Below are positions 1 through 64,000 of a stretch of DNA of 64,000 bases, in pieces. Below the pieces are notes generated by a model. The model saw only the letters and a list, made by a program, of their open reading frames with translations, did no database searches and was not told the DNA's origin. The position numbers were made by a program, and so were the translations under genes. The stretch comes from Rhodovarius crocodyli (GTDB taxonomy: Bacteria > Pseudomonadota > Alphaproteobacteria > Acetobacterales > Acetobacteraceae), in contig NZ_SACL01000011.1 in NCBI RefSeq assembly GCF_004005855.1, positions 1 through 64,000 on the forward strand, in the 5' to 3' direction. Position 1 is the stretch's first letter; the number at the start of each line of letters is the position of its first letter.

Positions 1-63
1 GCCGGCCTCCTGCTCGCGCAGGATCCCGATGATCTGCTCTTCCGTGAACCGTGATCGCTTCAT
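1..63 (-). CDS. IS3-family transposase OrfA, N-terminus only
   Basis: Reverse-strand translation from ATG at 63 gives MKRSRFTEEQIIGILREQEA and continues off the edge. This is the hallmark start of the helix-turn-helix OrfA of IS3-family transposases, which binds the element ends and is normally joined to the catalytic OrfB by frameshifting. Only 21 codons are in the window, so intactness cannot be judged. It reads away from the interrupted recombinase at 119-883. Confidence 0.8.
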   Translation of the reverse strand, partial: MKRSRFTEEQIIGILREQEAG

Positions 64-119
64 TCGTCCGTCCTTGGGTCGGGCGGACTCCAGTTATTTT
101 TGGAGGAGTCTCAGGGGGG
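1..119 (-). mobile_element. End of an IS3-family insertion sequence (partial)
   Basis: Read on the minus strand, the DNA begins with a TGA-type terminus near 113 (TGAGACTCCTCC), then a short leader, then the start of an OrfA transposase at 63. IS3-family elements typically have TG...CA ends with orfA starting within about 100 bp, which fits. The exact tip is uncertain by a few bases (113-119). The rest of the element lies left of the window. It interrupts the serine recombinase gene that continues from about 119. Confidence 0.75.
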
Positions 120-883
120 CACGTCACACGCCACCGCGTGTCGTCAGCGGGCCGACCCTGCTGACCGGCATCTGCTTCTGCGAGAAGTGCGGCGGGGCCA
201 TGACGATCCGCACCGGCAAGGGCGGGCGCTATCGCTATTACACCTGCTCGATCAAGGCGCGGCAGGGCGAGACCGGCTGTTCCGGCCGCTCGATCCCGAT
301 GCCGCAGCTCGACGCCATCGTCTGCGATCATATCGAGAACCGGTTGCTCCAGCCCGAGCGGCTGGAGGAGATACTGGCCTCGATCCTCGACCGGCGTGAG
401 GAGCGGGCCGATCGCCGACGCGAGCATATCGCCGAATTGAACCGGCGCGCGGCCGAGACCGAACTGCGCCTGAAGCGTCTCTACGAGGCGATCGAATCAG
501 GTGTCGCCGATCTGAACGACCCGGCGCTGAAGGAGCGTGTCGTCGCCTTGCGCGCGCTGCGCGATCAGGCGCAGGCTGATTCGGAGCGGGCGCAGGCGCA
601 GCTCGAAAGCTCCGGCCAGATGGCCGTGACGCCGGCCGCGCTGCGCAAGTTCGCGACCTCGGCCCGCAAGCGGCTCCGGCAGGACGGGGGCGGCTATCGG
701 CGGGATCACCTGCGCGCCTTCGCCCAGCGCGTCGAGGTCGGCGAAAGCCATATCCGCATCATGGGATCGAAGGGAGAATTGCTGCGAACCCTGACGGCGG
801 TTTCCGGTGGGAAATCGGCGGCAATCGGCGTGCCCACTATGGGACTGAAATGGCGGACAGGGTGGGATTCGAACCCACGGTAA
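119..883 (+). pseudogene. Large serine recombinase, C-terminal remnant cut by an IS element
   Basis: The frame carries the recombinase zinc-ribbon region: a PPRVVSGP-type lead-in, CEKCGG, a YYTC segment and a later Cys. A long coiled coil follows (about residues 85-200 of the open frame) and then an RVEV..IRIMGSK tail typical of large serine recombinases. The N-terminal catalytic domain and most of the recombinase domain are absent because the IS3 end replaces them upstream of about 119. The frame closes at 883 inside the tRNA-Ser gene, so the last dozen residues are read from tRNA sequence. It is probably the relic of a different integrative element that used the same tRNA neighbourhood. Inactive as it stands. 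Confidence 0.8.
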
Positions 884-940
884 GCTCACACCTACGCCGG
901 TTTTCAAGACCGGTGCCTTCAACCTCTCGGCCACCTGTCC
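851..940 (-). tRNA. tRNA-Ser (anticodon UGA), CCA encoded
   Basis: Reverse-strand sequence folds as a class II tRNA. The acceptor stem is GGACAGG/CCTGTCC, the anticodon loop CTTGAAA gives UGA, there is a long variable arm, and the T-loop is GGTTCGAATCCC. The discriminator G is followed by genomic CCA at 853-851. Its 5' end faces the phage integrase and its 3' end faces the serine recombinase remnant, so the gene is flanked by two unrelated site-specific recombinases and appears to be an integration hotspot. Confidence 0.95.
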
Positions 941-1029
941 ACTCGTAAAATCAGCGGGTTAAGAAAAAAACCGCTGTGTAGTCTTATCACTGTGCCGACT
1001 TTTGTGCCGACCCCCTTGAGGGAAGATCT
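941..1029. other. Junction between tRNA-Ser and integrase, possible attachment DNA
   Basis: No gene fits here. A 6-bp inverted repeat (CAGCGG at 952-957, CCGCTG at 971-976) encloses an A-rich loop, and TGTGCCGAC is directly repeated at 991-999 and 1003-1011 with a 12-bp period. Short direct repeats beside a tyrosine integrase can be arm-type binding sites, and the position next to a tRNA suggests the left att region. The core cannot be fixed because the right end of the prophage is outside the window. Confidence 0.4.
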
Positions 1030-2052
1030 TCACTCCGGCCGATCAACGAGCCATGCGGAATATACCTCAGTGGTGCGCACCGTGGAATGCCCGAGCCAGC
1101 GCGCCAGCCGATAGATCGAACCGCCCTTCTGCAGCCACCGGATTGCAAAGGTGTGCCGCAGGTCATGGAAGCGGAAATGGGCCACGTCGCAGCGCGCGTG
1201 GGCTTCTCTCCAGCGGTTCGCCACTTGGTTGAATCGCTCGCCGTCCCGATTCCGGAAGACGGGCTGGTCAGACCGGCCAGGCTGGCCCAACCACGTCATC
1301 AACAGCCGCCGGACGCTCGGCCTCATCTCGATGACACGCGGCGCCTTGGTCTTCGTCCGCGCGAAGGTGATGGTGCCGGCGGTGAAATTCACCTGGCCCC
1401 TCTCAAGGCTCGCCGCCTCCTCCTGCCGGCAGCCTGTCTTCGCCGCGAACCGCGACAGGGCGGCCAAGCCGGGGTTGGTCAGCTCCATCCGGAGGATCAC
1501 GGTGGCCAGCTCGCGGAGCCGAACGGGCTTGATCGGCTCCCGCGTCTCCACCAGCCCGTCCTTCTGCTCGGGCACCGGGTCGTACTCGATCCAGCCCGCG
1601 CGGCGCGCGACCTTGAAGATGCGGCTGGCCACGGCCAGGTCACGGCGAACCGTCGCCTGGCTGCAGCCCGCGCCCATGCGCTCGGCGATGAAGTCATTGA
1701 GCTTGCCCTTGGTGATCTGCTTCAGGGTCAGCTCGCCGAATGCAGGGTCCAGCATGCGGATGGAGGCTTCGTAGCGGCGCCTGGTAGCCGGCCGGAGGCG
1801 CGGGAAGTCGATCTTCATCCACCGCTCGACCGCCTCTTCCCAGGTCCGTTTCTGTTCCGCCTCCGCCTTCACCGGGTCGGCGCGGATCTCCTCTGCTTCC
1901 CTCAGGAGCTTTTCGACGCGCCCTTTTGCGATTTTCGGACTACTTGTGCGTAGAGACCGCCGGATTTCTCGACCATTGACCTGGATCCGGGCCCAGATCG
2001 TGTCGCCCCTGAGAAAGGTGTTGTCAGGGAGTTGAGGCTGTTGTGTTGCCAT
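1030..2052 (-). CDS. int: Tyrosine recombinase (phage integrase)
   Basis: 340 residues, a normal size for phage integrases. An N-terminal arm-binding segment (about 1-60) and a SAM-like core-binding domain (about 70-170) precede the catalytic domain. In that domain I see the first Arg in AKTGCRQEEAASL, HDLRHTFA (His-x-x-Arg), LGH, and the Tyr nucleophile in TTEVYSAW. It should catalyse integration and excision of this prophage, most likely at or near the adjacent tRNA-Ser. It is the last gene of the left operon, and its start overlaps the end of the excisionase-like gene by about 150 bp, so expression of the two is probably coupled. ATG at 2052 is chosen because the conserved N-terminal strand begins just after it. 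Confidence 0.95.
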   Translation of the reverse strand: MATQQPQLPDNTFLRGDTIWARIQVNGREIRRSLRTSSPKIAKGRVEKLLREAEEIRADPVKAEAEQKRTWEEAVERWMKIDFPRLRPATRRRYEASIRMLDPAFGELTLKQITKGKLNDFIAERMGAGCSQATVRRDLAVASRIFKVARRAGWIEYDPVPEQKDGLVETREPIKPVRLRELATVILRMELTNPGLAALSRFAAKTGCRQEEAASLERGQVNFTAGTITFARTKTKAPRVIEMRPSVRRLLMTWLGQPGRSDQPVFRNRDGERFNQVANRWREAHARCDVAHFRFHDLRHTFAIRWLQKGGSIYRLARWLGHSTVRTTEVYSAWLVDRPE

Positions 2053-2264
2053 TCGTTGGGAACCGCTCCATGGGTTACAATGTATTCCTTCACATCATAT
2101 GCACGGAGCGTCCACCGAGATCCGATGCGCGATGCCGGCAGCTTGCCGGTGGCGATCAGCTTAGCGACCATCCGCCGGGATACGCCCATCAGCCGGGCGG
2201 CCTCCGGCGTCTGGATCCGGCGCTCGTCTTCAGGCGCAGGTGATGCGGGAAGAGGTTTGCTCAT
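1902..2264 (-). CDS. Excisionase-like helix-turn-helix protein
   Basis: 120 residues. Residues about 15-60 read TPEAARLMGVSRRMVAKLIA...GSRWTLRAYDVKEYI, a winged helix-turn-helix of the excisionase/MerR-like type (HTH_17) that usually bends DNA or controls integration direction. It starts with ATG at 2264, overlapping the methyltransferase stop as ATGA. Its C-terminal 50 residues run in another frame over the beginning of int. The location directly before int supports a recombination directionality or regulatory role, which is inference. The C-terminal tail is unrecognised. Confidence 0.75.
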   Translation of the reverse strand: MSKPLPASPAPEDERRIQTPEAARLMGVSRRMVAKLIATGKLPASRIGSRWTLRAYDVKEYIVTHGAVPNEWQHNSLNSLTTPFSGATRSGPGSRSMVEKSGGLYAQVVRKSQKGASKSS

Positions 2265-3508
2265 AGGTCGAAGAGGGGTCCGGCGCTGACCTTCGCCGGC
2301 GGCGCGGCCGGCGGGCGGGCCAGGGCAACCTCGCCACCGCAGCGCTCGGCCAAGCGGCGCTTGATGTCGCCGTAGTAGGTGGCGTCCGCCTCGATACCGA
2401 TGGCGTCGAAGCCCTCCCGGAAGGCAGCTTCCAGGGTGCTGCCGCTGCCGCTGAACGGATCCAGGACGGTCCCGCCAGGCGGTGTCATCAGCCGCACCAG
2501 CCACTGCATGAGAGCGAGAGGCTTCACGGTCGGATGCTCGCTCCCTGCCCGGTCGTTCTCCCCGGCCTTGGCCGAATAGAAAAACCGGCTGGCGGTGCCG
2601 CGGTCGCCGTGGAAGGCGCCGGAAACCCGCTTCCGGTCTCCGAAAGCATTCTTGGTGGTCGCACTGGGCTCGTCGCCGCGCACCGGCGCGCGGGCGCCCT
2701 TGTCGGCGCCGAAGGCGGCGAACGCCTCCTCCACCTCATCCGAGCCGTCATGCAGCACATTGGCAGGCCAGCGATCAAGGCCCGGTTGCCGGTCCACGGC
2801 ACGGAAGCCCCATTCGCCTTCACGAGAAGCGCGCTCAACGGGTTGACCGTCGCCCTTCACGCCCTGGTGCAGCCGATCGTCGGGCGCGAGCGGCACCCTG
2901 CTGGCGTCGATGTTCAGCCCGCCGGTCAGGTAGCGCAGCACGTTCCGGGGCACGCTGGACCATATCGGCTTGCGGGCCAGAACGATGGGTTCCCACGCGG
3001 GCTTCAGCGCGGTGCCCCACCCCTCCCACTGCGCCGCCACCGGGCCTGGCCCGAGCAGCTTCACAATGGACTTCGACACGTCATGGCTCTTCGGCCAGCC
3101 GGAGCCGTAGAGCCAGGCCAGGCAGTCGCGGATCTCGAATCCGGCATCCTCGATCGCCACCGCCATCCGGTGCCAGGTGCGGGTGCCCCCGAAGGCGCCC
3201 AGATGCCCGCCCGGCGGCAGCAGATCCCAGGCGAGGCGCCAAGTCGCCTTGCGGAAGGCGATGTCCGTGTCCCAGGTCTTACCCATGAAGCCGCGCGAGA
3301 TGCGCTGGAAGGCGCCATCCGAGCCGAATGGGGTCTCCACCGCGTCATCGCCACCGAAGCGGTCGATGATGCTGGTCAGGTTATAGGGCGGGTCGGTGAC
3401 AATGGCGTGCACCACCCTACCCTGCTCGGCCAGTCGCGCCATGACATCCACGCAGTCGGCATGGATCACCTCGATGGCCGGCCGGCGGGCGGTGGTGGCG
3501 TTATCCAT
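2261..3508 (-). CDS. Site-specific DNA methyltransferase, N6-adenine/N4-cytosine type
   Basis: 415 residues. The catalytic motif IV DPPYNL (about residues 40-45) comes before motif I, GGTVLDPFSGSGSTLEAAF (about 345-365), with EHPTVKPLALMQWL between. This order is that of beta-class amino-methyltransferases. It should use S-adenosylmethionine to methylate A or C in phage DNA, a common defence against host restriction. No cognate nuclease lies beside it, so it looks like an orphan phage methylase. ATG at 3508 overlaps the preceding small gene. Target sequence unknown. Confidence 0.92.
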   Translation of the reverse strand: MDNATTARRPAIEVIHADCVDVMARLAEQGRVVHAIVTDPPYNLTSIIDRFGGDDAVETPFGSDGAFQRISRGFMGKTWDTDIAFRKATWRLAWDLLPPGGHLGAFGGTRTWHRMAVAIEDAGFEIRDCLAWLYGSGWPKSHDVSKSIVKLLGPGPVAAQWEGWGTALKPAWEPIVLARKPIWSSVPRNVLRYLTGGLNIDASRVPLAPDDRLHQGVKGDGQPVERASREGEWGFRAVDRQPGLDRWPANVLHDGSDEVEEAFAAFGADKGARAPVRGDEPSATTKNAFGDRKRVSGAFHGDRGTASRFFYSAKAGENDRAGSEHPTVKPLALMQWLVRLMTPPGGTVLDPFSGSGSTLEAAFREGFDAIGIEADATYYGDIKRRLAERCGGEVALARPPAAPPAKVSAGPLFDL

Positions 3509-3770
3509 GTGCCACCGCCCAGGCGAAGAGCTGCGGGATCCGCGATAGGTCAACATGGCAGGTGTGGCGCGTGTGGCCGTTCGCCAGGCGCTCGCCCGGG
3601 TGCATCTCCATGATCCGGCTGGCGTCGATGGCGTCGGCAAGAGCGATGCCGCTGAAGCTCGGCACCTCGCCTTCCTGCACGCCTTCGCGGATCATCCAGG
3701 CCTGCACCAGCCTGCTGTTGATCTCCTTCGCCTGGTCCAGGGTCATGGTGCTGTAGGGGAGCGGCGTCAT
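3501..3770 (-). CDS. Small phage protein of unknown function
   Basis: 89 residues from ATG 3770 (MTPLPYSTMTLDQAKEIN...). It is mainly helical in appearance, with no signal peptide or recognised motif. It overlaps the preceding gene by 4 bp (ATGA) and the methyltransferase start by 8 bp, so it is translated as part of the left early operon. Function not recognised. Confidence 0.7.
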   Translation of the reverse strand: MTPLPYSTMTLDQAKEINSRLVQAWMIREGVQEGEVPSFSGIALADAIDASRIMEMHPGERLANGHTRHTCHVDLSRIPQLFAWAVAHG

Positions 3771-4243
3771 CGCGGGTAAGTCTCCACCATGCTGGCCGCC
3801 ACCGCCTTGCCCAGGTCGGTCAGGTAGAAGAACACCATGTCGGGCGTGCCATCGAGGAAGCTGGGGTTCATGCGGCTGGCGGCCGGCGGCGTGAAGATCA
3901 GCTCCTCGTAGGCGAGGCGCAGCAGGGTCATGTCGCTGGCATGGGTGGCGAAGTGGTCGCGGTAGCCGGGGTTGCGGCTTGTCACCCCATAGGCGTGGGC
4001 AATGGCATGCTTTTCGTCGTCGGTAAGGCGTTCCAGGACGGGATGAGGGTGGGACAACCACACGTCCCTTTCGGGCAGCCGGCGGGCACTCAACTCAGCC
4101 CAAAGGTTCCCTGACCAGCCACAGTCTTCCATCCTCGACACGAGTTGTGCCTTGGCCTTGGCTGCCGTTGGCGCATAGACGCAATCCGGCTCATCGGCTG
4201 AGGAGGCACGCACCTCATATGCCTTGCGGTGGCGGCCGATCAT
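3767..4243 (-). CDS. Phage protein of unknown function
   Basis: 158 residues. The N-terminus (GRHRKAYEVRASSADEPDCVYAPTAAKAKAQLV) looks like a small alpha/beta domain resembling other short phage proteins that follow nuclease genes, but I cannot name a family. It overlaps both neighbours by 4 bp. No membrane segment or cysteine cluster. Confidence 0.75.
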   Translation of the reverse strand: MIGRHRKAYEVRASSADEPDCVYAPTAAKAKAQLVSRMEDCGWSGNLWAELSARRLPERDVWLSHPHPVLERLTDDEKHAIAHAYGVTSRNPGYRDHFATHASDMTLLRLAYEELIFTPPAASRMNPSFLDGTPDMVFFYLTDLGKAVAASMVETYPR

Positions 4244-5043
4244 GGCTTGCTCCGCTTCTTGGGTTTCTCAGGGAGGTAGTAGGCTGGGATTGGGGGCAGC
4301 TCGATGCCGAGGGACTGGAACATCTCCGCCGTAGCCGCAGCCGCCTCCTTCGCATGCGCCTCCGCAGCGGCGGCGTGCGTAAAGGCGCCAGGCGTCACCT
4401 CCTGCACCTTCATCAGCAGCTTCAGCGTCTCCGCCATTTTCTCGGGGGTGTTCTTCCAGCCGTCGATCTGAACGCCGGCAGCGTCGAGAATGGCCGATAT
4501 CCTCTCGGCGCCGGTGGCGCCGCGTTCCAGGCGCTCCTTCGCGGCGTCCATCTTCCATTTCAACTCGCGCTCGACGGCCTCACGCACCGCCGCATCATGG
4601 CTCCGCACCTGAATGGCCTGGCCGGCGCGCAGCAGCGCGGCAACGAAATGCCGGGGCAGGATGTCTTGGCGCTGGTGGCGGGCGGCCTGACGGCTGACGG
4701 TGATCTTCAGGTCGGCGCCGACCTTCATCAGGCCCCAGGCCACCGGGATATCGTCCGGCTCCACCGACATGCTTTGCGGCACCACCAGCCACCAGCAGTC
4801 GCAATACTGCGCGATCGCCTCAGCCTTCGCCGGTTCCAGCAGCTCGCGTTTCAGATCCTGCTTGGAGACCTTGATCTCGAAGCCCTCGATGCTGAGGCCA
4901 CGGCTGGGCCACATGTTCATCATCACGGCATCGGCGTGCCGCTTCACATTGAAGCCGGTGCCGTCTGCCACCTCGAAGACGAGCACGCATTCACCGGCTG
5001 GGTAGCGGCGACGCAGTGCGTCGCAGATGTCCTGTGATCGCAT
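4240..5043 (-). CDS. PD-(D/E)XK nuclease-like protein, resembling the MmcB DNA-repair family
   Basis: 267 residues from ATG 5043, chosen for the GAGGG ribosome site just upstream; ATG 5067 is an alternative. Residues about 45-100 contain GFEIKVSKQDLKREL, an E-x-K catalytic-type strand, then a YCDCWWLVVP strand and a VAWGLMKVG strand. This order resembles MmcB, an alphaproteobacterial mutasome-associated protein with a nuclease fold. The C-terminal half is helical and Ala-rich. It may act on phage or host DNA during replication or repair. The acidic partner residues of the active site are not unambiguous, so catalytic activity is inference. Confidence 0.65.
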   Translation of the reverse strand: MRSQDICDALRRRYPAGECVLVFEVADGTGFNVKRHADAVMMNMWPSRGLSIEGFEIKVSKQDLKRELLEPAKAEAIAQYCDCWWLVVPQSMSVEPDDIPVAWGLMKVGADLKITVSRQAARHQRQDILPRHFVAALLRAGQAIQVRSHDAAVREAVERELKWKMDAAKERLERGATGAERISAILDAAGVQIDGWKNTPEKMAETLKLLMKVQEVTPGAFTHAAAAEAHAKEAAAATAEMFQSLGIELPPIPAYYLPEKPKKRSKP

Positions 5044-5050
5044 GGCGCCC

Positions 5051-5302
5051 TCAGAACGGTATGCCATCGTCGTAGGAAGGGGTTGCCCCCTGTTCCGACG
5101 CCGGGCTGTTGAGCGTTGTGACGGTCAGGCCGCGGACTGCGGCAACCTTCAGGGCCTCCAACACGAAGAAGGGCCTGCCGGGGTTCCGCTCCGCCAGGCG
5201 TCGGGCCTCCCGCTCCGCGCTCTCTTCCGTGTCATGACGATGGGAAGGCGGGCGCTGGCCAGTCGGGCACCAGACCAGCCAGAATTTCTCGGGATGAGCC
5301 AT
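5051..5302 (-). CDS. Small phage protein of unknown function
   Basis: 83 residues beginning MAHPEKFWLVWCPTGQRPPS. A short beta-rich N-terminus, a charged helix (EESAEREARRLAERNPG) and a strand PFFVLEALKVAAV look like a compact domain; similar small proteins are common in phage early regions. No family assignment. Lies 2 bp from its upstream neighbour. Confidence 0.7.
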   Translation of the reverse strand: MAHPEKFWLVWCPTGQRPPSHRHDTEESAEREARRLAERNPGRPFFVLEALKVAAVRGLTVTTLNSPASEQGATPSYDDGIPF

Positions 5303-5303
5303 G

Positions 5304-5846
5304 TCAGGCCTCGTGCTTCGCGGTGGTGGCCGGCTGGGGCGGCCAGGGCAGCAGCTCGGTGCCGCCGGGGATGTAGAGGGGATGGCGGGGCTTGCCGCCC
5401 TTGGTCAGGCCAAGATGGAAGGCGGGCACCTCGGCCTTCGCGATCAGCTCGCGGGCGCGGGCCACGCGGTCCGGCCGGGCATGGGCGCCCCAGGCGCAGA
5501 TCACCCTTTCGCTTCTGGACAGCGTTGCCTGAATGCACTCGTCATTCACCGGCCCGACCGGATCGGGGTGGGTCCACAGGGCCTCGGGCTGCGGGCTTCG
5601 CAGCGCATAGAGGTTCACCACCACCAGGGAGCTGAATCCCCACGCCCATGAGAAGGCCATGACGCGCCGCAGGGTCGGATCGTCCTGCGCCGCGTCGGCC
5701 GTCGAAGGGTTGAGCATGATCCAGGAGACGCCCGGGCGCCGGATGGCTGCCACCCCCGACTTCACCCGGCCGAGGGTGTAGCGATAGGTGCCGCAGGTGC
5801 TGAGGTGGGCCGTGTAGCCCTCCTTCGGGATCAGCAGCTCGCTCAT
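5304..5846 (-). CDS. DUF1643 family protein
   Basis: 180 residues from ATG 5846. YRYTLGR, then VSWIMLNPSTADAAQDDPTL, then WGFSSLVVVNLYALRSP are the signature blocks of DUF1643, a small family common in phages and near DNA/RNA-modification genes; its biochemical role is not established. It overlaps the first ASCH-like gene by 4 bp and leads a run of ASCH-fold genes, which hints at a shared nucleic-acid-related job (inference). Confidence 0.85.
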   Translation of the reverse strand: MSELLIPKEGYTAHLSTCGTYRYTLGRVKSGVAAIRRPGVSWIMLNPSTADAAQDDPTLRRVMAFSWAWGFSSLVVVNLYALRSPQPEALWTHPDPVGPVNDECIQATLSRSERVICAWGAHARPDRVARARELIAKAEVPAFHLGLTKGGKPRHPLYIPGGTELLPWPPQPATTAKHEA

Positions 5847-6562
5847 GCCGCCACCTTCGCCGGAGCGTCGATGTTCCGGATCTCGACGCGGCCAGCCATC
5901 GCGACCACCTCGGGGTTGGCTGCCCAAGCGTCAGGTCCGTGTAGCTCATCCCAGAAGGCGGAAAGCGCCGCCTGCGGGGAAGAGTGGCAGAGGCCGCAAA
6001 GGTCATATCCGAAGCCCGGAACCACGAAGCAGTTGGGGCGTATCATCTTCACCCCTTCCGCCAGGCAGTCCGCGGTGCTGATGCGGTGAAGGGGCTCGCG
6101 CTTGACCTCTTCAACCAGCATGGTGATGCGCGATGCCCAGCGCGGGAGGTAGAAGGGTGCGCGCCAGGGGCCCTTTCCGGCATCCGTCCCGCCATTCGTG
6201 GATCCCACCGGGAAATCCACGCAGCTGTGCCCGCGCGCATCTTCGTCCAGGCGTGGATCCTCTTTCGGGATTGTGCGGGCTGGCCACCATTCCTCGCCGT
6301 CGCGCGAGCCATACCAGAGGTTCCATGCCTCCCTCGCCCATAGGCGGTCGCCTGGCTTCACCTTCTGCCAGACCGAGGGTCGGAAGCTGCCGGCTCTCCC
6401 AAGCAGCACCACGACATTGCGCGGGACCGCGCGGGCCGGCTGCCCTTCCTTCGGCGGCTCGGGCGAGTAGTCCGACCATGCCAGCCGCCGCGTCATCGTC
6501 TTCTGGCCGGCAAGCAGGGCCAGGATCATCGGGGCGCTGAAGATGATGGGGTAGTCAGCCAT
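5843..6562 (-). CDS. ASCH-like phage protein, paralogue 1
   Basis: 239 residues from ATG 6562. MILALLAGQKTMTRRL, GDRLWAREAW, LPRWASRITMLVEEV and a closing EIRNIDAP mark a widespread phage family related to ASCH domains (the MTRR...GD.LWV.E.W...PRWASR pattern). ASCH-superfamily members bind RNA or process modified nucleosides; no catalytic activity is shown for this branch. Two further copies (6555-7253 and 8832-9620) have the same motif order, so this gene is one of a local paralogue set. It overlaps both neighbours. Confidence 0.8.
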   Translation of the reverse strand: MADYPIIFSAPMILALLAGQKTMTRRLAWSDYSPEPPKEGQPARAVPRNVVVLLGRAGSFRPSVWQKVKPGDRLWAREAWNLWYGSRDGEEWWPARTIPKEDPRLDEDARGHSCVDFPVGSTNGGTDAGKGPWRAPFYLPRWASRITMLVEEVKREPLHRISTADCLAEGVKMIRPNCFVVPGFGYDLCGLCHSSPQAALSAFWDELHGPDAWAANPEVVAMAGRVEIRNIDAPAKVAA

Positions 6563-7253
6563 GGTCCGCCTCCACAGGCGCGGTGGCGGGCGCGGGCGCG
6601 TCAATGTTGCGCTTCACCAGTCGGACCCTGGCCGCGGCGACCCAAGGATTCTCCTCCCAGGTCGCGGCGCCCAGCCGCTCGATGCAGTGAGCCTTCCACG
6701 CTGCCAGGCCGGCGGTCACCGGCTTGAAGTCGTAGATGCTGCGCGCCAGGCCCTCGGCGCAGATCTCGCCGAGCGTGGTGTCGTGAAGCCGCTCGCACCG
6801 GACGCTCTCGACATGCAGGGTCAGGCGCGACGCCCAGCGCGGCATACGGTCGGGGCGGCGCACCTGCGCCTCGATGAGCTCCGGGCTTCCGGCGAGGTAG
6901 TTGACCGGGGTGGCCGGCAACCGCTTCGCATCGGTCCCGTCGAAGCTGTGATGGACGGCCCACGGCTCGCGCACCCACAGCCGGTCGCGCTGCTGGAACG
7001 GTGCCAGAATGCACGTTGCGGTCTTCGGATGGTGGATGCCGACAAGGCTCGGCACCTCCACGCGCTCGCCGCGCACGATGCGGAAGACGCCCACGCCCCC
7101 GAGGCTGGTGTGCTCCCACGAGCTCAGGTTGCCCGAACCCACCTTGGCGCGAACGCGCGGCATGATCCTGATGATCGCCCGGACCATGGTCTTGCGGCCG
7201 TCCAGCAGCGCCATCACCTCGTCAGGGCTCATGTTGATGGAGTGGTCAGCCAT
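6555..7253 (-). CDS. ASCH-like phage protein, paralogue 2
   Basis: 232 residues from ATG 7253. Same framework as its neighbour: VMALLDGRKTMVRAI, RDRLWVREPWAV, MPRWASRLTLHVESVRCERL, LGEICAEGL and a terminal KRNIDAP. The MTRR of paralogue 1 is MVRA here, so the N-terminal basic motif is altered. Sequence divergence is high, pointing to an old duplication or separate acquisition. Co-translated with neighbours through 8-bp overlaps. Function unknown; a nucleic-acid or modified-base binding role is inference from the fold. Confidence 0.8.
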   Translation of the reverse strand: MADHSINMSPDEVMALLDGRKTMVRAIIRIMPRVRAKVGSGNLSSWEHTSLGGVGVFRIVRGERVEVPSLVGIHHPKTATCILAPFQQRDRLWVREPWAVHHSFDGTDAKRLPATPVNYLAGSPELIEAQVRRPDRMPRWASRLTLHVESVRCERLHDTTLGEICAEGLARSIYDFKPVTAGLAAWKAHCIERLGAATWEENPWVAAARVRLVKRNIDAPAPATAPVEADHG

Positions 7254-7719
7254 GAGCGTCGGCCCCCTTCCAATTCCAGAAGCCTTGCGCGCCGGTGGCG
7301 GGGACCGGCGGTTCCAGCGCCCGCACCTCCTCCATCGGCCAGGCGAACATCTGGTGGTTGATCCGGTCGCTATCGACGTATCTGGCCGGCAACTGGCTCG
7401 CCAGGATGGGCGTGCCGAGGCGAACGGTGCACACGATGTGGCTGAGCGGCAGCGCCAGGCCGGCAAGGCAGCGTTCTAGCAGCTCGATGGAGGGCTCGAC
7501 TTCGAGACCTGTGCCCATCTCACCTTCCTTGCGGAGCATCAGAAGCAGCTCCTTCAGCTCGTCTTTCTTCATCGGGCGCGCGCCGGCGTGAATGGCCAGG
7601 CGCCTGCCGACCAAGCTCTTCGGCGCCGGCCACTTGCGGAACTCCCACGGCTTCAGCTTCAGGGCGATCAGCGTGGCCCAGGGCTGCCAGACCGTAATGG
7701 CGGGGATCGTGTCAGCCAT
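7246..7719 (-). CDS. ASCH domain protein
   Basis: 157 residues from ATG 7719. It starts AITVWQPWATLIALKLKPWEFR, continues with GRRLAIHAGARP and LSHIVCTVRLG, and closes with WPMEEVRAL and GAQGFWNW. This is the canonical small ASCH layout (xxVxQPWAxLI...K..E.R.w), a beta-barrel predicted to bind RNA; the E. coli member YqfB hydrolyses N4-acetylcytidine. It lies among three divergent ASCH-like paralogues. Whether it is an enzyme or a binder cannot be told from sequence. Confidence 0.85.
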   Translation of the reverse strand: MADTIPAITVWQPWATLIALKLKPWEFRKWPAPKSLVGRRLAIHAGARPMKKDELKELLLMLRKEGEMGTGLEVEPSIELLERCLAGLALPLSHIVCTVRLGTPILASQLPARYVDSDRINHQMFAWPMEEVRALEPPVPATGAQGFWNWKGADAHG

Positions 7720-8284
7720 GCCCGAGCTCCTTCCGCGCATTGGCCAGCGCCGCGTTCAGCCGGGCCATGGCATCGTGGCTGCCACCGGGCTTGTCCGGAT
7801 GCGCTGCGCGGGCGAGGCGCCTATGAGCCTCCTCTGCGTCGGCGAGGGTGGCGCCCGGCGCCAGGCCGAGCGCGGCGCGCCAGGCCTCCGGCGGCGGAAG
7901 CGCAGTCAGGCCCGTGAACATGCGGTGCAGCATGTGCTTCGCGCCCCAGCGTTCCAGGCCGCGCAGCGCCTCGATCGACTTCGCGATGGCGCGCAGATTC
8001 CCGGCGACGCTGTTCCAGCGGTCGCACGGGATGGCGATCGCCAGCCCGTTCCGGGTGCAGTAGGCCACCACGCCGGGATCCCGAGGGCTTTCCACGCCCA
8101 GGGTGACATCGCTTGACAGCACCACGTTGCTTGCGCCGAAGCGCCCCAGCTCTGCCTGGCACTCGCGGAGCGCGTTGGTCAGCGAAGGGTCGTTGCGGGC
8201 AGCCCAGCGCTCGCGCTGCCCGCCCGGCGTCCGCGGGAAGCCGTCTGGCCAGGCCAAGGGGAAGGCGGTCGGGGTCCAGCTCAT
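7712..8284 (-). CDS. J-domain protein (DnaJ-like co-chaperone fragment)
   Basis: 190 residues. The first 120 residues are an unrecognised domain (WPDGFPRTP..ERWAARNDPSLT...). Residues about 135-185 form a J domain with LADAEEAHRRLARAAHPDKPGG, where HPDKPGG holds the His-Pro-Asp tripeptide that stimulates Hsp70 ATPase. Phage J proteins can recruit host DnaK for replication or assembly. It overlaps both neighbours by 4-8 bp in the left early operon. Confidence 0.88.
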   Translation of the reverse strand: MSWTPTAFPLAWPDGFPRTPGGQRERWAARNDPSLTNALRECQAELGRFGASNVVLSSDVTLGVESPRDPGVVAYCTRNGLAIAIPCDRWNSVAGNLRAIAKSIEALRGLERWGAKHMLHRMFTGLTALPPPEAWRAALGLAPGATLADAEEAHRRLARAAHPDKPGGSHDAMARLNAALANARKELGHG

Positions 8285-8835
8285 GATCCGGCCACCGCCT
8301 TCGGCCCGAACATCTCCCGCGTCTTGATCAGGTCAGCGGCGTGCGCTTCCCGGTCCCAAGGCCAGGGGATGACGATGGCCAGCAGCAGGATGTCGTGCTC
8401 GGCCTTATTGATGGCGGAGTTGAACTGGTTGTGCTGGTTGCAGAGCCACACCGCATGCTCGAAATTCTCGGCGGCGTGCACATCATCCGGCCCGAGGACG
8501 TTCACGCACCACAGCAGCTTGGCGCGCTGGCTCTCCTGATAGTGGTGCCGGCGCCATTGCCGGAAATGGTGCACCCCCTGCGCCAGCGCGCGGTCCATCT
8601 CGTCAGGGGTAGGCCAGCGGATGTCCGCCGGCACCGGGAAATGGGGTCTGCTCAGGCGGAACGCTGGGTCGTTCTCCGCCTCCGACCCGACGCCAAGGAC
8701 GAATTGCCCGCGGCGCGACCGCAGATGGAAGGGGGTGCCATCAATGGTGCCCTCGACATCGGTTCTGCCGAGCGTAGCCGACCTGTTGGCGATGACGGTG
8801 CCCGCGTCCAGCGGCGGGATAGGCGGGGTTCTCAT
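8281..8835 (-). CDS. Phage protein of unknown function
   Basis: 184 residues. The N-terminus is beta-rich (GTVIANRSATLGRTDVEGTID..PFHLRSRRGQFVLGVG). The C-terminal half is helical, with a HHFRQWRRHHYQESQRAKLLW segment and AENFEHAVWLCNQHNQ. No known motif identified. Overlaps the J-domain gene and the third ASCH-like gene by 4 bp each. Confidence 0.75.
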   Translation of the reverse strand: MRTPPIPPLDAGTVIANRSATLGRTDVEGTIDGTPFHLRSRRGQFVLGVGSEAENDPAFRLSRPHFPVPADIRWPTPDEMDRALAQGVHHFRQWRRHHYQESQRAKLLWCVNVLGPDDVHAAENFEHAVWLCNQHNQFNSAINKAEHDILLLAIVIPWPWDREAHAADLIKTREMFGPKAVAGS

Positions 8836-9620
8836 GCGACGGGCTCCGCGGCTGCGGGCGCGGTGGTGGCCAGATCGGCATCCATCAGCGCGTCAATGTT
8901 GTGGGGGATGACGCGCACCGACATGGCGCACATCCAGCTATCGGCGGTCGCGCCCGGCATGCTCCACCGAAGCGCGGCATGGGCGGAAGGCAGCACGGGC
9001 CCGGTCCAGGGAAGGTCCGAGACCCAGCCGCCCCGGTGCTCCGGGAAGCCCATGCCCTGGGCCATCTCCTCGGTGATGTCGGCCAGGCGAAGCACCTGCA
9101 CGGCCAGCACCTGCAGCGTGAGCCGGCTGTAGGGCCGCCCCATTGAGGAGCTGGACCGCCAGCGCGGGCCCTCGCCCATCTCGCGCGCTTCGTCGGCGGG
9201 CCACTGGCCCGGATAATCGGTGCAGCCGGGCGGCAGGTCAGCCCGAAATTCGAGCCGGCACTCGTCGGCCGGCACCGGGTTCTCCTCCGGCCAGACCAAG
9301 CCCCAGGTCTCCTTGACCCACACCAGGTCGCCGGGCGCGGCCAGCACCGGGAACACCGGCAGACACTGCCGATCATCGACGGTCCACCAGCACCAGTGCC
9401 GGCTCATGCGGCGCGGGTTCAGCTCGCTGGCCCGGCCGTTGCAGTAGGCGTCCAGGTATGGCGCGGGGTGCTTCGGCGGGTGCACCGCGCTGCTGGTCGG
9501 CGCGGGCGGCACCGTCACGGGCATCAGGACGAAGCGCAGCGTGCCCTTCCTGACGGCGCGGATCTGGCGCGCCATCAGCCTGATGGAGGTGGCCTCCTTG
9601 CGGGCGGTGGCGGCGTTCAT
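8832..9620 (-). CDS. ASCH-like phage protein, paralogue 3
   Basis: 262 residues from ATG 9620. Conserved blocks are SIRLMARQIRAVRKGT, APGDLVWVKETWGLVW, MGRPYSRLTLQVLAVQVLRL, ITEEMAQGMG and VIPHNIDALMD. The block order and the terminal NIDA match paralogues 1 and 2, but it has a longer N-terminal insertion and PYSR in place of PRWASR. Separated from the other copies by the ASCH, J-domain and unknown genes. Function unknown. Confidence 0.78.
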   Translation of the reverse strand: MNAATARKEATSIRLMARQIRAVRKGTLRFVLMPVTVPPAPTSSAVHPPKHPAPYLDAYCNGRASELNPRRMSRHWCWWTVDDRQCLPVFPVLAAPGDLVWVKETWGLVWPEENPVPADECRLEFRADLPPGCTDYPGQWPADEAREMGEGPRWRSSSSMGRPYSRLTLQVLAVQVLRLADITEEMAQGMGFPEHRGGWVSDLPWTGPVLPSAHAALRWSMPGATADSWMCAMSVRVIPHNIDALMDADLATTAPAAAEPVA

Positions 9621-11518
9621 TTCCCGCGCGCCCACTCGGCATAGTCGCGGGAATAGGCCACGGACCACCCGAACTTCTTCCGGAGATCTCTCCCGCCCCC
9701 ACCACGGCGGACGATGGCCGTGGCCTCGGCGAAATCCTGCTGGTTGGCCGGATCATCGGGATCCGGGTCGCCGTCCTCAATGCCGCGCGGCGGGCCGCCC
9801 TTGGGCACCACCGGCGTCTGCGCGGCCGCCGGCGAGGGCTTCGGCGCGGCAGCTTTGGGCGCGCCACCCACCTTCCACTTGCTCGTCTCGGCCAGCCTGC
9901 GAATGGCCAGCGGGGTCACGCCGTACCGTTCCGCGATGCCGGGCACGGGATCGCCCTTCTCGAACAGCCCCTGGATCACCCGGCGCTCGGCGGGCGTCAG
10001 ATCGGTGACGCTGCGCGCTTGCGCTGCTGCCGGCGGCGGCGCCTGCTGGATCTCGATGCTGGTGACGGACGCTGGCGCGGCAGCGGCATCGCCAGGATCC
10101 TGCTCGGCCGCCCGCTTCGCCTGGCGCTCTGCCATCGCGGCAGAACGGCGCTTCGCCGAAGCCTCAAGGTTGCGGCGCCCAACTGCCGTGCGGCACCAGA
10201 CGCGGAAGGCCTCATCCCAATCGAGCTTCTGCGCCTTGTGGCTCACCTCCGTCAGCCAGAAGCGGCGAAAGGCGTGGGCTTCCAGGTCAGCGTCGAGCTG
10301 CTGGCCATCGGCGTAGCCGCGCAGCTCGTCGGACATGGCCCAGCTCTCGGGGATACGCGTCGGCTCGGCGCGCGGCTGGGGGGCCACGGGCGCTGCCTCC
10401 GGCACCGGCCCAGGCGCGGGCGGCGCGTCCGGGTCAGATGGCGCTTCGAGGGTCGCTTCAGCCTCGGGCTCGACGTGCGCGACGAGCTCCTGAGCCTCCT
10501 CGGGAGCGGCGGGCTCAGCCGCCGGCGCGGCGGCCGCCTCCTCGACGCTGGCCAGTGCTTCCACCGCGGCCACCTCGGCCGCCGCAGGCGCATCTTCGAT
10601 CAGCAGCAGCTCGCCCGGCTCATCCTCTCCCGCTTCGCACGGCTCGGCGGTGGGGCCTGCCTCTTCCGCCTCGGCCATGGCGGCGACTTCGCCGGTGGCC
10701 GGTTCTTCGGTCGGCGGGGTCTCGATCATCGGCGCCAGCTCGGACGCGACCTCGTTGCCGGACCAGGCAAGGGGATCCACCTCAGCGGCGATGGAAAGCT
10801 GGGCTTCCGCCCCGGCCAGCGGCTCGACAGCAGGGGTGTCGAAGACATACCGAAGAGGCTGGATGTCGCTGGCGTCGGTCTGGTGCCACGCGGTGACGAA
10901 GGCGTTGCGTTCCTCCTCGGTCATGACGGGGAGTGACAGCTCGCCGTCACCAGTGACGATCCCGGTGTCACCGATCGTCACCAGCACATCGTCGGGGGCG
11001 TAACGCTGCGGGCTGACCGCCTCCGGCATCAGCGCCGCCACTTCGACGGCTGCGCACGGCGGCTCGCTGACCTGGACCGGGATGGCAGGCGGGCTCCTGT
11101 TGGCAGGCACCTTGTTCAGCAGTTCGGCGTTCGCGTCGCGCCAGCGATCCAGGCGCGCATCGTCAGGCAGGGTCGGCGCGGCGCTCGGCGTGAACGGGCC
11201 CAACTCGGGTGCCTCGGGTGCCTTGCCGGCGGCGAAGCCGGAGAAGTCTTCGGGCGTGCCGGTGAAGCCCGCCAGCAGCCCATCCGCAGCGGTGGCGCTC
11301 GCGTGCGCCTCCACCCTACGCTCCTCAGCCTGGCGCGCGTCCAGGTCCATCCGGTCAGCGGCCTCCTCGGCCGCCTCAGCGTCGGTTTCCAGATCGCTGG
11401 TCAGATAGCTGGCCATGTCGCGCATCTGGCGGCGGCCTTCCAGCAGCCCCTCGCGAAGACCGGCGGCGTAGGCGCGAAGCTCCGCTTGCGTGCGGAAACG
11501 CTCATAGGTGCGGCGCAT
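9617..11518 (-). CDS. Large Ala/Pro/Glu-rich protein with helix-turn-helix and a replication-protein-like motif
   Basis: 633 residues from ATG 11518. Residues 1-90 form a coiled coil (RTQAELRAYAAGLREGLLEG...). Residues 100-400 are low-complexity acidic, Ala/Pro-rich. About 412-455 holds FRRFWLTEV..KAQKLDWDEAFRVWCR. About 506-545 holds a helix-turn-helix (LTPAERRVIQGLFEKGDPVPGIAERYGVTP). A basic C-terminus follows. The DWDEAFRVW block also occurs in the O-like protein at 17314-18315, suggesting a common DNA-replication interaction module. Long disordered linkers explain its size. Specific role unknown. Confidence 0.75.
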   Translation of the reverse strand: MRRTYERFRTQAELRAYAAGLREGLLEGRRQMRDMASYLTSDLETDAEAAEEAADRMDLDARQAEERRVEAHASATAADGLLAGFTGTPEDFSGFAAGKAPEAPELGPFTPSAAPTLPDDARLDRWRDANAELLNKVPANRSPPAIPVQVSEPPCAAVEVAALMPEAVSPQRYAPDDVLVTIGDTGIVTGDGELSLPVMTEEERNAFVTAWHQTDASDIQPLRYVFDTPAVEPLAGAEAQLSIAAEVDPLAWSGNEVASELAPMIETPPTEEPATGEVAAMAEAEEAGPTAEPCEAGEDEPGELLLIEDAPAAAEVAAVEALASVEEAAAAPAAEPAAPEEAQELVAHVEPEAEATLEAPSDPDAPPAPGPVPEAAPVAPQPRAEPTRIPESWAMSDELRGYADGQQLDADLEAHAFRRFWLTEVSHKAQKLDWDEAFRVWCRTAVGRRNLEASAKRRSAAMAERQAKRAAEQDPGDAAAAPASVTSIEIQQAPPPAAAQARSVTDLTPAERRVIQGLFEKGDPVPGIAERYGVTPLAIRRLAETSKWKVGGAPKAAAPKPSPAAAQTPVVPKGGPPRGIEDGDPDPDDPANQQDFAEATAIVRRGGGGRDLRKKFGWSVAYSRDYAEWARGK

Positions 11519-11748
11519 CAGCGGAACCACATGCTGCAAAGGTTGCGATGGAAGGCACCGGCGTCGCCGCGCCTCATGGCGTCGGTCAATTCGGCGATCG
11601 CGCCGATGACCTCCTTGTCCGCCGGCGCTCGGGTGGTGCGCTGTTCCTGGCGGAACAGCTCGGCCGTGCGCATCAGTGCGTAGCGGTCCTGGACGCTGAT
11701 CGGCGTCAACGGATGCGGCATGCTCAAGGCCGCCGTGGGGTTGTCCAT
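11518..11748 (-). CDS. Small phage protein of unknown function
   Basis: 76 residues from ATG 11748 (MDNPTAALSMPHPLTPISVQ...). Mostly helical and charged, ending AFHRNLCSMWFR. Its TGA overlaps the ATG of the large downstream gene, so the two are coupled. No recognised domain. Confidence 0.65.
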   Translation of the reverse strand: MDNPTAALSMPHPLTPISVQDRYALMRTAELFRQEQRTTRAPADKEVIGAIAELTDAMRRGDAGAFHRNLCSMWFR

Positions 11749-11756
11749 GGGAGGTC

Positions 11757-12215
11757 TCACTTGTTCTTGGCGCGGGGCGGCAGGCCGAGGGCGTGCGCGC
11801 GGCTGTTGACGCTCTGGGCGTTGGCCATGCCGAGGGCTTCGGCCATGGCGTCGGCAGCGACGCCGGTTTCCCAGAGATGGGTGAAGGCGGTGGCATCGAC
11901 GTGCCGCCGGAAGCGCGGGCCGAAGCCCATGGCGTGCGCGCGGTTCGACACGGCACGCTCGTTGGGGAAGCCGAACTCGGCCTGCATCTCGGCCAGGCTG
12001 GCGCGGCCGTGCCACATGGCCCGGAAGGCGATGGCGTCGATCGGGTTCATGCCGTGACGCGGCACGGGCGCGGCGGGCTCGGCTGCCATGGCACGGCGGA
12101 TCTCCATCGCCATCGAGAGCCGGCCCTGCGCATAGGCGTCATCGGCGATGCGCTGGGCGAGATCCGCGATCACCAGGGCGTTCTTCCTCGGCGGGAGGGG
12201 TGACATGGCATTCAC
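11757..12215 (-). CDS. Tandem helix-turn-helix protein, GcrA/Myb-like repeats
   Basis: 152 residues, GTG start at 12215 overlapping the previous stop as GTGA; ATG 12206 is the alternative. It has two similar segments: FRAMWHGRASLAEMQAEFGF followed by AVSNRAHAMGFGPR, and THLWETGVAADAMAEALGM followed by SVNSRAHALGLPPR. Each has the Trp, G/A-S and R-A-H-x-x-G-L/F spacing of Myb/GcrA-type DNA-binding helices, so the protein is probably a sequence-specific DNA binder. GcrA is a sigma70 co-activator in alphaproteobacteria, but a regulatory role here is inference. Confidence 0.72.
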   Translation of the reverse strand: MNAMSPLPPRKNALVIADLAQRIADDAYAQGRLSMAMEIRRAMAAEPAAPVPRHGMNPIDAIAFRAMWHGRASLAEMQAEFGFPNERAVSNRAHAMGFGPRFRRHVDATAFTHLWETGVAADAMAEALGMANAQSVNSRAHALGLPPRAKNK

Positions 12216-12517
12216 CGGGGCAGTTCCGCGGCCATGCAGCCGGCGGAGGTGAAGTAGATGAAGCGGCGGCTTTCCGGCTCGCGCACGCGGTAGAGGCGGA
12301 CGCCATCAACGCCTCCGACATGCGTGGGAACCTGGCGCCGCATGACCGCAGCGCGCTGTTCCTCATGGAGGCGGGTTCGCTCACTGAACGCGGTCTCGCC
12401 GTCCGCGGCGCCATCAGGCCGGCAGGCCGACAGCAGCAGCACCAGGACCAGGGCGGCGGCCAGCAGCACGGCGGTGGGAGGCACCAGTTCCCGGAGAAGG
12501 CGGGCGACGGTCCTCAC
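12212..12517 (-). CDS. Small predicted lipoprotein
   Basis: 101 residues, GTG start at 12517 overlapping the upstream stop. A hydrophobic segment (TAVLLAAALVLVLLLSAC, about residues 14-31) ends in a lipobox LLSAC, so the protein should be lipidated and held at the membrane. The remainder contains a helical stretch and RLYRVREPESRRFIYFT. Small lipoproteins of this type in phages can act in superinfection exclusion or as Rz1-like lysis parts; it is far from the lysis region and I do not assign either. Confidence 0.6.
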   Translation of the reverse strand: MRTVARLLRELVPPTAVLLAAALVLVLLLSACRPDGAADGETAFSERTRLHEEQRAAVMRRQVPTHVGGVDGVRLYRVREPESRRFIYFTSAGCMAAELPR

Positions 12518-12921
12518 TGGACCTTCGCCTGCTGCTCGGTGGCGGCCAGATAGGCGCCGATCTCGCCGCCCAGCTCGTGGACAAGCTGCGCCAGCATCTG
12601 CTGGGTAACGGCCAGCCACGCATCGTAGGGCGCGCCCATCTGCTCCGGCCGCGCCATGAAGTGCGTCATGGTGGCCAACACGCTGTCGCGCAGGCGGATT
12701 TCGGGGGCGAGCTTGCTGTAGAGGACGGCGTGCAGCTCCTGAAGGCGCGTCATCCTGGCTTCCCAGGCCTGGGGAACGAAGGTGGTAGGCTCGGCGTGCA
12801 CGCCCTCGATCCAGTGCTGCACCATGCGCAGCATGAGGCGGCCTTCAGCGTCGAGCACGGGCGGCAGGATGGGCTCCGCCCCCGGCTCGGCGGCGGGAGC
12901 GGTGGAATTCTCGGTGGTCAC
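12514..12921 (-). CDS. Phage protein of unknown function
   Basis: 135 residues from GTG 12921 (a GTGA overlap, as in its neighbours; a longer frame to 13008 would intrude on the upstream gene). A Pro/Ala-rich N-terminus leads into helices MLRMVQHWIEGV, MTRLQELHAVLYSKL and LAQLVHELGGEIGAYLAA. All-helical and soluble in appearance. Not recognised. Confidence 0.65.
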   Translation of the reverse strand: MTTENSTAPAAEPGAEPILPPVLDAEGRLMLRMVQHWIEGVHAEPTTFVPQAWEARMTRLQELHAVLYSKLAPEIRLRDSVLATMTHFMARPEQMGAPYDAWLAVTQQMLAQLVHELGGEIGAYLAATEQQAKVQ

Positions 12922-13172
12922 GGTCGGCTGTTGCCTTGTGCGGGGCGCCTTGCGGGGGCGGGCGCGGTGGTGGCTGGACGGGGGGTGAAGACCGGGCCGG
13001 CGAGACACGCGACCATGTGCCAGGTGCGGTCAGGCGGGAGGCCGGCTTCGGTGATGGCGGCCGCCTCGTGGCAGGTTGAGGCGGTGACTTCGCGGGCCAC
13101 GCAGAGCATGGCGCGCGACGGCGCGGCGGGCGGCTGACACAGGTAGGCGAGCATCAGCACCGTGCCGCTCAT
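12918..13172 (-). CDS. Small protein with hydrophobic N-terminus, unknown
   Basis: 84 residues from ATG 13172. A hydrophobic start (SGTVLMLAYLCQPPAAPS) and three internal cysteines in 35 residues (MLCVAREVTASTC, MVACLAG) suggest an exported or membrane-linked small protein; the tail is Pro/Arg-rich. Overlaps neighbours by 4 bp. No family recognised. Confidence 0.55.
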   Translation of the reverse strand: MSGTVLMLAYLCQPPAAPSRAMLCVAREVTASTCHEAAAITEAGLPPDRTWHMVACLAGPVFTPRPATTAPAPARRPAQGNSRP

Positions 13173-13498
13173 GCGGAACCGGCCGTGGGTGTGGCGGCGG
13201 ATAGCGCGATGGCCTGGGGGCTCGGCTCTTCGGCGAACAGGTCGCGGTAGAAAAGGATGATCTCCGCGGCGACGGCGAACTCTTGATCTGCCGAGTTGCC
13301 GGTCTCGCCCATGGTGAGCAATTCACCCAGCATGGCACAGACGGCGCAGATGGCGGCTCCTCGGGGAAAGCCGTGGGCCTTCGGATAGACCACATCGCCC
13401 AACGCCTTCACGATGCTGGCGAGGGTCGCACCATCGACTTCGGCCATGGCCAGTTGAGCGAGGCGCTTGGCCTCTGCCGGCGGAAATCGGACGGTCAT
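13169..13498 (-). CDS. Helical protein, member of a possible local paralogue trio
   Basis: 109 residues. The core AAICAVCAMLGELLTMGETG resembles the AITAACALVARSIGLAG segment in the next upstream gene (13495-13905), both about 40 residues before the C-terminus and both followed by a charged then hydrophobic helix. No catalytic motif. Function unknown. Confidence 0.65.
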   Translation of the reverse strand: MTVRFPPAEAKRLAQLAMAEVDGATLASIVKALGDVVYPKAHGFPRGAAICAVCAMLGELLTMGETGNSADQEFAVAAEIILFYRDLFAEEPSPQAIALSAATPTAGSA

Positions 13499-13905
13499 GC
13501 TGAACCGACCGTGGGCGGAAATTCGAGCTCAGCCGGCTTCTTGTGGATGAAGCCGAACGAATGCTCGATCAGGTTCGCCGCGACCATGGCCTGGAACCCA
13601 TCATCACCGGCCAACCCAATGCTTCTGGCCACCAGCGCGCACGCCGCCGTTATGGCCATCAGCGCCTCGTTGCCCGGGAGGCCGAATGACCGCAGCAAAT
13701 CGGCCACCGCCCGGATCGCTCCATCGACGCGAGGCCACTCGCACATCACCCCGAAGGACTCCGCGAGGTTACGCGCCAGAAGAACGCGCTCCTCCGACGA
13801 CGCTGCCTGGATCCGCTGAGACAGCGCGGCAATCTGCTCGGCTCGCTCGGCGGGCGTGGCGTTTGCCACGGCCAGGAACAAGGCGTTCATCTCTTCCGGG
13901 CTCAT
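13495..13905 (-). CDS. Helical protein, member of a possible local paralogue trio
   Basis: 136 residues. Amphipathic helices throughout (LFLAVANATPAERAEQIAAL, ERVLLARNLAESFGV). The central ALMAITAACALVAR stretch matches the pattern of the neighbouring gene at 13169. Soluble, no motif. Overlaps neighbours by 4 bp; part of the left operon. Confidence 0.65.
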   Translation of the reverse strand: MSPEEMNALFLAVANATPAERAEQIAALSQRIQAASSEERVLLARNLAESFGVMCEWPRVDGAIRAVADLLRSFGLPGNEALMAITAACALVARSIGLAGDDGFQAMVAANLIEHSFGFIHKKPAELEFPPTVGSA

Positions 13906-14234
13906 GCGGCACCTTTCGGCTTGCCGAGGCGAGCCGCCTGGCGGGCAGTGACGGCCATGTCATGGCCACCGGCGAGCGCACGAAGGTGCTCCCGGACCAG
14001 AAGCCCGGCAGCGCCGACCATGGCGTCCGGCGCAACCGCCGGATCCAGCACGTCCACGCCCGGCATGGCCCGCTCTTTGATGGTGGCGGCGGTGGACAGG
14101 GCCAGCGCTGAGAAAACCGTCCCCAGATGCTGGCCATAGAGCAGCGCGCGGATCTGCTGTGCCAAGGCGAAGGTCACCGTGGGATCGGCGGTTTCCATGA
14201 TGTAGGTGCTGAGGGCGGGTGCGGCCTGTTTCAT
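13902..14234 (-). CDS. Helical protein, member of a possible local paralogue trio
   Basis: 110 residues (MKQAAPALSTYIMETADPTV...). Helices FALAQQIRALLYGQHLGTVF, ALALSTAATIKERAM and AMVGAAGLLVREHLRALAGG have a layout like the two proteins downstream, although identity is weak. Unknown function; overlaps both neighbours. Confidence 0.62.
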   Translation of the reverse strand: MKQAAPALSTYIMETADPTVTFALAQQIRALLYGQHLGTVFSALALSTAATIKERAMPGVDVLDPAVAPDAMVGAAGLLVREHLRALAGGHDMAVTARQAARLGKPKGAA

Positions 14235-14671
14235 CCGATGCGAGCCCCCATCAGGCGCCCGGCCGCACGCGCGATGGCGCGGGAAGCGGTGGTGGCGGTC
14301 GGCAGCCCTCGGCCGAAGCCGATGGTCAGCAGGCGGGCGGCGTCACCGCAGGGTGTGAGGCGACAGTGGTGGCTGCGGCAGCGCGGCATAATGTCGCCGG
14401 GGCCGAAGGCGGTGCTGTTCGGGCCGCCCGCCCGGCCGGAGGCGAACACGCCGTACAGAACGATGGAGAGGCCGAGGCCCGAGTGCGTCCGGGTCTCGGT
14501 CTGGCGCATCACCTCCTCAACGGTGATGTTGATCACCGAGTTCTGCGGCAGCAGGCGCCAGGCGCGCATGGCGGGCGAGTAGGCGCCGCCGGAGACGATG
14601 TGTTCCGGTTGCCGGAGGACGGGCGCGAGTCGGCGCGCCAGCCTTCCAGTGAGGAAAGCGGGGATCTTCAT
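14231..14671 (-). CDS. Phage protein of unknown function
   Basis: 146 residues. Basic N-terminus (FLTGRLARRLAPVLRQP), then VINITVEEVMRQTETRTHSG and a Cys/His-containing segment CRSHHCRLTPCGD at about 98-110 that could hold a metal. No family recognised. Overlaps the small membrane protein gene by 4 bp. Confidence 0.62.
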   Translation of the reverse strand: MKIPAFLTGRLARRLAPVLRQPEHIVSGGAYSPAMRAWRLLPQNSVINITVEEVMRQTETRTHSGLGLSIVLYGVFASGRAGGPNSTAFGPGDIMPRCRSHHCRLTPCGDAARLLTIGFGRGLPTATTASRAIARAAGRLMGARIG

Positions 14672-14862
14672 GGCCAGGCTCCCGATATGATGAGGGTGAT
14701 GGAGGCCGCCAGGCTGAGGGCGATGAGCAGGAAGCCTGCTGCGAAGGCCATGCTGGCGGTGCGGCGGTTGTCCGTGGTCATCGCCACCACTCCCGCGAGG
14801 AGGGTCAGGGCGATCGTGACCATGGAGACGAAGGAGGAGGCTGCGCGCGCGTTCACGGTCAC
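14668..14862 (-). CDS. Small two-helix membrane protein
   Basis: 64 residues, GTG start at 14862 overlapping the gapR stop (GTGA). Two hydrophobic helices, VSMVTIALTLLAGVVAM (about 13-29) and MAFAAGFLLIALSLAASITL (about 38-57), are joined by a short charged turn (TTDNRRTA), giving a hairpin inner-membrane protein. Early position argues against lysis; superinfection exclusion or host-membrane modulation are possibilities only. Confidence 0.7.
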   Translation of the reverse strand: MTVNARAASSFVSMVTIALTLLAGVVAMTTDNRRTASMAFAAGFLLIALSLAASITLIISGAWP

Positions 14863-15155
14863 ATGCCCAGCGCGCGGCGATACAGATCGCGAAGCGTTTC
14901 CAGCTCCTCGATCTCGGCAGCGTCTTTTTTCCGCTGCGCGACGATGATCTTGATGGTCTTCGGGCAGAAGCCGGCGGACTTGGCTTCGGCGTAGATGTCC
15001 TTGATGTCAGAACCGATTGCCGCGCGCTCTTCCAGAAGGCGCTCGATCCGCTCCACCAGGGAACGGAGGCGTTCTGCCGCGATGAGATTACCCTTGCGGG
15101 TGTTCTCCGGGTTGCGCCCGCCGAGGTAGTCGTCTTCTAAATCGGTCTGACTCAT
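14859..15155 (-). CDS. gapR: GapR-like nucleoid protein (DUF2312)
   Basis: 98 residues. A predicted coiled coil (AAERLRSLVERIERLLEERA) is followed by DIKDIYAEAKSAGFCPKTIK and IVAQRKKDAAEIEELETL, the DUF2312/GapR signature. Host GapR in alphaproteobacteria clamps over-twisted AT-rich DNA ahead of forks and helps topoisomerases. A phage copy may support phage replication or compete with the host protein (inference). First gene of the left operon: ATG 15155 has GAGGG about 5 nt upstream and a sigma70-type promoter at 15185-15214. Confidence 0.9.
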   Translation of the reverse strand: MSQTDLEDDYLGGRNPENTRKGNLIAAERLRSLVERIERLLEERAAIGSDIKDIYAEAKSAGFCPKTIKIIVAQRKKDAAEIEELETLRDLYRRALGM

Positions 15156-15184
15156 ATTCCCTCACTCCATGGGGGATATGAGCC

Positions 15185-15214
15185 TTCATAGAGGAAGGAT
15201 TTGAAGTCAGTCAA
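15185..15214 (-). promoter_or_regulatory. Left early promoter (sigma70 type)
   Basis: On the minus strand, TTGACT (15214-15209) and TATGAA (15190-15185) are 18 bp apart, a good -35/-10 pair 30-60 bp before gapR. The palindrome at 15220-15238 sits directly upstream and a half-site-like GGAAGGAT lies in the spacer, so repressor control is likely. Confidence 0.65.
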
Positions 15215-15219
15215 GCGCG

Positions 15220-15238
15220 ATGGCGGATTTTCCTCCAT
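15220..15238. promoter_or_regulatory. Candidate operator, left promoter
   Basis: The 19-bp imperfect palindrome ATGGCGGATTTTCCTCCAT (arms ATGGnGG/CCnCCAT) lies 6 bp upstream of the -35 box of the left promoter. A copy identical at 17 of 19 positions is at 34771-34789, and a half-copy is at the Cro-like gene start (16589). Probable binding site of the CI-like or Cro-like protein; not proven. Confidence 0.55.
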
Positions 15239-15286
15239 AACTCATGACAATGGCGCCGAATCCTCCTTCAAACTCTTAACTGGCGG

Positions 15287-15703
15287 TTAACAGCCAGCTT
15301 CCGGCAACGGCGGCTTCGTTTCCTCCGTGGTGAGCGCTGCCTCGGGGCCAGTCTCCGGCGCCGCTGGTGACGCCGAGTCTGCGGCCTCGGCCTCGGGGGG
15401 CTTCGGATTGCCTCCGGCGGCTTCCTCTTCAAACAAGGTAATGTCCGAAGCGGATACGCCGACCACCTCATGGGTAGCCAGATTGACGCCCTGCTGCGCC
15501 GCGACGCGCAGCGCACGGCGGGTGACATCGTTCGTGAGGGAGAGGATGACGCCTTTGATGGCCGCCAGCGCCGGCGCCTGCGGCGAATGGTCGGGCTGGA
15601 CCGGCGAGATGGCGAGCACGGCCTGTTGGCAGGCCTGCATGCCCATCAGGCGCTCGGTCATGTGGATGATCGCCGCATCGCTATGCGGGATGGTCTTCTT
15701 CAC
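15287..15703 (-). CDS. Phage protein of unknown function, follows the repressor
   Basis: 138 residues from GTG 15703, which has GGAG 8 nt upstream. Residues 5-80 are helical (HMTERLMGMQACQQAVLAI, IKGVILSLTNDVTRRALRVA); the last 50 residues are acidic, Pro/Ala/Glu-rich and probably disordered. It follows the CI-like gene on the same strand and could share its transcript. Not recognised. Confidence 0.68.
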   Translation of the reverse strand: MKKTIPHSDAAIIHMTERLMGMQACQQAVLAISPVQPDHSPQAPALAAIKGVILSLTNDVTRRALRVAAQQGVNLATHEVVGVSASDITLFEEEAAGGNPKPPEAEAADSASPAAPETGPEAALTTEETKPPLPEAGC

Positions 15704-15804
15704 GCTGGGGTCTCCGGTGGGGGATGAGCCCCAGCCGTAAGCCCGCGCGCAGCGCGCCAGCAATGACGCTGCGTTTAGTCCATTCTCGGGACGCCGAGCG
15801 GTGC

Positions 15805-16470
15805 CTAGGCAGCTCGAATGGCGCGAATCCGCCAAAGCTGGCCGTCGCCAACAGGGCGCGCGTTCTCGCTGCCTTCCAGGACTGCCTGGCCGGCGCCGCC
15901 CGTGTTCGGGATCAGCACCCCGACGCTTTCGAGCTCGCCTTCTGCGATCAGCGCGACCAAATCACCCAGCTTCGCGCTGTCGGTCGGCTCGCAGATCAGC
16001 ACGCTGCGCGGCTGAAGGAGCACGCCATGCTGGCGCGTCAGGGTGATGGCGACGGCCTTTTCCGTCACGCCTTCCAGGGTCTCCGCCAGCGGAAAGCGCT
16101 CGCTACCGCCAGCGCCTTCGCGCATGTGCTCCACCTGCGCGCCCATCATCTTCGAGCAGCGGCTGGCGGCGGCTGGCCGGTCGGCCGTTGGCCGCTCCGG
16201 CGCGGGCCGGCCGGCAATGGAATCTGGCAGCATCTTGGCGCCAGGCCCTGCAAGCAGTTCCTCTGGAATAGAGAGAAGCTGCGCCAGGTCGCGGCGCTCG
16301 TGTGGTGGCAGCACCCGGGGGGATCCACGCTGAACAAACTGGCCAAGGTAGCTCTCTGCGCGGCCGATGGACGCGGAAAGCTGCCTTAGCGATAGCCCAG
16401 CCTTCTGCGCGGCTTCGACAAGCGCTACGCGGTCTGGACTTGCGCCACGCTTCAGAGAAAGCGGCCTCAT
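15805..16470 (-). CDS. CI-like repressor with XRE helix-turn-helix
   Basis: 221 residues from ATG 16470, with AGAGGA 6 nt upstream. Residues about 15-65 are an XRE-type helix-turn-helix (ALVEAAQKAGLSLRQLSASI, then LPPHERRDLAQLLSIPEELL). The C-terminal 100 residues have LexA/S24-like strand spacing (LLQPRSVLICEP, AKLGDLVALIAEGE, ESVGVLIPN), but no clear catalytic Ser/Lys pair is visible, so self-cleavage is uncertain. Divergent from the Cro-like gene across a 118-bp region with palindromes, the usual immunity-switch layout. It should maintain lysogeny. Confidence 0.82.
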   Translation of the reverse strand: MRPLSLKRGASPDRVALVEAAQKAGLSLRQLSASIGRAESYLGQFVQRGSPRVLPPHERRDLAQLLSIPEELLAGPGAKMLPDSIAGRPAPERPTADRPAAASRCSKMMGAQVEHMREGAGGSERFPLAETLEGVTEKAVAITLTRQHGVLLQPRSVLICEPTDSAKLGDLVALIAEGELESVGVLIPNTGGAGQAVLEGSENARPVGDGQLWRIRAIRAA

Positions 16471-16588
16471 GCTGGATCCTCTTCGTGGGATTATTCCCGT
16501 CACGGGGGATTAAGTCGGGGAAATCCTGCTGTGCAGCAATACCCCTTCCAAGAAGGAAATCAACAAGAGTTTGTTGCGGCTCCTAAAT
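16471..16588. promoter_or_regulatory. Divergent control region of the immunity switch
   Basis: The region between the CI-like and Cro-like starts contains GGGATTATTCCC (16487-16498), several GGGGAAATCC/AAGGAAATC half-sites, and ATGGAGGATAATCC beginning at 16589. These resemble the palindromes at 15220 and 34771. Clean -35/-10 pairs are not obvious to me here. Expected to hold the back-to-back promoters and operators. Confidence 0.6.
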
Positions 16589-16900
16589 ATGGAGGATAAT
16601 CCTTCGTTCATGAAGGATATGACTGAAGCCGTTGAGACGTTCTTGCGCGCCTATCCGGAAGTGCGGCCATACCAGTTTGGCAGGAAGGCGCTCGGGGATC
16701 CCAAATTCGTCGCGCAGGTTCGGTCGGGCCGCCTGGTCCGACCCGACACCTTCAAGAAGGTCAGCGACTGGATGGCCGCCTATGCCGCCAAGCGCCGGGA
16801 TGATGAGAAGGCTCGCCGTGCCGACCGGCACCGCATGGAGAAGCTGGCGGGGCTGGCCGCGCCAACAGAAGAACTGAGCGCCGAGCAGCCGGTGCCCTAG
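16589..16900 (+). CDS. Cro-like DNA-binding protein
   Basis: 103 residues from ATG 16589; ATG 16610 and 16619 are alternatives, and no start has an ideal ribosome site. A helix-turn-helix-like segment FGRKALGDPKFVAQVRSGRL then PDTFKKVSDWMAAY (about residues 32-66) matches small phage regulators whose HTH reads AL.DP.FV..LR.GR. The C-terminus is charged. First gene of the rightward operon and divergent from the repressor, hence Cro-like by position. The gene start overlaps an operator-like sequence. Confidence 0.7.
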   Translation: MEDNPSFMKDMTEAVETFLRAYPEVRPYQFGRKALGDPKFVAQVRSGRLVRPDTFKKVSDWMAAYAAKRRDDEKARRADRHRMEKLAGLAAPTEELSAEQPVP

Positions 16901-16903
16901 GCG

Positions 16904-17317
16904 ATGCCCGCACCAGCCTACTCGCTCTGGCTGGCGGGCATCGTCACCCCGACCCTGAACCAGACGCTCCGCCAGCATTGGCGACAGCGCGGGCAGAAGA
17001 CGCGCGCCATGGCCTGGGCCATACGTGCGGCGGTTGGGCGTGCCGGATTGCCGGCCACCCCGCTCATGCGGGCCCGCGTGGAGATCGAGCGCCGGTCGGC
17101 AGGGCCTGGCGCCGATACCGATGGCCTGGTCGGCGGCTGCAAAGGGCTGATCGACTGCCTGCTGCCGATGGTGGAGAAGCGCCGGCCCTACGGGCTGGGC
17201 TTCGTCCATGACGACAGCCCGAAGCACATGGAGCTGGTGGTTCGGGCCTGCCGCGTTCCGCGCGCCGATGTCGGCACGCTGGTCATCATCACCCCTCTGG
17301 ATTGGCCCACATCATGA
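16904..17317 (+). CDS. rusA: RusA-like Holliday junction resolvase
   Basis: 137 residues. The pattern LNQTLRQHWRQRGQKTRAM, an RVEIERR strand, then DTDGLVGGCKGLIDCL and GFVHDDSPKHMEL matches RusA-type endonucleases, where the acidic residues of the D-x-D and HDD blocks bind metal and the Lys assists. It would cut recombination or replication junctions of phage DNA. It lies between the Cro-like and O-like genes and its stop overlaps the next start (ATGA). Confidence 0.88.
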   Translation: MPAPAYSLWLAGIVTPTLNQTLRQHWRQRGQKTRAMAWAIRAAVGRAGLPATPLMRARVEIERRSAGPGADTDGLVGGCKGLIDCLLPMVEKRRPYGLGFVHDDSPKHMELVVRACRVPRADVGTLVIITPLDWPTS

Positions 17318-18315
17318 AGGCGATGCCGTGGCTCCGGGTCTACACGGAGATGCCCGGGGATATGAAGCTGCGCCGCGTCGCGAAACTGGCTCGGGCGCCT
17401 ATGGCCAGCGTGCTCTCGGTGTGGGTCTGCATGCTGTGCCACGCGGGCGGCCACGCCGGCGACAGCCGGGGCACCCTGGCCGGCTGGGATGACGGGACGA
17501 TCGCCACCGGCCTGGATCTCGAAGACGAGCAAGTCACCGCGATCCACGACGCCATGCAGGGGCTGCTTCTGGCGGGCGAGGTGCTGATCGGCTGGGAGCG
17601 GCGGCAGGGCGAGCTTCAGCCAGCCGATGGCAAGCCGGCCAGCACCTCGGCCGAGCGCATGCGTCGAATGCGTGAGCGAAAGGCGGAAAATGCTCGCGGT
17701 GACGGCGTGACAAATGTGACGCCAGAAGTGACGCATGTGACGCCAGCGGTGACGGTGGTGACAACGCCCGGGGCTGCGGTGACGCCTGTTACGGATGTGA
17801 CGCCCCTAGAAGAGAGAAGAGAAGAAGAGAAGAAGAAGGGTTGTTCTGATCCTGGGGAGGGGGTGCAGGGGGATGTGACGCAGCGCGCGGAGCGCACGCC
17901 CCCGCCCCAGCCGAACCTGCCCACGCTTTCGGCGCCGAAGCCGAAGGAGAAGCCGCCGCACTTCCTGCCGGCGGATTGGTCGCCGCGCCTCGATGACCTG
18001 ACCCTGGCTGCAACCAAGGGCCTGGACGGGCAGGCGGAGGCAACCTCCTTCCGCGACTACTGGATGAGCGAGGGCGGCGCCCGCGCCAAGAAGCGGGATT
18101 GGGATGCGGCCTTCCGCGTCTGGCTCGGGCGTAGCTCGCGACCATCTGCCGGCGGCATGGGCGTTCAGCCACCCCGCGGCCCGCGCCCCCCTACGCCCTC
18201 GGCGCAGGAGCGCGCTGATTCGCGGCATGCCGAGGCGGTGGATGAGCTGGGCCGCTACCTGAGCGGCGACCCGCTGGACGCGGGCTATGGCGCCAGCGTG
18301 GTGATCGACGGATGA
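17314..18315 (+). CDS. O-like phage replication initiation protein
   Basis: 333 residues from ATG 17314 (ATGA overlap with rusA; a start at 17302 is possible). Residues 1-100 (PWLRVYTEMPGDMKLRRVAK...) are a winged-helix-like domain of the DUF1376/replication type. Residues about 125-165 are a Val-Thr-Pro repeat encoded by iteron-like DNA. A purine tract follows. About 230-275 reads SFRDYWMSEGGARAKKRDWD then AAFRVWLGR, a motif common in phage helicase-recruiting replication proteins. Like lambda O, it appears to hold the origin inside its own gene. Its partner loader may be the next gene. Confidence 0.78.
   Translation: MKAMPWLRVYTEMPGDMKLRRVAKLARAPMASVLSVWVCMLCHAGGHAGDSRGTLAGWDDGTIATGLDLEDEQVTAIHDAMQGLLLAGEVLIGWERRQGELQPADGKPASTSAERMRRMRERKAENARGDGVTNVTPEVTHVTPAVTVVTTPGAAVTPVTDVTPLEERREEEKKKGCSDPGEGVQGDVTQRAERTPPPQPNLPTLSAPKPKEKPPHFLPADWSPRLDDLTLAATKGLDGQAEATSFRDYWMSEGGARAKKRDWDAAFRVWLGRSSRPSAGGMGVQPPRGPRPPTPSAQERADSRHAEAVDELGRYLSGDPLDAGYGASVVIDG
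17699..17840 (+). other. Candidate replication origin: about 21-bp iterons plus purine tract
   Basis: GTGAC occurs at 17699, 17707, 17716, 17728, 17737, 17749, 17758, 17779 and 17797. Many are spaced exactly 21 bp (17707-17728-17749; 17716-17737-17758-17779). The repeat unit approximates GTGACnnATGTGACGCCAG. Immediately after comes an uninterrupted A/G tract (about 17806-17840). Iterons followed by an easily opened tract inside the initiator gene is the arrangement of lambdoid origins. Function is inferred. Confidence 0.6.
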
Positions 18316-19079
18316 GCGGCGAAGACGAACCCCGCATGCTCGGCCAGATGCTGACCGGTGGCGGTCAGTCCCGCGAGATCTCCATTCCCTCACGCCCGGT
18401 CGATCTGCCGCCGCGGCTGGCCGGTGCCCTGCGGGATCTGTCCTACCCGGCGATGCCCCGGACGGTGGCGGTCGATGTCCGCGACGAGGCCTGGCGGCTG
18501 CTGCCGGCGGCGGAAGCGGCCTGCGCGCCTGCCACCGCGCGGCAGTGGGCCCTCTTCCTGGGCCCGCTGATCTTGCTGCGCGTTGCCCGCTACCCGGAGA
18601 AGGATGTGGGCAAGCAGATGGAGCTGCTGGCCAGGTTCCTGACCTCGGTGCCGGCCCGCGTGCTGACCGAGGCGCGGCAGGCAGAGGCAACCCGCCGCTT
18701 TCACTACTGGCCAAGCGTCAAGGAACTGGCCGAGTGGCTCGAACCGGCTGGCGCGGGCCTGCGCGACCGAGTGATGGCGCTGCGCCGCCTGGCCTCGGCG
18801 CCGGTGGCGGCCAAGCCCGAGAAGGCCGCCGCCGTCCAGGCGCGGGCGCTGTCCGATCTCGCATCCGAGCTGCGCGTGAACGCCATGCAGCGCGACGCGG
18901 TGCTGCGCGACGCCCGAAAGGTGCGCGCCGCTCCCGTGGCGGTGGAGGCGCGCAACGCCGGCTACGAGGCCGCCGCCCGAAAGGCTGAGGCCGAGGGCGA
19001 TCCTGCCCGGGCCGCACGACTTCGCCTGGGGATCCGCCCCACGGCCATGAACCCGAACATCGAAGGGAAAGCGCAATGA
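18312..19079 (+). CDS. Replication-associated protein, possible helicase loader
   Basis: 255 residues. A predicted globular first half (WRLLPAAEAACAPATARQWALF, LLRVARYPEKDVGKQMELLA, RRFHYWPSVKELAEWLEP) is followed by a long Ala/Arg/Glu coiled coil (about 160-240). It overlaps the O-like gene by 4 bp and occupies the position of lambda P or other helicase loaders. No AAA+ motif is visible, so the loader role rests on context only. Confidence 0.62.
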   Translation: MSGEDEPRMLGQMLTGGGQSREISIPSRPVDLPPRLAGALRDLSYPAMPRTVAVDVRDEAWRLLPAAEAACAPATARQWALFLGPLILLRVARYPEKDVGKQMELLARFLTSVPARVLTEARQAEATRRFHYWPSVKELAEWLEPAGAGLRDRVMALRRLASAPVAAKPEKAAAVQARALSDLASELRVNAMQRDAVLRDARKVRAAPVAVEARNAGYEAAARKAEAEGDPARAARLRLGIRPTAMNPNIEGKAQ

Positions 19080-20008
19080 GCGAGCAGACTGCCCCTGGCC
19101 CGGATCGAGAGCTGCGGAAAATGATCCCGCATGAAGGGCCCGGCACCACGGTCGAAACCCTAAGCAGCCTCAATCTACTTGGCCTGCTGGGCTTCCTTGA
19201 AGACGCGCGCAGATGCCGTATCTTCGCGACGCCCGGCAACCCTGGGCTTGAGCTGACCCCAAGCGGCCAGGCACTGCTGGTGGAGGCGGTCACGCGGCTG
19301 ATCGGCCAGGCTGCGACAAGCCCGCGCGCCGCCTACGCAGAACGAATGCTCCGCGGGCCTGATTGCACGCTCACGGTCGAGAAGGTAGCGGACAATCTCG
19401 TCGGCCTTCGCTCAGGACGGGACGGTCACGAGGCCGTGGAGTTGCTGAGCTGCGCGGAGGCCAAGAAGCTTGGCCAGATGCTGCTGAATGTCGGCCAGCG
19501 CTCGGTGGCTGAAGCGGCCGCCTCTCCCACGGAACCGGACGGTATGCTGGCCTACGCGCTGGCCATCCAGAACCCTAGCCGCGAGGATCCGAACTGGCCG
19601 CTTCCCAGCTTTGATGCCCAGGATTGGGCGACGGCCTTCTGCGAGAAGAACCCCGGCGTTGATGAGGGCGTTGCTCTGGCGTGGTTCTCGAACGCCCTGA
19701 TGCGCGGGTTTGACGAGCACGCATACCGCCAGAGCGGCGGTGGCAGCAAATGCGCGCCGGTCCGCGCCGCGGCCGCACCCGGGGAGCTGTCGCGGCAGGC
19801 CGCGCGGAGGGATGCTGCGAAGCTCGACGCTTCGCTGCAGGCCCGTCGCGACAACGCCATGGAGGCCTACTGCAGCGCCAGCAGCCGCGAAGAGAAAGAA
19901 CGCTGCTGGGGCCAGGCGCAGGCCTACCGCGACGCGCTGACGCTGCTGCGCGACCTTCAGGCGAAGCTTACGAAGGCCGACACGGTGGCGGCTGAGGTGG
20001 CGGCATGA
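19076..20008 (+). CDS. Phage early protein of unknown function
   Basis: 310 residues. The first 60 residues contain SSLNLLGLLGFLEDARRCRIF. The central part has AEAKKLGQMLLNVGQRSVAEA and a block around DWATAFCEKNPGVDEGVALA. The last 90 residues are a charged coiled coil. Soluble; no recognised family. Co-translated with its neighbours via ATGA overlaps. Confidence 0.7.
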   Translation: MSEQTAPGPDRELRKMIPHEGPGTTVETLSSLNLLGLLGFLEDARRCRIFATPGNPGLELTPSGQALLVEAVTRLIGQAATSPRAAYAERMLRGPDCTLTVEKVADNLVGLRSGRDGHEAVELLSCAEAKKLGQMLLNVGQRSVAEAAASPTEPDGMLAYALAIQNPSREDPNWPLPSFDAQDWATAFCEKNPGVDEGVALAWFSNALMRGFDEHAYRQSGGGSKCAPVRAAAAPGELSRQAARRDAAKLDASLQARRDNAMEAYCSASSREEKERCWGQAQAYRDALTLLRDLQAKLTKADTVAAEVAA

Positions 20009-20277
20009 GCGCGCCCCTGGCACGCGGTGGCATGAGCAGGCTGCCGCCAAACCGCCCCACGGATGGCCAGATCCTGGCCGCGCTGGGGTCCACCGGCGCC
20101 CGCGCCTGGCGTATCGCCAACCGCTTCGGAGAAGAAATCACGCCCCGCTACATCCGCGTCAGGCTTAACGCCATGGAGAAGCGAGGGCTGGTGACGCGCG
20201 GGGTATCCAAGGTCGTGCCTACTGACATCCACTGGATGCGTGCGGTGGCGGACACGCCGAAGGAAGGTGCCGCATGA
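20005..20277 (+). CDS. Small winged-helix-like protein
   Basis: 90 residues. PTDGQILAALGSTGARAWRIAN, ITPRYIRVRLNAMEKRGLV and VVPTDIHW fit a compact winged helix (helices then a beta wing), similar to small phage transcription regulators. Inferred DNA binder. Overlaps both neighbours by 4 bp. Confidence 0.65.
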   Translation: MSAPLARGGMSRLPPNRPTDGQILAALGSTGARAWRIANRFGEEITPRYIRVRLNAMEKRGLVTRGVSKVVPTDIHWMRAVADTPKEGAA

Positions 20278-20498
20278 GGAGGCTCAGCACCCTTTCAGCG
20301 CTGGGCATGACCACGCTGCTGATGAGCACGCCGGCGGTCATCACGGAGCCCGCTGCCCGTGTCGAAGTGAGGCCCGCGCCGCCGGAGGCGCCGCGCGCGC
20401 CAATGCCCGCATTGCCTCCCAACCCCAACAGCCCGCGCGCCAGCGTGCCGGGCAGCGTGCGCCGGCGCCTGGCGCGCCAGGGAGGTGGCAATGTGTAA
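20274..20498 (+). CDS. Small exported Pro-rich protein, unknown
   Basis: 74 residues. A basic start and hydrophobic run (MRRLSTLSALGMTTLLMSTP) look like a signal peptide. The rest is Pro/Ala/Arg-rich and probably disordered. Overlaps the next gene. Real gene by spacing, function unknown. Confidence 0.5.
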   Translation: MRRLSTLSALGMTTLLMSTPAVITEPAARVEVRPAPPEAPRAPMPALPPNPNSPRASVPGSVRRRLARQGGGNV

Positions 20499-21855
20499 GT
20501 GCACCCCAGAGGTCCGCACCCCGTTTTGCAGCAAGCCGGGCTGCGGCTGGCCCGCCCAAACCTCTGCGGCGCCCGCCGCGGAGATCTGGGACGGCAGGCC
20601 TGAGCGGCCAGAGCTGTCGCGCAAGCACTACGTCGCGCTGCGGAATCCGCGTCTGACGCGGGAAGGCGGACACCTCATCGCCTGGGAGGCTGGCGAAGGT
20701 GGATACTGGTGGCATTACGCGCTGGGCGAGCGATGGAGTCCGGCGGAGGTGGCCGCGAAATGGCGCTACATCGGCCCGTGGCGGGATCCCGAGCTGGTCG
20801 AGACCGCCATCACCAAGCTGCAGGCCATCATGGATTGGGCGGACACGGTGGAGGCGCGGCCGCAGCTTTTCGCGAGCGGCGGGCCGGCGGGCAACCTGCG
20901 TGGCCCGGTCTTCGATGACGCGCGGGCGGTGCTGGCGGCTATGGATGGAGGGCTGCTTGCGCCGGCGCTGGTCGAACTATCCGGAAATTCCGGGGGGGTG
21001 GCTTGCGGGTTCGATCCGAGGCCCATGGCTATGGCAGCGACCGATCATGATGTCCGAATGCTCCGGCTGGCGCTGAAGCGAGACAAGGATCTCGGGCGTT
21101 CTCAGGCGCGCATCCCCTTCGACATGCTTGCTGCCCTGTTCGCCCGCATCGAGGAGGATGCAGTCGCTCTTCAAGGGCTGGGGAAGGCCGTGGCACGAGA
21201 AGCATCGGAGGCCTTCAAAGGCAACGTTGCCGCGGTCAGCCTGGCCGGGCTCAACACCATGGACGTGCAGCCCCTGCTGATGGCGGTGCAATCTTGGGAC
21301 ATCAGCACCGGCCGGGCGCGCGAGCTTCTGCGATGCTGGATCCTGGGCACCTTCTCACCGGAGATGCTGCCGCCCATGAAAGACCTGGGGCTGGCGGAAA
21401 CTGACGATCCTGGTGACGTGCTGCTCGGGATGCGCGCCGCCCGCGAAGCTGATGCTCGGGCGTTGGAGGTGCGCGCGGCCGAGGTGGAAGCCGATCTTGC
21501 CGCACGAAGCCAGACCGCCGGCAAGGATGAGCGGAACGGCCTGAGTGACCTGGCTCGCGAGCTGCGCGCCCAGGCCGCGGCCATCCGCGCCCGCGGCCAC
21601 CATTCTCCCGGCGCCGGGCAAATGGTCGCGGCGCCTATCCAGGTCTGGCCCTTCCATGAAGCGCCAGAGGCCCTGCGCGAGCTCTCCACCAATGGCGGCG
21701 ATGAGGACTGGCTGGTGCTGATCGCGGCGGGCACTCGCTGGGTGGAGGAGACGCCCATGTGGTTGGAAGAGGGGCGCGGGGGCTTCGGGGTGTGCTGTGT
21801 CCTTCGGTTCTCGCAGCCTGACGGCTCTGTCGTCCTGATCGGCTGCCACTCATGA
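20491..21855 (+). CDS. Large phage protein with N-terminal Cys cluster, unknown
   Basis: 454 residues from ATG 20491, supported by GGAGG about 6 nt upstream. An N-terminal CKC...CSKPGCGW cluster may bind zinc. Residues 40-110 contain WEAGEGGYWWHYALGERWSP. The middle is helical (MLRLALKRDKDLGRSQARIP then FDMLAALFARIEEDAVALQG). About 315-365 is a coiled coil (EADARALEVRAAEVEADLAA). The C-terminus is beta-rich (WLVLIAAGTRWVEETP). It may combine several small phage domains. No function recognised. Confidence 0.7.
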   Translation: MCKCTPEVRTPFCSKPGCGWPAQTSAAPAAEIWDGRPERPELSRKHYVALRNPRLTREGGHLIAWEAGEGGYWWHYALGERWSPAEVAAKWRYIGPWRDPELVETAITKLQAIMDWADTVEARPQLFASGGPAGNLRGPVFDDARAVLAAMDGGLLAPALVELSGNSGGVACGFDPRPMAMAATDHDVRMLRLALKRDKDLGRSQARIPFDMLAALFARIEEDAVALQGLGKAVAREASEAFKGNVAAVSLAGLNTMDVQPLLMAVQSWDISTGRARELLRCWILGTFSPEMLPPMKDLGLAETDDPGDVLLGMRAAREADARALEVRAAEVEADLAARSQTAGKDERNGLSDLARELRAQAAAIRARGHHSPGAGQMVAAPIQVWPFHEAPEALRELSTNGGDEDWLVLIAAGTRWVEETPMWLEEGRGGFGVCCVLRFSQPDGSVVLIGCHS

Positions 21856-22373
21856 TCCGCCGCCTCGAAACTCGCCTGTGCAACTGGCTGACGCGGCGCC
21901 GCGACGAGCGGACCGAGGAGCGCGTGGGGGGGTCTCAGAAGTGCCCCTGGTGCCGGCAGTGGACCCATATGTCGCCCGGCTGGGGACTGACGGAATGGGC
22001 CGAAGATCCAAGCCTGGATGTCCTGACCTGCGGCGTCTGCGGCGGAACCAGCGCCTGGCTGTTCGGCCCGGTCATGATCGCGATGGGGCCCCTTGTCCCT
22101 CCTGCGCCGGAGCCGGACTTCCCCGATGAGCTGCGGCGCAAGCCGCCAATCATGGCACCCGAGCTGAGCGACGATCTGCGACGTGCGGTATGGCGGGCCC
22201 AATACGAGCACAAGCGGGCGGAGAAGTACCCCAACGTTACCGACGAAGAGATCGCGGCACTGGTGGAGGCGAGGATTGCTGACGCTGGCCAGGCCGCCAT
22301 GGACCGCGCGGCGTATGCGGCTCAGCTCGCGTTCGTGCAGCGGGCGTCTCTGCCGGGAGGCGAGCATGGGTGA
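21852..22373 (+). CDS. Zinc-ribbon phage protein, unknown
   Basis: 173 residues. KCPWCRQW at about 30-37 and LTCGVCGGTSAW at about 58-69 form a CxxC-CxxC zinc ribbon. The C-terminal half is helical (LSDDLRRAVWRAQYEHKRAE, VTDEEIAALVEARIADAGQA). Possibly a nucleic-acid binder. ATGA overlap with the previous gene. Confidence 0.68.
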   Translation: MIRRLETRLCNWLTRRRDERTEERVGGSQKCPWCRQWTHMSPGWGLTEWAEDPSLDVLTCGVCGGTSAWLFGPVMIAMGPLVPPAPEPDFPDELRRKPPIMAPELSDDLRRAVWRAQYEHKRAEKYPNVTDEEIAALVEARIADAGQAAMDRAAYAAQLAFVQRASLPGGEHG

Positions 22374-22812
22374 TCCGGTCCTTGAGGCGGGCAGGCGTCC
22401 CGTCCTACGCGCGCTCCTTCGCTGCTACGAATGTGCCGAGGACGGGCAGGATACCGATGTCGGCCGAGACATGCTCGGGAAGCTGGTGGCCGCCGGCTGG
22501 CTCACGAAGGACGGCAGGAATCGGTGGCAATTCACAATCGCCGGGCAAGCCATCGTTACAGCCATCGACGCCATCCCCGGCATGCGGGATGTGGTCGAAG
22601 AACGCGCGGTCGTGTTGCCGATCGGGTCGAAAACTCCCGTGGCGGATATGCTCGAAGCCTGCGCGCGTGAGGGCCGTGTCGTCCCGCCTGGCACCTATCA
22701 TCCCGAGCGAGACCTGAACCTGCATGGGGCCACCCTCATAGGCTCCGGTCCTGGCAGGAGCGTAATTCGCTTCTTTCCGCCCTTCGAGGACTGGGGTGGG
22801 AACCTTGGCTAA
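22366..22812 (+). CDS. Phage protein, unknown, with a short beta-helix-like C-terminus
   Basis: 148 residues from ATG 22366. The N-terminal half resembles a winged helix (DMLGKLVAAGWLTKDGRNRWQF then TIAGQAI). The C-terminus (VVPPGTYHPERDLNLHGATL then IGSGPGRSVIRF) resembles the first rung of pectate-lyase-like beta-helices. An ordinary beta-helix is much longer, so this is at most a fragment of the fold. Function unknown. Confidence 0.62.
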   Translation: MGDPVLEAGRRPVLRALLRCYECAEDGQDTDVGRDMLGKLVAAGWLTKDGRNRWQFTIAGQAIVTAIDAIPGMRDVVEERAVVLPIGSKTPVADMLEACAREGRVVPPGTYHPERDLNLHGATLIGSGPGRSVIRFFPPFEDWGGNLG

Positions 22813-23002
22813 GGCGTCGCGGCATAGAGAGGCGTCGGGCCACCTCGTCCGCCACCGCGTGGTCATTAAGCCGCTGTGCCTCCTGATAGGCGTGGGCGCC
22901 CTGCTGGCTGTGCCTTGGCACCCCGAGCTCGCGCCGATGTTGTGGCTCGGGGGCGGTCTGGCGCTGCTCGACTTCATCATCGGGCTGGTCTGGGGCAGAT
23001 AG
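22796..23002 (+). CDS. Small membrane protein
   Basis: 68 residues from GTG 22796 (overlapping the previous stop; the start is uncertain). A basic N-terminus of about 24 residues precedes two hydrophobic helices (VIKPLCLLIGVGALLAV and MLWLGGGLALLDFIIGLV). Orientation would leave the basic tail in the cytoplasm. Function unknown. Confidence 0.55.
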   Translation: MGTLAKASRHREASGHLVRHRVVIKPLCLLIGVGALLAVPWHPELAPMLWLGGGLALLDFIIGLVWGR

Positions 23003-23020
23003 CCCCAGCGCCGCCTTCCA

Positions 23021-23407
23021 ATGGACTTTCGTAAACATGACATTCGGCATGAAGACTTTCGGATTGGCACCTGTGAGGGTTCTGCCCCGGTGATCGAGCA
23101 AACCCTTGCCGAACTCAGGGCTGCCGGGTGGCGCCTGAACAACCTGTATGAGCATGACAATGGCCAATGGGTGGCGAACGCCCGCCGCCCGGCTGCTGAC
23201 GGCGGCACGGACATCGACTTCGCGCGCGGCGACTGTGCGGTCGAAGCGTTGCGGACGCTGACCGCTAAGCTGGGCATGGCGCAGCACGCGCCCGCCTTCC
23301 ACGTGCCGGCGGTCGCCGCGGTCTCGCCGCATCCTCAGCGACCAGCGTCACCTGCACCACCTGCACCACCTGCACCCGGAGCCATCGCGCAGGGCGAGCT
23401 GTTCTAG
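23021..23407 (+). CDS. Phage protein with C-terminal clamp-binding-like motif, unknown
   Basis: 128 residues. Residues 1-95 form an alpha/beta-like domain (IEQTLAELRAAGWRLNNLYE). Then comes a Pro-rich linker with three Ala-Pro-Pro repeats, encoded by a 9-bp tandem DNA repeat at about 23345-23375. The extreme C-terminus is AQGELF, which fits the bacterial beta-clamp binding pentapeptide (Q-x-x-L-F). This would tie it to the replisome, an inference only. Confidence 0.6.
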   Translation: MDFRKHDIRHEDFRIGTCEGSAPVIEQTLAELRAAGWRLNNLYEHDNGQWVANARRPAADGGTDIDFARGDCAVEALRTLTAKLGMAQHAPAFHVPAVAAVSPHPQRPASPAPPAPPAPGAIAQGELF

Positions 23408-23412
23408 GGACC

Positions 23413-23715
23413 ATGGGAATGCGAGCACATGCCGCCCTCGCTCTGATGGGCCTCGCCCTCGTCGCTTGGTCCACCGCCGCGGCCTTCGGGCCGAGCGGTG
23501 AGATGATCGCCTTCATCTCCACGCTGGTCTGCTGCCTGCTGGCGGTGCTGGTCCTCCCGATCAACGGTCCGGCCGCAGATCCGGCGTGCCCGGCCCGCGC
23601 CCGGCCGATTTCTCAATTTCGCCGGCCAGATCCCCGGCTTGCCCGGAAATTCCCGCCCCGCCGTGCGGTCGCGACCGGGAACCGCCCGGACACGGCCGGG
23701 CACAGGCCGGTCTAG
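23413..23715 (+). CDS. Small membrane protein with basic tail
   Basis: 100 residues (ATG 23413, or 23419). Two hydrophobic segments, ALALMGLALVAWSTAAAF and IAFISTLVCCLLAVLVLPI, are followed by a 45-residue Arg/Pro-rich tail. Predicted inner-membrane protein; no family recognised. Confidence 0.55.
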   Translation: MGMRAHAALALMGLALVAWSTAAAFGPSGEMIAFISTLVCCLLAVLVLPINGPAADPACPARARPISQFRRPDPRLARKFPPRRAVATGNRPDTAGHRPV

Positions 23716-23740
23716 GCGAAGCGGGCAGGAAGAGCGCAGC

Positions 23741-23824
23741 ATGCTGGCCTCCATGCAGGCAGATTGTCCAGAAATCGGGAAAGTGGCGGAAATCGGCGGA
23801 CGGCCCGCCGTGGCGCGGCCATGA
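23741..23824 (+). CDS. Possible mini-gene, 27 codons
   Basis: ATG 23741 has AGGAAG 8-13 nt upstream, and its TGA overlaps the ATG of the next gene (ATGA), as elsewhere in this operon. It encodes MLASMQADCPEIGKVAEIGG plus seven residues. It could be a real coupled leader or chance; low confidence. Confidence 0.35.
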   Translation: MLASMQADCPEIGKVAEIGGRPAVARP

Positions 23825-24096
23825 GCGCATCCGCTAACGACCAGCCGCCCGCCGGCGCCAGCACCACCGATTCCACCCACGCGGAGGAGATGGCCGCCTT
23901 CGACGCGCTCCCGGGCCGAGTGCGCTGGAAGCTCGACAATGCGCTTCGCCCTTGGTCGGCGGTGAATCTGCTAGCGCGCTGGCAGCGGTGCGCGTCGGTT
24001 TATGGCCGGCAGCGGGCAACGGAGCGCGCGGTAGCGGAGATCGAAAGGGCGGATCTCCAGGAGATCGAAGCGCGGCGCCGCCACGGGCGCGACTGA
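23821..24096 (+). CDS. Small protein resembling DUF6525
   Basis: 91 residues from ATG 23821. FDALPGRVRWKLDNALRPWS and VNLLARWQRCASVYGRQRA, then a helix AVAEIERADLQEIEA, resemble DUF6525 (LP..lR..l..A..PWS....), a small alphaproteobacterial family of unknown role. Assignment is tentative. Confidence 0.55.
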   Translation: MSASANDQPPAGASTTDSTHAEEMAAFDALPGRVRWKLDNALRPWSAVNLLARWQRCASVYGRQRATERAVAEIERADLQEIEARRRHGRD

Positions 24097-24121
24097 AAAG
24101 AGCCCCCTGGAGGGACCACGC

Positions 24122-24250
24122 TTGTTCACCATTCGTTTCTATATGGTGCACTACCGCATCCACAAGCATGGGGGTGGTGAGCCCTCATACCAATCGGCTA
24201 ACGTGACCTGCGTGTGCTTGTTGTGCAGTCGAATCCCCGGCGTAGCGTGA
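24122..24250 (+). CDS. Candidate mini-protein, TTG start, 42 residues
   Basis: TTG 24122 is preceded by a perfect GGAGGG with 7-nt spacing. The frame encodes FTIRFYMVHYRIHKHGGGEP (residues 2-21), then an S/N-rich stretch and VTCVCLLCSRI with three closely spaced cysteines. No homologue recognised. The strong ribosome site is the main support. Confidence 0.5.
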   Translation: MFTIRFYMVHYRIHKHGGGEPSYQSANVTCVCLLCSRIPGVA

Positions 24251-24283
24251 ACAAGCTCCGCAGCAACGAAAGGAGCAACTGCC

Positions 24284-24373
24284 TTGTTAGGGCAGATCTG
24301 GATCAAGCTGGCCGAGAGGGCCCTTGAAGCGTTAACGGCGCTTCTCTGGTTCCTCTCGGCTCTGCTCTCTTAA
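24284..24373 (+). CDS. Candidate hydrophobic mini-protein, TTG start, 29 residues
   Basis: AAAGGAG lies 8 nt before TTG 24284. The product begins with LGQIWIKLAERALEALTALL and continues into a WFLSALLS-type end. It is a single amphipathic to hydrophobic helix likely to sit at the membrane, last in the rightward early operon. The resemblance to small membrane-active peptides is only in character. Confidence 0.5.
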   Translation: MLGQIWIKLAERALEALTALLWFLSALLS

Positions 24374-24515
24374 CCCAGGCCTAACCCGAGGCTCAGTTTC
24401 CAGGCCGTGTCTCAGGGTAGTCCCAAAGCTGGCGGCGGCGACGCTGCCGCCGGCACCAACTGCTGCGAAAGATCGTGCGGAACGTCGATTTCGTCAATTG
24501 AAACTGGAAATGGGC
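24374..24515. other. Convergent intergenic region
   Basis: Separates the rightward early operon from the leftward late region. It contains a GC hairpin (GGCGGC/GCCGCC at about 24431-24451) without a T-tract on either strand, so intrinsic termination is doubtful. No gene seen. Confidence 0.5.
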
Positions 24516-24815
24516 CTATTCCGGTCCTATCGCGTGTCGGCCCTTCCGCGTGTGCGAAGTGGACAGTTCATGAGCTCTGCTTGGTCCGCCGCGCCCCACC
24601 GGGAAGCGATCAGCGTCTTCGGCCAACAGTCCCTCTTCAATGCTCAGGCTGCGCATGAAGAAGTAGGCCTGCTTCCGGCCGTCATCGCTCATCTCATCCC
24701 AGAGTCGGATGAACTCGGCGCGGTCGGCGGGCCCGGGCTTACGCCCCGGGATGCGCTTCTTCACCGTGCCGTCTTCGGGCTTGGCGGTTGGTATCGTGCG
24801 GGGCTTGGTGACCAT
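24516..24815 (-). CDS. Phage protein of unknown function, end of late region
   Basis: 99 residues from ATG 24815 with GGAG 5 nt upstream. Basic N-terminus (TKPRTIPTAKPEDGTVKKRI), then AEFIRLWDEMSDDGRKQAYF then FMRSLSIEEGLL, a helical pair that resembles the tail helices of small phage regulators. Function unknown. It is the last leftward gene before the convergent junction. Confidence 0.6.
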   Translation of the reverse strand: MVTKPRTIPTAKPEDGTVKKRIPGRKPGPADRAEFIRLWDEMSDDGRKQAYFFMRSLSIEEGLLAEDADRFPVGRGGPSRAHELSTSHTRKGRHAIGPE

Positions 24816-24865
24816 CTGAGCTCCATCCCTTCGGCGGCGGAGCCAAGACTATACCCGATGGTGCG

Positions 24866-25246
24866 TCAGAACAGGCGCATGGCCTGCGCGGCCGCGGCGC
24901 GTATCGGCGCCAGCAGGGGCAGCAGGTGCGGGGCCAGATAGGTGAGCATGGCGGTGCCGATCGCCAACAGCACGGTCAGAATGCGGCGCAGCAGCTTATC
25001 CTGGGCGGTCAGCCGCTCGTCTATCTTGTCGTCCCAGTCCTTGAACTGCTTCTGCATCAGCCGCCAGCGATAGCCCGCCATCTCGACATGGATGGCCAGG
25101 TCGCTCTTTTCCTGTTCGAGCACGGCACGCTCATGGTCGGTCATGGGTGATTCGCTGCTCGGCAGGTCTGGATCGATGGCACGCGCGTCATGCACCAGCT
25201 TTAGGGTCACGACGCCCCGGGCGGGATGCCGCAGCGCCGCGGCCAT
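24866..25246 (-). CDS. Holin-like / XhlA-like membrane protein
   Basis: 126 residues from ATG 25246, which overlaps the collar-fibre stop by one base; ATG 25144 would give a 92-residue form. A coiled coil (AVLEQEKSDLAIHVEMAGYR, QFKDWDDKIDERLTAQDKLL) is followed by one strong membrane helix (ILTVLLAIGTAMLTYLAPHL). This coiled-coil plus C-terminal membrane helix resembles XhlA-type holin partners. The place directly after the tail fibres suits a lysis role. No endolysin gene is visible beside it. Confidence 0.62.
   Translation of the reverse strand: MAAALRHPARGVVTLKLVHDARAIDPDLPSSESPMTDHERAVLEQEKSDLAIHVEMAGYRWRLMQKQFKDWDDKIDERLTAQDKLLRRILTVLLAIGTAMLTYLAPHLLPLLAPIRAAAAQAMRLF
25206..25215 (-). 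promoter_or_regulatory. Boundary-element copy inside the holin-like gene
   Basis: GGCGTCGTGAC (core 25213-25206) lies 30 bp inside the longer form of the holin-like gene and about 60 bp upstream of its second possible start (25144). If functional, it would favour the shorter protein. Confidence 0.4.
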
Positions 25247-27138
25247 CACAGCTTCACCATGACGTTGAGGGCGATCGAGGGCTGGACGTTGGGGTGTGCC
25301 TCGTTCCCGCCGGCGGCGGCGATGGTGTGCCTGTGCGCTGGGGCCGCGCTGACCGTCGCCGTGTGGGCGTGCACCCCGCCGACAGAGACGGTGATGGAGT
25401 GGGTGTGCGCGCCGGCGTTGCCCAGGGTGATCTGATGGGCGTGCTTCCCGGCGGTGCTGGTGCGCGACCACTGATAGACATCGTAGTAGATGCCGCTGAC
25501 CGGGCTATAGTTCCAGTTGCGCGGCCCAATCAGGATGCCACCGCCGTGCATGTCATACATGCCCTCATGGCCATCGGTGTGCCAATGGTCGCCGTCCTGG
25601 CTGCAGGCTGCCGAGTGCACATGGGTGCCGGCGCTGCCGGTGGAAGCGTCGTGCGCATGCCCGCCGCCTTCCGAAACGGTGACGGTGTGGTCATGGGCGC
25701 CGGCGGCTCCTGTCTCGGCCCCGTGGTCGTGCTGCGGCATCTGGGCGTAGGTCAGCACATGGGTTTCGGTGCCGAAGGTGCTGCCCAGAGCGCGCGCGGT
25801 CAGGCCGGTGCCCTGCCCTGCCCCCACCACCGCGCGGCCGCGCATGTCGGGGAGGGTGATGCGCTTGCCGGCGGTGAAGTCGGCTGCCGCGCTGGCGCCG
25901 CGCCCGCCCACCACCGGGGCCTGGGCATCGGCCAGGTTGTTCCAGAGCAGAGTGAAGAGGTCGGCCGTATCCGCGTTGGCTCGGGCCGTGCCGCTGGAAG
26001 CGGCGTTGCCGATGGTGCCGCCGGTCAGCATCAGCCAGCCGGGATCCGCCGCGGCCTTCAGGGTTAGCTTGGTGTCGCCGGTGGTGTAGACCGCCTGCCC
26101 GGCCAGCAGGGCACGCACCCATTCGGTGGTGACGAGCTCGGTGTTGTTGGCCGAGGGGCTGGGGGTAACGGCGGTGCTGGTGCCGCGCAGCGCCACGCCT
26201 TCCAGCTCGGTCGGGCTGCCCGCCACGCTGCTGCCATCGGTCCAGATGAGGCGGCTGCGGCCGCTGGTGACGGCCACGCCCCCGCTCTGGCCGGCGGTTC
26301 GCACGGTGACGGTCTGGGTGCTGCCGTTCAGCAGGATCCAGTCGGCGGCTTCGCCCGGCAGGATGAGCGTGGTGGCGGCGCCAGGCGAGCCCGTCAGGGA
26401 GATGATGGGCCCGGTCAGTGCGGTATCAGCCGGGGTGATCGTGCCGCCGGCGGACACGTCGATCTCGGCGCGCCCCCTGCCCCACTGCCGCGCGAAGGCG
26501 GTGGTGGCGAGCTGGGTGGTGGCGGTGCCGGCCGGCGCCGTAGGCGCGGTAGGGGTGCCGGTCAGAGAGAGATTCCGGGCCTCGGTGGTGGTCGGCAGCA
26601 TGTCGGTGCCGTCGCACCAAACCTGCTGGGATTTTCCCTGAGCCAGCAGCACACCGCCACCGCCTGCCGCGCGGAAGGTGACGGTGAAGCCGCCCGTGGT
26701 GCGGTTGGTGACGGTCCAGCGCCCATTGGCAGCCGGCACGCTTACGGTTGCGTCGCCCGTGAGGTTGCCTGTCAGGATGATGGCGCTCTTGCCGGCCTCG
26801 ATCGCCGTCAGCGCGGTGTTGCCTGCGGCGATATTCTTCGTGGTCTGCCCGCGGATCAGACCCTGCACCCATTCGGTGGTGGCCAGGCGGCGCGTGCTGT
26901 CGCCGTCCGCCGGCGTGACCGCCATGGCCGAGCCGGTGAAGTCCGGGCTGTTCAGCGGAGCCTTGGTCGGCAGCGCCTCTTCCAGCGTATCCACATGAGC
27001 CTTGAGGTAGGCGGTGCGGTTGGCCAGGTTCAGGAGCGGCGTGTTCGACGGGCCTTCCGGGCCGCCCAGCACCGGGGTGGTGGTTTCAAGCTGGAAGACG
27101 CCGGGCGCCCAGACGGCAGTTTCGGTCAGGTTGCTCAT
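25246..27138 (-). CDS. Tail fibre with tail-collar domain
   Basis: 630 residues. The N-terminus (LTETAVWAPGVFQLETTTPV) is shared with the neighbouring fibre and probably attaches to the baseplate. The middle has repeated T..LATT.W/F modules (about residues 85, 215, 335). Residues about 360-470 are a tail-collar domain (ITLPDMRGRAVVGAGQGTGL). A His/Gly-rich C-terminus follows (HDHGAETGAAGAHDHTVTVS). Host-recognition fibre of the late region. Confidence 0.88.
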   Translation of the reverse strand: MSNLTETAVWAPGVFQLETTTPVLGGPEGPSNTPLLNLANRTAYLKAHVDTLEEALPTKAPLNSPDFTGSAMAVTPADGDSTRRLATTEWVQGLIRGQTTKNIAAGNTALTAIEAGKSAIILTGNLTGDATVSVPAANGRWTVTNRTTGGFTVTFRAAGGGGVLLAQGKSQQVWCDGTDMLPTTTEARNLSLTGTPTAPTAPAGTATTQLATTAFARQWGRGRAEIDVSAGGTITPADTALTGPIISLTGSPGAATTLILPGEAADWILLNGSTQTVTVRTAGQSGGVAVTSGRSRLIWTDGSSVAGSPTELEGVALRGTSTAVTPSPSANNTELVTTEWVRALLAGQAVYTTGDTKLTLKAAADPGWLMLTGGTIGNAASSGTARANADTADLFTLLWNNLADAQAPVVGGRGASAAADFTAGKRITLPDMRGRAVVGAGQGTGLTARALGSTFGTETHVLTYAQMPQHDHGAETGAAGAHDHTVTVSEGGGHAHDASTGSAGTHVHSAACSQDGDHWHTDGHEGMYDMHGGGILIGPRNWNYSPVSGIYYDVYQWSRTSTAGKHAHQITLGNAGAHTHSITVSVGGVHAHTATVSAAPAHRHTIAAAGGNEAHPNVQPSIALNVMVKL

Positions 27139-29669
27139 CGGGCGGCCTCCAACGCGGCCAGGCGCGCGGTCAAGGTGGCGATCTGCTGTTCGAGCTGCTG
27201 GATCCCCAGCACGGTGTAGGGGGCGAGCTCATCCGGCTTCAGCATGAGCGGCAGGGGCTTCCCATCCGCCCCCAGCGCCTCGATCACGGCTTCAGGCACG
27301 GAGCGGCGCAGGTTCTGGGCGATGAAGCCGGCCCGCTTGTGGATGCGATCCCCGGACAGGCGCTGCATGGCGATGCCGCGCTCATTGAAGCTGAAGGTGG
27401 AGATCTCGATGCCGCGCAAAACCGCCAGCGCATCGACCTCGGCGGGGCGAATGTTGTCCTTCAACTCCTCGTCCGAATAGGCCGAGGGATAGAAGATCAT
27501 GTTGGTGTCGTCCTGCTGGTGCACCAGCATGGAATACGTGCCACCCCAATCGCGACCGTCGATGTAGTTGAGGTTCGGCGAGTGGATCATCCACGTTTCG
27601 GAAGCCTCGTTAAGCCGCAGCTTCCAGTGCCCGGCATCATAGCGCCAGCAGATGGTGTCGTTGCTGCCCCAGGCCTTCAGCACGCCGGCGTCATTCGCGC
27701 CTGCCCCGCCCTTCAGCAGGGAGGCACGCACATTGCCGGCGGAGATGACATCACCGGGGACGATGAAGCTGCCATCGTTCTTGAAGTCCCAATTGTTTGA
27801 GCCCGCGAAGACGCGATACCCGAACCAGTTGCCCGGGACATGCACGGCCTGCGCACCAATGTCATTGCCGGTCGCAGCCTGGCCTGAATGGAAATCGTGG
27901 AAGTAGTTGCCCCCAGCTTCCCGTGCCGAAGAGTGGTAGATGCCCCAATCCGTGTGCTGAGACTGAATACGGCCGTTCATCCGCAGCCAGTTGGCGAGGG
28001 TAACGGTGCCGGTGCTCTCCGCGATGGAGATCGCTGTCAGCACCACGTTGGAGGCATTCTGCCGGAAGATGCGCAGGGCATTCGCATCGTCCACGTCGAT
28101 ATTCCAGGTGGAGGCCGACTGCCCCAGCACGGCCGTGTTGCCGGCGTAGCCCAGCACGAGCTGGCCACCCTCCGACCCGTTGCCACGCAGCACCAGGTTT
28201 CCTTGGGCAATCAGATCGTCCGAGAAGAAGAACCGGCCCCAGCTATGGATCTCACGGCCCTGACCGCTGACGGTCTGCGTGCCGACGATGTTCAGGCCGG
28301 AATCGAAGAGGCCGGCGGCGATCGTGCCATCATCGGCATCGAGCTGGTTGGCGTGCCCGAAGCGCAGGCGGGCGCCGGACGCAAATTGATGGCCGCCGGT
28401 GTAGCTGTCCCCGCCCTTCAGCGCCCGCAGTGCATCGGCGGTGTCCACATAGCCCTTGTTGGTGCCATGCACGGCGTTCGTCGGCGCGGTGGGCATGTCG
28501 AGCGTTGAGGTGAAGAACACCTTGCCGTTCGTCGGGTCGATGCGGAACGGGGCGTCCTGATAGACGCCGGCGGTGTAACGCTCGATCTGGAACCAACCAT
28601 CGGTATTCGGCATGCGCAGCGCCCAGCTATCGGTGCCATCGCGGCGCCCGATCAGGCCGGCCCTGGTGCTGCTTCCCCTGGAGTTGATGTAGATGGTGCC
28701 GTTGGAATTGGCGGTTCGCGGATCAATGCTCAGGTAGGCGTCGCCGCTGAGGGGTTCCACCGCGACATTACCGCCGTGGACCGTCAGGAAGTCACTGCGC
28801 CGGACGAACAGGGCCTCGCCGATCCAATCCCCAGCGTTGGAGAAGCCCCCCAGGCGGGCGTTCGAGCCGCCAGCATAGCCGCTCTCGGGGTCTTCGTCGC
28901 CGAGATCCCAGAGCCAGCGCGGCGAGGTGCCATTGCGGGCGGTGATGCGCGATGCCCGCCCAGAGCCGGAGCCGCCCTTATCCAGGAAGAGTTGGGCAGC
29001 GGCGCCGGTGGGGGCGAGCACACTGAAATTCGCCACACGCACATTCACGCTCTCGGGCGTGATCTCAACCGTGTCGTACTGCGTGCCGTCCGAGAATGTG
29101 CTGAGGAGGAGCCGCCCGCCGGTGCCGCTGCCGATGCGCTGCCCTCGGATCAGGCCGCGCATGACCTGGCCGGAGCCGTCGCCCGTGTAGAACCCGATTG
29201 CGATGTTGTCCCACGGCAGGTTGTCCGGGTTCCGGAGCGCCAGTGCCTGGGCATTGCCGGCCAGATCGAAGGTGATCGGCCCCGTCATGGTGCCGCCGGC
29301 GAGATCCAGCTTGTTGGCATCGCGCGGGTGCACATGGTCGGCGCGGGCGTAGCGGAGCGACGTGCCTGCAGCCGCCGTGCCGGGTGCGGCCGGCGTTACG
29401 GCGCTCGCCTGCCCCAGCACAAAGGCGGTGGTGGCGAGCTGGCTGGTGTTGGTGTCCTGGGCAGGCGTGGGCGCGATCGGGATCCCGGTGAACTGCGGAC
29501 TGGCAATGGCCGCGCGCAGCTCCACCTGGGCCTTCAGCCATGCGGTGCGATTGGCCAGGGTCTGAGCCTGGCTGTTCATCACGCCACCGGGACCGGCGAG
29601 CGCTTCCGTGTTGGTTTCGAGCTGGAACACGCCAGCGGCCCAGGTAGAGGTCTCGGTCAGGTATGCCAT
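27135..29669 (-). CDS. Tail fibre with C-terminal S74 intramolecular chaperone
   Basis: 844 residues. The N-terminus (LTETSTWAAGVFQLETNTEA) is homologous to the collar fibre. A long beta-rich shaft follows, with a receptor-binding-like region near residues 600-720. The C-terminal 110 residues (YSDEELKDNIRPAEVDALAV, AGFIAQNLRRSVPEAV) form a Peptidase_S74/endosialidase chaperone domain that trimerises the fibre and then cleaves itself off, ending in a coiled coil (LGIQQLEQQIATLTARLAAL). It overlaps the collar fibre gene by 4 bp. Confidence 0.92.
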   Translation of the reverse strand: MAYLTETSTWAAGVFQLETNTEALAGPGGVMNSQAQTLANRTAWLKAQVELRAAIASPQFTGIPIAPTPAQDTNTSQLATTAFVLGQASAVTPAAPGTAAAGTSLRYARADHVHPRDANKLDLAGGTMTGPITFDLAGNAQALALRNPDNLPWDNIAIGFYTGDGSGQVMRGLIRGQRIGSGTGGRLLLSTFSDGTQYDTVEITPESVNVRVANFSVLAPTGAAAQLFLDKGGSGSGRASRITARNGTSPRWLWDLGDEDPESGYAGGSNARLGGFSNAGDWIGEALFVRRSDFLTVHGGNVAVEPLSGDAYLSIDPRTANSNGTIYINSRGSSTRAGLIGRRDGTDSWALRMPNTDGWFQIERYTAGVYQDAPFRIDPTNGKVFFTSTLDMPTAPTNAVHGTNKGYVDTADALRALKGGDSYTGGHQFASGARLRFGHANQLDADDGTIAAGLFDSGLNIVGTQTVSGQGREIHSWGRFFFSDDLIAQGNLVLRGNGSEGGQLVLGYAGNTAVLGQSASTWNIDVDDANALRIFRQNASNVVLTAISIAESTGTVTLANWLRMNGRIQSQHTDWGIYHSSAREAGGNYFHDFHSGQAATGNDIGAQAVHVPGNWFGYRVFAGSNNWDFKNDGSFIVPGDVISAGNVRASLLKGGAGANDAGVLKAWGSNDTICWRYDAGHWKLRLNEASETWMIHSPNLNYIDGRDWGGTYSMLVHQQDDTNMIFYPSAYSDEELKDNIRPAEVDALAVLRGIEISTFSFNERGIAMQRLSGDRIHKRAGFIAQNLRRSVPEAVIEALGADGKPLPLMLKPDELAPYTVLGIQQLEQQIATLTARLAALEAAR

Positions 29670-29682
29670 CGCCCGGCGTTCC

Positions 29683-30138
29683 TCAGTTGTAGGTGATGGT
29701 CCAGGTGCCGCTGAAGCTGAGATCCGAGGCCTTGACCAAGGCGCCCGTGCGCACCCGCCGCGCGAACAGCGTGTCGTTGTTGCAGATCAGCCCGAACTCG
29801 ATGATCGAGAGGCCATTGCCCTCGCCGGTGCCCAGCGTGAAGGCGAACTGCACGCTGTTCCACGCGGGATAGGTCACGCCCGACAGGGCCTTCTTGAAGG
29901 CGTTGGTCAGGCCGGAATTGCTGGCGTCAGCCGCGCCACTGCCTTCGCCGAAGCCGATTTGCGTGATCGAGCGGCCGACGACATCCCCGCCGATCAGCCG
30001 GGCCTGCTGCGTCCGCGCGCCGTTGACGATGATGTTGGGATGGTCATCCACCTCCACCAGCACGCCGCGGCGCCGCACTTCGAGGCGGAAATGGCCACGC
30101 GGGCCAGGAACGGGTTCGGAGAGGGCAAGGCTCGTCAT
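29683..30138 (-). CDS. Tail fibre-associated structural protein
   Basis: 151 residues. HPNIIVNGARTQQARLIGGD, ITQIGFGEGSGAADASNSGL and SIIEFGLICNNDTLFARR are beta-rich blocks seen in small proteins encoded beside myovirus tail fibres. The start ATG 30138 has no clear ribosome site; instead a GTCGTGAC element and a hairpin lie directly upstream. First gene of the fibre unit. Confidence 0.7.
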   Translation of the reverse strand: MTSLALSEPVPGPRGHFRLEVRRRGVLVEVDDHPNIIVNGARTQQARLIGGDVVGRSITQIGFGEGSGAADASNSGLTNAFKKALSGVTYPAWNSVQFAFTLGTGEGNGLSIIEFGLICNNDTLFARRVRTGALVKASDLSFSGTWTITYN

Positions 30139-30162
30139 GCCGGCAGGGTGCCGTCACGACAT
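30139..30162 (-). promoter_or_regulatory. Late boundary element (GTCGTGAC plus hairpin) before the fibre unit
   Basis: The motif GTCGTGAC occupies 30160-30153, exactly 14 nt before ATG 30138. It is followed at once by a 5-bp stem with 3-nt loop (CGGCA-CCC-TGCCG) ending 2 nt before the start. Same layout as at 34275 and 60374, with compensatory stem changes. Confidence 0.65.
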
Positions 30163-30180
30163 CCGCAAGGTGGCCGCCGT

Positions 30181-31293
30181 TCAGAGGCCTTCGTTCATGG
30201 TCAGGCCCGAGGAGAGCGGGCGGGTGCCGTTCAGCGTCCAGCTACCGTCAAGCGTGTGCGTGAAGGCGATCGCCAGGTCGCCAGCATCATCCGGCGCCAG
30301 GCTGTCATCGGCCAGGTTGGTTTCGAGGTTCGCGCCCATCGCGGAATCCGTCGCCTCGCTCGCCTCCGCCATGGGCAAACCGATGGTCATGCCGAGATCC
30401 GCGATACCACCAGGCTCGGCGGCGGGCCCTGCGGCAGCGTCCGCCATGCTACCGCCGGTGATGGCAACGCTGCGCAGGCTCGTGCCGGCCGCGCGCAGGC
30501 GCTTCGCCTGGGCGCTGATGGTGGCGATGAACTCGGTCAGACCGGTGCCGCCTTCCAGCGCGAAACCCGTCTCCACATCGAAGACGCCATGCAGGGCTTT
30601 CGCGTCGGCGTCGTGCTGGTAGGCGCCATCGTGGGTGATCGCGCCATCGTATAGCGGCACGGTCGGGCCATAGAGGGTGACATCGCGCACCGAGGTGGCC
30701 TGGCCGGTCGCACGCTCGATCACGGCGGCCATGGCTAGGTTGTTCGACTTCGGCTGGATGAGCTCGGCAATGATGCGCGCCCGGTAGTCCTCCACCGCCT
30801 CGCTGGGCAGGCGAGGGATGCCATATTGGTCGCCCAGCTCGACAAGCCAGATCTCGTCGGCCGAAGTCACCGAAAGCTGAACGCCGACGCTGGCGGCAAC
30901 TTCTGCGACGGCCGCCAGCTCGACGGCGTTGGCGTCTAGGTGCGCGAAGATCGGGTTGTCATAGGCCAGCAGCGTGCCGCCCGGCCGATCGGCGGGGGTA
31001 ACGGTCTCCTCGATGAGGCAGATGGCGCCGCGGTCGCGATGCTCCGGATGCAGGTCTTCGACGTTCCAGCCCAGGTCGGTGATGGCGGCGGCCAGGGTGC
31101 GCAGGGTATGGGCGCGGAGGTCCAGCACGCTGGCCACCGGCAGCGGGTCACTCAGCGGCTGAAGCGTGATCGAGGCCTCGGCGACGGTCCAGCTCCCGCC
31201 GTCCGGATGGCGGATGCGCATCGCCGCGATGGCGTCGGGGTCGCTGCTGGCCGCGCTGTAGAGGTTGGAGAGGAGCTTGCGGAGGAAGCGCAT
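30181..31293 (-). CDS. Baseplate/tail protein (gpI-like region of a contractile tail)
   Basis: 370 residues. The middle block YGIPRLPSEAVEDYRARIIA then ELIQPKSNNLAMAAVIERAT resembles proteins that follow baseplate J in myovirus clusters. The N-terminal 100 residues (ASVLDLRAHTLRTLAAAITD) form a separate helical/beta domain. It follows the J gene by 2 bp and precedes fibre genes, as P2 gpI does, so a baseplate-to-fibre connection is likely. Family only partly recognised. Confidence 0.68.
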   Translation of the reverse strand: MRFLRKLLSNLYSAASSDPDAIAAMRIRHPDGGSWTVAEASITLQPLSDPLPVASVLDLRAHTLRTLAAAITDLGWNVEDLHPEHRDRGAICLIEETVTPADRPGGTLLAYDNPIFAHLDANAVELAAVAEVAASVGVQLSVTSADEIWLVELGDQYGIPRLPSEAVEDYRARIIAELIQPKSNNLAMAAVIERATGQATSVRDVTLYGPTVPLYDGAITHDGAYQHDADAKALHGVFDVETGFALEGGTGLTEFIATISAQAKRLRAAGTSLRSVAITGGSMADAAAGPAAEPGGIADLGMTIGLPMAEASEATDSAMGANLETNLADDSLAPDDAGDLAIAFTHTLDGSWTLNGTRPLSSGLTMNEGL

Positions 31294-31295
31294 GG

Positions 31296-32420
31296 TCAGG
31301 TCACGGTGATGGCGCCAGGCGCCAGCTTCTCGTGGTTGGCAGGGACGATGTTCGCCGCCGGCTCCGAAAGGACGATATCGGTCACGCCCGCCACCGCCTT
31401 CGCCCGGGCAATGACTTCGCTGCGGTAGAAGGTCGCACCGACCGGCAGGGTGGAGAGGTAGGAGAAGATCACGCCGCTGACCGTCGCCTTGATGGCCGTG
31501 GCGTCATAGCCGGTGGCCACGACCAAGGCGGCATCGACATCCACCAGGGTGCGAGTGGCCTTCTTTACCGTGATGGGCACCCCGGCGGCCTTCCAGCCCG
31601 TCACCTTCTCGCCGGTGCTGGGGTCAATGTAGCCGTCGATGATTTGCTGGCAGCGAACCATGAGGGCGGATGAGGGATCACCCACCCGGTTCTCAATGTA
31701 GAGCCAGGCCTGCCCGGGGGCATAGGTGATGGGGTCCACCTCCCACGGATTGACGACGCGGGCGCTGGTGACGCGCTCGATGACCGTGCCGCTGGCGTCC
31801 TTCACATTGGCCAGGGTGGCGGCATATTCCACGGCGCGATCGGTGCTGCGTTCCAGGCTGGCGATATACTGCTGGAAGCGGGCCTTGCGCTGGTCAGGGG
31901 TCTCGCCATCGTCACCGCCGGACAGGCCCCCAGGCGCAGCGGCTGACACGAAGGCGAGCGGCTGGGGGGTCAGGGTGAAGGTGGTGCCGCCCACCACATT
32001 GCCGGCGCTGCCCGTGCTGGTGGCGCTGACCGCCACATCCACGAAGCTGGCGGTGGCGGCAATGATGGTGTCGGCCGTGCTGACATACTGCACGGTGCCG
32101 CTGCCCACCGGGGAGAACACGCTGCCCGCCGGGATGAGGGTGTCGGTGGAAATCGGGGTGATGCTGACGCGGATGAGGCCGCCGGCGCCGGAAGCTGCCA
32201 GCGGCTCGAAGCGGAAGGTGCGATAGGTTGCGACCGGGATGGCCTCGCGGATCCCCACGAACATCATCTGGTAGAGCTGGTCGATCTCCTGAGCGACGGC
32301 TTCCAACATGCTGCGCACGATGCTGCCGATCTCGAAATCGGTCACGCGGCGCTGCGCGGCCCGCATCCAATTGAGCATGGAAGCCGTGATGGAGGCGAAA
32401 TCTTTGATCTGGAATGCCAT
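31296..32420 (-). CDS. Baseplate J-like protein
   Basis: 374 residues from ATG 32420. Features of the baseplate J family (PF04865) are seen: an N-terminal helix with GSIVRSMLEAVAQEIDQLY, SGAGGLIRVSITPISTDTLI then PAGSVFSP, GETPDQRKARFQQYIASLE, a wedge-forming C-terminus and VIARAKAVAGVTDIVLSEPA. It forms the outer wedge of the baseplate of a contractile tail. Confidence 0.93.
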   Translation of the reverse strand: MAFQIKDFASITASMLNWMRAAQRRVTDFEIGSIVRSMLEAVAQEIDQLYQMMFVGIREAIPVATYRTFRFEPLAASGAGGLIRVSITPISTDTLIPAGSVFSPVGSGTVQYVSTADTIIAATASFVDVAVSATSTGSAGNVVGGTTFTLTPQPLAFVSAAAPGGLSGGDDGETPDQRKARFQQYIASLERSTDRAVEYAATLANVKDASGTVIERVTSARVVNPWEVDPITYAPGQAWLYIENRVGDPSSALMVRCQQIIDGYIDPSTGEKVTGWKAAGVPITVKKATRTLVDVDAALVVATGYDATAIKATVSGVIFSYLSTLPVGATFYRSEVIARAKAVAGVTDIVLSEPAANIVPANHEKLAPGAITVT

Positions 32421-32422
32421 GG

Positions 32423-33058
32423 TCAGGCCTCCGCGCTGATGGTGGTGACGGCGGCGGAGCCGATGGGGGTCACGCTGGCCTCGATCGGGGCGCGGTGGCC
32501 GGCGGCGCTGACCACGACACGACCGACCTCCTGCACGCGGGGATCCTGCAGAAGGGCCCGGCGCACCGCGCGGCCGGCCAGCGCGGCGCCGGTTGGGCCG
32601 TTCACTGAGCCGATGATGGAGCGCACCGCGCACCCGTAGCTGGGATGGAAGGGCAGCTCGCCGAGCTCGATGCTCAGGCGGCGAGCGAGCGAGGCCTTGA
32701 AGTTTTCCATCCCGCTGACCGTGCCATAGTCGCCGTTCTCGACGGTCAGGCGGCCGGCCACCAGCGCCAGATCGGTCAGGAACACCTCTTCCGGGTCGGT
32801 CTGCGCGTCGGCTGTGGCGCTGGCAGCGAACACCCGGATGGAGGCGCCGTAGGCCAGCACCCGCCCGCCGCTCGCCGTCACCTCGGCCGGATCGCCCGAC
32901 AGGTATGGCGGCACCAGGTCGTTCAGGCTGGCCAGGTCCGCCCAGCGCGAGGCGCTGCCCAGGTGGCGCAGAGCAAGCGCCTGCAGGGTGTCGCCGTGGC
33001 GGATGGCCACGAAGCGCCAACCGGCGGCATAGCGGGTGGTGGAATAGCTCCCGCTCAT
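32423..33058 (-). CDS. Baseplate protein fusing a LysM-like domain to a gpW/gp25 domain
   Basis: 211 residues from ATG 33058. Residues about 12-50 (FVAIRHGDTLQALALRHLGS, WADLASLNDL) look like a LysM-type domain as in gp53-like baseplate proteins. Residues about 120-200 (GELPFHPSYGCAVRSIIGSV then LLQDPRVQEVGRVVV) are the gp25 wedge initiator. In many phages these are separate genes. Overlaps the upstream gene by 4 bp. Confidence 0.82.
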   Translation of the reverse strand: MSGSYSTTRYAAGWRFVAIRHGDTLQALALRHLGSASRWADLASLNDLVPPYLSGDPAEVTASGGRVLAYGASIRVFAASATADAQTDPEEVFLTDLALVAGRLTVENGDYGTVSGMENFKASLARRLSIELGELPFHPSYGCAVRSIIGSVNGPTGAALAGRAVRRALLQDPRVQEVGRVVVSAAGHRAPIEASVTPIGSAAVTTISAEA

Positions 33059-34275
33059 GCTGCCTCGCTGGCGATGCTCGCCCCGTCCTGCACATCGGTA
33101 AGGGCGTCTTCGAGCTGGTTGTCGTTCAGCGGGTGCAGCACCGGATCCGAACTGGCGAGGGTGATGATGCCGGCGCGAGCGGCAGGGCTCAGCGAGATCC
33201 CGAGCGTCGAAGCCTCTGGGTTGGAGAGGCTTTCCCAGGCGCTGCTGGTGGTGAAGATGCTGGCCGGCCGGCCACCGCTGATGGAGGAACAGCCGGAGGC
33301 CCCGTAGAACCCGGCATAATCCCCATAGGCCAGGCGCGTGGAGCGGGCGCGAAGCAGCCAGCACAGCAGGTTGCTGAAGGCGCTGGCGGTGGCCATGACA
33401 TCGTTCCTGATGGCCATGGGGAGGCTGACCACGGCGCCGATGGTGTGGAAGAGGTTCACCCCTGCCTGCGCCAGCATGGTCGGCACCGCCAGAACGGACG
33501 CCACCAGGTTGCGCACGCTGCGCACCACGCCCACCACCGCGGTGAACACCCGGTTCGCGAGGTTCAAGAAGTTGCGCACGGGCGCGATGAGGTTGGTCTG
33601 CACCCATGCGCTGGCGCGTGTGATCGCGGATCGCACCGCGCTGATGGACTGCACCACGGAGCTGAAGAAGCCGCCCTCCTCGCCTGGCGTCTTCGTGGCG
33701 TCGCCGCCCTGCAGGAACTGGATCTGCCCGGCGTTCTGGTCCACCACGGTCAGGTTGAGCTGATACTGGATCAGCAGCGGCCGCGACTTCGAGCGGCGGA
33801 GCGTCAGCGTCATCGGCGCCACCTCCACCACGAAATCCGACAGGGCATCGGTGTAGATCAGCTTGACGGTGGAGGGGTCGCGGCCCTCCTGGACGGCCTG
33901 CTTGCGCAAGCTCGCCCAGCGGTTCCACACCTGGTCGCGAAGCGCCACCCACCGCTCTTCGCCGTTGCCGTCGCTGCCGCCGCGCCAGCCGGTGTGGCCT
34001 GCGATGTTGATGACGGGCAGCCCCTGACCGAAGCTATCCACGAAGGCGCCGCCGAGCGTGTGGTGCACGGTGGTGCGCATCTGGTCGGTGCGGGTCATAT
34101 CCTCGGGCCGCAGGCCCAGGGTCACGCTGCTGACGATCGCGCCATTGTCTTCAAGGGTGAAGCCGATGGGGCGGTTCTTCTGCGAAGGCGGTGGGCCGGC
34201 ATAGCCAAGCGCACCGGAGACCGCCCCGATGGCGCTGCTTACGCTATTGGCCGCATCTGAGAGGGATCCCGACAT
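33055..34275 (-). CDS. Baseplate/tail structural protein
   Basis: 406 residues. The N-terminal half (LEDNGAIVSSVTLGLRPEDM, TVHHTLGGAFVDSFGQGLP, WASLRKQAVQEGRDPSTVKL) is a beta-rich baseplate or tail-tip type domain. The central part carries amphipathic helices (AVVGVVRSVRNLVASVLAVP), and the C-terminus a small domain ending LNDNQLEDALTDVQDG. It sits between the tape measure/hub genes and gp25/J, consistent with a baseplate component. Start at 34275, 14 nt after a GTCGTGAC element. Confidence 0.7.
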   Translation of the reverse strand: MSGSLSDAANSVSSAIGAVSGALGYAGPPPSQKNRPIGFTLEDNGAIVSSVTLGLRPEDMTRTDQMRTTVHHTLGGAFVDSFGQGLPVINIAGHTGWRGGSDGNGEERWVALRDQVWNRWASLRKQAVQEGRDPSTVKLIYTDALSDFVVEVAPMTLTLRRSKSRPLLIQYQLNLTVVDQNAGQIQFLQGGDATKTPGEEGGFFSSVVQSISAVRSAITRASAWVQTNLIAPVRNFLNLANRVFTAVVGVVRSVRNLVASVLAVPTMLAQAGVNLFHTIGAVVSLPMAIRNDVMATASAFSNLLCWLLRARSTRLAYGDYAGFYGASGCSSISGGRPASIFTTSSAWESLSNPEASTLGISLSPAARAGIITLASSDPVLHPLNDNQLEDALTDVQDGASIASEAA

Positions 34276-34625
34276 ACCGCCAGGGTGGCGTCACGACGCG
34301 CCAGGGGGTTCACCCCAGCAGGGATCGGGCTCTGCCGCCGCCCGCGGCTGGCGGCTATGAAGGCTTCCAGGTCGCGGGCAGTCGCGTGGAAGGTGGCGAG
34401 CTCGACATCTGAGAGCCCCGTGGATTCCTGGTCCAGGCCTTCAAGCGCGCGGCGGAACCGTGCGGCGATGCCCTGGACGGTGGTGGCCGGGGTCTCCACG
34501 ATCCGGCATTCCAGCTCTATCAGCTCGTCGGCACTCAGGTGCGGTGCCCCTTCGGCTTGCTCTTGGTCCATGGCAAGCAGCGCGAGAACCGGATCTGCAA
34601 CGCAGTCGGCGGCGGTCAGGCTCAT
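34239..34625 (-). CDS. Small phage protein of unknown function
   Basis: 128 residues from ATG 34625 (MSLTAADCVADPVLALLAMD). Helical; contains LSADELIELECRIVETPATT and VELATFHATARDLEAFIAAS. Longer starts up to 34712 are possible. The 3' end overlaps the start of the baseplate gene. Function unknown. Confidence 0.65.
   Translation of the reverse strand: MSLTAADCVADPVLALLAMDQEQAEGAPHLSADELIELECRIVETPATTVQGIAARFRRALEGLDQESTGLSDVELATFHATARDLEAFIAASRGRRQSPIPAGVNPLARRDATLAVCRDPSQMRPIA
34276..34299 (-). promoter_or_regulatory. Late boundary element before the baseplate unit
   Basis: GCGTCGTGAC with its core at 34297-34290 is 14 nt before ATG 34275. It is followed by the stem CGCCA-CCC-TGGCG. It lies inside the 3' part of the upstream gene 34239-34625, so it constrains that gene's codons. 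Confidence 0.65.
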
Positions 34626-35075
34626 AAGGGAATGTCCCCTCGGGGGCGGGGTTCGGAGGCGGGAAAGCAATATCATTTTCTCGAACTCGGACTCGGCTGG
34701 GGGGATGAACATTTCTTCTTGGGGCGGCGCAACCAGTGGTTGTTTCCGGCTTCACCTCCCATTCATCTAGATGGCGGCATTTCCTCCATTCGGTCTAGCG
34801 TCACTCACGGTTTCGCCAGGAACATTACAACAGAATCATTTTATGGATTGCCAGACAATGCATTGCGCCACTACGGAGAACGGCGCTTCGCTAGGCTTGG
34901 CTCCACGTCTATCATTCGTTTGCGCTACGCCCCTTAAATGACATCCTCGTAATTACTCATTTCCTCCGCGCATTCAGGCGTTGGCATTCAATTCTGCGTT
35001 GCATCGCTGTCACCTTGGGCTTGCTGGCCCGCCGTGATTTCCAGCATTATGCGTCCACGCTCGGGAGTGATGATG
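34626..35075. promoter_or_regulatory. Divergent, lower-GC intergenic region with operator-like palindrome
   Basis: 450 bp without a convincing gene, clearly richer in A/T than its surroundings, between a leftward and a rightward gene. It holds the palindrome ATGGCGGCATTTCCTCCAT at 34771-34789 and a CATTTCCTCC half-site near 34964-34973. A plus-strand frame at 34539-34937 crosses it but has no coding character. Likely a promoter region under lysogenic control. Confidence 0.55.
34771..34789. promoter_or_regulatory. Candidate operator copy in the late region
   Basis: Nineteen base pairs matching the operator candidate at 15220-15238 in 17 positions, with the same ATGGnGG/CCnCCAT arms. It lies about 290 bp upstream of the plus-strand secreted-protein gene and about 145 bp upstream of the minus-strand gene at 34625. 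Confidence 0.55.
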
Positions 35076-35438
35076 ATGATCCGCCTCGCCGCCGCATTGG
35101 CGGTCATCGGGATGGCAGCCGGCAGCCAGAATGCAGGCGCCCAGCCTGCCTCAACCGCCTCCGCACGCCCGGCAGCGCCGGCGAGCATCTGGTTTTCGGC
35201 GAGCGAGAACCTGGACCGCTGCGTGCGCAGCACCTCCCCTGCCGAGGCCCTGATGGCCCTGCGCCGGCGGGGCCGTGATGACGCCTGGATTGATGATCGG
35301 CCCGTGGCCAGCGACCGTGAGCGGGTCATGGTCGGGTGGGGCACGTCCGACTACATGGGCCTCATGATCTGGCGCAATCAGGGCGCATGCGAAGCCGAGC
35401 TCCGCGCCAGCCAACGCATCCCGGATCGCTACCGCTAG
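35076..35438 (+). CDS. Exported small protein, probable lysogeny-expressed moron
   Basis: 120 residues from ATG 35076, chosen for GGGAG 8 nt upstream; ATG 35070 and 35073 precede it. A signal peptide MIRLAAALAVIGMAAGSQNA is likely cleaved before the mature region. Two cysteines (LDRCVRST, GACEAELR) could form a disulphide. It is the only rightward gene in the 24.5-64 kb late region and has its own AT-rich upstream region, the layout of phage morons expressed in the lysogen. A periplasmic function, such as envelope change, is inference. Confidence 0.7.
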   Translation: MIRLAAALAVIGMAAGSQNAGAQPASTASARPAAPASIWFSASENLDRCVRSTSPAEALMALRRRGRDDAWIDDRPVASDRERVMVGWGTSDYMGLMIWRNQGACEAELRASQRIPDRYR

Positions 35439-36139
35439 ATCGGCGTGCCGGTATTGCCGGCGCCGCCCTGCACGCCGCTGTGGCGGTGTCCCTGCAGGCT
35501 GATACCGCCGGCCGTCACGTCGCCGGCGGCCTCGATCGAGCCACTGAACTTCGCCACCGGCACATCGAATGTAGCCTCCCCGATCGCCTTCACAGCCAGC
35601 TTTCCATCGGTGTCGATCGTAAAGCTGGCGCCAGATGGCATCGCCACATGCAAGCCGACCTGAGCGGCAGCCGCGGCCCCGCCGTGGCGCCACTGACCAT
35701 CGACATCGCCCCCCACTGGGTTGGTCGGGGCGAGGTTCGGCCCGAACACCACCACCGCGCCGCTGGGATGGCCAATTGTCACCGTGCCATCTGGGGCAAT
35801 CATGCTCCATGCGCCGCTGCTGTGCCGCGTCACCTGGCGGCCCGGCTCCGCGCTCAGCACGCCATTCACCTGCGGGAAGAGGAAGCCTACGCACACCCAA
35901 TTGCCACCTGCCGTGGGTGCCAGCATCGCCACCGCATCATTGCTACCGCGGGCGGGGACGTTCCAACGCGCCTCGCCCGCGGGCGCGTCCACTGGTGGAA
36001 GGTTGCTGGTGCCGGTGTTGGTGCTGGCGCCTGGCGCCGCCACCTGCACCCCCACGCATCGCTGTCCGGTGCGGATGATGGCGCAGTCGATGCTGTGGTC
36101 TTCGGGATGGATCGCGACGACGCGCGCGAGCTCAATCAT
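35435..36139 (-). CDS. Baseplate spike protein (gpV-like)
   Basis: 234 residues. An N-terminal OB-like domain (ELARVVAIHPEDHSIDCAII then RTGQRCVGVQV...WVCVGFLFPQVNGVL) is followed by a beta-helix stalk. The tip is GGISLQGHRHSGVQGG..NTGTP. The H-x-H tip binds iron in P2 gpV and phi92 gp138. It is the membrane-piercing spike. Its end overlaps the convergent moron gene by 4 bp. Confidence 0.9.
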   Translation of the reverse strand: MIELARVVAIHPEDHSIDCAIIRTGQRCVGVQVAAPGASTNTGTSNLPPVDAPAGEARWNVPARGSNDAVAMLAPTAGGNWVCVGFLFPQVNGVLSAEPGRQVTRHSSGAWSMIAPDGTVTIGHPSGAVVVFGPNLAPTNPVGGDVDGQWRHGGAAAAAQVGLHVAMPSGASFTIDTDGKLAVKAIGEATFDVPVAKFSGSIEAAGDVTAGGISLQGHRHSGVQGGAGNTGTPI

Positions 36140-36148
36140 GGTCGGCCT

Positions 36149-37999
36149 TCAGTCGATCGAGGCGCTGGGCTGCGCCGAGGTGGAAGGTAGGGCGCCGCCT
36201 TCGGTCAGGGGGCTGGCGCCGCCGGCGGCCGTGCCAGGCTCGCCGGTCTGGCCCATGCTGCGCTCGCCGTCGCCGGCGTTGCCTGTGCCGCTGCGCGCCG
36301 GATCCTGCGAGGCGGCCGCCCCCGCGCCCATCTCGATCAGCCAGGGGCTGATATCGCCCGTCGCCTGGATCCTGCGCGCGAAGCCCTGCCCACGCTCAAG
36401 CGGCAAAGAGGTGAAGAAGCCCACGAATGGGATGTATTCGTGGGTGACGCTCGGGACGTAATACGGCGCGGCCAGCGCGCCCTCGCCGATCATGACGTGG
36501 CTGCCCGCCCGGGCATTCTCATTGCCCGCGATGCGGCACTCGCCGGATTCGAGCAGCATGTTGTCCTTGTTCGTCTCGCTGAGGATGCGGCGGCGATCGT
36601 CCAGCCATTCCATGGTCTGCATCTCGCGCTGACTGGTGACGGCGGCGCTCTGTCCGCTCGTCATGACCTCGCTGGCCCCCATCTGCGTGCTGACGATCAT
36701 GGGTCGCATGCCGAAGATCGCCGGGCTGTTGTTCGGATAGTCGGTCATGTAGACCGTCTGCTGCTGCGCGCCGGTGGCGGCCATGTAGCGGGCCGGCAGG
36801 TCCGAAACCAGCTCGAAGCGCGGCCCCTCAACCCAGAAGTAGTTCGCCACGTTCTCATCGCCGCGGCTCAGCTCCAAGCTCATGATGTCCATAGCCGGGA
36901 TGCTCAGCCTGGTGGGCAGCGCCGGCGTCTCCGGATCCGTAGCCACCGCTTCCGTTGCGGTCAGGGGCGTGTCCTGAACCGAAAGCTCCGGGATCGCGAT
37001 GGCGCCTGCCGGCGTCGGGATGGTCTCGGTGCCCGGGGTCTCGGTCAGCGGGGGCGTGGCGGGGGTAGCCGCAGGCGGGGCAGCTTCTGGCTGCACGGCG
37101 GCGGGTTGCTGGATCGGCCGGCCGCTCAGGTCGATCGCCGGATTGGGCCGGTAGACCACCACCACCTGGTCTTCACGGTCCTCGATGAACAGCTCGTTGA
37201 AGCCGACCGTCACGTCCAGGAACTGCGCCAGGATGCTGTAGATGGAGCCTTCGCTGTTCTGCGGCCCTGTCAGGCTGGTGACGCCACGGTCGGCGACGGC
37301 CTCCACCGCCAGGCTGCGCGGCATCGGCCAATCCTCTGGCAGCATGGTCGCCAGATGCGGGTTGATCACCTTCTCCACCACCTCGCGCACCAGCTCGTCG
37401 CCCCGCTTGCCGGTGGCGATGGCCAGGCCGAAGCGCTCGAACAGCGGGAAGGAGGAGATGAAGGCCTCGCCCATCACGTTGTGCGGGTGCCAGGAGACGC
37501 GCAGCATCTCCCAGATCTTCCCGTAGTCGTGCCCGGTGACGCTGACGGTGCGCATCGGCGCGCCGGTGTTCTGGTTCACGCTCTGACCGCGCGAGGGCCG
37601 CGATACGAAGCCGCGCATGACGATTGGCGGCCGGCGGCCGGTCAGGTGGTTCCGGGCCAGGCGGATCTCGATGCCGTCATTCGGCTCGATCAGGCCGTAG
37701 AGCGTTTCGAGCGCGCGCCAATTCTGATCCCGCTGCGCGGCGCTCGGTGCATCCTGGTTCCCCGCCAGGGCGCCAAAGGGGATATCGGCAAATTGAAGCG
37801 TGAAGCCGCCAGCCCCGCCACGAACGGATTTCCGGGTGCTGATGCTGCCCAGATCCGAAAAGTAGCTGCTGATGTCGATGGTGCGACCGGTCTGCTGGAA
37901 GCGGGTGCTGGCGGGGATGTTGCTGGACACGACTTCCCGGCGGGTCAGCTTGTGCAGCTTCACCTGGAACTGCGGCTGGAAGATCCGGGCGGCGCTCAT
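36149..37999 (-). CDS. Baseplate hub protein (gpD-like)
   Basis: 616 residues from ATG 37999. It starts ARIFQPQFQVKLHKLTRREV; has VTGHDYGKIWEMLRVSWHPH, VGFNELFIEDREDQVVVVYR, and a Pro/Ala/Thr linker (about 300-355); ends with AGSHVMIGEGALAAPYYVPS and an acidic tail. Size, place between tape measure and spike, and domain layout fit a contractile-tail hub. The Pro/Thr-rich linker is an insertion relative to typical hubs. Confidence 0.75.
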   Translation of the reverse strand: MSAARIFQPQFQVKLHKLTRREVVSSNIPASTRFQQTGRTIDISSYFSDLGSISTRKSVRGGAGGFTLQFADIPFGALAGNQDAPSAAQRDQNWRALETLYGLIEPNDGIEIRLARNHLTGRRPPIVMRGFVSRPSRGQSVNQNTGAPMRTVSVTGHDYGKIWEMLRVSWHPHNVMGEAFISSFPLFERFGLAIATGKRGDELVREVVEKVINPHLATMLPEDWPMPRSLAVEAVADRGVTSLTGPQNSEGSIYSILAQFLDVTVGFNELFIEDREDQVVVVYRPNPAIDLSGRPIQQPAAVQPEAAPPAATPATPPLTETPGTETIPTPAGAIAIPELSVQDTPLTATEAVATDPETPALPTRLSIPAMDIMSLELSRGDENVANYFWVEGPRFELVSDLPARYMAATGAQQQTVYMTDYPNNSPAIFGMRPMIVSTQMGASEVMTSGQSAAVTSQREMQTMEWLDDRRRILSETNKDNMLLESGECRIAGNENARAGSHVMIGEGALAAPYYVPSVTHEYIPFVGFFTSLPLERGQGFARRIQATGDISPWLIEMGAGAAASQDPARSGTGNAGDGERSMGQTGEPGTAAGGASPLTEGGALPSTSAQPSASID

Positions 38000-40968
38000 C
38001 CGAAGCTGCCCGCCGGGCGCGGCTGGCCCCACGCCGTCTGCACGCGCAGGGGGTTGGCCAGCTCGCGGCCTCGCGGATCCTGAAGCACAAAGACACCCTC
38101 GAAATTGCCGCTGACTCGCTGCGGTGGCGCAGCGGGGCGGCCGGCATCCTCAACCGCGTTCGGCGGCGCGCCAGGTGGCAATGGTGTGCCGGCCGCTGCC
38201 TCTGGCGGGATGGGCGGGGTCGGAAGACGGTTGAAGCGGCTCGCCACGCCGCCCAGGCTCGTGGCGAACCGCGGGTCAGTGGCATAGCCGCCGGCCTGCA
38301 GCCTCCGGCCATAAACGGTGGCGGAGGAGCTTCCGATGGCGTTAGAGGCGCGCCGCTGCACCCAACTGACATAGGCGCGCATGAAGTCCTCTCGGGTCTC
38401 GAAATCACGAAAGCGCTGAGTGATGCGGTTGCCGGCTCCATCCCGGTCAGCTCCTGGCGTAGCAGGCTGGCTGGCGAGCGCCGTCATGTTCCCGAGGTTG
38501 TTGCGCCCGGCAAAGGCTCGCCCGTTGTTGGTTTCCAGGCTCCAATGCGCCAGGACGGTTTCGGCCGGCACACCAAGCTGGGCTGCCGCTTGTGCCGCCA
38601 GGGGGCCAAACTCCTCCCGGAACTGCGCGTCGCTCCGTTCACGGCGCGAGATATCGCCCTCTCCACCGGCGCCTCCACCGGCCGCAATGGCTTCGGCATT
38701 CCGACGCGCCTGGCTGACGCGCTCCGCCCCGCGAGCTTCAGCGCGGCCGTCGCGGATCACGCCCTGCCGGCGCGCGTCGTGGTCGGTGATGATCTGGCCG
38801 CGCCGCTCCTGAAGAGCCTCATAGCGCTGCTGCGCCTCCGCCGCGCGGCGCTGAAGATCCTCATCACCCGGATTGTTGTTGGCCAGACCCACCGCGCGGG
38901 CATGCGCTTCCGACGCGGTGCGGATCTCGCCATCAACCGCCGCAAGCTGGTCGCGCTGGCTCTCATCCACCTCGGCCAGTGCGCCAGCCAGCACCCGGCG
39001 CCGAACCTCGCCGGCAGTCAGTGCACGGCCGTCCCGCCCTGCCAGCACCAGCAGAGCGTCGCGCGCGGTGTTCATGGGACCGACAAAAGCCGTCGCCATG
39101 TCACGAATGGCCTTCTCGACATCCTGGACCGTGCGGCGGGTCCGGCCACCCTCGGTCTCCTCCTGCTGCCGGCCGGCAGCGATCTCGGCAAGAACCCGCC
39201 TGAGCTGCTGCACCGCCTCGCTGTCGCCGGACAGCGCCGCGGTGCGGGCTTCGGACAGGCGGCGGCTCTCCGCCGGGGTCAGCGCATCCCGCCCGGTGCG
39301 TCCTGCGAACTCGTCGGCGATGCTGTTCAGCTCGGGCATGCCGCCGCGCCCGATGCGCGCGAGGGACTGGATCCCGGTGGCGGAGAGCGTGCGGATGCCA
39401 TCAGCACCCAACAGGCCCTCGATGGAGTTGAGCTCCGCCGGCTGCAGCCGCGACAAGGCATCGGCCTGGCGCATGTTCAGGCCGAACATGTTGGCCGTTG
39501 CGTTCAGCCGCAGGACCGGGTTGCTGTAGCGGCTGCGCAGGCCTTCCGTGACCATCTGGAAGACGGTGGTGTCGCTTCCAGCCGCGCGCCCCGGGATGCT
39601 CACGCCGGAAGCCCGCAGGGAATCGCCCAAGGCGGTGCCGGCACCAAAGGTGTTCCGGCCGGTGGCGAACATGCCCCCTTCCTGCAACATCGTGGCCATG
39701 AGCGGATCCAGCCCGAGGCGCCGCCCCACGGTGGACCACATGAAGCTCTGCCCCGCCTCGCCGGCCGCGCCGCCGCGCTCGATCGCGCTGTTGGCGCGCG
39801 ACAGCAGGTTGGCCGCACCAGAAACGTCCAGGCCCGGCTGGCGCATGGCCAGCAGCCCAGCCAGCGCGCCGGTGTAGCCCTCCACATTCGCCCGCGAGAG
39901 GCTAGAACGGGTCTGCTGCTCCGAGAACCCCGCGATCTCGGCCAGGAACTCCTCCGCCTTGGCGAACACACCGCCGTGGGCGATGCCCTCCGCGATCATG
40001 AGGCCCAGGCGGCGGCCCTCCTCGGCGTTGCTGGTGATCCCCATGCCCCGCATGGAGGCGAAGGCAGCCACACCGGAAGAGGGATCGAAACCGAAGGAGC
40101 GCGCGAAGCCGCCGGCCTGCGTCACGTCATCGGCGATGCCGAGGCTGTTGCTGTTGCCGCGCCGGGCGAAGAGGCCGGCAAGCGCCTGCGTCTCCTCATA
40201 GGTGGTGGCCGTCTCGAAGCTGCTGGCGCGCAGGCGGTCGCGCAGGCGGTTGAAGCCGATGCCGCTGCCGGTACCGCCGAGCTGGTTCCGCAGCGTGTCG
40301 TAGACGATGCTCTCCTGCTGAGCCGCCCCGATCTCCTGGCGCACGGCGCCGATCAGGGAGGAGAGCGCGAAGGCGCCCATGGCGCCGGCTGCCCCCATCA
40401 CGCCGGCACCGAAGCCCCCGGCGGCGCCCGCGCGCAGGCCGGTGGCGGCCACACCGCCGAGCGGGCCCGCAGCCTGCAGGCCCTGCCGAAAGACATCGCC
40501 AGCCGTCTGCCCTACCGAGGGAGGCTGTGGCCCGGCAGGCCGGCCAGATCCGGGCGGACGGTTCGGTGGCGGCGGCGGAACGGCCGGGGGCTTGGGCGGC
40601 GGCGCTGGCGGAGCGGGCGCGTCGATGAAGCCCAGGCCGGTGGCCATCTCGAAGACGCCACGCTGCGCGCGCTTCCGCGCATGGGCATTCGCGTATGCCT
40701 TGCCCCAATCCACATCGAGGAGGGGCGTGCCTTCCTGGCCAGAACCCTTCAGGTGGCGGGCGATCTCGGGCGCGAGCTGGCGGATGTTGCGCAGGGTGCG
40801 CTCCACCCGCTGCAGCATCTCCACGCTGGCCTTGTCGATCGGGTTGAACTGCACGCCATGGGTGCTGGCGATGCTCTTCCCCATGCCGTTGATCTTGCGC
40901 GTGAGCTCATCGACGCGCCGGCCGATATCGGGGTCAAGCTGGGCCCCGATCTTCACATTGACGGTCAT
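37996..40968 (-). CDS. Tape measure protein with C-terminal glucosaminidase-like domain
   Basis: 990 residues from ATG 40968. The N-terminus is a coiled coil (VDELTRKINGMGKSIASTHG). Pro-rich linker about 115-155; a hydrophobic Gly/Ala helix about 190-230; long helical repeats to about 750. Residues about 790-905 (QLGVPAETVLAHWSLETNNG, NNLGNMTAL, FRDFETREDFMRAYVSWV, LQAGGYATDP) match FlgJ-like N-acetylglucosaminidases with the conserved Glu in SLETN. It sets tail length and should cut peptidoglycan during DNA entry. Confidence 0.9.
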   Translation of the reverse strand: MTVNVKIGAQLDPDIGRRVDELTRKINGMGKSIASTHGVQFNPIDKASVEMLQRVERTLRNIRQLAPEIARHLKGSGQEGTPLLDVDWGKAYANAHARKRAQRGVFEMATGLGFIDAPAPPAPPPKPPAVPPPPPNRPPGSGRPAGPQPPSVGQTAGDVFRQGLQAAGPLGGVAATGLRAGAAGGFGAGVMGAAGAMGAFALSSLIGAVRQEIGAAQQESIVYDTLRNQLGGTGSGIGFNRLRDRLRASSFETATTYEETQALAGLFARRGNSNSLGIADDVTQAGGFARSFGFDPSSGVAAFASMRGMGITSNAEEGRRLGLMIAEGIAHGGVFAKAEEFLAEIAGFSEQQTRSSLSRANVEGYTGALAGLLAMRQPGLDVSGAANLLSRANSAIERGGAAGEAGQSFMWSTVGRRLGLDPLMATMLQEGGMFATGRNTFGAGTALGDSLRASGVSIPGRAAGSDTTVFQMVTEGLRSRYSNPVLRLNATANMFGLNMRQADALSRLQPAELNSIEGLLGADGIRTLSATGIQSLARIGRGGMPELNSIADEFAGRTGRDALTPAESRRLSEARTAALSGDSEAVQQLRRVLAEIAAGRQQEETEGGRTRRTVQDVEKAIRDMATAFVGPMNTARDALLVLAGRDGRALTAGEVRRRVLAGALAEVDESQRDQLAAVDGEIRTASEAHARAVGLANNNPGDEDLQRRAAEAQQRYEALQERRGQIITDHDARRQGVIRDGRAEARGAERVSQARRNAEAIAAGGGAGGEGDISRRERSDAQFREEFGPLAAQAAAQLGVPAETVLAHWSLETNNGRAFAGRNNLGNMTALASQPATPGADRDGAGNRITQRFRDFETREDFMRAYVSWVQRRASNAIGSSSATVYGRRLQAGGYATDPRFATSLGGVASRFNRLPTPPIPPEAAAGTPLPPGAPPNAVEDAGRPAAPPQRVSGNFEGVFVLQDPRGRELANPLRVQTAWGQPRPAGSFG

Positions 40969-41312
40969 GACGGCAGGTCTTCCCAATCCTCGGGAGGCGT
41001 GGCCGCTGCCGCGGCCCGCGCCGCCTCCGCGGCTTCACCCTCTTCCTCGGCCCGGCGGATCTCGGCCGCCAGGTCGAAATCGCCGTCCTCGAACTCCTCG
41101 CTGCCGGCTTTCCCGTCTGCGTATTGGTGCATCCAGAAGTCGGCCTCGATCATCTCGACGGTCGCGCTCAGAAAGCGCGGGTCATTCGGCGGCAGGCTGT
41201 ACTTGCGGCGGAACCACGCTTCCAGCGTCTGCGACTGAGCCTTGCCCAAGCGCTTTGAATCGCCTTTGGCCTTCCGGGCGAAACACGTCCTCCCGTAGGC
41301 AAAACGCCCCAT
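40965..41312 (-). CDS. Tail assembly chaperone T-part, reached by frameshift
   Basis: This open frame ends 3 bp into the tape-measure start and overlaps the G-like gene (41182-41586) in a frame shifted +1/-2 relative to it. On the minus strand the T frame is open only from about 41363. Together with G this gives the universal G/G-T chaperone layout upstream of tape measures. ATG 41312 probably is not the true start; a frameshift fusion product is expected. Acidic Ala/Glu-rich C-terminus. Confidence 0.72.
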   Translation of the reverse strand: MGRFAYGRTCFARKAKGDSKRLGKAQSQTLEAWFRRKYSLPPNDPRFLSATVEMIEADFWMHQYADGKAGSEEFEDGDFDLAAEIRRAEEEGEAAEAARAAAAATPPEDWEDLPS

Positions 41313-41586
41313 GCACGCGAAGCAGGTCTTTGATGCGGTCGTCCATGACCGCGTCCATCTCCTTCACCTCGGCCGGGGCCCAGCCCCCCGGCCAAGTGTT
41401 GGCCAGCACCGTATAGGTGGCCATCGCCGTCGCCAGGCTGTCGAGATAGGAACTCGGCTCGGCCAGACCGCCCACCATCTCGTCGTAGGCGGCCTGGATC
41501 TTGATCTCGTCGCCGATGGTGCGGCGACGGAACGTGAAGGCGCCGATGCCATCGACCTTGACCGGGAATACAGTGCTCTGGCTCAT
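41182..41586 (-). CDS. Tail assembly chaperone G-part
   Basis: 134 residues (QSTVFPVKVDGIGAFTFRRR...). The fold blocks GDEIKIQAAYDEMVGGL, LATAMATYTVLANTWPGGWA and MDAVMDDRIKDLLRVHGAF fit phage tail-chaperone proteins that coat the tape measure. The reading frame ends within the overlapping T frame. The needed shift is +1 or -2; a -2 shift has been described for Mu. Tube gene upstream, tape measure downstream. Confidence 0.8.
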   Translation of the reverse strand: MSQSTVFPVKVDGIGAFTFRRRTIGDEIKIQAAYDEMVGGLAEPSSYLDSLATAMATYTVLANTWPGGWAPAEVKEMDAVMDDRIKDLLRVHGAFCLREDVFRPEGQRRFKALGQGSVADAGSVVPPQVQPAAE

Positions 41587-42008
41587 GCGCCGTACCCGGT
41601 CACGTTCAGCGCGTTAAACACGCCGGACTGCATCAGGATGGAGTGCTTGTTGATCTCAAGCCCACCGCTGGCATAGCTGCACCCGTGGTAGGTGCGCAGG
41701 ATAGCGCCGGTCTCCTTGTCCGCGCTCACGATATCGAACACCAGGCCGCGCAGCATCGCGTCGCCATTCTCCGGGATGATGCCGAGCTCCAGCAGGCTGT
41801 TCTTGCGCAGCACCATCGCGGTCACGTTGAGGGAGTGCCGGGCCATGGTCGGCACGTATTCCTCGACGTGGATATCCCCGATGCCGCTGGCCGGCTCCGG
41901 CGAGTAGTCGTCCTGCATGCTGACGCTCTGCATCAGCCCGACCTGGACGCCATCCAGCAGCACCAGGATGTGGTTGCCGGAGCGGACCTTGTGATTGACG
42001 GTTGCCAT
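41583..42008 (-). CDS. Tail tube protein
   Basis: 141 residues. A compact beta-rich protein (NHKVRSGNHILVLLDGVQVG, SGIGDIHVEEYVPTMARHSL, YASGGLEINKHSILMQSGVF) placed directly after the sheath gene and before the chaperone pair, as in myoviruses. It should stack into the inner tail tube. Confidence 0.85.
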   Translation of the reverse strand: MATVNHKVRSGNHILVLLDGVQVGLMQSVSMQDDYSPEPASGIGDIHVEEYVPTMARHSLNVTAMVLRKNSLLELGIIPENGDAMLRGLVFDIVSADKETGAILRTYHGCSYASGGLEINKHSILMQSGVFNALNVTGYGA

Positions 42009-42020
42009 GGACGCGCCTCC

Positions 42021-43736
42021 TTACGCCGCGACCGAGCCGGAATACGGCTGCGCGAAAATGACGATGGGGATGTAGTTGATCGGGATGACCGGGCTGGCCT
42101 GGACTTCCAGGCGCAGAACGTCGCCGCTGATGGAAATCTTCAGCCCCTTCCAGGCCGGGTTGTCGGCATCGCCAGCCAGCACGCCCAGGCCCTGCGGCTC
42201 CGCACGCGCCAGCTCATTCAGCACGGTGGTGGCGCGGGCCTTGGCTTCCGCCAGGCGCGCGGCGTTGCCGTTCTTGCCGATGATGGGCTGCATGGCTTCG
42301 CGAAGCGCGCGCGCGGCGTAGTCCAGGGCCGCACCCGTGCTCAGCTCGCGCCGGTTGTAGTTGGTGTTGGTCAGCCAGGTGCTGATCGACTGGACCACGA
42401 AGTAGCCGGTCGGGCGGTCTTCCAGCGGGATGACGCCGCCGCGCAGCAGCACATCGGTATCGGTCGGGTTCCGCAGCTTACGTTCCAGCCCGCGCACCGA
42501 CAGCGCCTTGTTGGTCAGCGCGGTGCCCGGGTTCACGCCGGCGAAGCCGCCGCCCAGGATCGCCGCGGCGATGTAGGGGCTGAAGAGGGTCAGCTTGCCG
42601 GCGGTATTGTAGTCGTAGACCCCGAGATGCACGAGGCCCACGCGATCGCTGTTGATGGCCTTGGCGGCCGCGATGGCAGCGGCGTCCGTGGTGCTCAGTG
42701 CGGTGCCGACGATGGCGCGGCGCTCCTTCGCCATCACGTCGCTCATGAACTTCACATGGGCGGCTACCAGCGCGTGCACGGCGGCATCGCCCGAGACCGG
42801 GACCACCCACTGAGTGTCCTCGCTCTGCAGCATGGTCAGCGCCTCGGCCCAATCCGAGACTTGGGTGTTGCCGTTGCTGCCGCCGGCCAGGAAGGAGCTG
42901 GTAATGTTCGTCGGCACATTGCCGGCGCCGGCCACCTTGGTGGCGGTCATCAGCGGCTCGGCCGTGCCATTGATCCAGTCCACCACCGCCTGAAGGTCGG
43001 CGTAGAGCGGCAGGTCGGCGGTCTTCGCATCCACGCCCGTCAGGAAGTCGAGCGCGCCGGCGGTCGGATGCTCGCCGCTGCCATCGGCCACACTGGCCGT
43101 CCAGCCGCTGACCAGGCTGATGCGGTCCACCAGATCCGCGACGGTGGCGAAGGTGGCCAGGTCCAGCGTCGCCACCGTGGTGCCGGTGGGGGCCGAAAGC
43201 GTCAGCGTGGTGGAGTTGATGGTCACGGTCGCGGAGGCGGCGTTGCCCGAATAGCGGATGTTGGCCACCTGGCGGCCCACGTTGTCCGCCTCATAGGTCT
43301 CGCTGTCGAGCTTGGTGGTGATCTTCTTGCCGCGGGTGGTGGCGGCCGCGATAGCGATCTGCAGCCGGTTCGCCAGCGTGCCGTAGACGCTGGAAGCCAG
43401 GTTGATCACTGTGGCGTCGCCACTGTCCTTCAGCGCGAGGGTGGAGCCGGTGGCCGGCTGCACGCGCACGGCAATGATCTCGCTCGGGCCTGGCGTTTCG
43501 GTCATGCCGCCGAAGGCGCGGCTCACCGCGTCCAGCAGCTCGCCACCGCGCAACACGGCGGCCGCCTCGCTGGCGCTCCCGAAGCGGAGCGCCTTCTTCG
43601 GCTCGCCGGCATCGGCGCGGCCGAGAATGGTCAGAACGTTGCCCACGGCGGGGTTGGCATTGAACATGGCGCTGTCGTCCACCCGGCTTGCGACGGTCGG
43701 GGTGGTGATGAGGCGCCCATTGAAGAAAATCGGCAT
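42021..43736 (-). CDS. Tail sheath protein (contractile tail)
   Basis: 571 residues. The N-terminus (FFNGRLITTPTVASRVDDSA) and the C-terminal block (GYFVVQSISTWLTNTNYNRR, ELSTGAALDYAARALREAMQ, VIPINYIPIVIFAQPYSGSV) are typical of Mu-L-like sheath proteins. The middle 110-260 is a variable surface-domain insertion (TVTINSTTLTLSAPTGTTV). Defines the phage as a myovirus-type particle. Confidence 0.93.
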   Translation of the reverse strand: MPIFFNGRLITTPTVASRVDDSAMFNANPAVGNVLTILGRADAGEPKKALRFGSASEAAAVLRGGELLDAVSRAFGGMTETPGPSEIIAVRVQPATGSTLALKDSGDATVINLASSVYGTLANRLQIAIAAATTRGKKITTKLDSETYEADNVGRQVANIRYSGNAASATVTINSTTLTLSAPTGTTVATLDLATFATVADLVDRISLVSGWTASVADGSGEHPTAGALDFLTGVDAKTADLPLYADLQAVVDWINGTAEPLMTATKVAGAGNVPTNITSSFLAGGSNGNTQVSDWAEALTMLQSEDTQWVVPVSGDAAVHALVAAHVKFMSDVMAKERRAIVGTALSTTDAAAIAAAKAINSDRVGLVHLGVYDYNTAGKLTLFSPYIAAAILGGGFAGVNPGTALTNKALSVRGLERKLRNPTDTDVLLRGGVIPLEDRPTGYFVVQSISTWLTNTNYNRRELSTGAALDYAARALREAMQPIIGKNGNAARLAEAKARATTVLNELARAEPQGLGVLAGDADNPAWKGLKISISGDVLRLEVQASPVIPINYIPIVIFAQPYSGSVAA

Positions 43737-43748
43737 GCGTCTGCTCCT

Positions 43749-43961
43749 TTAGGCCGGCTGCGCGCCGAAGGCGGCGTAGGCCACACCCCACTCGGTGGCG
43801 GTGCGCGTGAAGATCCCGGCGGCGCGCTGCGTCGCCACGAAGGCGTTCAGCAGCTCGACGCGGCGGTCGGTTTTGCTGAGGGCCTGCGCCCACTGATCGA
43901 GGGTCAGAGGCTCCGTGGCCGGATCGGGCTGCGGAAGGGTGTCGGGCGTGGTCTTAGCCAT
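43749..43961 (-). CDS. Small tail-region protein
   Basis: 70 residues from ATG 43961. PLTLDQWAQALSKTDRRVEL and NAFVATQRAAGIFTRTATEW form a helical bundle-like mini-protein. Lies between the tail terminator-like gene and the sheath. Many Mu-like clusters carry a small unknown protein here. Confidence 0.65.
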   Translation of the reverse strand: MAKTTPDTLPQPDPATEPLTLDQWAQALSKTDRRVELLNAFVATQRAAGIFTRTATEWGVAYAAFGAQPA

Positions 43962-44799
43962 TGGTGGACTCCAGGGCGGTGATGACGGTCTCGATGCCCA
44001 CGCCCGCGGCGGTCGCATCCGAGGAAGCCAGGCAGTTGAAGCTGGCCGTGGCGAGGTAGAGCGCGGCCGCATTCGTCTCGGGCAGCAGCTCGGTGTGGCT
44101 GACGGAAAGGGTCGGGTTCTGCAGGCCCTGCTGCTCGAAGATGTCGAGATTGGTCACGACGATGTGGCTCAGCAGCCGGCCAAGGGCGTTGCGCTCGTCG
44201 GGATTGAGGCTGACGGCGATGATGTTGACGGTGACGCGCGTGAGGTTGCCTTCAGTCTCGTCGCTGCCGATGCCTTCCAGGGGCTCCGTTTCCAGAAGTC
44301 CGGACAGGCCGAACTCGCTGGGCTGCTGGCTGTCCAGGTGGATCGTCACCATGGGCAGCTCGGTCTTCCCGGGATCCACGAAGGGGGCGCACAACACCTG
44401 CACGCGCCCGCTCTTTGGCCGGATCTTCCCTGCATCAACAGCCTGGGCCAGGCCCTTGCTGAAGCGGTCGGACAGCACCGCCAGCACGTCCACGGAGGTA
44501 TCGCGGGCGGTGTAGGAGGGGATGGCGACGGCGGAGGGTGCGCGCGGCAGGATCTCGGCGCCTGCGGCATCGCGATAGAACACCGCGTAGTAGACCTCTG
44601 TGCCGTTCAGCAGACCCTGGATGTCCGTGAAGCCTTCCTCGCGCCCCCACTCGGCCACCACCACCGCGCCCGTGTCGTCGGGGCCGGTGATGGTGTCGGT
44701 GGTGCGCCGAAGCACGCGCCAGCTTGCCGCGCCCGAGGGCGGGGCCAGGATGACACGCACGGCGTTGCCGGCGGGATGGGCTTGCAGCAGGGCGAACAT
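43954..44799 (-). CDS. Tail completion/terminator-like protein
   Basis: 281 residues. Residues 1-100 form a fibronectin/Ig-like beta domain (VRVILAPPSGAASWRVLRRT then GLLNGTEVYYAVFYRD). Residues 120-281 (SVDVLAVLSDRFSKGLAQAV, PMVTIHLDSQQPSEFGLSGL, VTVNIIAVSLNPDERNALGR) resemble gp37/terminator-type head-tail proteins. It precedes the sheath gene, suiting a tail terminator. A GTCGTGAC element lies 17 nt before the start. Confidence 0.65.
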   Translation of the reverse strand: MFALLQAHPAGNAVRVILAPPSGAASWRVLRRTTDTITGPDDTGAVVVAEWGREEGFTDIQGLLNGTEVYYAVFYRDAAGAEILPRAPSAVAIPSYTARDTSVDVLAVLSDRFSKGLAQAVDAGKIRPKSGRVQVLCAPFVDPGKTELPMVTIHLDSQQPSEFGLSGLLETEPLEGIGSDETEGNLTRVTVNIIAVSLNPDERNALGRLLSHIVVTNLDIFEQQGLQNPTLSVSHTELLPETNAAALYLATASFNCLASSDATAAGVGIETVITALESTNG

Positions 44800-44826
44800 T
44801 GCCCCGCCAGGGTGTCGTCACGACGC
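44800..44826 (-). promoter_or_regulatory. Late boundary element before the tail unit
   Basis: GGCGTCGTGAC, core 44824-44817, lies 17 nt before ATG 44799. The following CGACA-CCC-TGGCG has the same 5-3-5 layout as other copies but with one mismatched pair. Intergenic. Confidence 0.6.
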
Positions 44827-44837
44827 CCGGCGCGGGA

Positions 44838-45728
44838 TTATCCGATCCTCAGCAGGGCCTGCACATCGGCCTCCACCGCCTTGCCGAAGGCCTTCTCCGC
44901 CAGCGGCTCGATCTGCTTGCCCACGGTCTCGGCGATATGCAGGCCTGGCCGCGCGGGAGCACGCCAGCCCTTGCTGCCCTCCATCATCACCCGGAAGTTG
45001 ATGAACTGGCTGTGGCCGCCACCGCTCTTGCCTTCCGAGGCGGGCTTGTCGAAGCGATACATGCCAGCGAACCGCCGCACCGCCTCCTTGCCCAGGCCCA
45101 TGCGCTCGATGTCGCCCTTGGTCAGCTTGCTGCCGTAGGAGTAGTTGCGCTTCGTGACATCCACGATCTCGCCGCGCCGTTCCCGGATGCCACCGCCCTC
45201 CTGGTTGCGGAACGCGATGGCGCCGGTCCCCGAGGCGCGCCAGCCTACCGAGGTGATGTGCGAATTGGTGCGATCCCCGCCCTTCCACCAGTCGTGGATA
45301 GCCTGCGGCATGCGGGCGCCGATGTTGCTGGTCGGGCCGTAGCTCCGAAAGGGGATGATGAGGTAGCGCTTACCCTGCTTGCTGATGCGGACCTTGAGCG
45401 AACGGCCCAGGATCTGCGTCATGTCGCGGGCCGGTGCGCCGTACTCGATCACCCTGGCATAGGGCAGCTCGGTATAGACCTCGCCCTCGAACTCGCCGAG
45501 CTGGCGGAGCATAATGGAACGGGCATAGGTGCCGGTCCTATTGGAGACGCTGCGGCCGTTTGGCAGCGGTGCGCCACTGGCGTAGGCCACCCACTGGCTG
45601 TGGGCATGTTCCGTCAGCGTCTTCACCGCGAAGGCTAGGTTGGGGAACGCGCCCTGCCCGCCCCCCTGCAGGGCGGCGCCCGTGGGGATCAGGTGGGCGA
45701 TGTCGATGCTGATGCGGAAGTCGCCCAT
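44838..45728 (-). CDS. Head-tail connector / virion morphogenesis-like protein
   Basis: 296 residues. HAHSQWVAYASGAPLPNGRS, TGTYARSIMLRQLGEFEGEV and LPYARVIEYGAPARDM fit the HK97-gp10-like neck family; a central basic part and C-terminal ETVGKQIEPLAEKAFGKAVE helix follow. It lies between connector and tail terminator genes. Function by family resemblance and position. Confidence 0.68.
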   Translation of the reverse strand: MGDFRISIDIAHLIPTGAALQGGGQGAFPNLAFAVKTLTEHAHSQWVAYASGAPLPNGRSVSNRTGTYARSIMLRQLGEFEGEVYTELPYARVIEYGAPARDMTQILGRSLKVRISKQGKRYLIIPFRSYGPTSNIGARMPQAIHDWWKGGDRTNSHITSVGWRASGTGAIAFRNQEGGGIRERRGEIVDVTKRNYSYGSKLTKGDIERMGLGKEAVRRFAGMYRFDKPASEGKSGGGHSQFINFRVMMEGSKGWRAPARPGLHIAETVGKQIEPLAEKAFGKAVEADVQALLRIG

Positions 45729-45734
45729 GGCTCC

Positions 45735-46388
45735 TCACTCCTTCTGCCCAGCGCCGAAGAGCTCGAAGCGGCGCCCGACCACGCGGCGCGGGAGATCCTT
45801 GCCGCCATGGTGTGCCCTGTCCTGCGGAAGGTTCTTGAAGATGAAGAAGGTCGGCCGCCGGCGGGCGCGAATGCTGTATTGCTGCCCCTCGGCCGGCCCC
45901 TGTCCATCTGGCCAGATCGGCGCCCCGCCGGCCTGCATCGACGCCAGGCCTGGCCGGGCCACGGTCTCGGGCCCATTGCCGGTCAGCACGAACACATCCT
46001 CGATCTTCACCAGGTAAGCGGGCAGCCGCTCATCCGGCGCACCGCGCGTGAGCGTGCCGTTCCAGGTCTCCTCGCTGTTGATCATGACCACCTGGTCGCT
46101 TTCGCCGGCGCCGTAGAGCGCGGAATCGGATGGCACCGACCACACCACGTCGCCGCTCTCCCACATGCCGAAGGAGGCCCATTCGCGTGCCGTCTTCAGG
46201 CCGGTCAGCCCGGTGTGCGCCTCGATATGCTTGGTCCAGAAGGTGCCCAGGCCATTGCAGTTGGGACAGAGGTGGTCCGCCGCGCCGCTGTATGGCGTGC
46301 GACAAGGGCACAGGAAGGCGCGCCGCCAGTGGCAGGCCTGGCCCATGTCGCCGAGAAGGCGGTTGAAGGCGGCCGGCTGAAGCTGCAT
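45735..46388 (-). CDS. Head-tail region protein with zinc-binding cysteines
   Basis: 217 residues. CPCRTPYSGAADHLCPNCNG at about 27-46 is a four-Cys cluster probably holding zinc. The remainder is beta-rich (ESDQVVMINSEETWNGTL, LVKIEDVFVLTGNG). One-base-scale spacing to neighbours. A structural connector role is inferred from the location. Confidence 0.66.
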   Translation of the reverse strand: MQLQPAAFNRLLGDMGQACHWRRAFLCPCRTPYSGAADHLCPNCNGLGTFWTKHIEAHTGLTGLKTAREWASFGMWESGDVVWSVPSDSALYGAGESDQVVMINSEETWNGTLTRGAPDERLPAYLVKIEDVFVLTGNGPETVARPGLASMQAGGAPIWPDGQGPAEGQQYSIRARRRPTFFIFKNLPQDRAHHGGKDLPRRVVGRRFELFGAGQKE

Positions 46389-47449
46389 CAGACGAACACC
46401 AGGCGCGGGCCCTGGATGGCGTCGCGCAGCTTGTCCAGCTTGGTCTCGATCGTATCGCGGTGCTTGTCCGCCTCGAAGCTGATGCTCTGGCTCAGGCCAT
46501 CCGCCGACACGCTGCCGGACTGCGGCATCAGCATGTCATCCACGATGGAGAGCAACGCCATGCGCTTCACGATCTGGGCCAGGTCGGGATAGCGCCGGTT
46601 CACGTCCTCGATGCCGGCGCGGTAGGCCACCGCCAGCATGAAAGGCACGCGGTTGCCACCGCCGAGGATCGACATGATGAAGGTGTTGAGCGGTAGGCTG
46701 ACCGTGCCGGTGCTCGGCACGATGTTCACCTTGTTGGTGGTGCCTTCCGGCCGGAGCCAGTTGGCCGGGATCTCGCTCAGATTGCTGCCAGGGTTCGGGT
46801 AGGCGAAGCGGACCCACCGGACCACGCTGATGGGTCGCTGGCGCAGTTCCAGCAGGCCCCAACGCGAGCCGTCGAACAGGGCTGGATCGTAATCATAGCC
46901 GGGCTCTCGCTCCACGCGCTCGCCGGCAGCGGCCAGGGCAGCGGCGTCGGCATCATAGACCGGATCCGCTGGCAGGACTTCGCGCGGCGCAAGCCACACC
47001 CGCAGATGGCGCTCCGCCTCGGCCTCGGCCGCGAGGATCTTGCCCCAGATCACGTCATCGGTGAGCTCGTCGCCACCGAGATGGGACTTCGCCAGCTTCA
47101 CCAGCCGATCGCGCCGGATCCCTGCCACCGCGTCGGGTGGGAATGGGAAAAGCGCGCTGCCGGTGGTGGGAAGGCCGGCCGTGAACAGGAGCATGAAGGT
47201 GCGGCAGCGCACCTGGCCGCCGGGCAGCTCCACGGTGTTGGTGACGCCATACCAGCGCCCGGCCTCGCCGCCGGAGATCAGCGCTTCCGTCTCGTTGCCC
47301 GAACGCTCGGCCACGATCGCCAGGCCTTCGGGCTTGCACGTCCAGATGGAGGTGCTGGGCACGCTGTCCCAGCTGAAGGCGTAGCGGGCTGTCTCGCCTG
47401 GCAACTGCTCAGCCCAGGCGCCCCCGGCGGTTTCGCGGATCGTGCCCAT
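46388..47449 (-). CDS. Head-tail connector-like structural protein
   Basis: 353 residues. The N-terminus (AFSWDSVPSTSIWTCKPEGL, RWYGVTNTVELPGGQVRCRT) is beta-rich. The middle contains KILAAEAEAERHLRVWLAPR as in gp6-type connectors. The C-terminus DLAQIVKRMALLSIVDDMLM, SFEADKHRDTIETKLDKLRD is helical. Likely an adaptor under the portal. Confidence 0.68.
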   Translation of the reverse strand: MGTIRETAGGAWAEQLPGETARYAFSWDSVPSTSIWTCKPEGLAIVAERSGNETEALISGGEAGRWYGVTNTVELPGGQVRCRTFMLLFTAGLPTTGSALFPFPPDAVAGIRRDRLVKLAKSHLGGDELTDDVIWGKILAAEAEAERHLRVWLAPREVLPADPVYDADAAALAAAGERVEREPGYDYDPALFDGSRWGLLELRQRPISVVRWVRFAYPNPGSNLSEIPANWLRPEGTTNKVNIVPSTGTVSLPLNTFIMSILGGGNRVPFMLAVAYRAGIEDVNRRYPDLAQIVKRMALLSIVDDMLMPQSGSVSADGLSQSISFEADKHRDTIETKLDKLRDAIQGPRLVFV

Positions 47450-47457
47450 GGCTCAGC

Positions 47458-47700
47458 TCAGGAGCGGCTGGCCAGGTCGGCGACGACAGCCGGCAGCGTC
47501 GCGTTCGCCGTGGTGGTGTAGTTGGTGTCGGTTACGCCGGCGTCGGTATCGAGCTTGGCGGTCAGGGCCAGCACGGTGGCGCGCAGCGCGTTGTTCGAGG
47601 CGATCAGATCGAGCACAGCCTGGCCGAGATCCGCATCACGCGCGGCGGGCCCAAGGCGGGCGAGATCTTTGCGGTGCTGGGCGTTCGTCTTCTTGGGCAT
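47458..47700 (-). CDS. Small structural-region protein
   Basis: 80 residues (PKKTNAQHRKDLARLGPAAR...). Helical, basic N-terminus; contains AVLDLIASNNALRATVLALT and a Thr-rich C-terminus. ATG 47700 is preceded by GGAG about 9 nt upstream. First gene of a unit whose leader contains a GTCGTGAC element. Confidence 0.65.
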   Translation of the reverse strand: MPKKTNAQHRKDLARLGPAARDADLGQAVLDLIASNNALRATVLALTAKLDTDAGVTDTNYTTTANATLPAVVADLASRS

Positions 47701-47744
47701 GGGCGGGATCTCCGGAAGGAAGGGTCAGGAGCGCCCATGCTGGC

Positions 47745-47768
47745 GTCACGACGCGCCCCGCAGGGCGC
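47745..47768 (-). promoter_or_regulatory. Late boundary element before the connector unit
   Basis: GCGTCGTGAC with core 47752-47745. Upstream on the minus strand it abuts a hairpin (GCGCCC-TGCG-GGGCGC, 47768-47753). It lies 44 nt before ATG 47700. The downstream sequence CGCC-AGCATG-GGCG can also pair. Confidence 0.6.
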
Positions 47769-47781
47769 GCCATGGTTGGCG

Positions 47782-48180
47782 TCAGGCGCCTTCGGGGTCA
47801 TCGCCCTTCTGGTCGGCCTCGCCCTCGGCGCCGCCCTGCTGGCCCTGGTCGGTGCCCTCGCCGCCGTCCTGGCCGGATTGGCCACTTTGCTGCTGGCCGG
47901 CCGCCGCCTGCTCGGCCTGCTTACGGGCACGGGTGGCGGCAGCCTTCTGCGCAGCGGTCAGCGGTGGCTCGCCCCCCGGCGTCGCGCCACCAGTGGCTGG
48001 CGTCGTGGTGGCCGGCGGCTTGGCCGGCACTGCGATGGTCTGAAAGCCGTGGAGGGTGGCGAGCCGCGCCGCTGCCTCGTCGCTGATCTCGTCGCTGACG
48101 AGCTGGCCGCGATCCTCGTTGAAGCGGATGCCGTCGATTTCGCCGCCGGGAAGCGGCAGGGTGTAGATCACACGCGCCAT
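47782..48180 (-). CDS. Gln/Gly-rich protein of the head region
   Basis: 132 residues from ATG 48180. An ordered N-terminus of about 55 residues (VIYTLPLPGGEIDGIRFNED, LVSDEISDEAAARLATLHGF) is followed by a disordered Ala/Gln/Gly/Glu tail. Such proteins next to capsid genes may decorate or join the head. It lies downstream of the capsid terminator. Confidence 0.65.
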   Translation of the reverse strand: MARVIYTLPLPGGEIDGIRFNEDRGQLVSDEISDEAAARLATLHGFQTIAVPAKPPATTTPATGGATPGGEPPLTAAQKAAATRARKQAEQAAAGQQQSGQSGQDGGEGTDQGQQGGAEGEADQKGDDPEGA

Positions 48181-48217
48181 GGTGTGGCCTTTCACTCGGT
48201 TGGGTGGGGAGAAGACG

Positions 48218-48244
48218 AAAAAGGCCGACGCTTTCGCGCCGGCC
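48218..48244 (-). terminator. Intrinsic terminator after the capsid gene
   Basis: On the minus strand GGCCGGCGC-GAAA-GCGTCGGCC is followed by TTTTT, a 9-bp stem (one G-U pair) with a GAAA tetraloop and U-tract, 31 bp after the capsid stop. A second GC hairpin (AGCGGGC-CGG-GCCCGCT) lies just before it. It should partly stop transcription so capsid mRNA exceeds connector mRNA. Confidence 0.85.
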
Positions 48245-48274
48245 TCGGTCAGCGGGCCGGGCCCGCTGCGCTGG

Positions 48275-49732
48275 TCAGCCGAACGGCTTCCAGGTGGCGT
48301 TGTTCGGCAGGATGTTGTCGAACATCGCGTGGTGCTTCAGCTTCGAGATGCGAAGGTAGCCGAACAGCATCTGCGCCCACGGCAGCACCGGCTGGCTGGT
48401 CGGGAAGAGCTCAAACTTGAACATCGGCAGCAACTGGCGCCAGGTGATGGCGGTGTCGCCCGGCGTCAGGTTCAGCATATAGGCGCGCGTGGTGCCCGGG
48501 ATGAACACGTTCCGGTCCACGAAGGTGGTGGTGGCACCGGCCTTCGCCACGCGCTTCAGCAGCCGGAAATCGGCCGGCGCGTTGGTCCCGCCCTTGCGGC
48601 TCCGGTAAACGGCGTAGCCCGTCTCCTGACCGCCGGCGGAAGCGGTGATGGTCAGCGTCACGGACTCGCCGGTCGCGATGGACTTCGCGGCGCTGACGAC
48701 GCCGGTGCTCTGCCCCTTCGCATTCAGGCCGCACACCAGCCAGTAATAGGCACCGGCATGCGCGGCCTCAAAGCGGGACGCGGCATCGGCCGCCGCGTTG
48801 GCCACGGCCAGGGTGGGCTTCAGGCTGTCGTTCTTGGAGGCCGACGCGGCGTAGATCGCGCCGCGGGCCTCATAGGGCGCCAGCATCTTGTCGTTCGGGA
48901 TGAACACGTCCTTGTTCACCTTCACGTCGCCATCGGACAGGGCGATGCCCTTCACCGGGGAGCCCAGCTTGATGGCTTCGGAGTTGCCGGTCAGGTTCAC
49001 GCGGAAGGCCGGGTCCAGGTTGGCATCCATGTCGGCCTGCACGCCCTGCGACCAGAACACGTCCGTGGGCACGCCGAAGGAGCCATAGCTGGAAACCGCG
49101 GCGCCAGCCCGGGTGAACGGCTCCACGCTGTTCAGCGGACCACCGCGCATGTCGATGACATGATCGTTGTCCACCTGGCCGGAGGTGACGGCCGCCTTGA
49201 GCTGCGCGGCGATGCCGTCGAACTCGGTGGGGACCACGCTGGAATCGCCTTCGTAGGAGAGGAAATTCGCGTCGCTCAGCAGCTGCACGGCCCCGTTCGA
49301 GTGCTCGGTCGCCTTCGCATCCACGATGTTCTGGGTGATGTTGGCCACCAGGCTCACGCTGCGCCGGGTCATGAGGTACTTGACCATGCCGACGCGCCGG
49401 TCGTACTGGCCCGTCGCATCCTGGATGTCGCCGGTTTCGGTGTTGGTGCTGCCGCCCAGCACGCCGCCGGCTTCACTCTGCTCGGTCCATTCGTCCACCG
49501 TGCTGCCGATCTTGGGCTTCGGCAGGCGGTTGAACAGCACGAAATGCTTGGACTGCGCGATGGTCGCCTGCATCGTCGTGTCCAGGGACTGCACGCGCAG
49601 CGCGCCGCCGCCGGTCAGCGTCGCGGAATCGGTGCCGTAGCCCATCTCCAGCGCCTTCTGCAGGGCGCCCAGGGCGTTCTCGTTGACGGCGCCGGTGCTG
49701 CCGCCATCGAAGTCGATGTTCATCGGGTTCAT
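48275..49732 (-). CDS. Major capsid protein with Ig/FN3-like insertion
   Basis: 485 residues. ALGALQKALEMGYGTDSATL then GGGALRVQSLDTTMQATIAQ, VGMVKYLMTRRSVSLVANIT and the C-terminus PVLPWAQMLFGYLRISKLKH fit a HK97-fold capsid of the large-phage (SU10-like) kind. Residues about 325-405 (AGAYYWLVCGLNAKGQSTGV then GYAVYRSRKGG) form an Ig/fibronectin-like surface insertion. It follows the scaffold gene. Confidence 0.85.
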   Translation of the reverse strand: MNPMNIDFDGGSTGAVNENALGALQKALEMGYGTDSATLTGGGALRVQSLDTTMQATIAQSKHFVLFNRLPKPKIGSTVDEWTEQSEAGGVLGGSTNTETGDIQDATGQYDRRVGMVKYLMTRRSVSLVANITQNIVDAKATEHSNGAVQLLSDANFLSYEGDSSVVPTEFDGIAAQLKAAVTSGQVDNDHVIDMRGGPLNSVEPFTRAGAAVSSYGSFGVPTDVFWSQGVQADMDANLDPAFRVNLTGNSEAIKLGSPVKGIALSDGDVKVNKDVFIPNDKMLAPYEARGAIYAASASKNDSLKPTLAVANAAADAASRFEAAHAGAYYWLVCGLNAKGQSTGVVSAAKSIATGESVTLTITASAGGQETGYAVYRSRKGGTNAPADFRLLKRVAKAGATTTFVDRNVFIPGTTRAYMLNLTPGDTAITWRQLLPMFKFELFPTSQPVLPWAQMLFGYLRISKLKHHAMFDNILPNNATWKPFG

Positions 49733-49762
49733 GGTGTGTCGTGTTCCTCAGAGAGAAGGGGA

Positions 49763-50395
49763 TCAGGCCTTGTTGACGGCGGCCAGAAGGTCGTCGGGGA
49801 TGGGCAGGCGGTCGTTCAGGCGCGCCTCGATGCGCGCCACATCGTTCCAGCCGATGCGGCCTTCCTTGGCGGCACTCAGGGACTTCGCCATGAGGTCGCC
49901 TCCGGTCGGCATCTGCTGGGCCGGATCCTGCTTCGCGGGGGCCTGCAGCGTGCTCTGGCGCCCGCCGGGCTGCTCGCGCAGCGAGTTGATCATCTCGCCA
50001 TGCTTGCCGCTGGCGTCGGTCAGCGCCTTCAGGATGGGGGCGAGATCGGCAGTCGCGCCGGCGAAGCCGTCGAAGCGCGCGGTCAGCGCCTTCAGCGCTG
50101 CGTCCTGAGCCGTGATGAGGGTGTGCATGGCCTTCATCATCTCAGTGCCGTCATAGGCATCGGTCTCGGTGCCGTCTTCCAGCTTCACCCGAAAGGACTT
50201 CACGAACTCGTCGCTCGGCGGGGCATCGCCACCCTTGCCAGCCGCGCCATCCTGGGTGGCTCCGCCGGCAGGGTCATTCTTGTCGGCGCCATCGGCGGCC
50301 TGCTCGATCTTCTTGTCGTCGCTGAGCTGGTCGATGCCCTGCGCCTTCAGAAGCACGTCGCCGAGCTCGGCTTTCAGCTTGTCATAGTCGGTCAC
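49763..50395 (-). CDS. Capsid scaffold protein
   Basis: 210 residues from GTG 50395 with GGAG 7 nt upstream. Acidic, Ala/Asp/Gly-rich, with a helical core (MMKAMHTLITAQDAALKALT then ARFDGFAGATADLAPILKAL) and a helix-turn-helix-like C-terminal hook (GWNDVARIEARLNDRLPIPD). Position between protease and capsid is that of scaffold. Confidence 0.8.
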   Translation of the reverse strand: MTDYDKLKAELGDVLLKAQGIDQLSDDKKIEQAADGADKNDPAGGATQDGAAGKGGDAPPSDEFVKSFRVKLEDGTETDAYDGTEMMKAMHTLITAQDAALKALTARFDGFAGATADLAPILKALTDASGKHGEMINSLREQPGGRQSTLQAPAKQDPAQQMPTGGDLMAKSLSAAKEGRIGWNDVARIEARLNDRLPIPDDLLAAVNKA

Positions 50396-50399
50396 GCGG

Positions 50400-51284
50400 T
50401 TACTCCTTCGCGTTGTTGGACGGGGAGGCGGTGCCGGGAAGGCTCGCCAGAAAGCGCTCGGTCCACTCGGCCGCCTCGTCGGGATCGAGGCCGAGCTGTT
50501 CGCCGTGCGAGCTGATGGCGCGGGCGTTCATGGCGAGACCGCCCTTGCGGATCTCGCGCGCCGCGCGGTTACGAAAATCGAAGTAGGAGGAGACGCCGCG
50601 ATCGAGGCTCTGCTTGACCAGGGCCGCGCTACCGGAAAGGCTGGCTGCGTCGCTACCTGCGCCCGCCATGGTCAGCGCCTTGGTCAGATCCAGCCCGTCC
50701 ACCCCCCAGCTCTTCGCGAGCACGCCGTAGGGCACCGTGCTGACGGTCGGCACCGACAGGTTCACGGGGGTCTTCGAGAGGCCGATGTTCACCCACCGCG
50801 TCCGCGTCACCACCGTGCGGCGGTTGCCTTGGGCGTCGATCTCGTTGGAGCGTTCCAGAACGGCGCCACCCACGCTCGGATACCAGCGCTGCGGCGGGTT
50901 GAGCCGAGTGAGGCTGTCCCAAACCAGGTTGGCGTTGATCGCGGTGGGGCCCGTGCCGGTGAAGAGCTCGCCCTTCACCATCACGCGGCTGCGCTCGGCC
51001 TTCACATCCACCGGCCGGCCAATCTCGTAGAGGGCGTAGTCGGCGGGCCCGCGGCGCGGCCCGGTGACGGTCACATGGTCCAGGTCCAGGTTGCCGTATC
51101 GCAGATAGTATTCAGCGCTGGCGGACAGGGCCCGGGCCAGGATCACCTCGCCCTGGTAGTCCACGCTCTCATTGCTGGCCTCGATATAAAGGTAGCGTCG
51201 GCCGCTCTCCTCGGCCGGGCGCGCCTTCAGCATCCCGCCAATCGACAGGAACTCGCAGGCCTCAGCGGCGGCAGCGTCGAACAT
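50400..51284 (-). CDS. Prohead protease-like protein
   Basis: 294 residues from ATG 51284, chosen for GAGGGGG 5 nt upstream (a TTG at 51305 is possible). ESGRRYLYIEASNESVDYQG, NLDLDHVTVTGPRRG, GRPVDVKAERSRVMVKGELF and RWYPSVGGAVL follow the prohead serine-protease fold, with His in LDHVT and Ser in PSVGG as candidate catalytic residues. The C-terminal 90 residues are a separate helical part. It would mature scaffold and capsid. Confidence 0.78.
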   Translation of the reverse strand: MFDAAAAEACEFLSIGGMLKARPAEESGRRYLYIEASNESVDYQGEVILARALSASAEYYLRYGNLDLDHVTVTGPRRGPADYALYEIGRPVDVKAERSRVMVKGELFTGTGPTAINANLVWDSLTRLNPPQRWYPSVGGAVLERSNEIDAQGNRRTVVTRTRWVNIGLSKTPVNLSVPTVSTVPYGVLAKSWGVDGLDLTKALTMAGAGSDAASLSGSAALVKQSLDRGVSSYFDFRNRAAREIRKGGLAMNARAISSHGEQLGLDPDEAAEWTERFLASLPGTASPSNNAKE

Positions 51285-51305
51285 GAACCCCCTCGAAAAC
51301 GACAA

Positions 51306-51349
51306 AGCCGCCCGCCCCGCGCCGGGGGATCCGGGCGGGTGGGGCGGCT
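51306..51349 (-). terminator. Terminator or attenuator in the protease leader
   Basis: AGCCGCCC (minus strand, 51349-51342) pairs with GGGCGGCT (51313-51306), enclosing further GC pairing, and is followed by TTTGTCGTTTT. It lies between the Acb1-like gene and the protease and downstream of a GTCGTGAC element, so it could end the previous transcript or attenuate the next. Confidence 0.6.
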
Positions 51350-51404
51350 CATGGAAAAGCCCTTGACTGGCGCCTGGCGGGCGCCGCGATGCGATTAGCC
51401 TGCC

Positions 51405-51414
51405 GTCACGACGC
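51405..51414 (-). promoter_or_regulatory. Late boundary element overlapping the Acb1 stop
   Basis: GCGTCGTGAC (core 51412-51405) overlaps the stop codon of the Acb1-like gene, which ends GCG-TCG-TGA. It lies 120 nt before the protease start, with the terminator-like hairpin between. Confidence 0.55.
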
Positions 51415-51918
51415 GCGGGGGGCGAACACCAGAAGCCGTGGCGGCAGGGCCAGCGGCGTCTCGACGTGCTCCTTGTTCGCGCTCTCCCGGACCTCCTGGA
51501 AGCGTTCAGGTCCTAGGATCAGCGGGCCGGCGTAGGGCTGCATCTGCTCGGGCGGCGTCGGCCAGCCACCAGGTGGCGCGCGATAGCTGACGGTCACATG
51601 CGGGTGGTAGCTGTCGTGATCCCAGCTCGCCCCAGCCTGCCGGAAGCGGCGCCAGCGCTGTTCGAGCGCCGAGGAGTGGAAGCGCAGCACCACAGCCTTG
51701 CCCAACTCCATCACCTTGGTGCTGCGGTCGGGCGGGAGCTGCAACGCGAGCTGGTCGGTGGCGGGAGGCACCTTGTGCCAGTCCACCGCCTCCTTGGAGA
51801 AGGCGACGGTGACGTGCATGTCGTCTGCCGGCAGCGCAGTGCTGAAGCCGGCCACGCGCGCCCAGGCGCGTATCGCGGCGGCATTTAGCACCGGGCGGCA
51901 GACATACAGGCTGCGCAT
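51406..51918 (-). CDS. acb1: Acb1-like anti-CBASS 2H phosphodiesterase
   Basis: 170 residues from ATG 51918. It begins LYVCRPVLNAAAIRAWARVA, then LPADDMHVTVAFSKEAVDWH, AVVLRFHSSALEQRWRRFRQ, ASWDHDSYHPHVTVSYRAPP and YAGPLILGPERFQEV. The paired H-V-T-V motifs are the catalytic His-x-Thr tetrapeptides of 2H phosphoesterases, and the framework matches Acb1, which degrades cyclic oligonucleotide signals to block CBASS immunity. It is co-translated with a membrane protein (ATGA). Substrate range here is unproven. Confidence 0.82.
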   Translation of the reverse strand: MRSLYVCRPVLNAAAIRAWARVAGFSTALPADDMHVTVAFSKEAVDWHKVPPATDQLALQLPPDRSTKVMELGKAVVLRFHSSALEQRWRRFRQAGASWDHDSYHPHVTVSYRAPPGGWPTPPEQMQPYAGPLILGPERFQEVRESANKEHVETPLALPPRLLVFAPRAS

Positions 51919-52403
51919 CAGGCTGCCGCGATGCCGCCGGCGATCGCGGCGCCGAAGACGCATTCAGCGCTCTCGACGGGGTATCGGTCGGTGATCTGCC
52001 AGCAGATGGCGTAGATCACGCCACAGGTGCCGCCGACCAGCAGCAGCCAGGTGCCGTCGCCCGTGCCAGTCAGCACGAACAGCAGCGCCGCCGGGCCCGT
52101 CCAGATGAAGCCCCGGAGCGTGTGCCAGGCGATATCACCCCAAAGGGTGCCGTGCTGCCGGCCCATGTCCAGGGATCCCCACCAGGGGGCGAGGGCGCCG
52201 ACATAGAGGGCGAGCGCGAGCTGAGGCGCGAAGATCAGGGGGATGCCGGCGAGCGGCACAGCCGCGAAGGCAACGCTCGTGGCCCACATGATGCGGGCGG
52301 TGGTGGCGCCGCGGCCGGCCAGCCGCTCGAATGTCTGGGATCCGCGGAGGCGGAAGGTCGCGGCGCCGAGCGCGAGGAGGATCAGGATGAAAAGGAATTG
52401 CAT
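51918..52403 (-). CDS. Small polytopic membrane protein, partner of the Acb1-like gene
   Basis: 161 residues from ATG 52403; ATG 52430 is an in-frame alternative nine codons upstream. About four membrane helices: FLFILILLALGAATF, MWATSVAFAAVPLAGIPLIF with ALALYVGALAPW, IWTGPAALLFVLTGT and WLLLVGGTCGVIYAICW. Its stop overlaps the Acb1-like start. It could be a membrane-associated counter-defence partner or holin-like, both inference. A start-codon hairpin covers its translation start. Confidence 0.72.
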   Translation of the reverse strand: MQFLFILILLALGAATFRLRGSQTFERLAGRGATTARIMWATSVAFAAVPLAGIPLIFAPQLALALYVGALAPWWGSLDMGRQHGTLWGDIAWHTLRGFIWTGPAALLFVLTGTGDGTWLLLVGGTCGVIYAICWQITDRYPVESAECVFGAAIAGGIAAA

Positions 52404-52456
52404 GGGAAGCTCCGGGGTGGAGCCTCCCATGCTGTTGTCACGACGCCGTTAAACGG
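52401..52456 (-). promoter_or_regulatory. Late boundary element and start-codon hairpin of the Acb1 unit
   Basis: The GGCGTCGTGAC core is at 52444-52437, abutting CCGTT-T-AACGG upstream. Downstream, CATGGGAGGCTCC (52431-52419) pairs with GGAGCTTCCCATG (52413-52401) at 12 of 13 positions. Both possible start codons and the GGAG ribosome site lie inside the stem, so translation should need unfolding. Confidence 0.65.
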
Positions 52457-53735
52457 GGTCGGTCGCGCCCTTGGCGGCCCAGATACCCTGGTGGACGATC
52501 ATGTTCGCGGCGCTCGCCCAGCGCGGATTGGTCGCACCATAGTCCCAGTTGTTCGCATGCATATTGACGAACGCCCAGTGGGCGTTGGGGCTGTTGTTCT
52601 CGAAGGCATACCAGGTGCCGCCCCAGCCCAGGCAGTTCATGCCCATGCGATCGCCGGAGAGGGTCTGGATGTCCACGCGATGGCCGCTGCCGCCGAAGCC
52701 GACCCAGCCGACCGGGCACATCTCGCCATGCAGGTGGTTGATGACGAAGTAGCAGCTCGAACCCTCGGCGAGGTGGATCGGGTAGCCCCAGGTGAAGCGA
52801 GCGCCGACTTCCTCGCCGACTTCACGGATCGGCTTCTCCGCCTGGTGCTTCATCTCGTGGATGTTCACCGTCGCGTTGGTCTGCGTGCAGTGGATGCCCA
52901 GCATGCTCAGGTCCGAGAAGAAGTGCTTGATCGTGAGATCGCGCACCGGGGCGGACCCACCGGCGGCCAGGACCACGCCGATCTGATAGCCGAAGGTGAA
53001 CAGGCTCTCGATGACCAGGCCATCGGCGCGATACAGCACGATGCCGCGGCCGCTCTGCTGACGGTACTTCTTCGTGTCGTAGGTCGGCGTGCCCGGGCCG
53101 GGGCGCGTGGCATCCGCCTCGCTCTTGTCGTAGCCGTAGTTGAACGGCCAGAAGTGGATGCGACCCATGTGGATCACGTCCATCGCTTCCTCGACCTGGA
53201 TGCCGGTCAGCATCGGATCGCCGAAGATGGCGTCCAGGTGCGAACGGCCGGCCTTGTAGAGGCGGATGCCCTGGGCCAGGCGATGCAGGCCCACGTTGAA
53301 GACGGTGATCATGCCGTTCAGCGGGCTGACCGTATCGGTGTCGATGGCGAATGCCATCATGCCGCTGGTCGGCACATTGCCCATGGACTCATCGCCGATC
53401 TGGCCGTCGATGATGAGATCGGTCACGCCGCCGCCGCGGGCATTCTCGGTGCTGAACAGGAACACCGGCTGCGCGCCGTTATAGAGGATGCGCGTGCCGC
53501 CCGGGGCGCCCACCCATTCCCGGCGGCCAGCGCCCTGGAACGTCACCGGCTTGGTCACGGTGATCGTGGTGTTCATGAAGTGCTCGCCGGCGGGCAGGAT
53601 CACGCGGCCGCCGCTGGCGGGAAGGGCGGCGACAGCCAGCGCTACAGCGCCGGAGATATCGGTGTAATCGACGCCAGGGTGAGCAACGGTGACGGTGGGC
53701 AGCTTGATTGCGGTATCGGGCACGAAGGGCTCCAT
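52449..53735 (-). CDS. Pectate-lyase-like beta-helix protein (tailspike- or decoration-like)
   Basis: 428 residues from ATG 53735. PGVDYTDISGAVALAVAALP, GGRVILPAGEHFMNTTITVT, FQGAGRREWVGAPGGTRILY, GVTDLIIDGQIGD and many following strands form a right-handed parallel beta-helix of the pectate-lyase superfamily. Such proteins are usually tailspikes that bind or cleave host glycans. It is unusual that the gene sits in the head module, away from the fibres, with its own boundary element. Confidence 0.75.
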   Translation of the reverse strand: MEPFVPDTAIKLPTVTVAHPGVDYTDISGAVALAVAALPASGGRVILPAGEHFMNTTITVTKPVTFQGAGRREWVGAPGGTRILYNGAQPVFLFSTENARGGGVTDLIIDGQIGDESMGNVPTSGMMAFAIDTDTVSPLNGMITVFNVGLHRLAQGIRLYKAGRSHLDAIFGDPMLTGIQVEEAMDVIHMGRIHFWPFNYGYDKSEADATRPGPGTPTYDTKKYRQQSGRGIVLYRADGLVIESLFTFGYQIGVVLAAGGSAPVRDLTIKHFFSDLSMLGIHCTQTNATVNIHEMKHQAEKPIREVGEEVGARFTWGYPIHLAEGSSCYFVINHLHGEMCPVGWVGFGGSGHRVDIQTLSGDRMGMNCLGWGGTWYAFENNSPNAHWAFVNMHANNWDYGATNPRWASAANMIVHQGIWAAKGATDPV

Positions 53736-53769
53736 GGTTGGTGGAGCCCCTAAACTTTCGTCACGACGC
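53727..53769 (-). promoter_or_regulatory. Late boundary element and start-codon hairpin of the beta-helix gene
   Basis: The GCGTCGTGAC core at 53767-53760 overlaps the previous gene's stop and lies 24 nt before ATG 53735. GGGCTCC (53749-53743) pairs perfectly with GGAGCCC (53733-53727), placing the start codon at the loop/stem junction. Loop and stem share CTCCACC with the Acb1 unit hairpin. Confidence 0.62.
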
Positions 53770-54156
53770 GCTCGGGGGAGGAGGGGGGCGGCCGTAGAAG
53801 GCCTCATTTCGAGCTCGCCGCTCCGCCATGTCGTCCAGCATCCGGCGGTTCTTAGCGTCGTATTCGCGCCGGGCCTGCTCCTCGCTGGCGCGCAGCATTT
53901 CGGTCACGCGCTCGATCACCTTGCGGAGCTGGACGCGGGCGATGAAAGGAACCTCCCAACGCCGGTGATGCGGGTTCCACCGGGCGCCCTCGATCGCGTT
54001 GATGAGGCGGGCGGTCTCGGCGGTGTGGTGCAGGGTGATGAGGTGCATGCGGTCTTCGCGCCGGCGGCGCACCTTCACCTCGTCAGTAGACATGGGCTGG
54101 CCGCTGGCCAGATCGGCCTCCGCGCGGGCCAGGGTCTGGGACATGAGCTTACTCAT
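53761..54156 (-). CDS. Charged helical phage protein, unknown
   Basis: 131 residues (ATG 54156, or 54144). DRMHLITLHHTAETARLINA, WNPHHRRWEVPFIARVQLRK then coiled coil MLRASEEQARREYDAKNRRM, ending in a Pro run. The WN..HRRWEVPF strand is a small recurring phage motif; role unknown. Overlaps the Com-like gene by 8 bp. Confidence 0.68.
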   Translation of the reverse strand: MSKLMSQTLARAEADLASGQPMSTDEVKVRRRREDRMHLITLHHTAETARLINAIEGARWNPHHRRWEVPFIARVQLRKVIERVTEMLRASEEQARREYDAKNRRMLDDMAERRARNEAFYGRPPPPPSAS

Positions 54157-54394
54157 GGGCGCTGCCTTCCGCCGGTGATGCTGCCCGCGCTCGTGGGGCG
54201 TTCCCTTTGAAGACCAGGAGGAGGCGCGCGCTGAGCGCCTTGGCCAGTTCCCCCTCGACCGGCACGTCGCCCTTGCACTTCGGGCAGATCATGGACACGC
54301 CCTCTGCCTTCAGCAGGATGCCCCGGCTACGGATCAGCGGCTCGCCGGTGGCGGAGATCTGGCCGAGGTTCGCAGCGCAATGCCGGCACTTCAT
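54149..54394 (-). CDS. Com-like zinc-finger protein
   Basis: 81 residues. KCRHCAANLG at the N-terminus and MICPKCKGDVPV at about 35-46 give the CxxC...CPxC arrangement of Mu Com, an RNA-binding translational activator that opens a hairpin at the mom start. The spacing between the two Cys pairs is longer than in Mu Com. No mom-like gene is seen; nearby start-codon hairpins are candidate targets (inference). Confidence 0.66.
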   Translation of the reverse strand: MKCRHCAANLGQISATGEPLIRSRGILLKAEGVSMICPKCKGDVPVEGELAKALSARLLLVFKGNAPRARAASPAEGSAHE

Positions 54395-54681
54395 GGCGAG
54401 GCCTCGTCGGCGCTGCCGAGGAGGGTGTTCGCGCGGTCGATCACATTGAGGAGGCGGGCGCGCTCGCTGGTCAGGGCCAGATAGGCGTCGCCGGCGCCGT
54501 CATGGAGGATGGCGCGCGGGCGAGCCTTGGCCAGATCTTCATCGACCACGGCCAGGCGCTTCATGGCCGCATCGCGGATCTTCCGTTCGGCTTCGTCGGT
54601 GCTGCTGTCCAGCGCGGCCAGGTGGCCCAGGCGCCGGCGTGCGGCGGCCATGTGCTGGTCAGGGGATGGGGCGCGTTCCAT
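54391..54681 (-). CDS. Small helical phage protein, unknown
   Basis: 96 residues (MERAPSPDQHMAAARRRLGH...). Coiled-coil character throughout (EAERKIRDAAMKRLAVVDED, RARLLNVIDRANTLLG). First of three overlapping genes. Start 14 nt after a GTCGTGAC element, with AGGG directly before ATG. Confidence 0.68.
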   Translation of the reverse strand: MERAPSPDQHMAAARRRLGHLAALDSSTDEAERKIRDAAMKRLAVVDEDLAKARPRAILHDGAGDAYLALTSERARLLNVIDRANTLLGSADEASP

Positions 54682-54731
54682 CCCTATGTTGTGCTGTCAC
54701 GACGCGCCCTCGGCTCATCCGCCGGGGCGCG
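54682..54731 (-). promoter_or_regulatory. Late boundary element before the Com-like unit
   Basis: GCGTCGTGAC, core 54703-54696, 14 nt before ATG 54681. It abuts an 11-bp upstream hairpin (CGCGCCC-CGGC/GCCG-GGGCGCG with one bulge, 54731-54703). The downstream leader AGCACAACATAGGG does not fold like the other copies. Confidence 0.62.
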
Positions 54732-54745
54732 CCGGCCGGCGTGGG

Positions 54746-54898
54746 CTACCCGATCAACTTCTGCGGGATAAAGATGGTAGCCCCTTCATCGGAAGTGCTC
54801 ACCTTAACGCCCTCGTTGAGGGCGCCGGGCTGGCTAACAATGTGAATCCAGTATTTCATCCACTCATTCGGGGGTGCATTTTCAGCGGGTTTTTGCAT
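54746..54898 (-). CDS. Small protein, 50 residues, unknown
   Basis: ATG 54898 has GGAG 6 nt upstream. The frame encodes MQKPAENAPPNEWMKYWIHI, then VSQPGALNEGV and ATIFIPQKLIG. Codons and a proper ribosome site suggest a real gene downstream of the polyvalent-protein gene. A shorter frame (54856-54963) overlaps it and is less convincing. Confidence 0.55.
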   Translation of the reverse strand: MQKPAENAPPNEWMKYWIHIVSQPGALNEGVKVSTSDEGATIFIPQKLIG

Positions 54899-55007
54899 AA
54901 CAAACTCCAGACCTCGGAATTGAGGTCAAAGTCGCCATAGAGATTATCCTGGCGGAGTTCCATTTTCTTTTGCCGGAAAGAGATCGGCCCCAGAAGGGTG
55001 CGTTCGG

Positions 55008-58000
55008 TCAGAAGAGCGCACCTTGCCCCACATCCGCCGGTTCGGCATGAGCCCGCCTGCCCTCCTCCGGTGGCCTGACGCCTTCACCCCGCACTGGATG
55101 CCGCGACGCCTCAGGAAGGTCAGGGTCTCGGCCAGCCCTGATCCGATGCAGCATCCCCGCCAGGCCCGTGTCGTCCAGCCCGTCCAGGGGCGAGGTAACG
55201 ATGCTGCGGAGCTCGTATTTCCGTGCCAGGCGGTCACGGTTCCTCCGCTCGGCCGGGTGATTGGCCACCAGGTCCAGCAGCTCCACATCCTCGGTCTGGC
55301 CAACGCGGTCGATGCGGCCATTGCGCTGGGCGTGCACCATGGCGGTCTGTGGCGTGTCGAACTGCGCCAGCCATTTGCCCTTCTGCAGGTTGGCCCCCAC
55401 CGCACCAGCATCCGAAACAACCAGCACGTCATGGTCGCCGCGCTGGAAGGCGCGCTTGATGCCGTCCTTCTCTTTGGAGGAATTGCCGCCGGTCATCGTG
55501 CTGACGCGCAGGCCCTGCCCTTTTAGCCGCTCGCTGAGATCCTGCACCCGGTCCAGGTGATGGCAGAACACAATGCCCGGCTTTCCCTTCCTGGCCGTCG
55601 CCTGCTGCACCAGGGCGTCCATCTTGCCCCGCCCGTCGATGGCGTGGCGAATGGCACTGTCACGCACCACGCCGATGGCGTTCTGCAGCCGCCGCGCCAC
55701 CTCGCCGTGCTGATCGGCCGGAACGCCGGCAAAGCTGTTGGGGGAGAGCACCTTCATGGCGGCGATGTCGGTGCGGCCCTCCATCCGGGCGATCCGCGCG
55801 GCGCCGGCGGCGCGGTTCACTGCCTCGATCCGGGCGTGATCGTCGGCGTGCAGCTCCACCGGCACTTCCTTCTTGTGGGCGGCCACGCCGGAGGAGATGG
55901 AGCTGGTGTAGTAGTGGCGCGCCATCTCGCGGCGCAGCCCGTCCTTCGCGGATTCCGTGTCCACGCCATACCGCCGCATGAAGGCGTCCCGGTCGCTGTA
56001 GCGCTCGGGATCCATCTTCGCGAGGGTGTCGAACACCTCGCTGGCATCGTTCTTTACCGGGTCGGCGGTCATGTTCACATAGGTGCCCATGCCATGCGCC
56101 ACGCCGTCGATGACGTGCGCCATGCCGCTGTCTTCCTTGCCACGGCGGTTCAGCAGGTTGTGGCCCTCATCCACGGCCAGATAGTCGTGGTCGATGCCCT
56201 CCTTGTGCAGCACCTCCTTGATGAAGCTGGCGCGCTCCATCGGTTTCATGCCGGCCAGCCGGGCCTTGATGGCATCGGGCGTGGTGCCGTGCTGCTGGGA
56301 TGCCAAGTGCAGCACGTCATCCCGAAAGGCCTGGTGCGTGACCACGTTGAAGTGCTTGCTCGGATCCTTCAGAGCGGCGATCCGCTCCTCGCGCGACGCG
56401 CCCGGGTTGGCGTGCCAGTCGTATTTGCCGGGCTCCAGCATGGCCAGAGCTTCGCCGTGGAACTGCCCCTGCACCACGCTCGGCACCACCATAAGGCCAC
56501 GCTTCGCCTTGCCCTGGTCGTGCAGGTGGGTGAAGGCGGCCAGGCTGATGCTCGTCTTCCCGCTGCCAACGCCCATGCCCAGCATAGTCCGGCGATTGCG
56601 GGCGATCAGCTTCACCGCGCGCTGTCGCGCCACGAACTTGCCGTCCATCGTCGGTGCGAAGATCCCGACCGGCTGGCCGGGCTTGAAGTTGCCGCCGATT
56701 CGGCGGGCCATGCCGGCCAGGGTTCGCTCGGCCGCGTGGCCGATGGTGTGGCGCTCGCCCGTCCCCATGGGGGCGGTATTCTCCGGCAGAGCATCGTCGG
56801 TGGTGGCCGCCGCGGGCTCGTCGCCGAACAGGCCCATCTGGCTTTGCGCCGCTGCCTCCTCCGCCTCTCGCGCGGCCGCCATCTTGTCGCTGACCGAGCC
56901 GGAGGCGTAGCGGCCGGCGGTGCGTTCCCGCAGCCGGTCCACCAGGCCGCGGTGCTCGGCCAGGCGGCGCTCGCGTGCATCGGGATCCAGCGCGTCCAGA
57001 TGGTTCAGGTCGCCGGCGATGTTGGTCCGGCCCATGCGCAAGGGCGCGTCCGGGCGGAGCTGGTTGTGGATCTGGCCAAACTCGCCGACCACCCTGCCCT
57101 TCACCACGTCCTGCATGGCCAGATAGGCGGCCTGCGGGCTGCCCATGTGCTCGACATACCGAGGCCAGTTCATCTCGGCCGAGCTAGCAGCGGTGGCGGC
57201 CGCGTCGTGGTCGCGCTTCCAGTCGCCCCACAGCGGGTTCTCCTGGCGCCCGAACATGCCATCCGTCTCACGCTCCGGCTCCTCGGCCTTCAGCTTTTCC
57301 AGCGCCGTCCGCTTGTCCGCGGCCTGCGGATCGCTCGCGCCGAAGTCGCGGACGAACAGGGCGCGCAGCCCCGCCTGGTCCTGCGGTGTCAGCTCGCCCA
57401 CCGGCTTGAAGGCGGCCGCGCCCTCCGGGATCTTCGCGAGGGCGCGGTGAAGCGCCTCCACGCTGGTGCTGTCCTCGGCGAGGGGCTGCTTGGCGATGGT
57501 GGTGCGCCGCCCGCCATGGTTGCGATCGGTGAAAGCATCGGCCAGCCGGTCGAAGGCGCCGGCGTGGGCCTCCGCGCGGATCATCTTGCCGTCCGCCCCG
57601 TAGAGCGGCGCCACTTCGTTGACGGCGGCCATGAAGGCGCTGCGGTCGCCGGCGCGCTGGATCAGATCCTCGGACAGCAGCCCGGCCATGATATCCGCCG
57701 GGCTGTCGCCGTCCGCCGCGCGGCCGCCGATGTAGTCTCGGACGGCCTGGCCCACATCCGCCGGTGCGGTAGGGAAGGCCTTGGCCAGTCGCGGCGCGGC
57801 GCCGGCCGGCAGGTCGCTGCCGAAATCCGGGCGACGCGCCACGCCGGCAGGCAGCCAGCCGGCCTCGTCTTCATGGCCCTGCATGATGGACAGGGCGCCG
57901 TTCACCCGGTCCAGGTCAGCGGGGTCGATGGGTGCGGTCAGCTTGCCGATGGCGTCGCCGTGGATCACCAGCAGCGTGCTGCGGCCCGCGCGCTCCATGG

Positions 58001-60374
58001 TGTAGTCGCCCTTCTGCAGGCCAATCGCCCGCAAGCGAGTGATGGCGTCCGCCACCGGCAGATTGCCGAGGGAGACACTGATGCGGTCGCGCTTCGGCTT
58101 CTCCAGCGCCGTCACCAGCGCGGCGTTCGTCTCCATCTCCCCCAGGGCCTGGGCCAGGATGGCCTTGCTGCGGCCGACCAGCTCGCGCCGGCGGGCGTTC
58201 AGCTCCTGCGCCACCGCCAAGTCATGGCCGGTGGCGGCCTCGCCAAGCTGGATCTCGCTGGCCTGTTCCTGAAGCTCCCGGGCCTCAGTCAGCGCATCGG
58301 TGCTGGTGGCCATGTAGTGCTGGACGTGGAAGCGGCTCATCGCCTCCCGGACATGGCCCAGCTCGTCGCTGGTCAGATCTCCGGCCAGCCGGTGAGCCAG
58401 CGCCTGGGCTGCGGCCTCGGGCCCCAGCACGTCCACCACGCTGCGATCCATCAGCGGCGCGCCGCCGGCGGCCAGCGCCAGGCTGTTCAGGGAGTTGAAC
58501 GCCCCCACGCTGACGTGCTTCGTCATGCCGGTGGCGCCAGCTTTCTCGGCCTCGTCCAGGAATCCGCGGGTGCGGATGGTGCGGAGCTCGTCTTCCACCC
58601 CGCGCATCACCGCTTCATCCACGGCCTTGCCGTCCACCTCTATGACGAAGGCGTTGGGCTCGATAGCGCCGGCGTCCGCCGCCTTGTCGATGTCGCGCGT
58701 GCGCTCTCGCACCTGCTTCAGCTTCTCGCGCATCTCGCGCTCAGCGCGCAGCAGTGCCATGGCTTGCTTCGCGGTGGCCCGGCCCTTGGGGTCGATGCTC
58801 GGCCCGATCGGCTCTCGCACCCGATTCAGCGCCTTCGCGGTGCCTTCGGCTATTGCCGGCGCACCACGCTCTTCCTGCTGCGCGGGGGTGGTGCTGGAAG
58901 TGGCGTCACCGGCGCCATCATCAGCCTGCGAGGCCGGCTTTTCCTCAGTTTCTGGCTTTGTAGGGGTGGTGCTGTCCACTCGCTGCGGCGGTGGCGGCGC
59001 CGTATCGAGGGCAGGTTGTTCCTGCTCCTCTGCGACCTTAGCCGACCGGCCTTTGACCTCTGAGGCCTCGGCCTTGATCTGCGCGGCGTCTCCGCCGCCC
59101 GCCGCCGCACGCTCGGCGTATTTCGGCTGGAAGCCCAGCCCTTTGCCGCCGTCGCTCTCAACCGGATCCAGATCCGCCACGCTGATCTGTGCAGGGTCGG
59201 CTGGCGCGGACAGCGGCACGGCGGACATGCCGCCCTCGGCACGCATATCGGCATCGGCCAGCAGCCGCTGGCGCTGCGTGTTCACCGCATCCTTCGCCGC
59301 GGCGAACAGCTCCTGGAAATGCGCGTCTTGCAGCTTCGCTACCTCAGACGGGGCCTTGTCCTGGTGCTCCTCCTCCTTGAACCGCACATCTTCGGGCTTC
59401 CAGTCCAGCACCTTGGCCACCTGGCGCACGAAATCATCCTGCGCGGCGCGCCCGGCCAGGCGGAGGTTGTCCTTCGCCTGCTTCTTCATGCCGGCGGTGC
59501 CGGCCTCCCGATCGCGCGCGGCCTGCTGCCGCTTCTCGTCACGCCGCGCGGCTGCCCCCTCCTTCGCGCGCTGGGCATACTCGGCCTCGCTGCGCACCCC
59601 GGTCAGCTTCAGGTAGTTGAGCTTGCCTCCGGCGCCGCCGATCACGCGATAGGCGCCATCGCCGGCGGGCTGGATCATCACCGCGTGCCCCTCAGTGCCC
59701 GGGCCGTTAGGGCGCACGGTGATCCAGCGCGCGCCGGTGGGCAGCGCCTTCGTCATCCGGCCTTCCAAGAGATCCTTGAAGATCGTTCGGAGCGTGGCTA
59801 TGTCTACCGGACGCCGGGCGAGATGCACCGGGGTAGAACCGGTGGGTTGAGCGCGGCCATGTTCTCCACCGATTTCGTCCGGCGATTCCAGCAACCCAAC
59901 TAAATCGTGGTGGTAGTGCAAGTGCCCGGCGCCGTCCTGGCGGACGCGCAGTAGCGCTGCATAGTCGCGGGTGCCAATGGATAGAGGCGCCGCCAGGGTG
60001 TGCCACAGGTTCTTGCTGGTTTCGTCGTAGCGGTCGCCTTCGGTCGAGAGGTGAACCGCGTGGCGCAATAGATCTGGCAGGCCCGCAACTGATGCCGCTA
60101 TCTCGGTATAAGTGTGCCCCTTAAGCGCGTGTCGCAGGCCGTTACCCGAAATCCCTATGCGGGCGCCAAGATGCGCGTTGTGCACCGAGAGCATGGTTGG
60201 GCCGTGTGGGCCGTGGCCGGTGACGAAGTGGCGACGTGCGTATTCCAGCGCGTTGGTTCGCAGCTCTTTCGGCGTATCCCCCGAGATTTCATCGCCACGA
60301 AGGGAAGTCCAGTGGGCAAAGCGCCCGCGCGCATCGTGCTGGGGATTGCTCTTCAGGAACAGGATAGGGCACAT
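55008..60374 (-). CDS. Polyvalent protein: LPD3-like domain plus SNF2-type helicase (DarB-like)
   Basis: 1,788 residues. The N-terminus (QHDARGRFAHW, then about 60-165 with IGISGNGLRHALKGHTYTEI and GHLHYHHDLVGLLE) is a large-polyvalent-protein domain (LPD3/PBECR type). About 165-1150 is long helical/linker sequence. The helicase follows: Walker A GMGVGSGKTSI about 1270, DEGH about 1400, and QRNGRIDRVGQ about 1683. Polyvalent proteins are injected with phage DNA to protect it, as P1 DarB does. It precedes head genes, consistent with packaging in the capsid. Confidence 0.85.
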   Translation of the reverse strand: MCPILFLKSNPQHDARGRFAHWTSLRGDEISGDTPKELRTNALEYARRHFVTGHGPHGPTMLSVHNAHLGARIGISGNGLRHALKGHTYTEIAASVAGLPDLLRHAVHLSTEGDRYDETSKNLWHTLAAPLSIGTRDYAALLRVRQDGAGHLHYHHDLVGLLESPDEIGGEHGRAQPTGSTPVHLARRPVDIATLRTIFKDLLEGRMTKALPTGARWITVRPNGPGTEGHAVMIQPAGDGAYRVIGGAGGKLNYLKLTGVRSEAEYAQRAKEGAAARRDEKRQQAARDREAGTAGMKKQAKDNLRLAGRAAQDDFVRQVAKVLDWKPEDVRFKEEEHQDKAPSEVAKLQDAHFQELFAAAKDAVNTQRQRLLADADMRAEGGMSAVPLSAPADPAQISVADLDPVESDGGKGLGFQPKYAERAAAGGGDAAQIKAEASEVKGRSAKVAEEQEQPALDTAPPPPQRVDSTTPTKPETEEKPASQADDGAGDATSSTTPAQQEERGAPAIAEGTAKALNRVREPIGPSIDPKGRATAKQAMALLRAEREMREKLKQVRERTRDIDKAADAGAIEPNAFVIEVDGKAVDEAVMRGVEDELRTIRTRGFLDEAEKAGATGMTKHVSVGAFNSLNSLALAAGGAPLMDRSVVDVLGPEAAAQALAHRLAGDLTSDELGHVREAMSRFHVQHYMATSTDALTEARELQEQASEIQLGEAATGHDLAVAQELNARRRELVGRSKAILAQALGEMETNAALVTALEKPKRDRISVSLGNLPVADAITRLRAIGLQKGDYTMERAGRSTLLVIHGDAIGKLTAPIDPADLDRVNGALSIMQGHEDEAGWLPAGVARRPDFGSDLPAGAAPRLAKAFPTAPADVGQAVRDYIGGRAADGDSPADIMAGLLSEDLIQRAGDRSAFMAAVNEVAPLYGADGKMIRAEAHAGAFDRLADAFTDRNHGGRRTTIAKQPLAEDSTSVEALHRALAKIPEGAAAFKPVGELTPQDQAGLRALFVRDFGASDPQAADKRTALEKLKAEEPERETDGMFGRQENPLWGDWKRDHDAAATAASSAEMNWPRYVEHMGSPQAAYLAMQDVVKGRVVGEFGQIHNQLRPDAPLRMGRTNIAGDLNHLDALDPDARERRLAEHRGLVDRLRERTAGRYASGSVSDKMAAAREAEEAAAQSQMGLFGDEPAAATTDDALPENTAPMGTGERHTIGHAAERTLAGMARRIGGNFKPGQPVGIFAPTMDGKFVARQRAVKLIARNRRTMLGMGVGSGKTSISLAAFTHLHDQGKAKRGLMVVPSVVQGQFHGEALAMLEPGKYDWHANPGASREERIAALKDPSKHFNVVTHQAFRDDVLHLASQQHGTTPDAIKARLAGMKPMERASFIKEVLHKEGIDHDYLAVDEGHNLLNRRGKEDSGMAHVIDGVAHGMGTYVNMTADPVKNDASEVFDTLAKMDPERYSDRDAFMRRYGVDTESAKDGLRREMARHYYTSSISSGVAAHKKEVPVELHADDHARIEAVNRAAGAARIARMEGRTDIAAMKVLSPNSFAGVPADQHGEVARRLQNAIGVVRDSAIRHAIDGRGKMDALVQQATARKGKPGIVFCHHLDRVQDLSERLKGQGLRVSTMTGGNSSKEKDGIKRAFQRGDHDVLVVSDAGAVGANLQKGKWLAQFDTPQTAMVHAQRNGRIDRVGQTEDVELLDLVANHPAERRNRDRLARKYELRSIVTSPLDGLDDTGLAGMLHRIRAGRDPDLPEASRHPVRGEGVRPPEEGRRAHAEPADVGQGALF

Positions 60375-60417
60375 AACCGCACTGTGCGGTCACGACGCGG
60401 GCCAGGCGCTGGCCCGC
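60375..60417 (-). promoter_or_regulatory. Late boundary element before the polyvalent protein
   Basis: The GCGTCGTGAC core at 60396-60389 is 14 nt before ATG 60374. It abuts a perfect 9-bp hairpin upstream (GCGGGCCAG-CGC-CTGGCCCGC, 60417-60397) and is followed by CCGCA-CAG-TGCGG. The start has no classical ribosome site. Confidence 0.68.
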
Positions 60418-60427
60418 GCAGGTGTGG

Positions 60428-61390
60428 TTAGCTGCCAATCTCGCTGAAACGCAAGTTGCGCCAGACCTGGCCACCGTCGCGCCAGGTCAGCGCTTCGATG
60501 CTCGGCGGGTTCGGGCGTGGCACGACGTGCGCCACCTCCTCCCGCTCTAAGAACCACCCATTGTCGAATAGAATGGACTGGATCGCGCCCTCCAACAGAC
60601 GGGAGTGGGTCGCTACCATCATGAACTTAACCCGCTCGCTGACAAATCCGACAGAGCGGTTGAGCACGTTGAATTCGGCACCCTGGATATCGATGTGAAC
60701 AAAGTCTATTAGCGACTTGTCCTTCAATAAGGTCTCAAGCGTCACCGCGGGAACTCGAACGTGCGCTGTATCGGCACCGCGGTAATCCACAGAGGCGCTT
60801 TTGTCAGTGTCGATCGCCTGGCCGCCTGAGTCGGCGATGCCGGTGGTAGGGAATAGAGCATCGCCGTCCTCATCCCAGATCACTGCATGCCTCAGATCCC
60901 AACTGAGCCCATCGTAACTTCCGACCATCTCTGCATCATGAGGTAGCAGCCGATTGTAAGCGAGGTGATTACGCATGCTTGCGGCGCGTTCCGCATCACC
61001 TTCAACCCCGGTGATCGATACCGGACCAAGGCCCTTACGCCGAGCAAGAATCGCTGAGAGACCTAGCCACGGAGCGAAACCCGCACCTAGCTCAACCGCC
61101 GTAAAGCCGCCGTGTGCGTGCTTCAGGGCAAGCGCCAGCCCGACATATTCCACTGCTTCCGCCAGCCAAGAATCGCTTGGAAACGGCGGCTTGGTGATGA
61201 CTTCACCTAGTCGTCCGGCCACACTCGGCTCATTGCTCGGATGGATGCGCATGCCGAAATAGTCGGTCAATGCCCTGGCGTCAGCTTCGACTTTCGACGG
61301 CGCCAGGCTAACCACCAAGTCGATGTCGCTTGGCAGGAACCCACGAAAGTAATGCCAGAAATCTGGCGTATAATTATAGTGCTGCACCAT
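60428..61390 (-). CDS. FkbM-family methyltransferase
   Basis: 320 residues. The SAM-binding motif FTAVELGAGFAPWLGLSAIL, GVEGD at the strand-2 end, and VTLETLLKDKSLIDFVHIDI then QGAE define FkbM-type methyltransferases, which usually methylate sugars of polysaccharide or glycolipid. Base composition is lower in G+C than flanking genes, suggesting separate acquisition. As cargo it might alter host surface glycans or virion sugars (inference). AAGGA 4 nt before ATG. Confidence 0.82.
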   Translation of the reverse strand: MVQHYNYTPDFWHYFRGFLPSDIDLVVSLAPSKVEADARALTDYFGMRIHPSNEPSVAGRLGEVITKPPFPSDSWLAEAVEYVGLALALKHAHGGFTAVELGAGFAPWLGLSAILARRKGLGPVSITGVEGDAERAASMRNHLAYNRLLPHDAEMVGSYDGLSWDLRHAVIWDEDGDALFPTTGIADSGGQAIDTDKSASVDYRGADTAHVRVPAVTLETLLKDKSLIDFVHIDIQGAEFNVLNRSVGFVSERVKFMMVATHSRLLEGAIQSILFDNGWFLEREEVAHVVPRPNPPSIEALTWRDGGQVWRNLRFSEIGS

Positions 61391-61428
61391 TCGTTCCTTT
61401 GGCGCTCTTGGGGAAGGCTTTGCCGCGT

Positions 61429-61845
61429 TCAGCTTGCCGTCGAATTGATGGGGTGAAAAGAGCAGCCGGGTATTTCGGCTAATTGCTCGGGATAGATGCC
61501 CATTAGATGGACAGCTATCAGCTTATGGAGCCGCCAGCGCTCAGCATTTGGTAGCAGCACCAAATTCGTCGCCCCCACGGGACCAACCATTCCAAACTGA
61601 GCGAGGGGCACCGTGATGCACGCGGCGCCGTTGGCGAGGAGACTACCACTCAGATCTCCCCAGGACTGCGGGAACGTGCAGAAACCAAGCTCTTCACCAT
61701 GCAAGGAGAGGAGCATGAACGGCCCGGCAGATCGTCCATCATCACTCGGAATCGGGAGCATTCCATCACCCATTGCGATGCAGCAACTTAACGCCACAAC
61801 TGGCGCGCGCCCATCCTTCATATCCAGGGATCTCATGAGGCTCAT
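61429..61845 (-). CDS. Unknown protein in the cargo region
   Basis: 138 residues from ATG 61845 with GAGGAG 7 nt upstream. The N-terminal third has VVALSCCIAMGDGML. The rest is beta-rich with AGPFMLLSLHGEELGFCTFP and ACITVPLAQFGMVGP. Composition resembles the FkbM gene more than the phage genes. No family recognised. Confidence 0.65.
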   Translation of the reverse strand: MSLMRSLDMKDGRAPVVALSCCIAMGDGMLPIPSDDGRSAGPFMLLSLHGEELGFCTFPQSWGDLSGSLLANGAACITVPLAQFGMVGPVGATNLVLLPNAERWRLHKLIAVHLMGIYPEQLAEIPGCSFHPINSTAS

Positions 61846-61864
61846 GTTTGTGCTCCTCAGCAGC

Positions 61865-62572
61865 TTAGATTTTCGGAATGAGCGGCACCGCCGGCGCGCA
61901 GCTAGGCCAGCGCCAAGCCCTGAAAGCGAATGACGGGAAGGTGCCTGCGGAGACGGGCATGGCGAGGGTCCAACCGAGGTCGTTGCCTTCGGCATCAAGG
62001 CCCGCGTGCACGACTGGAACCTGACGATCTGACCAAAGCGCCAGGTCGGTGCGGCGTGGGTCGGCGACAAGGCCGCCTTGGAAAGCCACCCAGACCGTGC
62101 GCCCGTCTCGCGGGGCCTTCGCCATGTCGGTGTTCCAGATCGGTCGGCGGCAGCGGACGGGTACGGCCTCCTCAACCTCATCCCCCCAATCATCATCAGG
62201 GTCTTCGTCGTCTTCGCGATCGCCCTCGCCGTGCTCCGGCATGGCGCGCTGCGCCTCGAATACTGCCACGCGGTGGTCGCGCAAGGCGTCAACATGCCTG
62301 GCGAAGGTGCGGGGCAAGGTAGGCGTCATGTCCGCCAGCAAGGCCAACTCATGGACGCCCGCGCACAGCTCCTCGATCGCGCTGCCAGAGATACGGCGCA
62401 GGCGCTCCATCATGGACACGATAGCGGGTGGCAGGCCTGGGCATTGATCGGCATGCAGGGCTGCCTCGAAAACGGCGTTCAGCATCTCCTTCTCGGCCTG
62501 GAGCAGTTGCTCGGTCTCGAAGCTCTCGCGCAGAGGGCGAGGCGCGAAGGAAATGGGGCGCGCGGTGCTCAT
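61865..62572 (-). CDS. Phage protein with DUF551-like C-terminus
   Basis: 235 residues from ATG 62572. A helical first half (LQAEKEMLNAVFEAALHADQ) and an acidic stretch (EGDREDDEDPDDDWGDEVEE) precede WNTDMAKAPRDGRTVWVAFQ and a beta domain ending WTLAMPVSAGTFPSFAFRAW. The W.TDM..AP.DG..V.V.F pattern is shared with small phage DUF551-like proteins. Role unknown. Confidence 0.66.
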   Translation of the reverse strand: MSTARPISFAPRPLRESFETEQLLQAEKEMLNAVFEAALHADQCPGLPPAIVSMMERLRRISGSAIEELCAGVHELALLADMTPTLPRTFARHVDALRDHRVAVFEAQRAMPEHGEGDREDDEDPDDDWGDEVEEAVPVRCRRPIWNTDMAKAPRDGRTVWVAFQGGLVADPRRTDLALWSDRQVPVVHAGLDAEGNDLGWTLAMPVSAGTFPSFAFRAWRWPSCAPAVPLIPKI

Positions 62573-63129
62573 GCCACCACCTCGAAGGCGATGCGCTTCT
62601 CGGGACCGCAGTGCTTCACCCGCGCATAGGCGTCCTCGAAGGGAAGCAGCCACGCTTCGACGCGCCGGTTATCGGTGTATCCGTGGCCACCGTCCCGCCA
62701 GTAGGCGCGATGCTCGCCAGACCAGATACGCACCAAGCGGCCAGCCAGCTTTACCCGGGTTCGCTCGCCGCCGGCGCGCTCGATGCTGGCCAGATTGCGG
62801 CGCCAGGCCTGCGGCCGCTTTATGCCGGCAAAGGCCAGCCAATCACCCAGGGACTCGATCCAGACATCACCGTTCCAGATTACTCGGGCGATGATGACGA
62901 TCCGCTCGGTGGGCCCATAGGGCAGCAGCTCGCGAATGAAGCGCGGCAAATAGGCCTGGCTGAAAGGGCCCTTCTTCACCGGGCTCATACCGGGGTCTTT
63001 GATGATGACCACCGTGTGGATCACGCCGCTGTCGTCCCGAGGGCGCGGCAGGCCGGCCAGGCGCCCGACTTCCTCGCGCAGGCGGCGGTTCTCTGCAAGC
63101 AGATCCTCCATGGTGCGCGGGTCACTCAT
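62569..63129 (-). CDS. Phage protein of unknown function with N-terminal coiled coil
   Basis: 186 residues from ATG 63129. A short coiled coil (MEDLLAENRRLREEVGRLAG), then VIHTVVIIKDPGM and RIVIIARVIWNGDVWIESLG, IERAGGERTRVKLAGRLVRI. Beta-rich core, no motif recognised. Overlaps its neighbours by 4 and 8 bp, so it shares a transcript with the DUF5131 gene. Confidence 0.66.
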   Translation of the reverse strand: MSDPRTMEDLLAENRRLREEVGRLAGLPRPRDDSGVIHTVVIIKDPGMSPVKKGPFSQAYLPRFIRELLPYGPTERIVIIARVIWNGDVWIESLGDWLAFAGIKRPQAWRRNLASIERAGGERTRVKLAGRLVRIWSGEHRAYWRDGGHGYTDNRRVEAWLLPFEDAYARVKHCGPEKRIAFEVVA

Positions 63130-64000
63130 GGCTGGCCGTCCCGGCCACAGTCGGGATGGCGATGTGCTCCACCCCGTCCAGCAGCCTGCCGGCGCGCTTC
63201 TTCCCGATGGGGTGAACCGCCGCGGCGGTGGGGGAATAGGCGCCCTGGCCGCCGTCCAGCCGGATCCAATCGCGGCGCCATAGGTTGATCTGGCCAATCT
63301 CCCCGCCGGTCGGTTGGCCCTCCGGAAGCCAGTCACCCCATTGCTTGAACATGAAGGGCACACCGGCCTGGCTGCACTGGTCCCGGACCTCGCGCGCCCA
63401 GGCGGGGTGCATTGGCCGGGCGCCAGGGCCGCTCTCACCGCCGACAATGAGCCAATCCGGCGCCCCTTTGTCCTGAAAGCGAAGGTCTCCGAGTGGGCCA
63501 AGGGCCGGCTCGTAGCTCAGGAACCTCAGCGGGGCCGGCACTACGCTAAGGTGCCGCCAACGCTTCAGATAGTACTCCTCATCTTCCGCCGTGGTGCCGA
63601 GCCAGACGTTCGGCCAACCGGCCTCGCCCCACTCCGGAGGCAGCATTTTTCTGACATTCTGCGGTCGCTTGGTCAGCAGAAACCACGTCAGCGCTGGGGT
63701 TTCACGGATGAGCCGCCACAGGTCCGCGCGCCAGGCCGGGTCCGCCTGGTTGTCGAACACATCAGCAAGGGAAGCGCAGAACACGCGACGTGGCGCGCCA
63801 GCAGCGGCCGCCTCGCGGTTCCAGCGGCGCGGGAGGTTCCAGTTCTGCACGCTGGTGCGGCGCAACGTGCCGCTCCACAAGCCGGCCTCGCCGGCTCGCT
63901 TCGCCCAGCCCTCTGCATAGCAGTTGTCGCAGGCGGGCGAGATCTTCGTGCATCCTACCCACGGGTTGAAGGTGCTGTCCGCCCATTCGATGCCAGTCGC
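63122..64000 (-). CDS. DUF5131 / phage Gp37-Gp68 family protein, partial at window edge
   Basis: At least 292 residues; the start codon lies beyond 64000. The visible N-terminus is GIEWADSTFNPWVGCTKISP then ACDNCYAE. This is the C-x6-C-x2-C three-cysteine motif of the Gp37/Gp68 family, also used to define TcmP partner systems. Further blocks are FCASLADVFD, LTWFLLTKRPQNV, WPNVWLGTTAEDEEYYLKRW, PLRFLSYEPALGPL and WLIVGGESGPGARPM then PFMFKQWGDW. The cysteines could hold an iron-sulphur cluster; biochemical role unknown. Confidence 0.88.
   Translation of the reverse strand, partial: ATGIEWADSTFNPWVGCTKISPACDNCYAEGWAKRAGEAGLWSGTLRRTSVQNWNLPRRWNREAAAAGAPRRVFCASLADVFDNQADPAWRADLWRLIRETPALTWFLLTKRPQNVRKMLPPEWGEAGWPNVWLGTTAEDEEYYLKRWRHLSVVPAPLRFLSYEPALGPLGDLRFQDKGAPDWLIVGGESGPGARPMHPAWAREVRDQCSQAGVPFMFKQWGDWLPEGQPTGGEIGQINLWRRDWIRLDGGQGAYSPTAAAVHPIGKKRAGRLLDGVEHIAIPTVAGTASHE

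Follow-up and report, generated by a model that had tools for sequence, protein, structure and literature searches.

The DNA examined here raises the question of why the short word GTCGTGAC recurs at the boundaries of the late genes of a prophage. Throughout the 64,000-nt stretch that was analyzed (hereafter the window), this word occurs 11 times on the minus (late) strand and is absent from the plus strand, and 100 dinucleotide shuffles of the window yielded a mean of 1.67 copies and a maximum of 5. An earlier, sequence-only reading had listed ten of these copies plus one inside a gene at position 44160, and all of them were recovered. It had assigned nine copies to gene junctions; ten of the 11 are placed at late-gene junctions by the present count, and some overlap the end of the preceding frame (e.g., at 51405 and 53760). 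Likewise, counting reproduced the reported distances to start codons, both the 14 nt before those at 30138, 34275, 54681, and 60374 and the distances of 17, 24, 33, and 44 nt.

Nine copies, meaning all except those at 30160 and 44160, extend to the 10-mer GCGTCGTGAC as had been described. This longer word is peculiar to the phage of the window, however. In a pool of 163 sites, which was compiled without those of Mecenats66, Lalka8, and phiMa and from which identical site neighborhoods were removed, every position before the core falls under the 0.18-bit reporting limit. Thus, the GC extension is particular to the window phage, and the 10-mer is better shortened to a core of approximately (G/A/C)TCGTGA(C/T/G).

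The earlier view that the element does not resemble a sigma70 promoter had to be abandoned because a -10-like sequence, (C/T)ANNNT, is present two bases past the core. The full element can therefore be written GTCGTGAC-N2-(C/T)ANNNT, in which the core occupies positions -22 to -15 and is followed by two free bases and by a sigma70 -10-like half at -12 to -7. The spacing between the halves is fixed. Among the 36 of 56 protein-selected contigs that carry the core, a spacer of 2 before YANNNT was counted 38 times in forward orientation, and each of the other spacers from 0 to 7 was encountered three times at most. The A at -11 and the T at -7, which are the most conserved positions of -10 boxes, are both present in 129 of the 163 pooled copies (34 lack the A or the T), compared with 326 of 10,180 (3%) in a permuted-core control (n=299). 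Junction copies in the window carry the A in 10 of 10 cases and the T in 8 of 10, with the copies at 25213 and 54703 lacking the latter. As a sigma70-type promoter, the element possesses the -10 half (129 of 163 pooled copies and 8 of 10 window junctions) and has no detectable -35 half some 17 nt upstream of it: the mean match to TTGACA was 2.22 at elements and 2.25 at random positions, so no -35 excess was detected. The in-gene core at 44160 is probably a chance match (Table 1).

Table 1. Copies of the element in the window and the features that accompany them
Feature	Coordinates	Strand	Remarks
Putative late promoter	60381..60396; core 60389-60396, -10-like 60381-60386	-	ATG 14 nt past core; helicase-domain gene 55008-60374; predicted leaderless
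Core with A at -11, without T at -7	54688..54703; core 54696-54703	-	ATG 14 nt past core; gene 54391-54681
Putative late promoter	53752..53767	-	Start codon 24 nt past core; gene about 52449-53735
Nested hairpin	53725..53751	-	Predicted +1 in 5' arm, ATG in loop/3' arm; z -3.2
Putative late promoter	52429..52444	-	Start codon 33 nt past core; gene about 51918-52403
Nested hairpin	52400..52432	-	5' arm formed by -10/discriminator, ATG in 3' arm; z -7.2, lowest of 129 folded
Putative late promoter	51397..51412	-	Upstream of head maturation protease 50400-51305
Putative late promoter	47737..47752	-	Start codon 44 nt past core; gene 47458-47700
Nested hairpin	47697..47740	-	ATG in 3' arm; z -3.9
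Putative late promoter	44809..44824	-	Start codon 17 nt past core; gene 43954-44799, neck/tail completion by position
Putative late promoter	34282..34297	-	ATG 14 nt past core; structural gene 33055-34275
Putative late promoter	30145..30160	-	ATG 14 nt past core; gene 29683-30138
Weaker copy	25198..25213	-	Core with A at -11, without T at -7; small downstream frame resembles membrane protein; ATG 14 nt past core opens short frame only
In-gene core	44153..44160	-	Without A at -11 and T at -7 (no -10-like half)

The same set continues past the window, with copies at G000:C2 72960, 78715, and 84578 that each have a start codon 14 nt after them. Relatives were compared through 56 contigs that carry the gene for a 173-aa zinc protein described below (79 before redundant contigs were dropped), and in these GTCGTGAC is the most strand-asymmetric of all 8-mers, at 76 to 10. 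The bias is not absolute because both the A and the T are present in 9 of 21 reverse-strand copies as well; genome G143 carries 19 copies on one strand and 7 on the other.

The sequence-only reading had suggested a search of related phages for the element at homologous junctions, and this search was positive in phages of five bacterial genera. Isolates of this family of large phages (about 86-96 kb) are from Bordetella, Pseudomonas, Aeromonas, Yersinia, and Enterobacter, with a variant on Morganella, and prophage-type contigs represent the family within the bacterial family of the window's host. A junction table that allowed one core mismatch, and in which starts were estimated from BLAST matches, places the element 14-17 nt from the start of the gene corresponding to 43954-44799 in all 11 motif-bearing genomes and near the estimated start of the protease gene in 10 of the 11, the window being included in both counts. 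Orthologs of the helicase gene appear without the element in that table because of the estimated starts, and by eye the element is visible in G244, G143, and PHB04. It also precedes the orthologs of gene 54391-54681 in G244 and G143, and Mecenats66 has, as judged by eye, only variants. One gene is inverted in some of these phages and has its own copy on the opposite strand in 4 of 8 cases by rule and 7 of 8 by eye. Of the 9 full elements in the host genome, 8 are inside the window's prophage, and a reversed control gave 1. Among the 120 viral contig stretches listed for the full leaderless form, 84 have a gene for one or more of 19 selected core proteins of the family, compared with 1 of the 120 listed for a reversed-core control. 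The capsid protein gave no match in a scan of genome contigs, and its only match in viral sequences was the window's prophage.

Distances from the core to the start codon fall into two classes. Among the 129 full elements, an ATG lies exactly 14 nt past the core in 42, at 15 nt in 12, and at 13 nt in 4. Since the ATG in those 42 coincides with the predicted +1, leaderless messages are likely, with transcription in this largest class starting on the A of the ATG. Leaderless mRNAs of actinobacteria and Deinococcus-Thermus have TANNNT 6 nt before the ATG, and the -10 box here also ends 6 nt before the ATG, which is what points to +1 on its A. We know of no GTCGTGAC-type core in those leaderless promoters. 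In the present phages, by contrast, the box follows a core, and the hosts belong to the proteobacteria.

Some of the other sites appear to be built differently. Hairpins start within the -10 box, and some promoters are embedded in a hairpin or terminator whose end is close to the start codon. Folding z-scores below -2.5 were obtained for 30% of 81 non-leaderless sites and for 3% of 400 nearby stretches, and in 17 of the 81 the best loop was located between 0 and +10 relative to the predicted start. The excess was smaller when stems were counted by a cruder method (19 of 225 forward, 9 of 408 random, and 2 of 29 reverse). For the holin gene or its homolog in four phages, the promoter is located inside an intrinsic terminator.

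This arrangement recalls phage T4, for which two papers describe late promoters of genes e, soc, 49, and I-TevI that are located where the 5' arm of a hairpin is encoded, so that the start site is masked only in longer read-through RNA (PMC3014915, PMC2988022). Some promoters here are likewise nested in a hairpin 5' arm, as for gene e of T4, and for this subset the promoter DNA does encode the 5' arm of a structure at the start codon; masking is our proposal. T4 late promoters are further described there as TATAAATA, read with gp55 and gp33 (PMC3014915). Compared with that description, the promoters here combine YANNNT with a separate GTCGTGAC core rather than having TATAAATA as their sole element, many of their messages are predicted to be leaderless, and some of their hairpins are intrinsic terminators.

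We consider the chances about even that the element serves as the late promoter in a family of large phages, consisting of a core and a -10 box with no detectable -35, served by a zinc-pair activator, and yielding messages that are partly leaderless and partly hairpin-gated. According to this model, a phage-made factor would bind the core and replace the missing -35 contact, and host RNA polymerase with its housekeeping sigma would open the -10 box only once that factor is bound. At part of the sites outside the leaderless class, the -10/discriminator region would also encode a hairpin's 5' arm, with the 3' arm or a U-run positioned at the start codon. Transcripts arriving from upstream would then either terminate or carry an occluded start codon, and RNA begun at the nested promoter would be free of most of the 5' arm. 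The two-part element with its spacing, strand bias, and conservation, and the hairpins as well, can be read directly from the sequences; the start site, the leaderless state, the sigma, the factor, and the gating are inferences. Where the promoter is inside the terminator of the preceding unit, we propose that only RNA begun there can escape.

The likeliest candidates for the factor are two zinc proteins whose genes lie beyond the window. One is 173 aa long with eight conserved cysteines (G000:C2 82366-83010), and the other is a zinc-ribbon protein of roughly 95 aa (G000:C2 82116-82388) whose gene normally follows that of the first. Of 124 PHB04 genes, 22 were found in all five other genomes compared; 21 of these are virion-type, which leaves the 173-aa gene as the sole one that appears to be non-virion. 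Of 50,697 phage records, 9 contain the one protein and the same 9 the other, and 41 of 47 viral contigs have the two genes side by side. The link of the pair to the element is one of co-inheritance within a single lineage. For either protein, no PDB fold match reached E<=0.001 (the best for the 95-aa model was RPB9, E 0.71), and the only significant match of the 173-aa family across PDB sequences, Pfam, NCBIfam, PHROGs, and Foldseek was to a short viral protein that has no name (E 3.3e-7).

The association between gene and element is also looser than strict one-to-one linkage, a notion that we rejected because the 173-aa gene of G175 (80 kb examined) and that of G231 (44 kb) are accompanied by no bipartite element even when the core is relaxed. 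G270 (12 kb examined) has the gene and one core with the A and without the T, and the 4.8 kb examined for G177 is too short to judge. The zinc ribbon adjoins the 173-aa gene in G231, G177, and G270 and has no match in G175. Among 299 genomes of the host family, 11 match the 173-aa protein, and no more than 4 of the 11 have a capsid-protein match as well; G175, G231, G270, and G177 are four strong additional cases. The exact forward core is absent from the stretch examined in 20 of the 56 contigs with the gene, some of which have variants. G244 has a core without a -10 half about 45 nt upstream of its 173-aa gene.

It is therefore possible, to a degree that we take seriously without favoring it, that a late promoter of the same build is read with another phage factor, such as a divergent sigma, a different DNA-binding protein, or a shared virion protein, and that the zinc proteins act otherwise. 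Their lack of a match to any known regulator, G175 and G231, the 21 other shared genes, and the annotation of the Yersinia homolog of the 95-aa protein as particle associated are consistent with such a factor. Arguing against it, the 173-aa gene is the only non-virion-type gene common to all six phages, and Sigma70_r2 (PF04542) matched in none of 8 phage records, with a control positive in 11 of 14. For single-subunit RNA polymerase (PF00940), 0 of 8 records matched, and since no control genome matched either, this search was uninformative. AraC-type regulators (PHB04, Dolphis, and ST4) were dropped as activators because homologs of the PHB04 gene were found only in Dolphis and ST4 among the compared sequences, several of which were partial (Touem01, Jeremy, Yen8-01, phiT5282EW, and Mecenats66). 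A TraR/DksA-like protein was set aside in the same way, being found only in PHB04, Dolphis, Jeremy, and Touem01 among the compared sequences.

Explanations that dispense with a phage factor or with a promoter fare less well. The housekeeping sigma is conserved across alpha-, beta-, and gammaproteobacteria, phages of all three carry the element, and the -10 box is sigma70-like, which would suit a promoter variant that housekeeping polymerase reads alone with the core as an extra spacer contact. We judge this unlikely because a host able to read the element alone should use it at its own promoters and keep it active in the lysogen, yet the one host-genome copy outside the prophage equals the reversed-control count. 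Among the roles proposed by the sequence-only reading, a phage-specific late promoter or activator site is best supported, whereas an RNA signal for translation or processing as the primary role does not suit a fixed 2-nt spacing and two classes of start-codon distance. Many copies are near start codons and some downstream hairpins contain the start codon, as might be expected of a signal in the 5' UTR of mRNAs from distant promoters. Nevertheless, the spacing is fixed to the -10-like box rather than to the start codon, the A and T conserved are those of -10 boxes, the hairpins begin inside that box, and a tRNA is the only Rfam match in the window, making this reading very improbable. Least credible of all is the idea that the word regulates nothing and is a repeat or a chance occurrence, such as a signal for packaging or methylation. 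The annotated DNA methylases of these phages and the copy inside a gene at 44160 would fit it, but junction placement, the 14-nt spacing, the coupled -10 half, and the opposite-strand copy of the inverted gene would not.

For the activated late promoter that we prefer, the nearest precedents differ in the position or nature of the site. P2-like phages have late promoters that depend on Ogr/Delta zinc activators, which bind TGT-N12-ACA sites near -55. As there, a small phage-made zinc protein is proposed here to activate the late genes through host RNA polymerase, but its site would occupy -22 to -15; in the position profile, which covers the 40 nt before the core, no position exceeds 0.18 bit. 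No Ogr/Delta family appears in the matches of the 173-aa family (24 Pfam families for 47 members, E<=0.5) or in the 25 listed of the 45 families matched by the 95-aa family. GcrA, MerR, and lambda Q also act between -10 and -35, and in each case sigma70 promoters are controlled from a site within the spacer. Here, however, the core is without GANTC, no such protein family (GcrA included) is among the family matches of the 173-aa protein, and no -35 is detected. None of the literature titles listed describes this element, and neither "promoter" nor "motif" was found in PMC9503643.

The element provides a sequence rule for finding late promoters in a broad and little-studied phage family, and it names two candidate regulators to which the family libraries searched assign no function. 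More tentatively, and with somewhat less than even confidence, we suggest that these phages redirect host RNA polymerase by an undescribed route: two zinc proteins without known relatives would together form an activator that acts at -22 to -15 on -35-less promoters in hosts from alpha- to gammaproteobacteria, producing largely leaderless mRNA and insulating the holin and some other genes by placing promoters within terminators. If confirmed, the proposed promoter would add a late-promoter architecture that works across host classes and, by prediction, a large number of leaderless mRNAs in phages of proteobacteria. It would also be a second, unrelated case of the promoter-in-hairpin trick of T4, extended to terminators before holin genes as a simple device for timing lysis.

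The window contains 11 copies of the sequence GTCGTGAC, always on the minus strand, and in a shuffle control 1.67 copies were expected on both strands together and 11 were reached in none of 100 shuffles. Apart from the copy at 44160, which is intragenic, all stand at junctions between late genes, and some of these ten overlap the frame that ends there. This upholds the sequence-only reading that a word is repeated at these junctions. Alignment of the copies revealed a second half comprising two free bases, usually a pyrimidine, an A, and then a T four bases on. The A is present in 10/10 junction copies and the T in 8/10, and the in-gene copy has neither. In a -10 box of the sigma70 type these would be positions -11 and -7, a likeness overlooked in the earlier statement that the element does not resemble a sigma70 promoter. 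No -35 box was detectable upstream. Of the 10-mer originally proposed, the core stands and the GC extension falls away: among 163 copies no position ahead of the core exceeds 0.18 bit, and thus the GC is local to the window's phage.

The minus-strand genes of the window encode the major head protein, tail sheath, baseplate J protein, and further myovirus virion proteins. The prophage runs beyond the window, where homologs of the portal and terminase of Bordetella phage PHB04 are followed by a gene that by eye is endolysin-like. IMG/VR has the same prophage (IMGVR_UViG_2882837327_000001, 85,906 bases; coordinates agree with positions 1-85906 of the window's contig), with a tRNA-Ser near its left end. 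The core stands 14 nt before the start of the portal gene, the endolysin-like gene, and a gene for a 2034-aa protein. The latter protein, related to the PHB04 "N-6 DNA methylase," is one of two giant late proteins; the other (1788 aa) has LPD3 and helicase domains, and both genes have the core at 14 nt. The G+C content is lower (0.593 for 60001-62000) around an FkbM-type methyltransferase gene that has no homolog among the relatives compared and is possibly a recent insertion.

By head protein (42-49% identity), the nearest named phages are PHB04; Pseudomonas phages Dolphis, Jeremy, and Touem01; Aeromonas phage ST4; Morganella phage Mecenats66; Yersinia phage fHe-Yen8-01; and Enterobacter phage phiT5282EW. 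Within the host's family (Acetobacteraceae), five of 299 genomes matched this protein, including the window's own, and contigs from three others (G244, G226, and G143) were used for comparison. Copies of GTCGTGAC on the late versus the other strand number 11/0 in PHB04 and 10/1 in Dolphis; in about 50 kb containing the late genes they number 8/0 in Touem01, 4/1 in Jeremy, 4/0 in Yen8-01, 3/0 in phiT5282EW, 1/0 in ST4, and 0 in Mecenats66, where variants such as GTCGTGAT or TCGTGAT were seen by eye ahead of an AT-rich -10. The host-family counts are 14/1 (G244), 7/1 (G226), and 19/7 (G143). A further word, TGCATGCA, is strongly over-represented in part of G226 (13 copies versus 0.48 expected from base composition).

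Among the 163 distinct copies, 139 have the A at -11, 139 the T at -7, and 129 both. The two occur together after 136 of 170 real cores versus 326 of 10,180 occurrences of 299 permuted words (300 were drawn, one being the real core). Spacing is fixed: across spacers of 0 to 7, a spacer of 2 accounts for 38 forward cases and none of the others for more than three. Some changes are tolerated (forward/reverse) at the last base of the core (C to T 31/4, C to G 13/0, C to A 6/1) and at the first (G to A 16/2, G to C 10/0). The bipartite pattern occurs nine times in the 5.27-Mb host genome, eight of them inside the prophage, and its reversed control once. Among viral contigs, one or more of 19 chosen core proteins are encoded by 84 of the 120 matches listed for the full leaderless promoter, versus one of the 120 listed for a reversed core; 89 versus eight match any window or PHB04 protein.

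The element is also kept at homologous junctions in relatives. It lies 14-17 nt before the start of gene 43954-44799 in all 11 motif-bearing genomes, including the window, and near the estimated start of the protease gene in 10 of 11, the exception being G244; it is at the start of the head protein, sheath, and several other genes in none of those compared. Gene 44838-45728 has late-strand orthologs in G244, G226, and G143, and is not inverted in Thermus phages either, yet in all eight named phages it is inverted and runs against the late operon. The inverted gene has its own opposite-strand element in four of eight by rule (one core mismatch) and in seven of eight by eye, with two mismatches in ST4, Yen8-01, and phiT5282EW; the exception is Mecenats66. 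This arrangement is a natural experiment that links the element to the direction in which its gene is transcribed.

If the A and T are taken as -11 and -7, the predicted +1 coincides with the first base of an ATG that lies 14 nt after the core. Among the 129 copies with both bases, 42 have an ATG at exactly 14 nt from the core, 12 at 15 nt, and four at 13 nt. In 121 of these copies a frame of 60 or more codons starts within 110 nt, and in 48 the first such frame begins 12-17 nt past the core. The messages of such copies are predicted to be leaderless. For the 81 non-leaderless copies, the RNA from the -10 box on has z < -2.5 in 30%, compared with 3% of 400 nearby stretches and 4% of the leaderless class, and in 17 the best loop falls between 0 and +10 relative to the predicted start; a cruder stem count gave a smaller excess (19/225 forward, 9/408 random, 2/29 reverse). 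The window's best hairpin has a start codon in its 3' arm.

The promoter lies inside an intrinsic terminator at the PHB04 holin gene (core GTCGTGAC) and its homologs in Yen8-01 and phiT5282EW (both GTCGTGAT) and Mecenats66 (GTAGTGAT). The U-run reaches the ATG in all of these but PHB04, where it stops 11 nt short; Yen8-01 and phiT5282EW have a common stem, and the other two differ. RNA started at the nested promoter would lack most of the hairpin's 5' arm. This layout, with a promoter nested in a hairpin or terminator at the start codon, resembles that of T4 genes e, soc, 49, and I-TevI, whose early read-through RNA stays untranslated, as described in passages of PMC3014915 and PMC2988022. In Mecenats66, AT-rich -10-like boxes lie at or in intrinsic terminators just ahead of the start codons of terminase and several late genes, and these occur without the exact core, so this kind of nesting may predate that core.

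Features of the prophage and of related loci (C2, the window's contig in the host genome)
Feature	Location	Strand	Remark
tRNA-Ser	851-940		
Gene at conserved junction	43954-44799		
Gene inverted in named phages	44838-45728	minus	
Protease	50400-51305		
Best hairpin	52400-52432		
Giant protein, 1788 aa	55008-60374		
FkbM-type methyltransferase	60428-61390	minus	
Giant protein, 2034 aa	C2 66834-72938		
Portal homolog	C2 76933-78693		
Terminase homolog	C2 78709-80754		
Zinc proteins	C2 82116-83010	minus	adjacent; 214 aa (173-aa family) and 90 aa
Endolysin-like gene	C2 83696-84556		
173-aa protein	PHB04 61034-61555		
173-aa family gene	G175:C1 956506-956937		no capsid match or late element
173-aa family gene	G231:C26 461877-462606		no capsid match or late element
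Stretch rich in TGCATGCA	G226:C372 1-40000		

A candidate factor emerged from the 22 of 124 PHB04 genes with homologs (E<=0.01) in the host genome (first 90 kb of the contig), G244, G226, G143, and Dolphis. Of these, 21 can be assigned to the virion or to packaging from their annotation, their homology, or their position in the structural block; the remaining one encodes a 173-aa zinc protein with eight cysteines conserved in 11 sequences. It is found in nine of 50,697 phage records (PHB04 twice and seven other named relatives), and the gene that follows it, for a zinc ribbon of about 95 aa, was matched in these nine as well. By cysteine pattern, the two genes adjoin in 41 of 47 viral contigs. 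In Dolphis, Jeremy, and ST4 the ribbon homolog bears the annotation "DNA repair helicase," a label that looks wrong for so small a protein. Thermus phages Lalka8 and phiMa have head and sheath genes in common with the family, and neither zinc protein at the sensitivity used nor the bipartite element in the stretches examined was found in them. In eight phages the 500 nt upstream of the 173-aa gene contain no exact core; in G244, outside those eight, a core without a fitting -10 lies about 45 nt upstream. AlphaFold models of the two proteins are confident (pLDDT 87.7 and 90.1), yet neither matched a PDB structure at E<=0.001, which counts against this factor; the ribbon's best match was RNA polymerase II subunit RPB9 (E 0.71).

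Other genomes of the host's family also speak against it. The 173-aa protein was matched in 11 of 299, seven of them without a capsid match, and the four stronger capsid-less cases were examined. The element, even relaxed, is absent from 80 kb of G175 and from 44 kb of G231, which reaches a contig end; 12 kb of G270 contain one core with the A and without the T, and the 4.8 kb around the gene in G177 are too short to judge. The ribbon adjoins the 173-aa gene in G231, G177, and G270, and only one or two tail-gene homologs lie nearby in G175 and G231. Such loci may be remnants, or relatives with another promoter site, and the link between gene and element is not strict.

The element is very probably a late promoter, and the case for the zinc pair as its factor is about evenly balanced. 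We are equally divided on the full statement, which joins late promoter, zinc pair, predicted leaderless starts, and hairpin gating. More doubtful is the specific proposal that a two-protein zinc activator at -22/-15 redirects host RNA polymerase to promoters lacking a -35 box, with largely leaderless output and terminator insulation. These lower assessments arise because G175 and G231 have the gene without the element. The literature searches yielded no description of these features together: a core at -22/-15, a -10 box lacking a -35, starts without a leader, and terminator-nested promoters. Most components of this promoter design have precedent.
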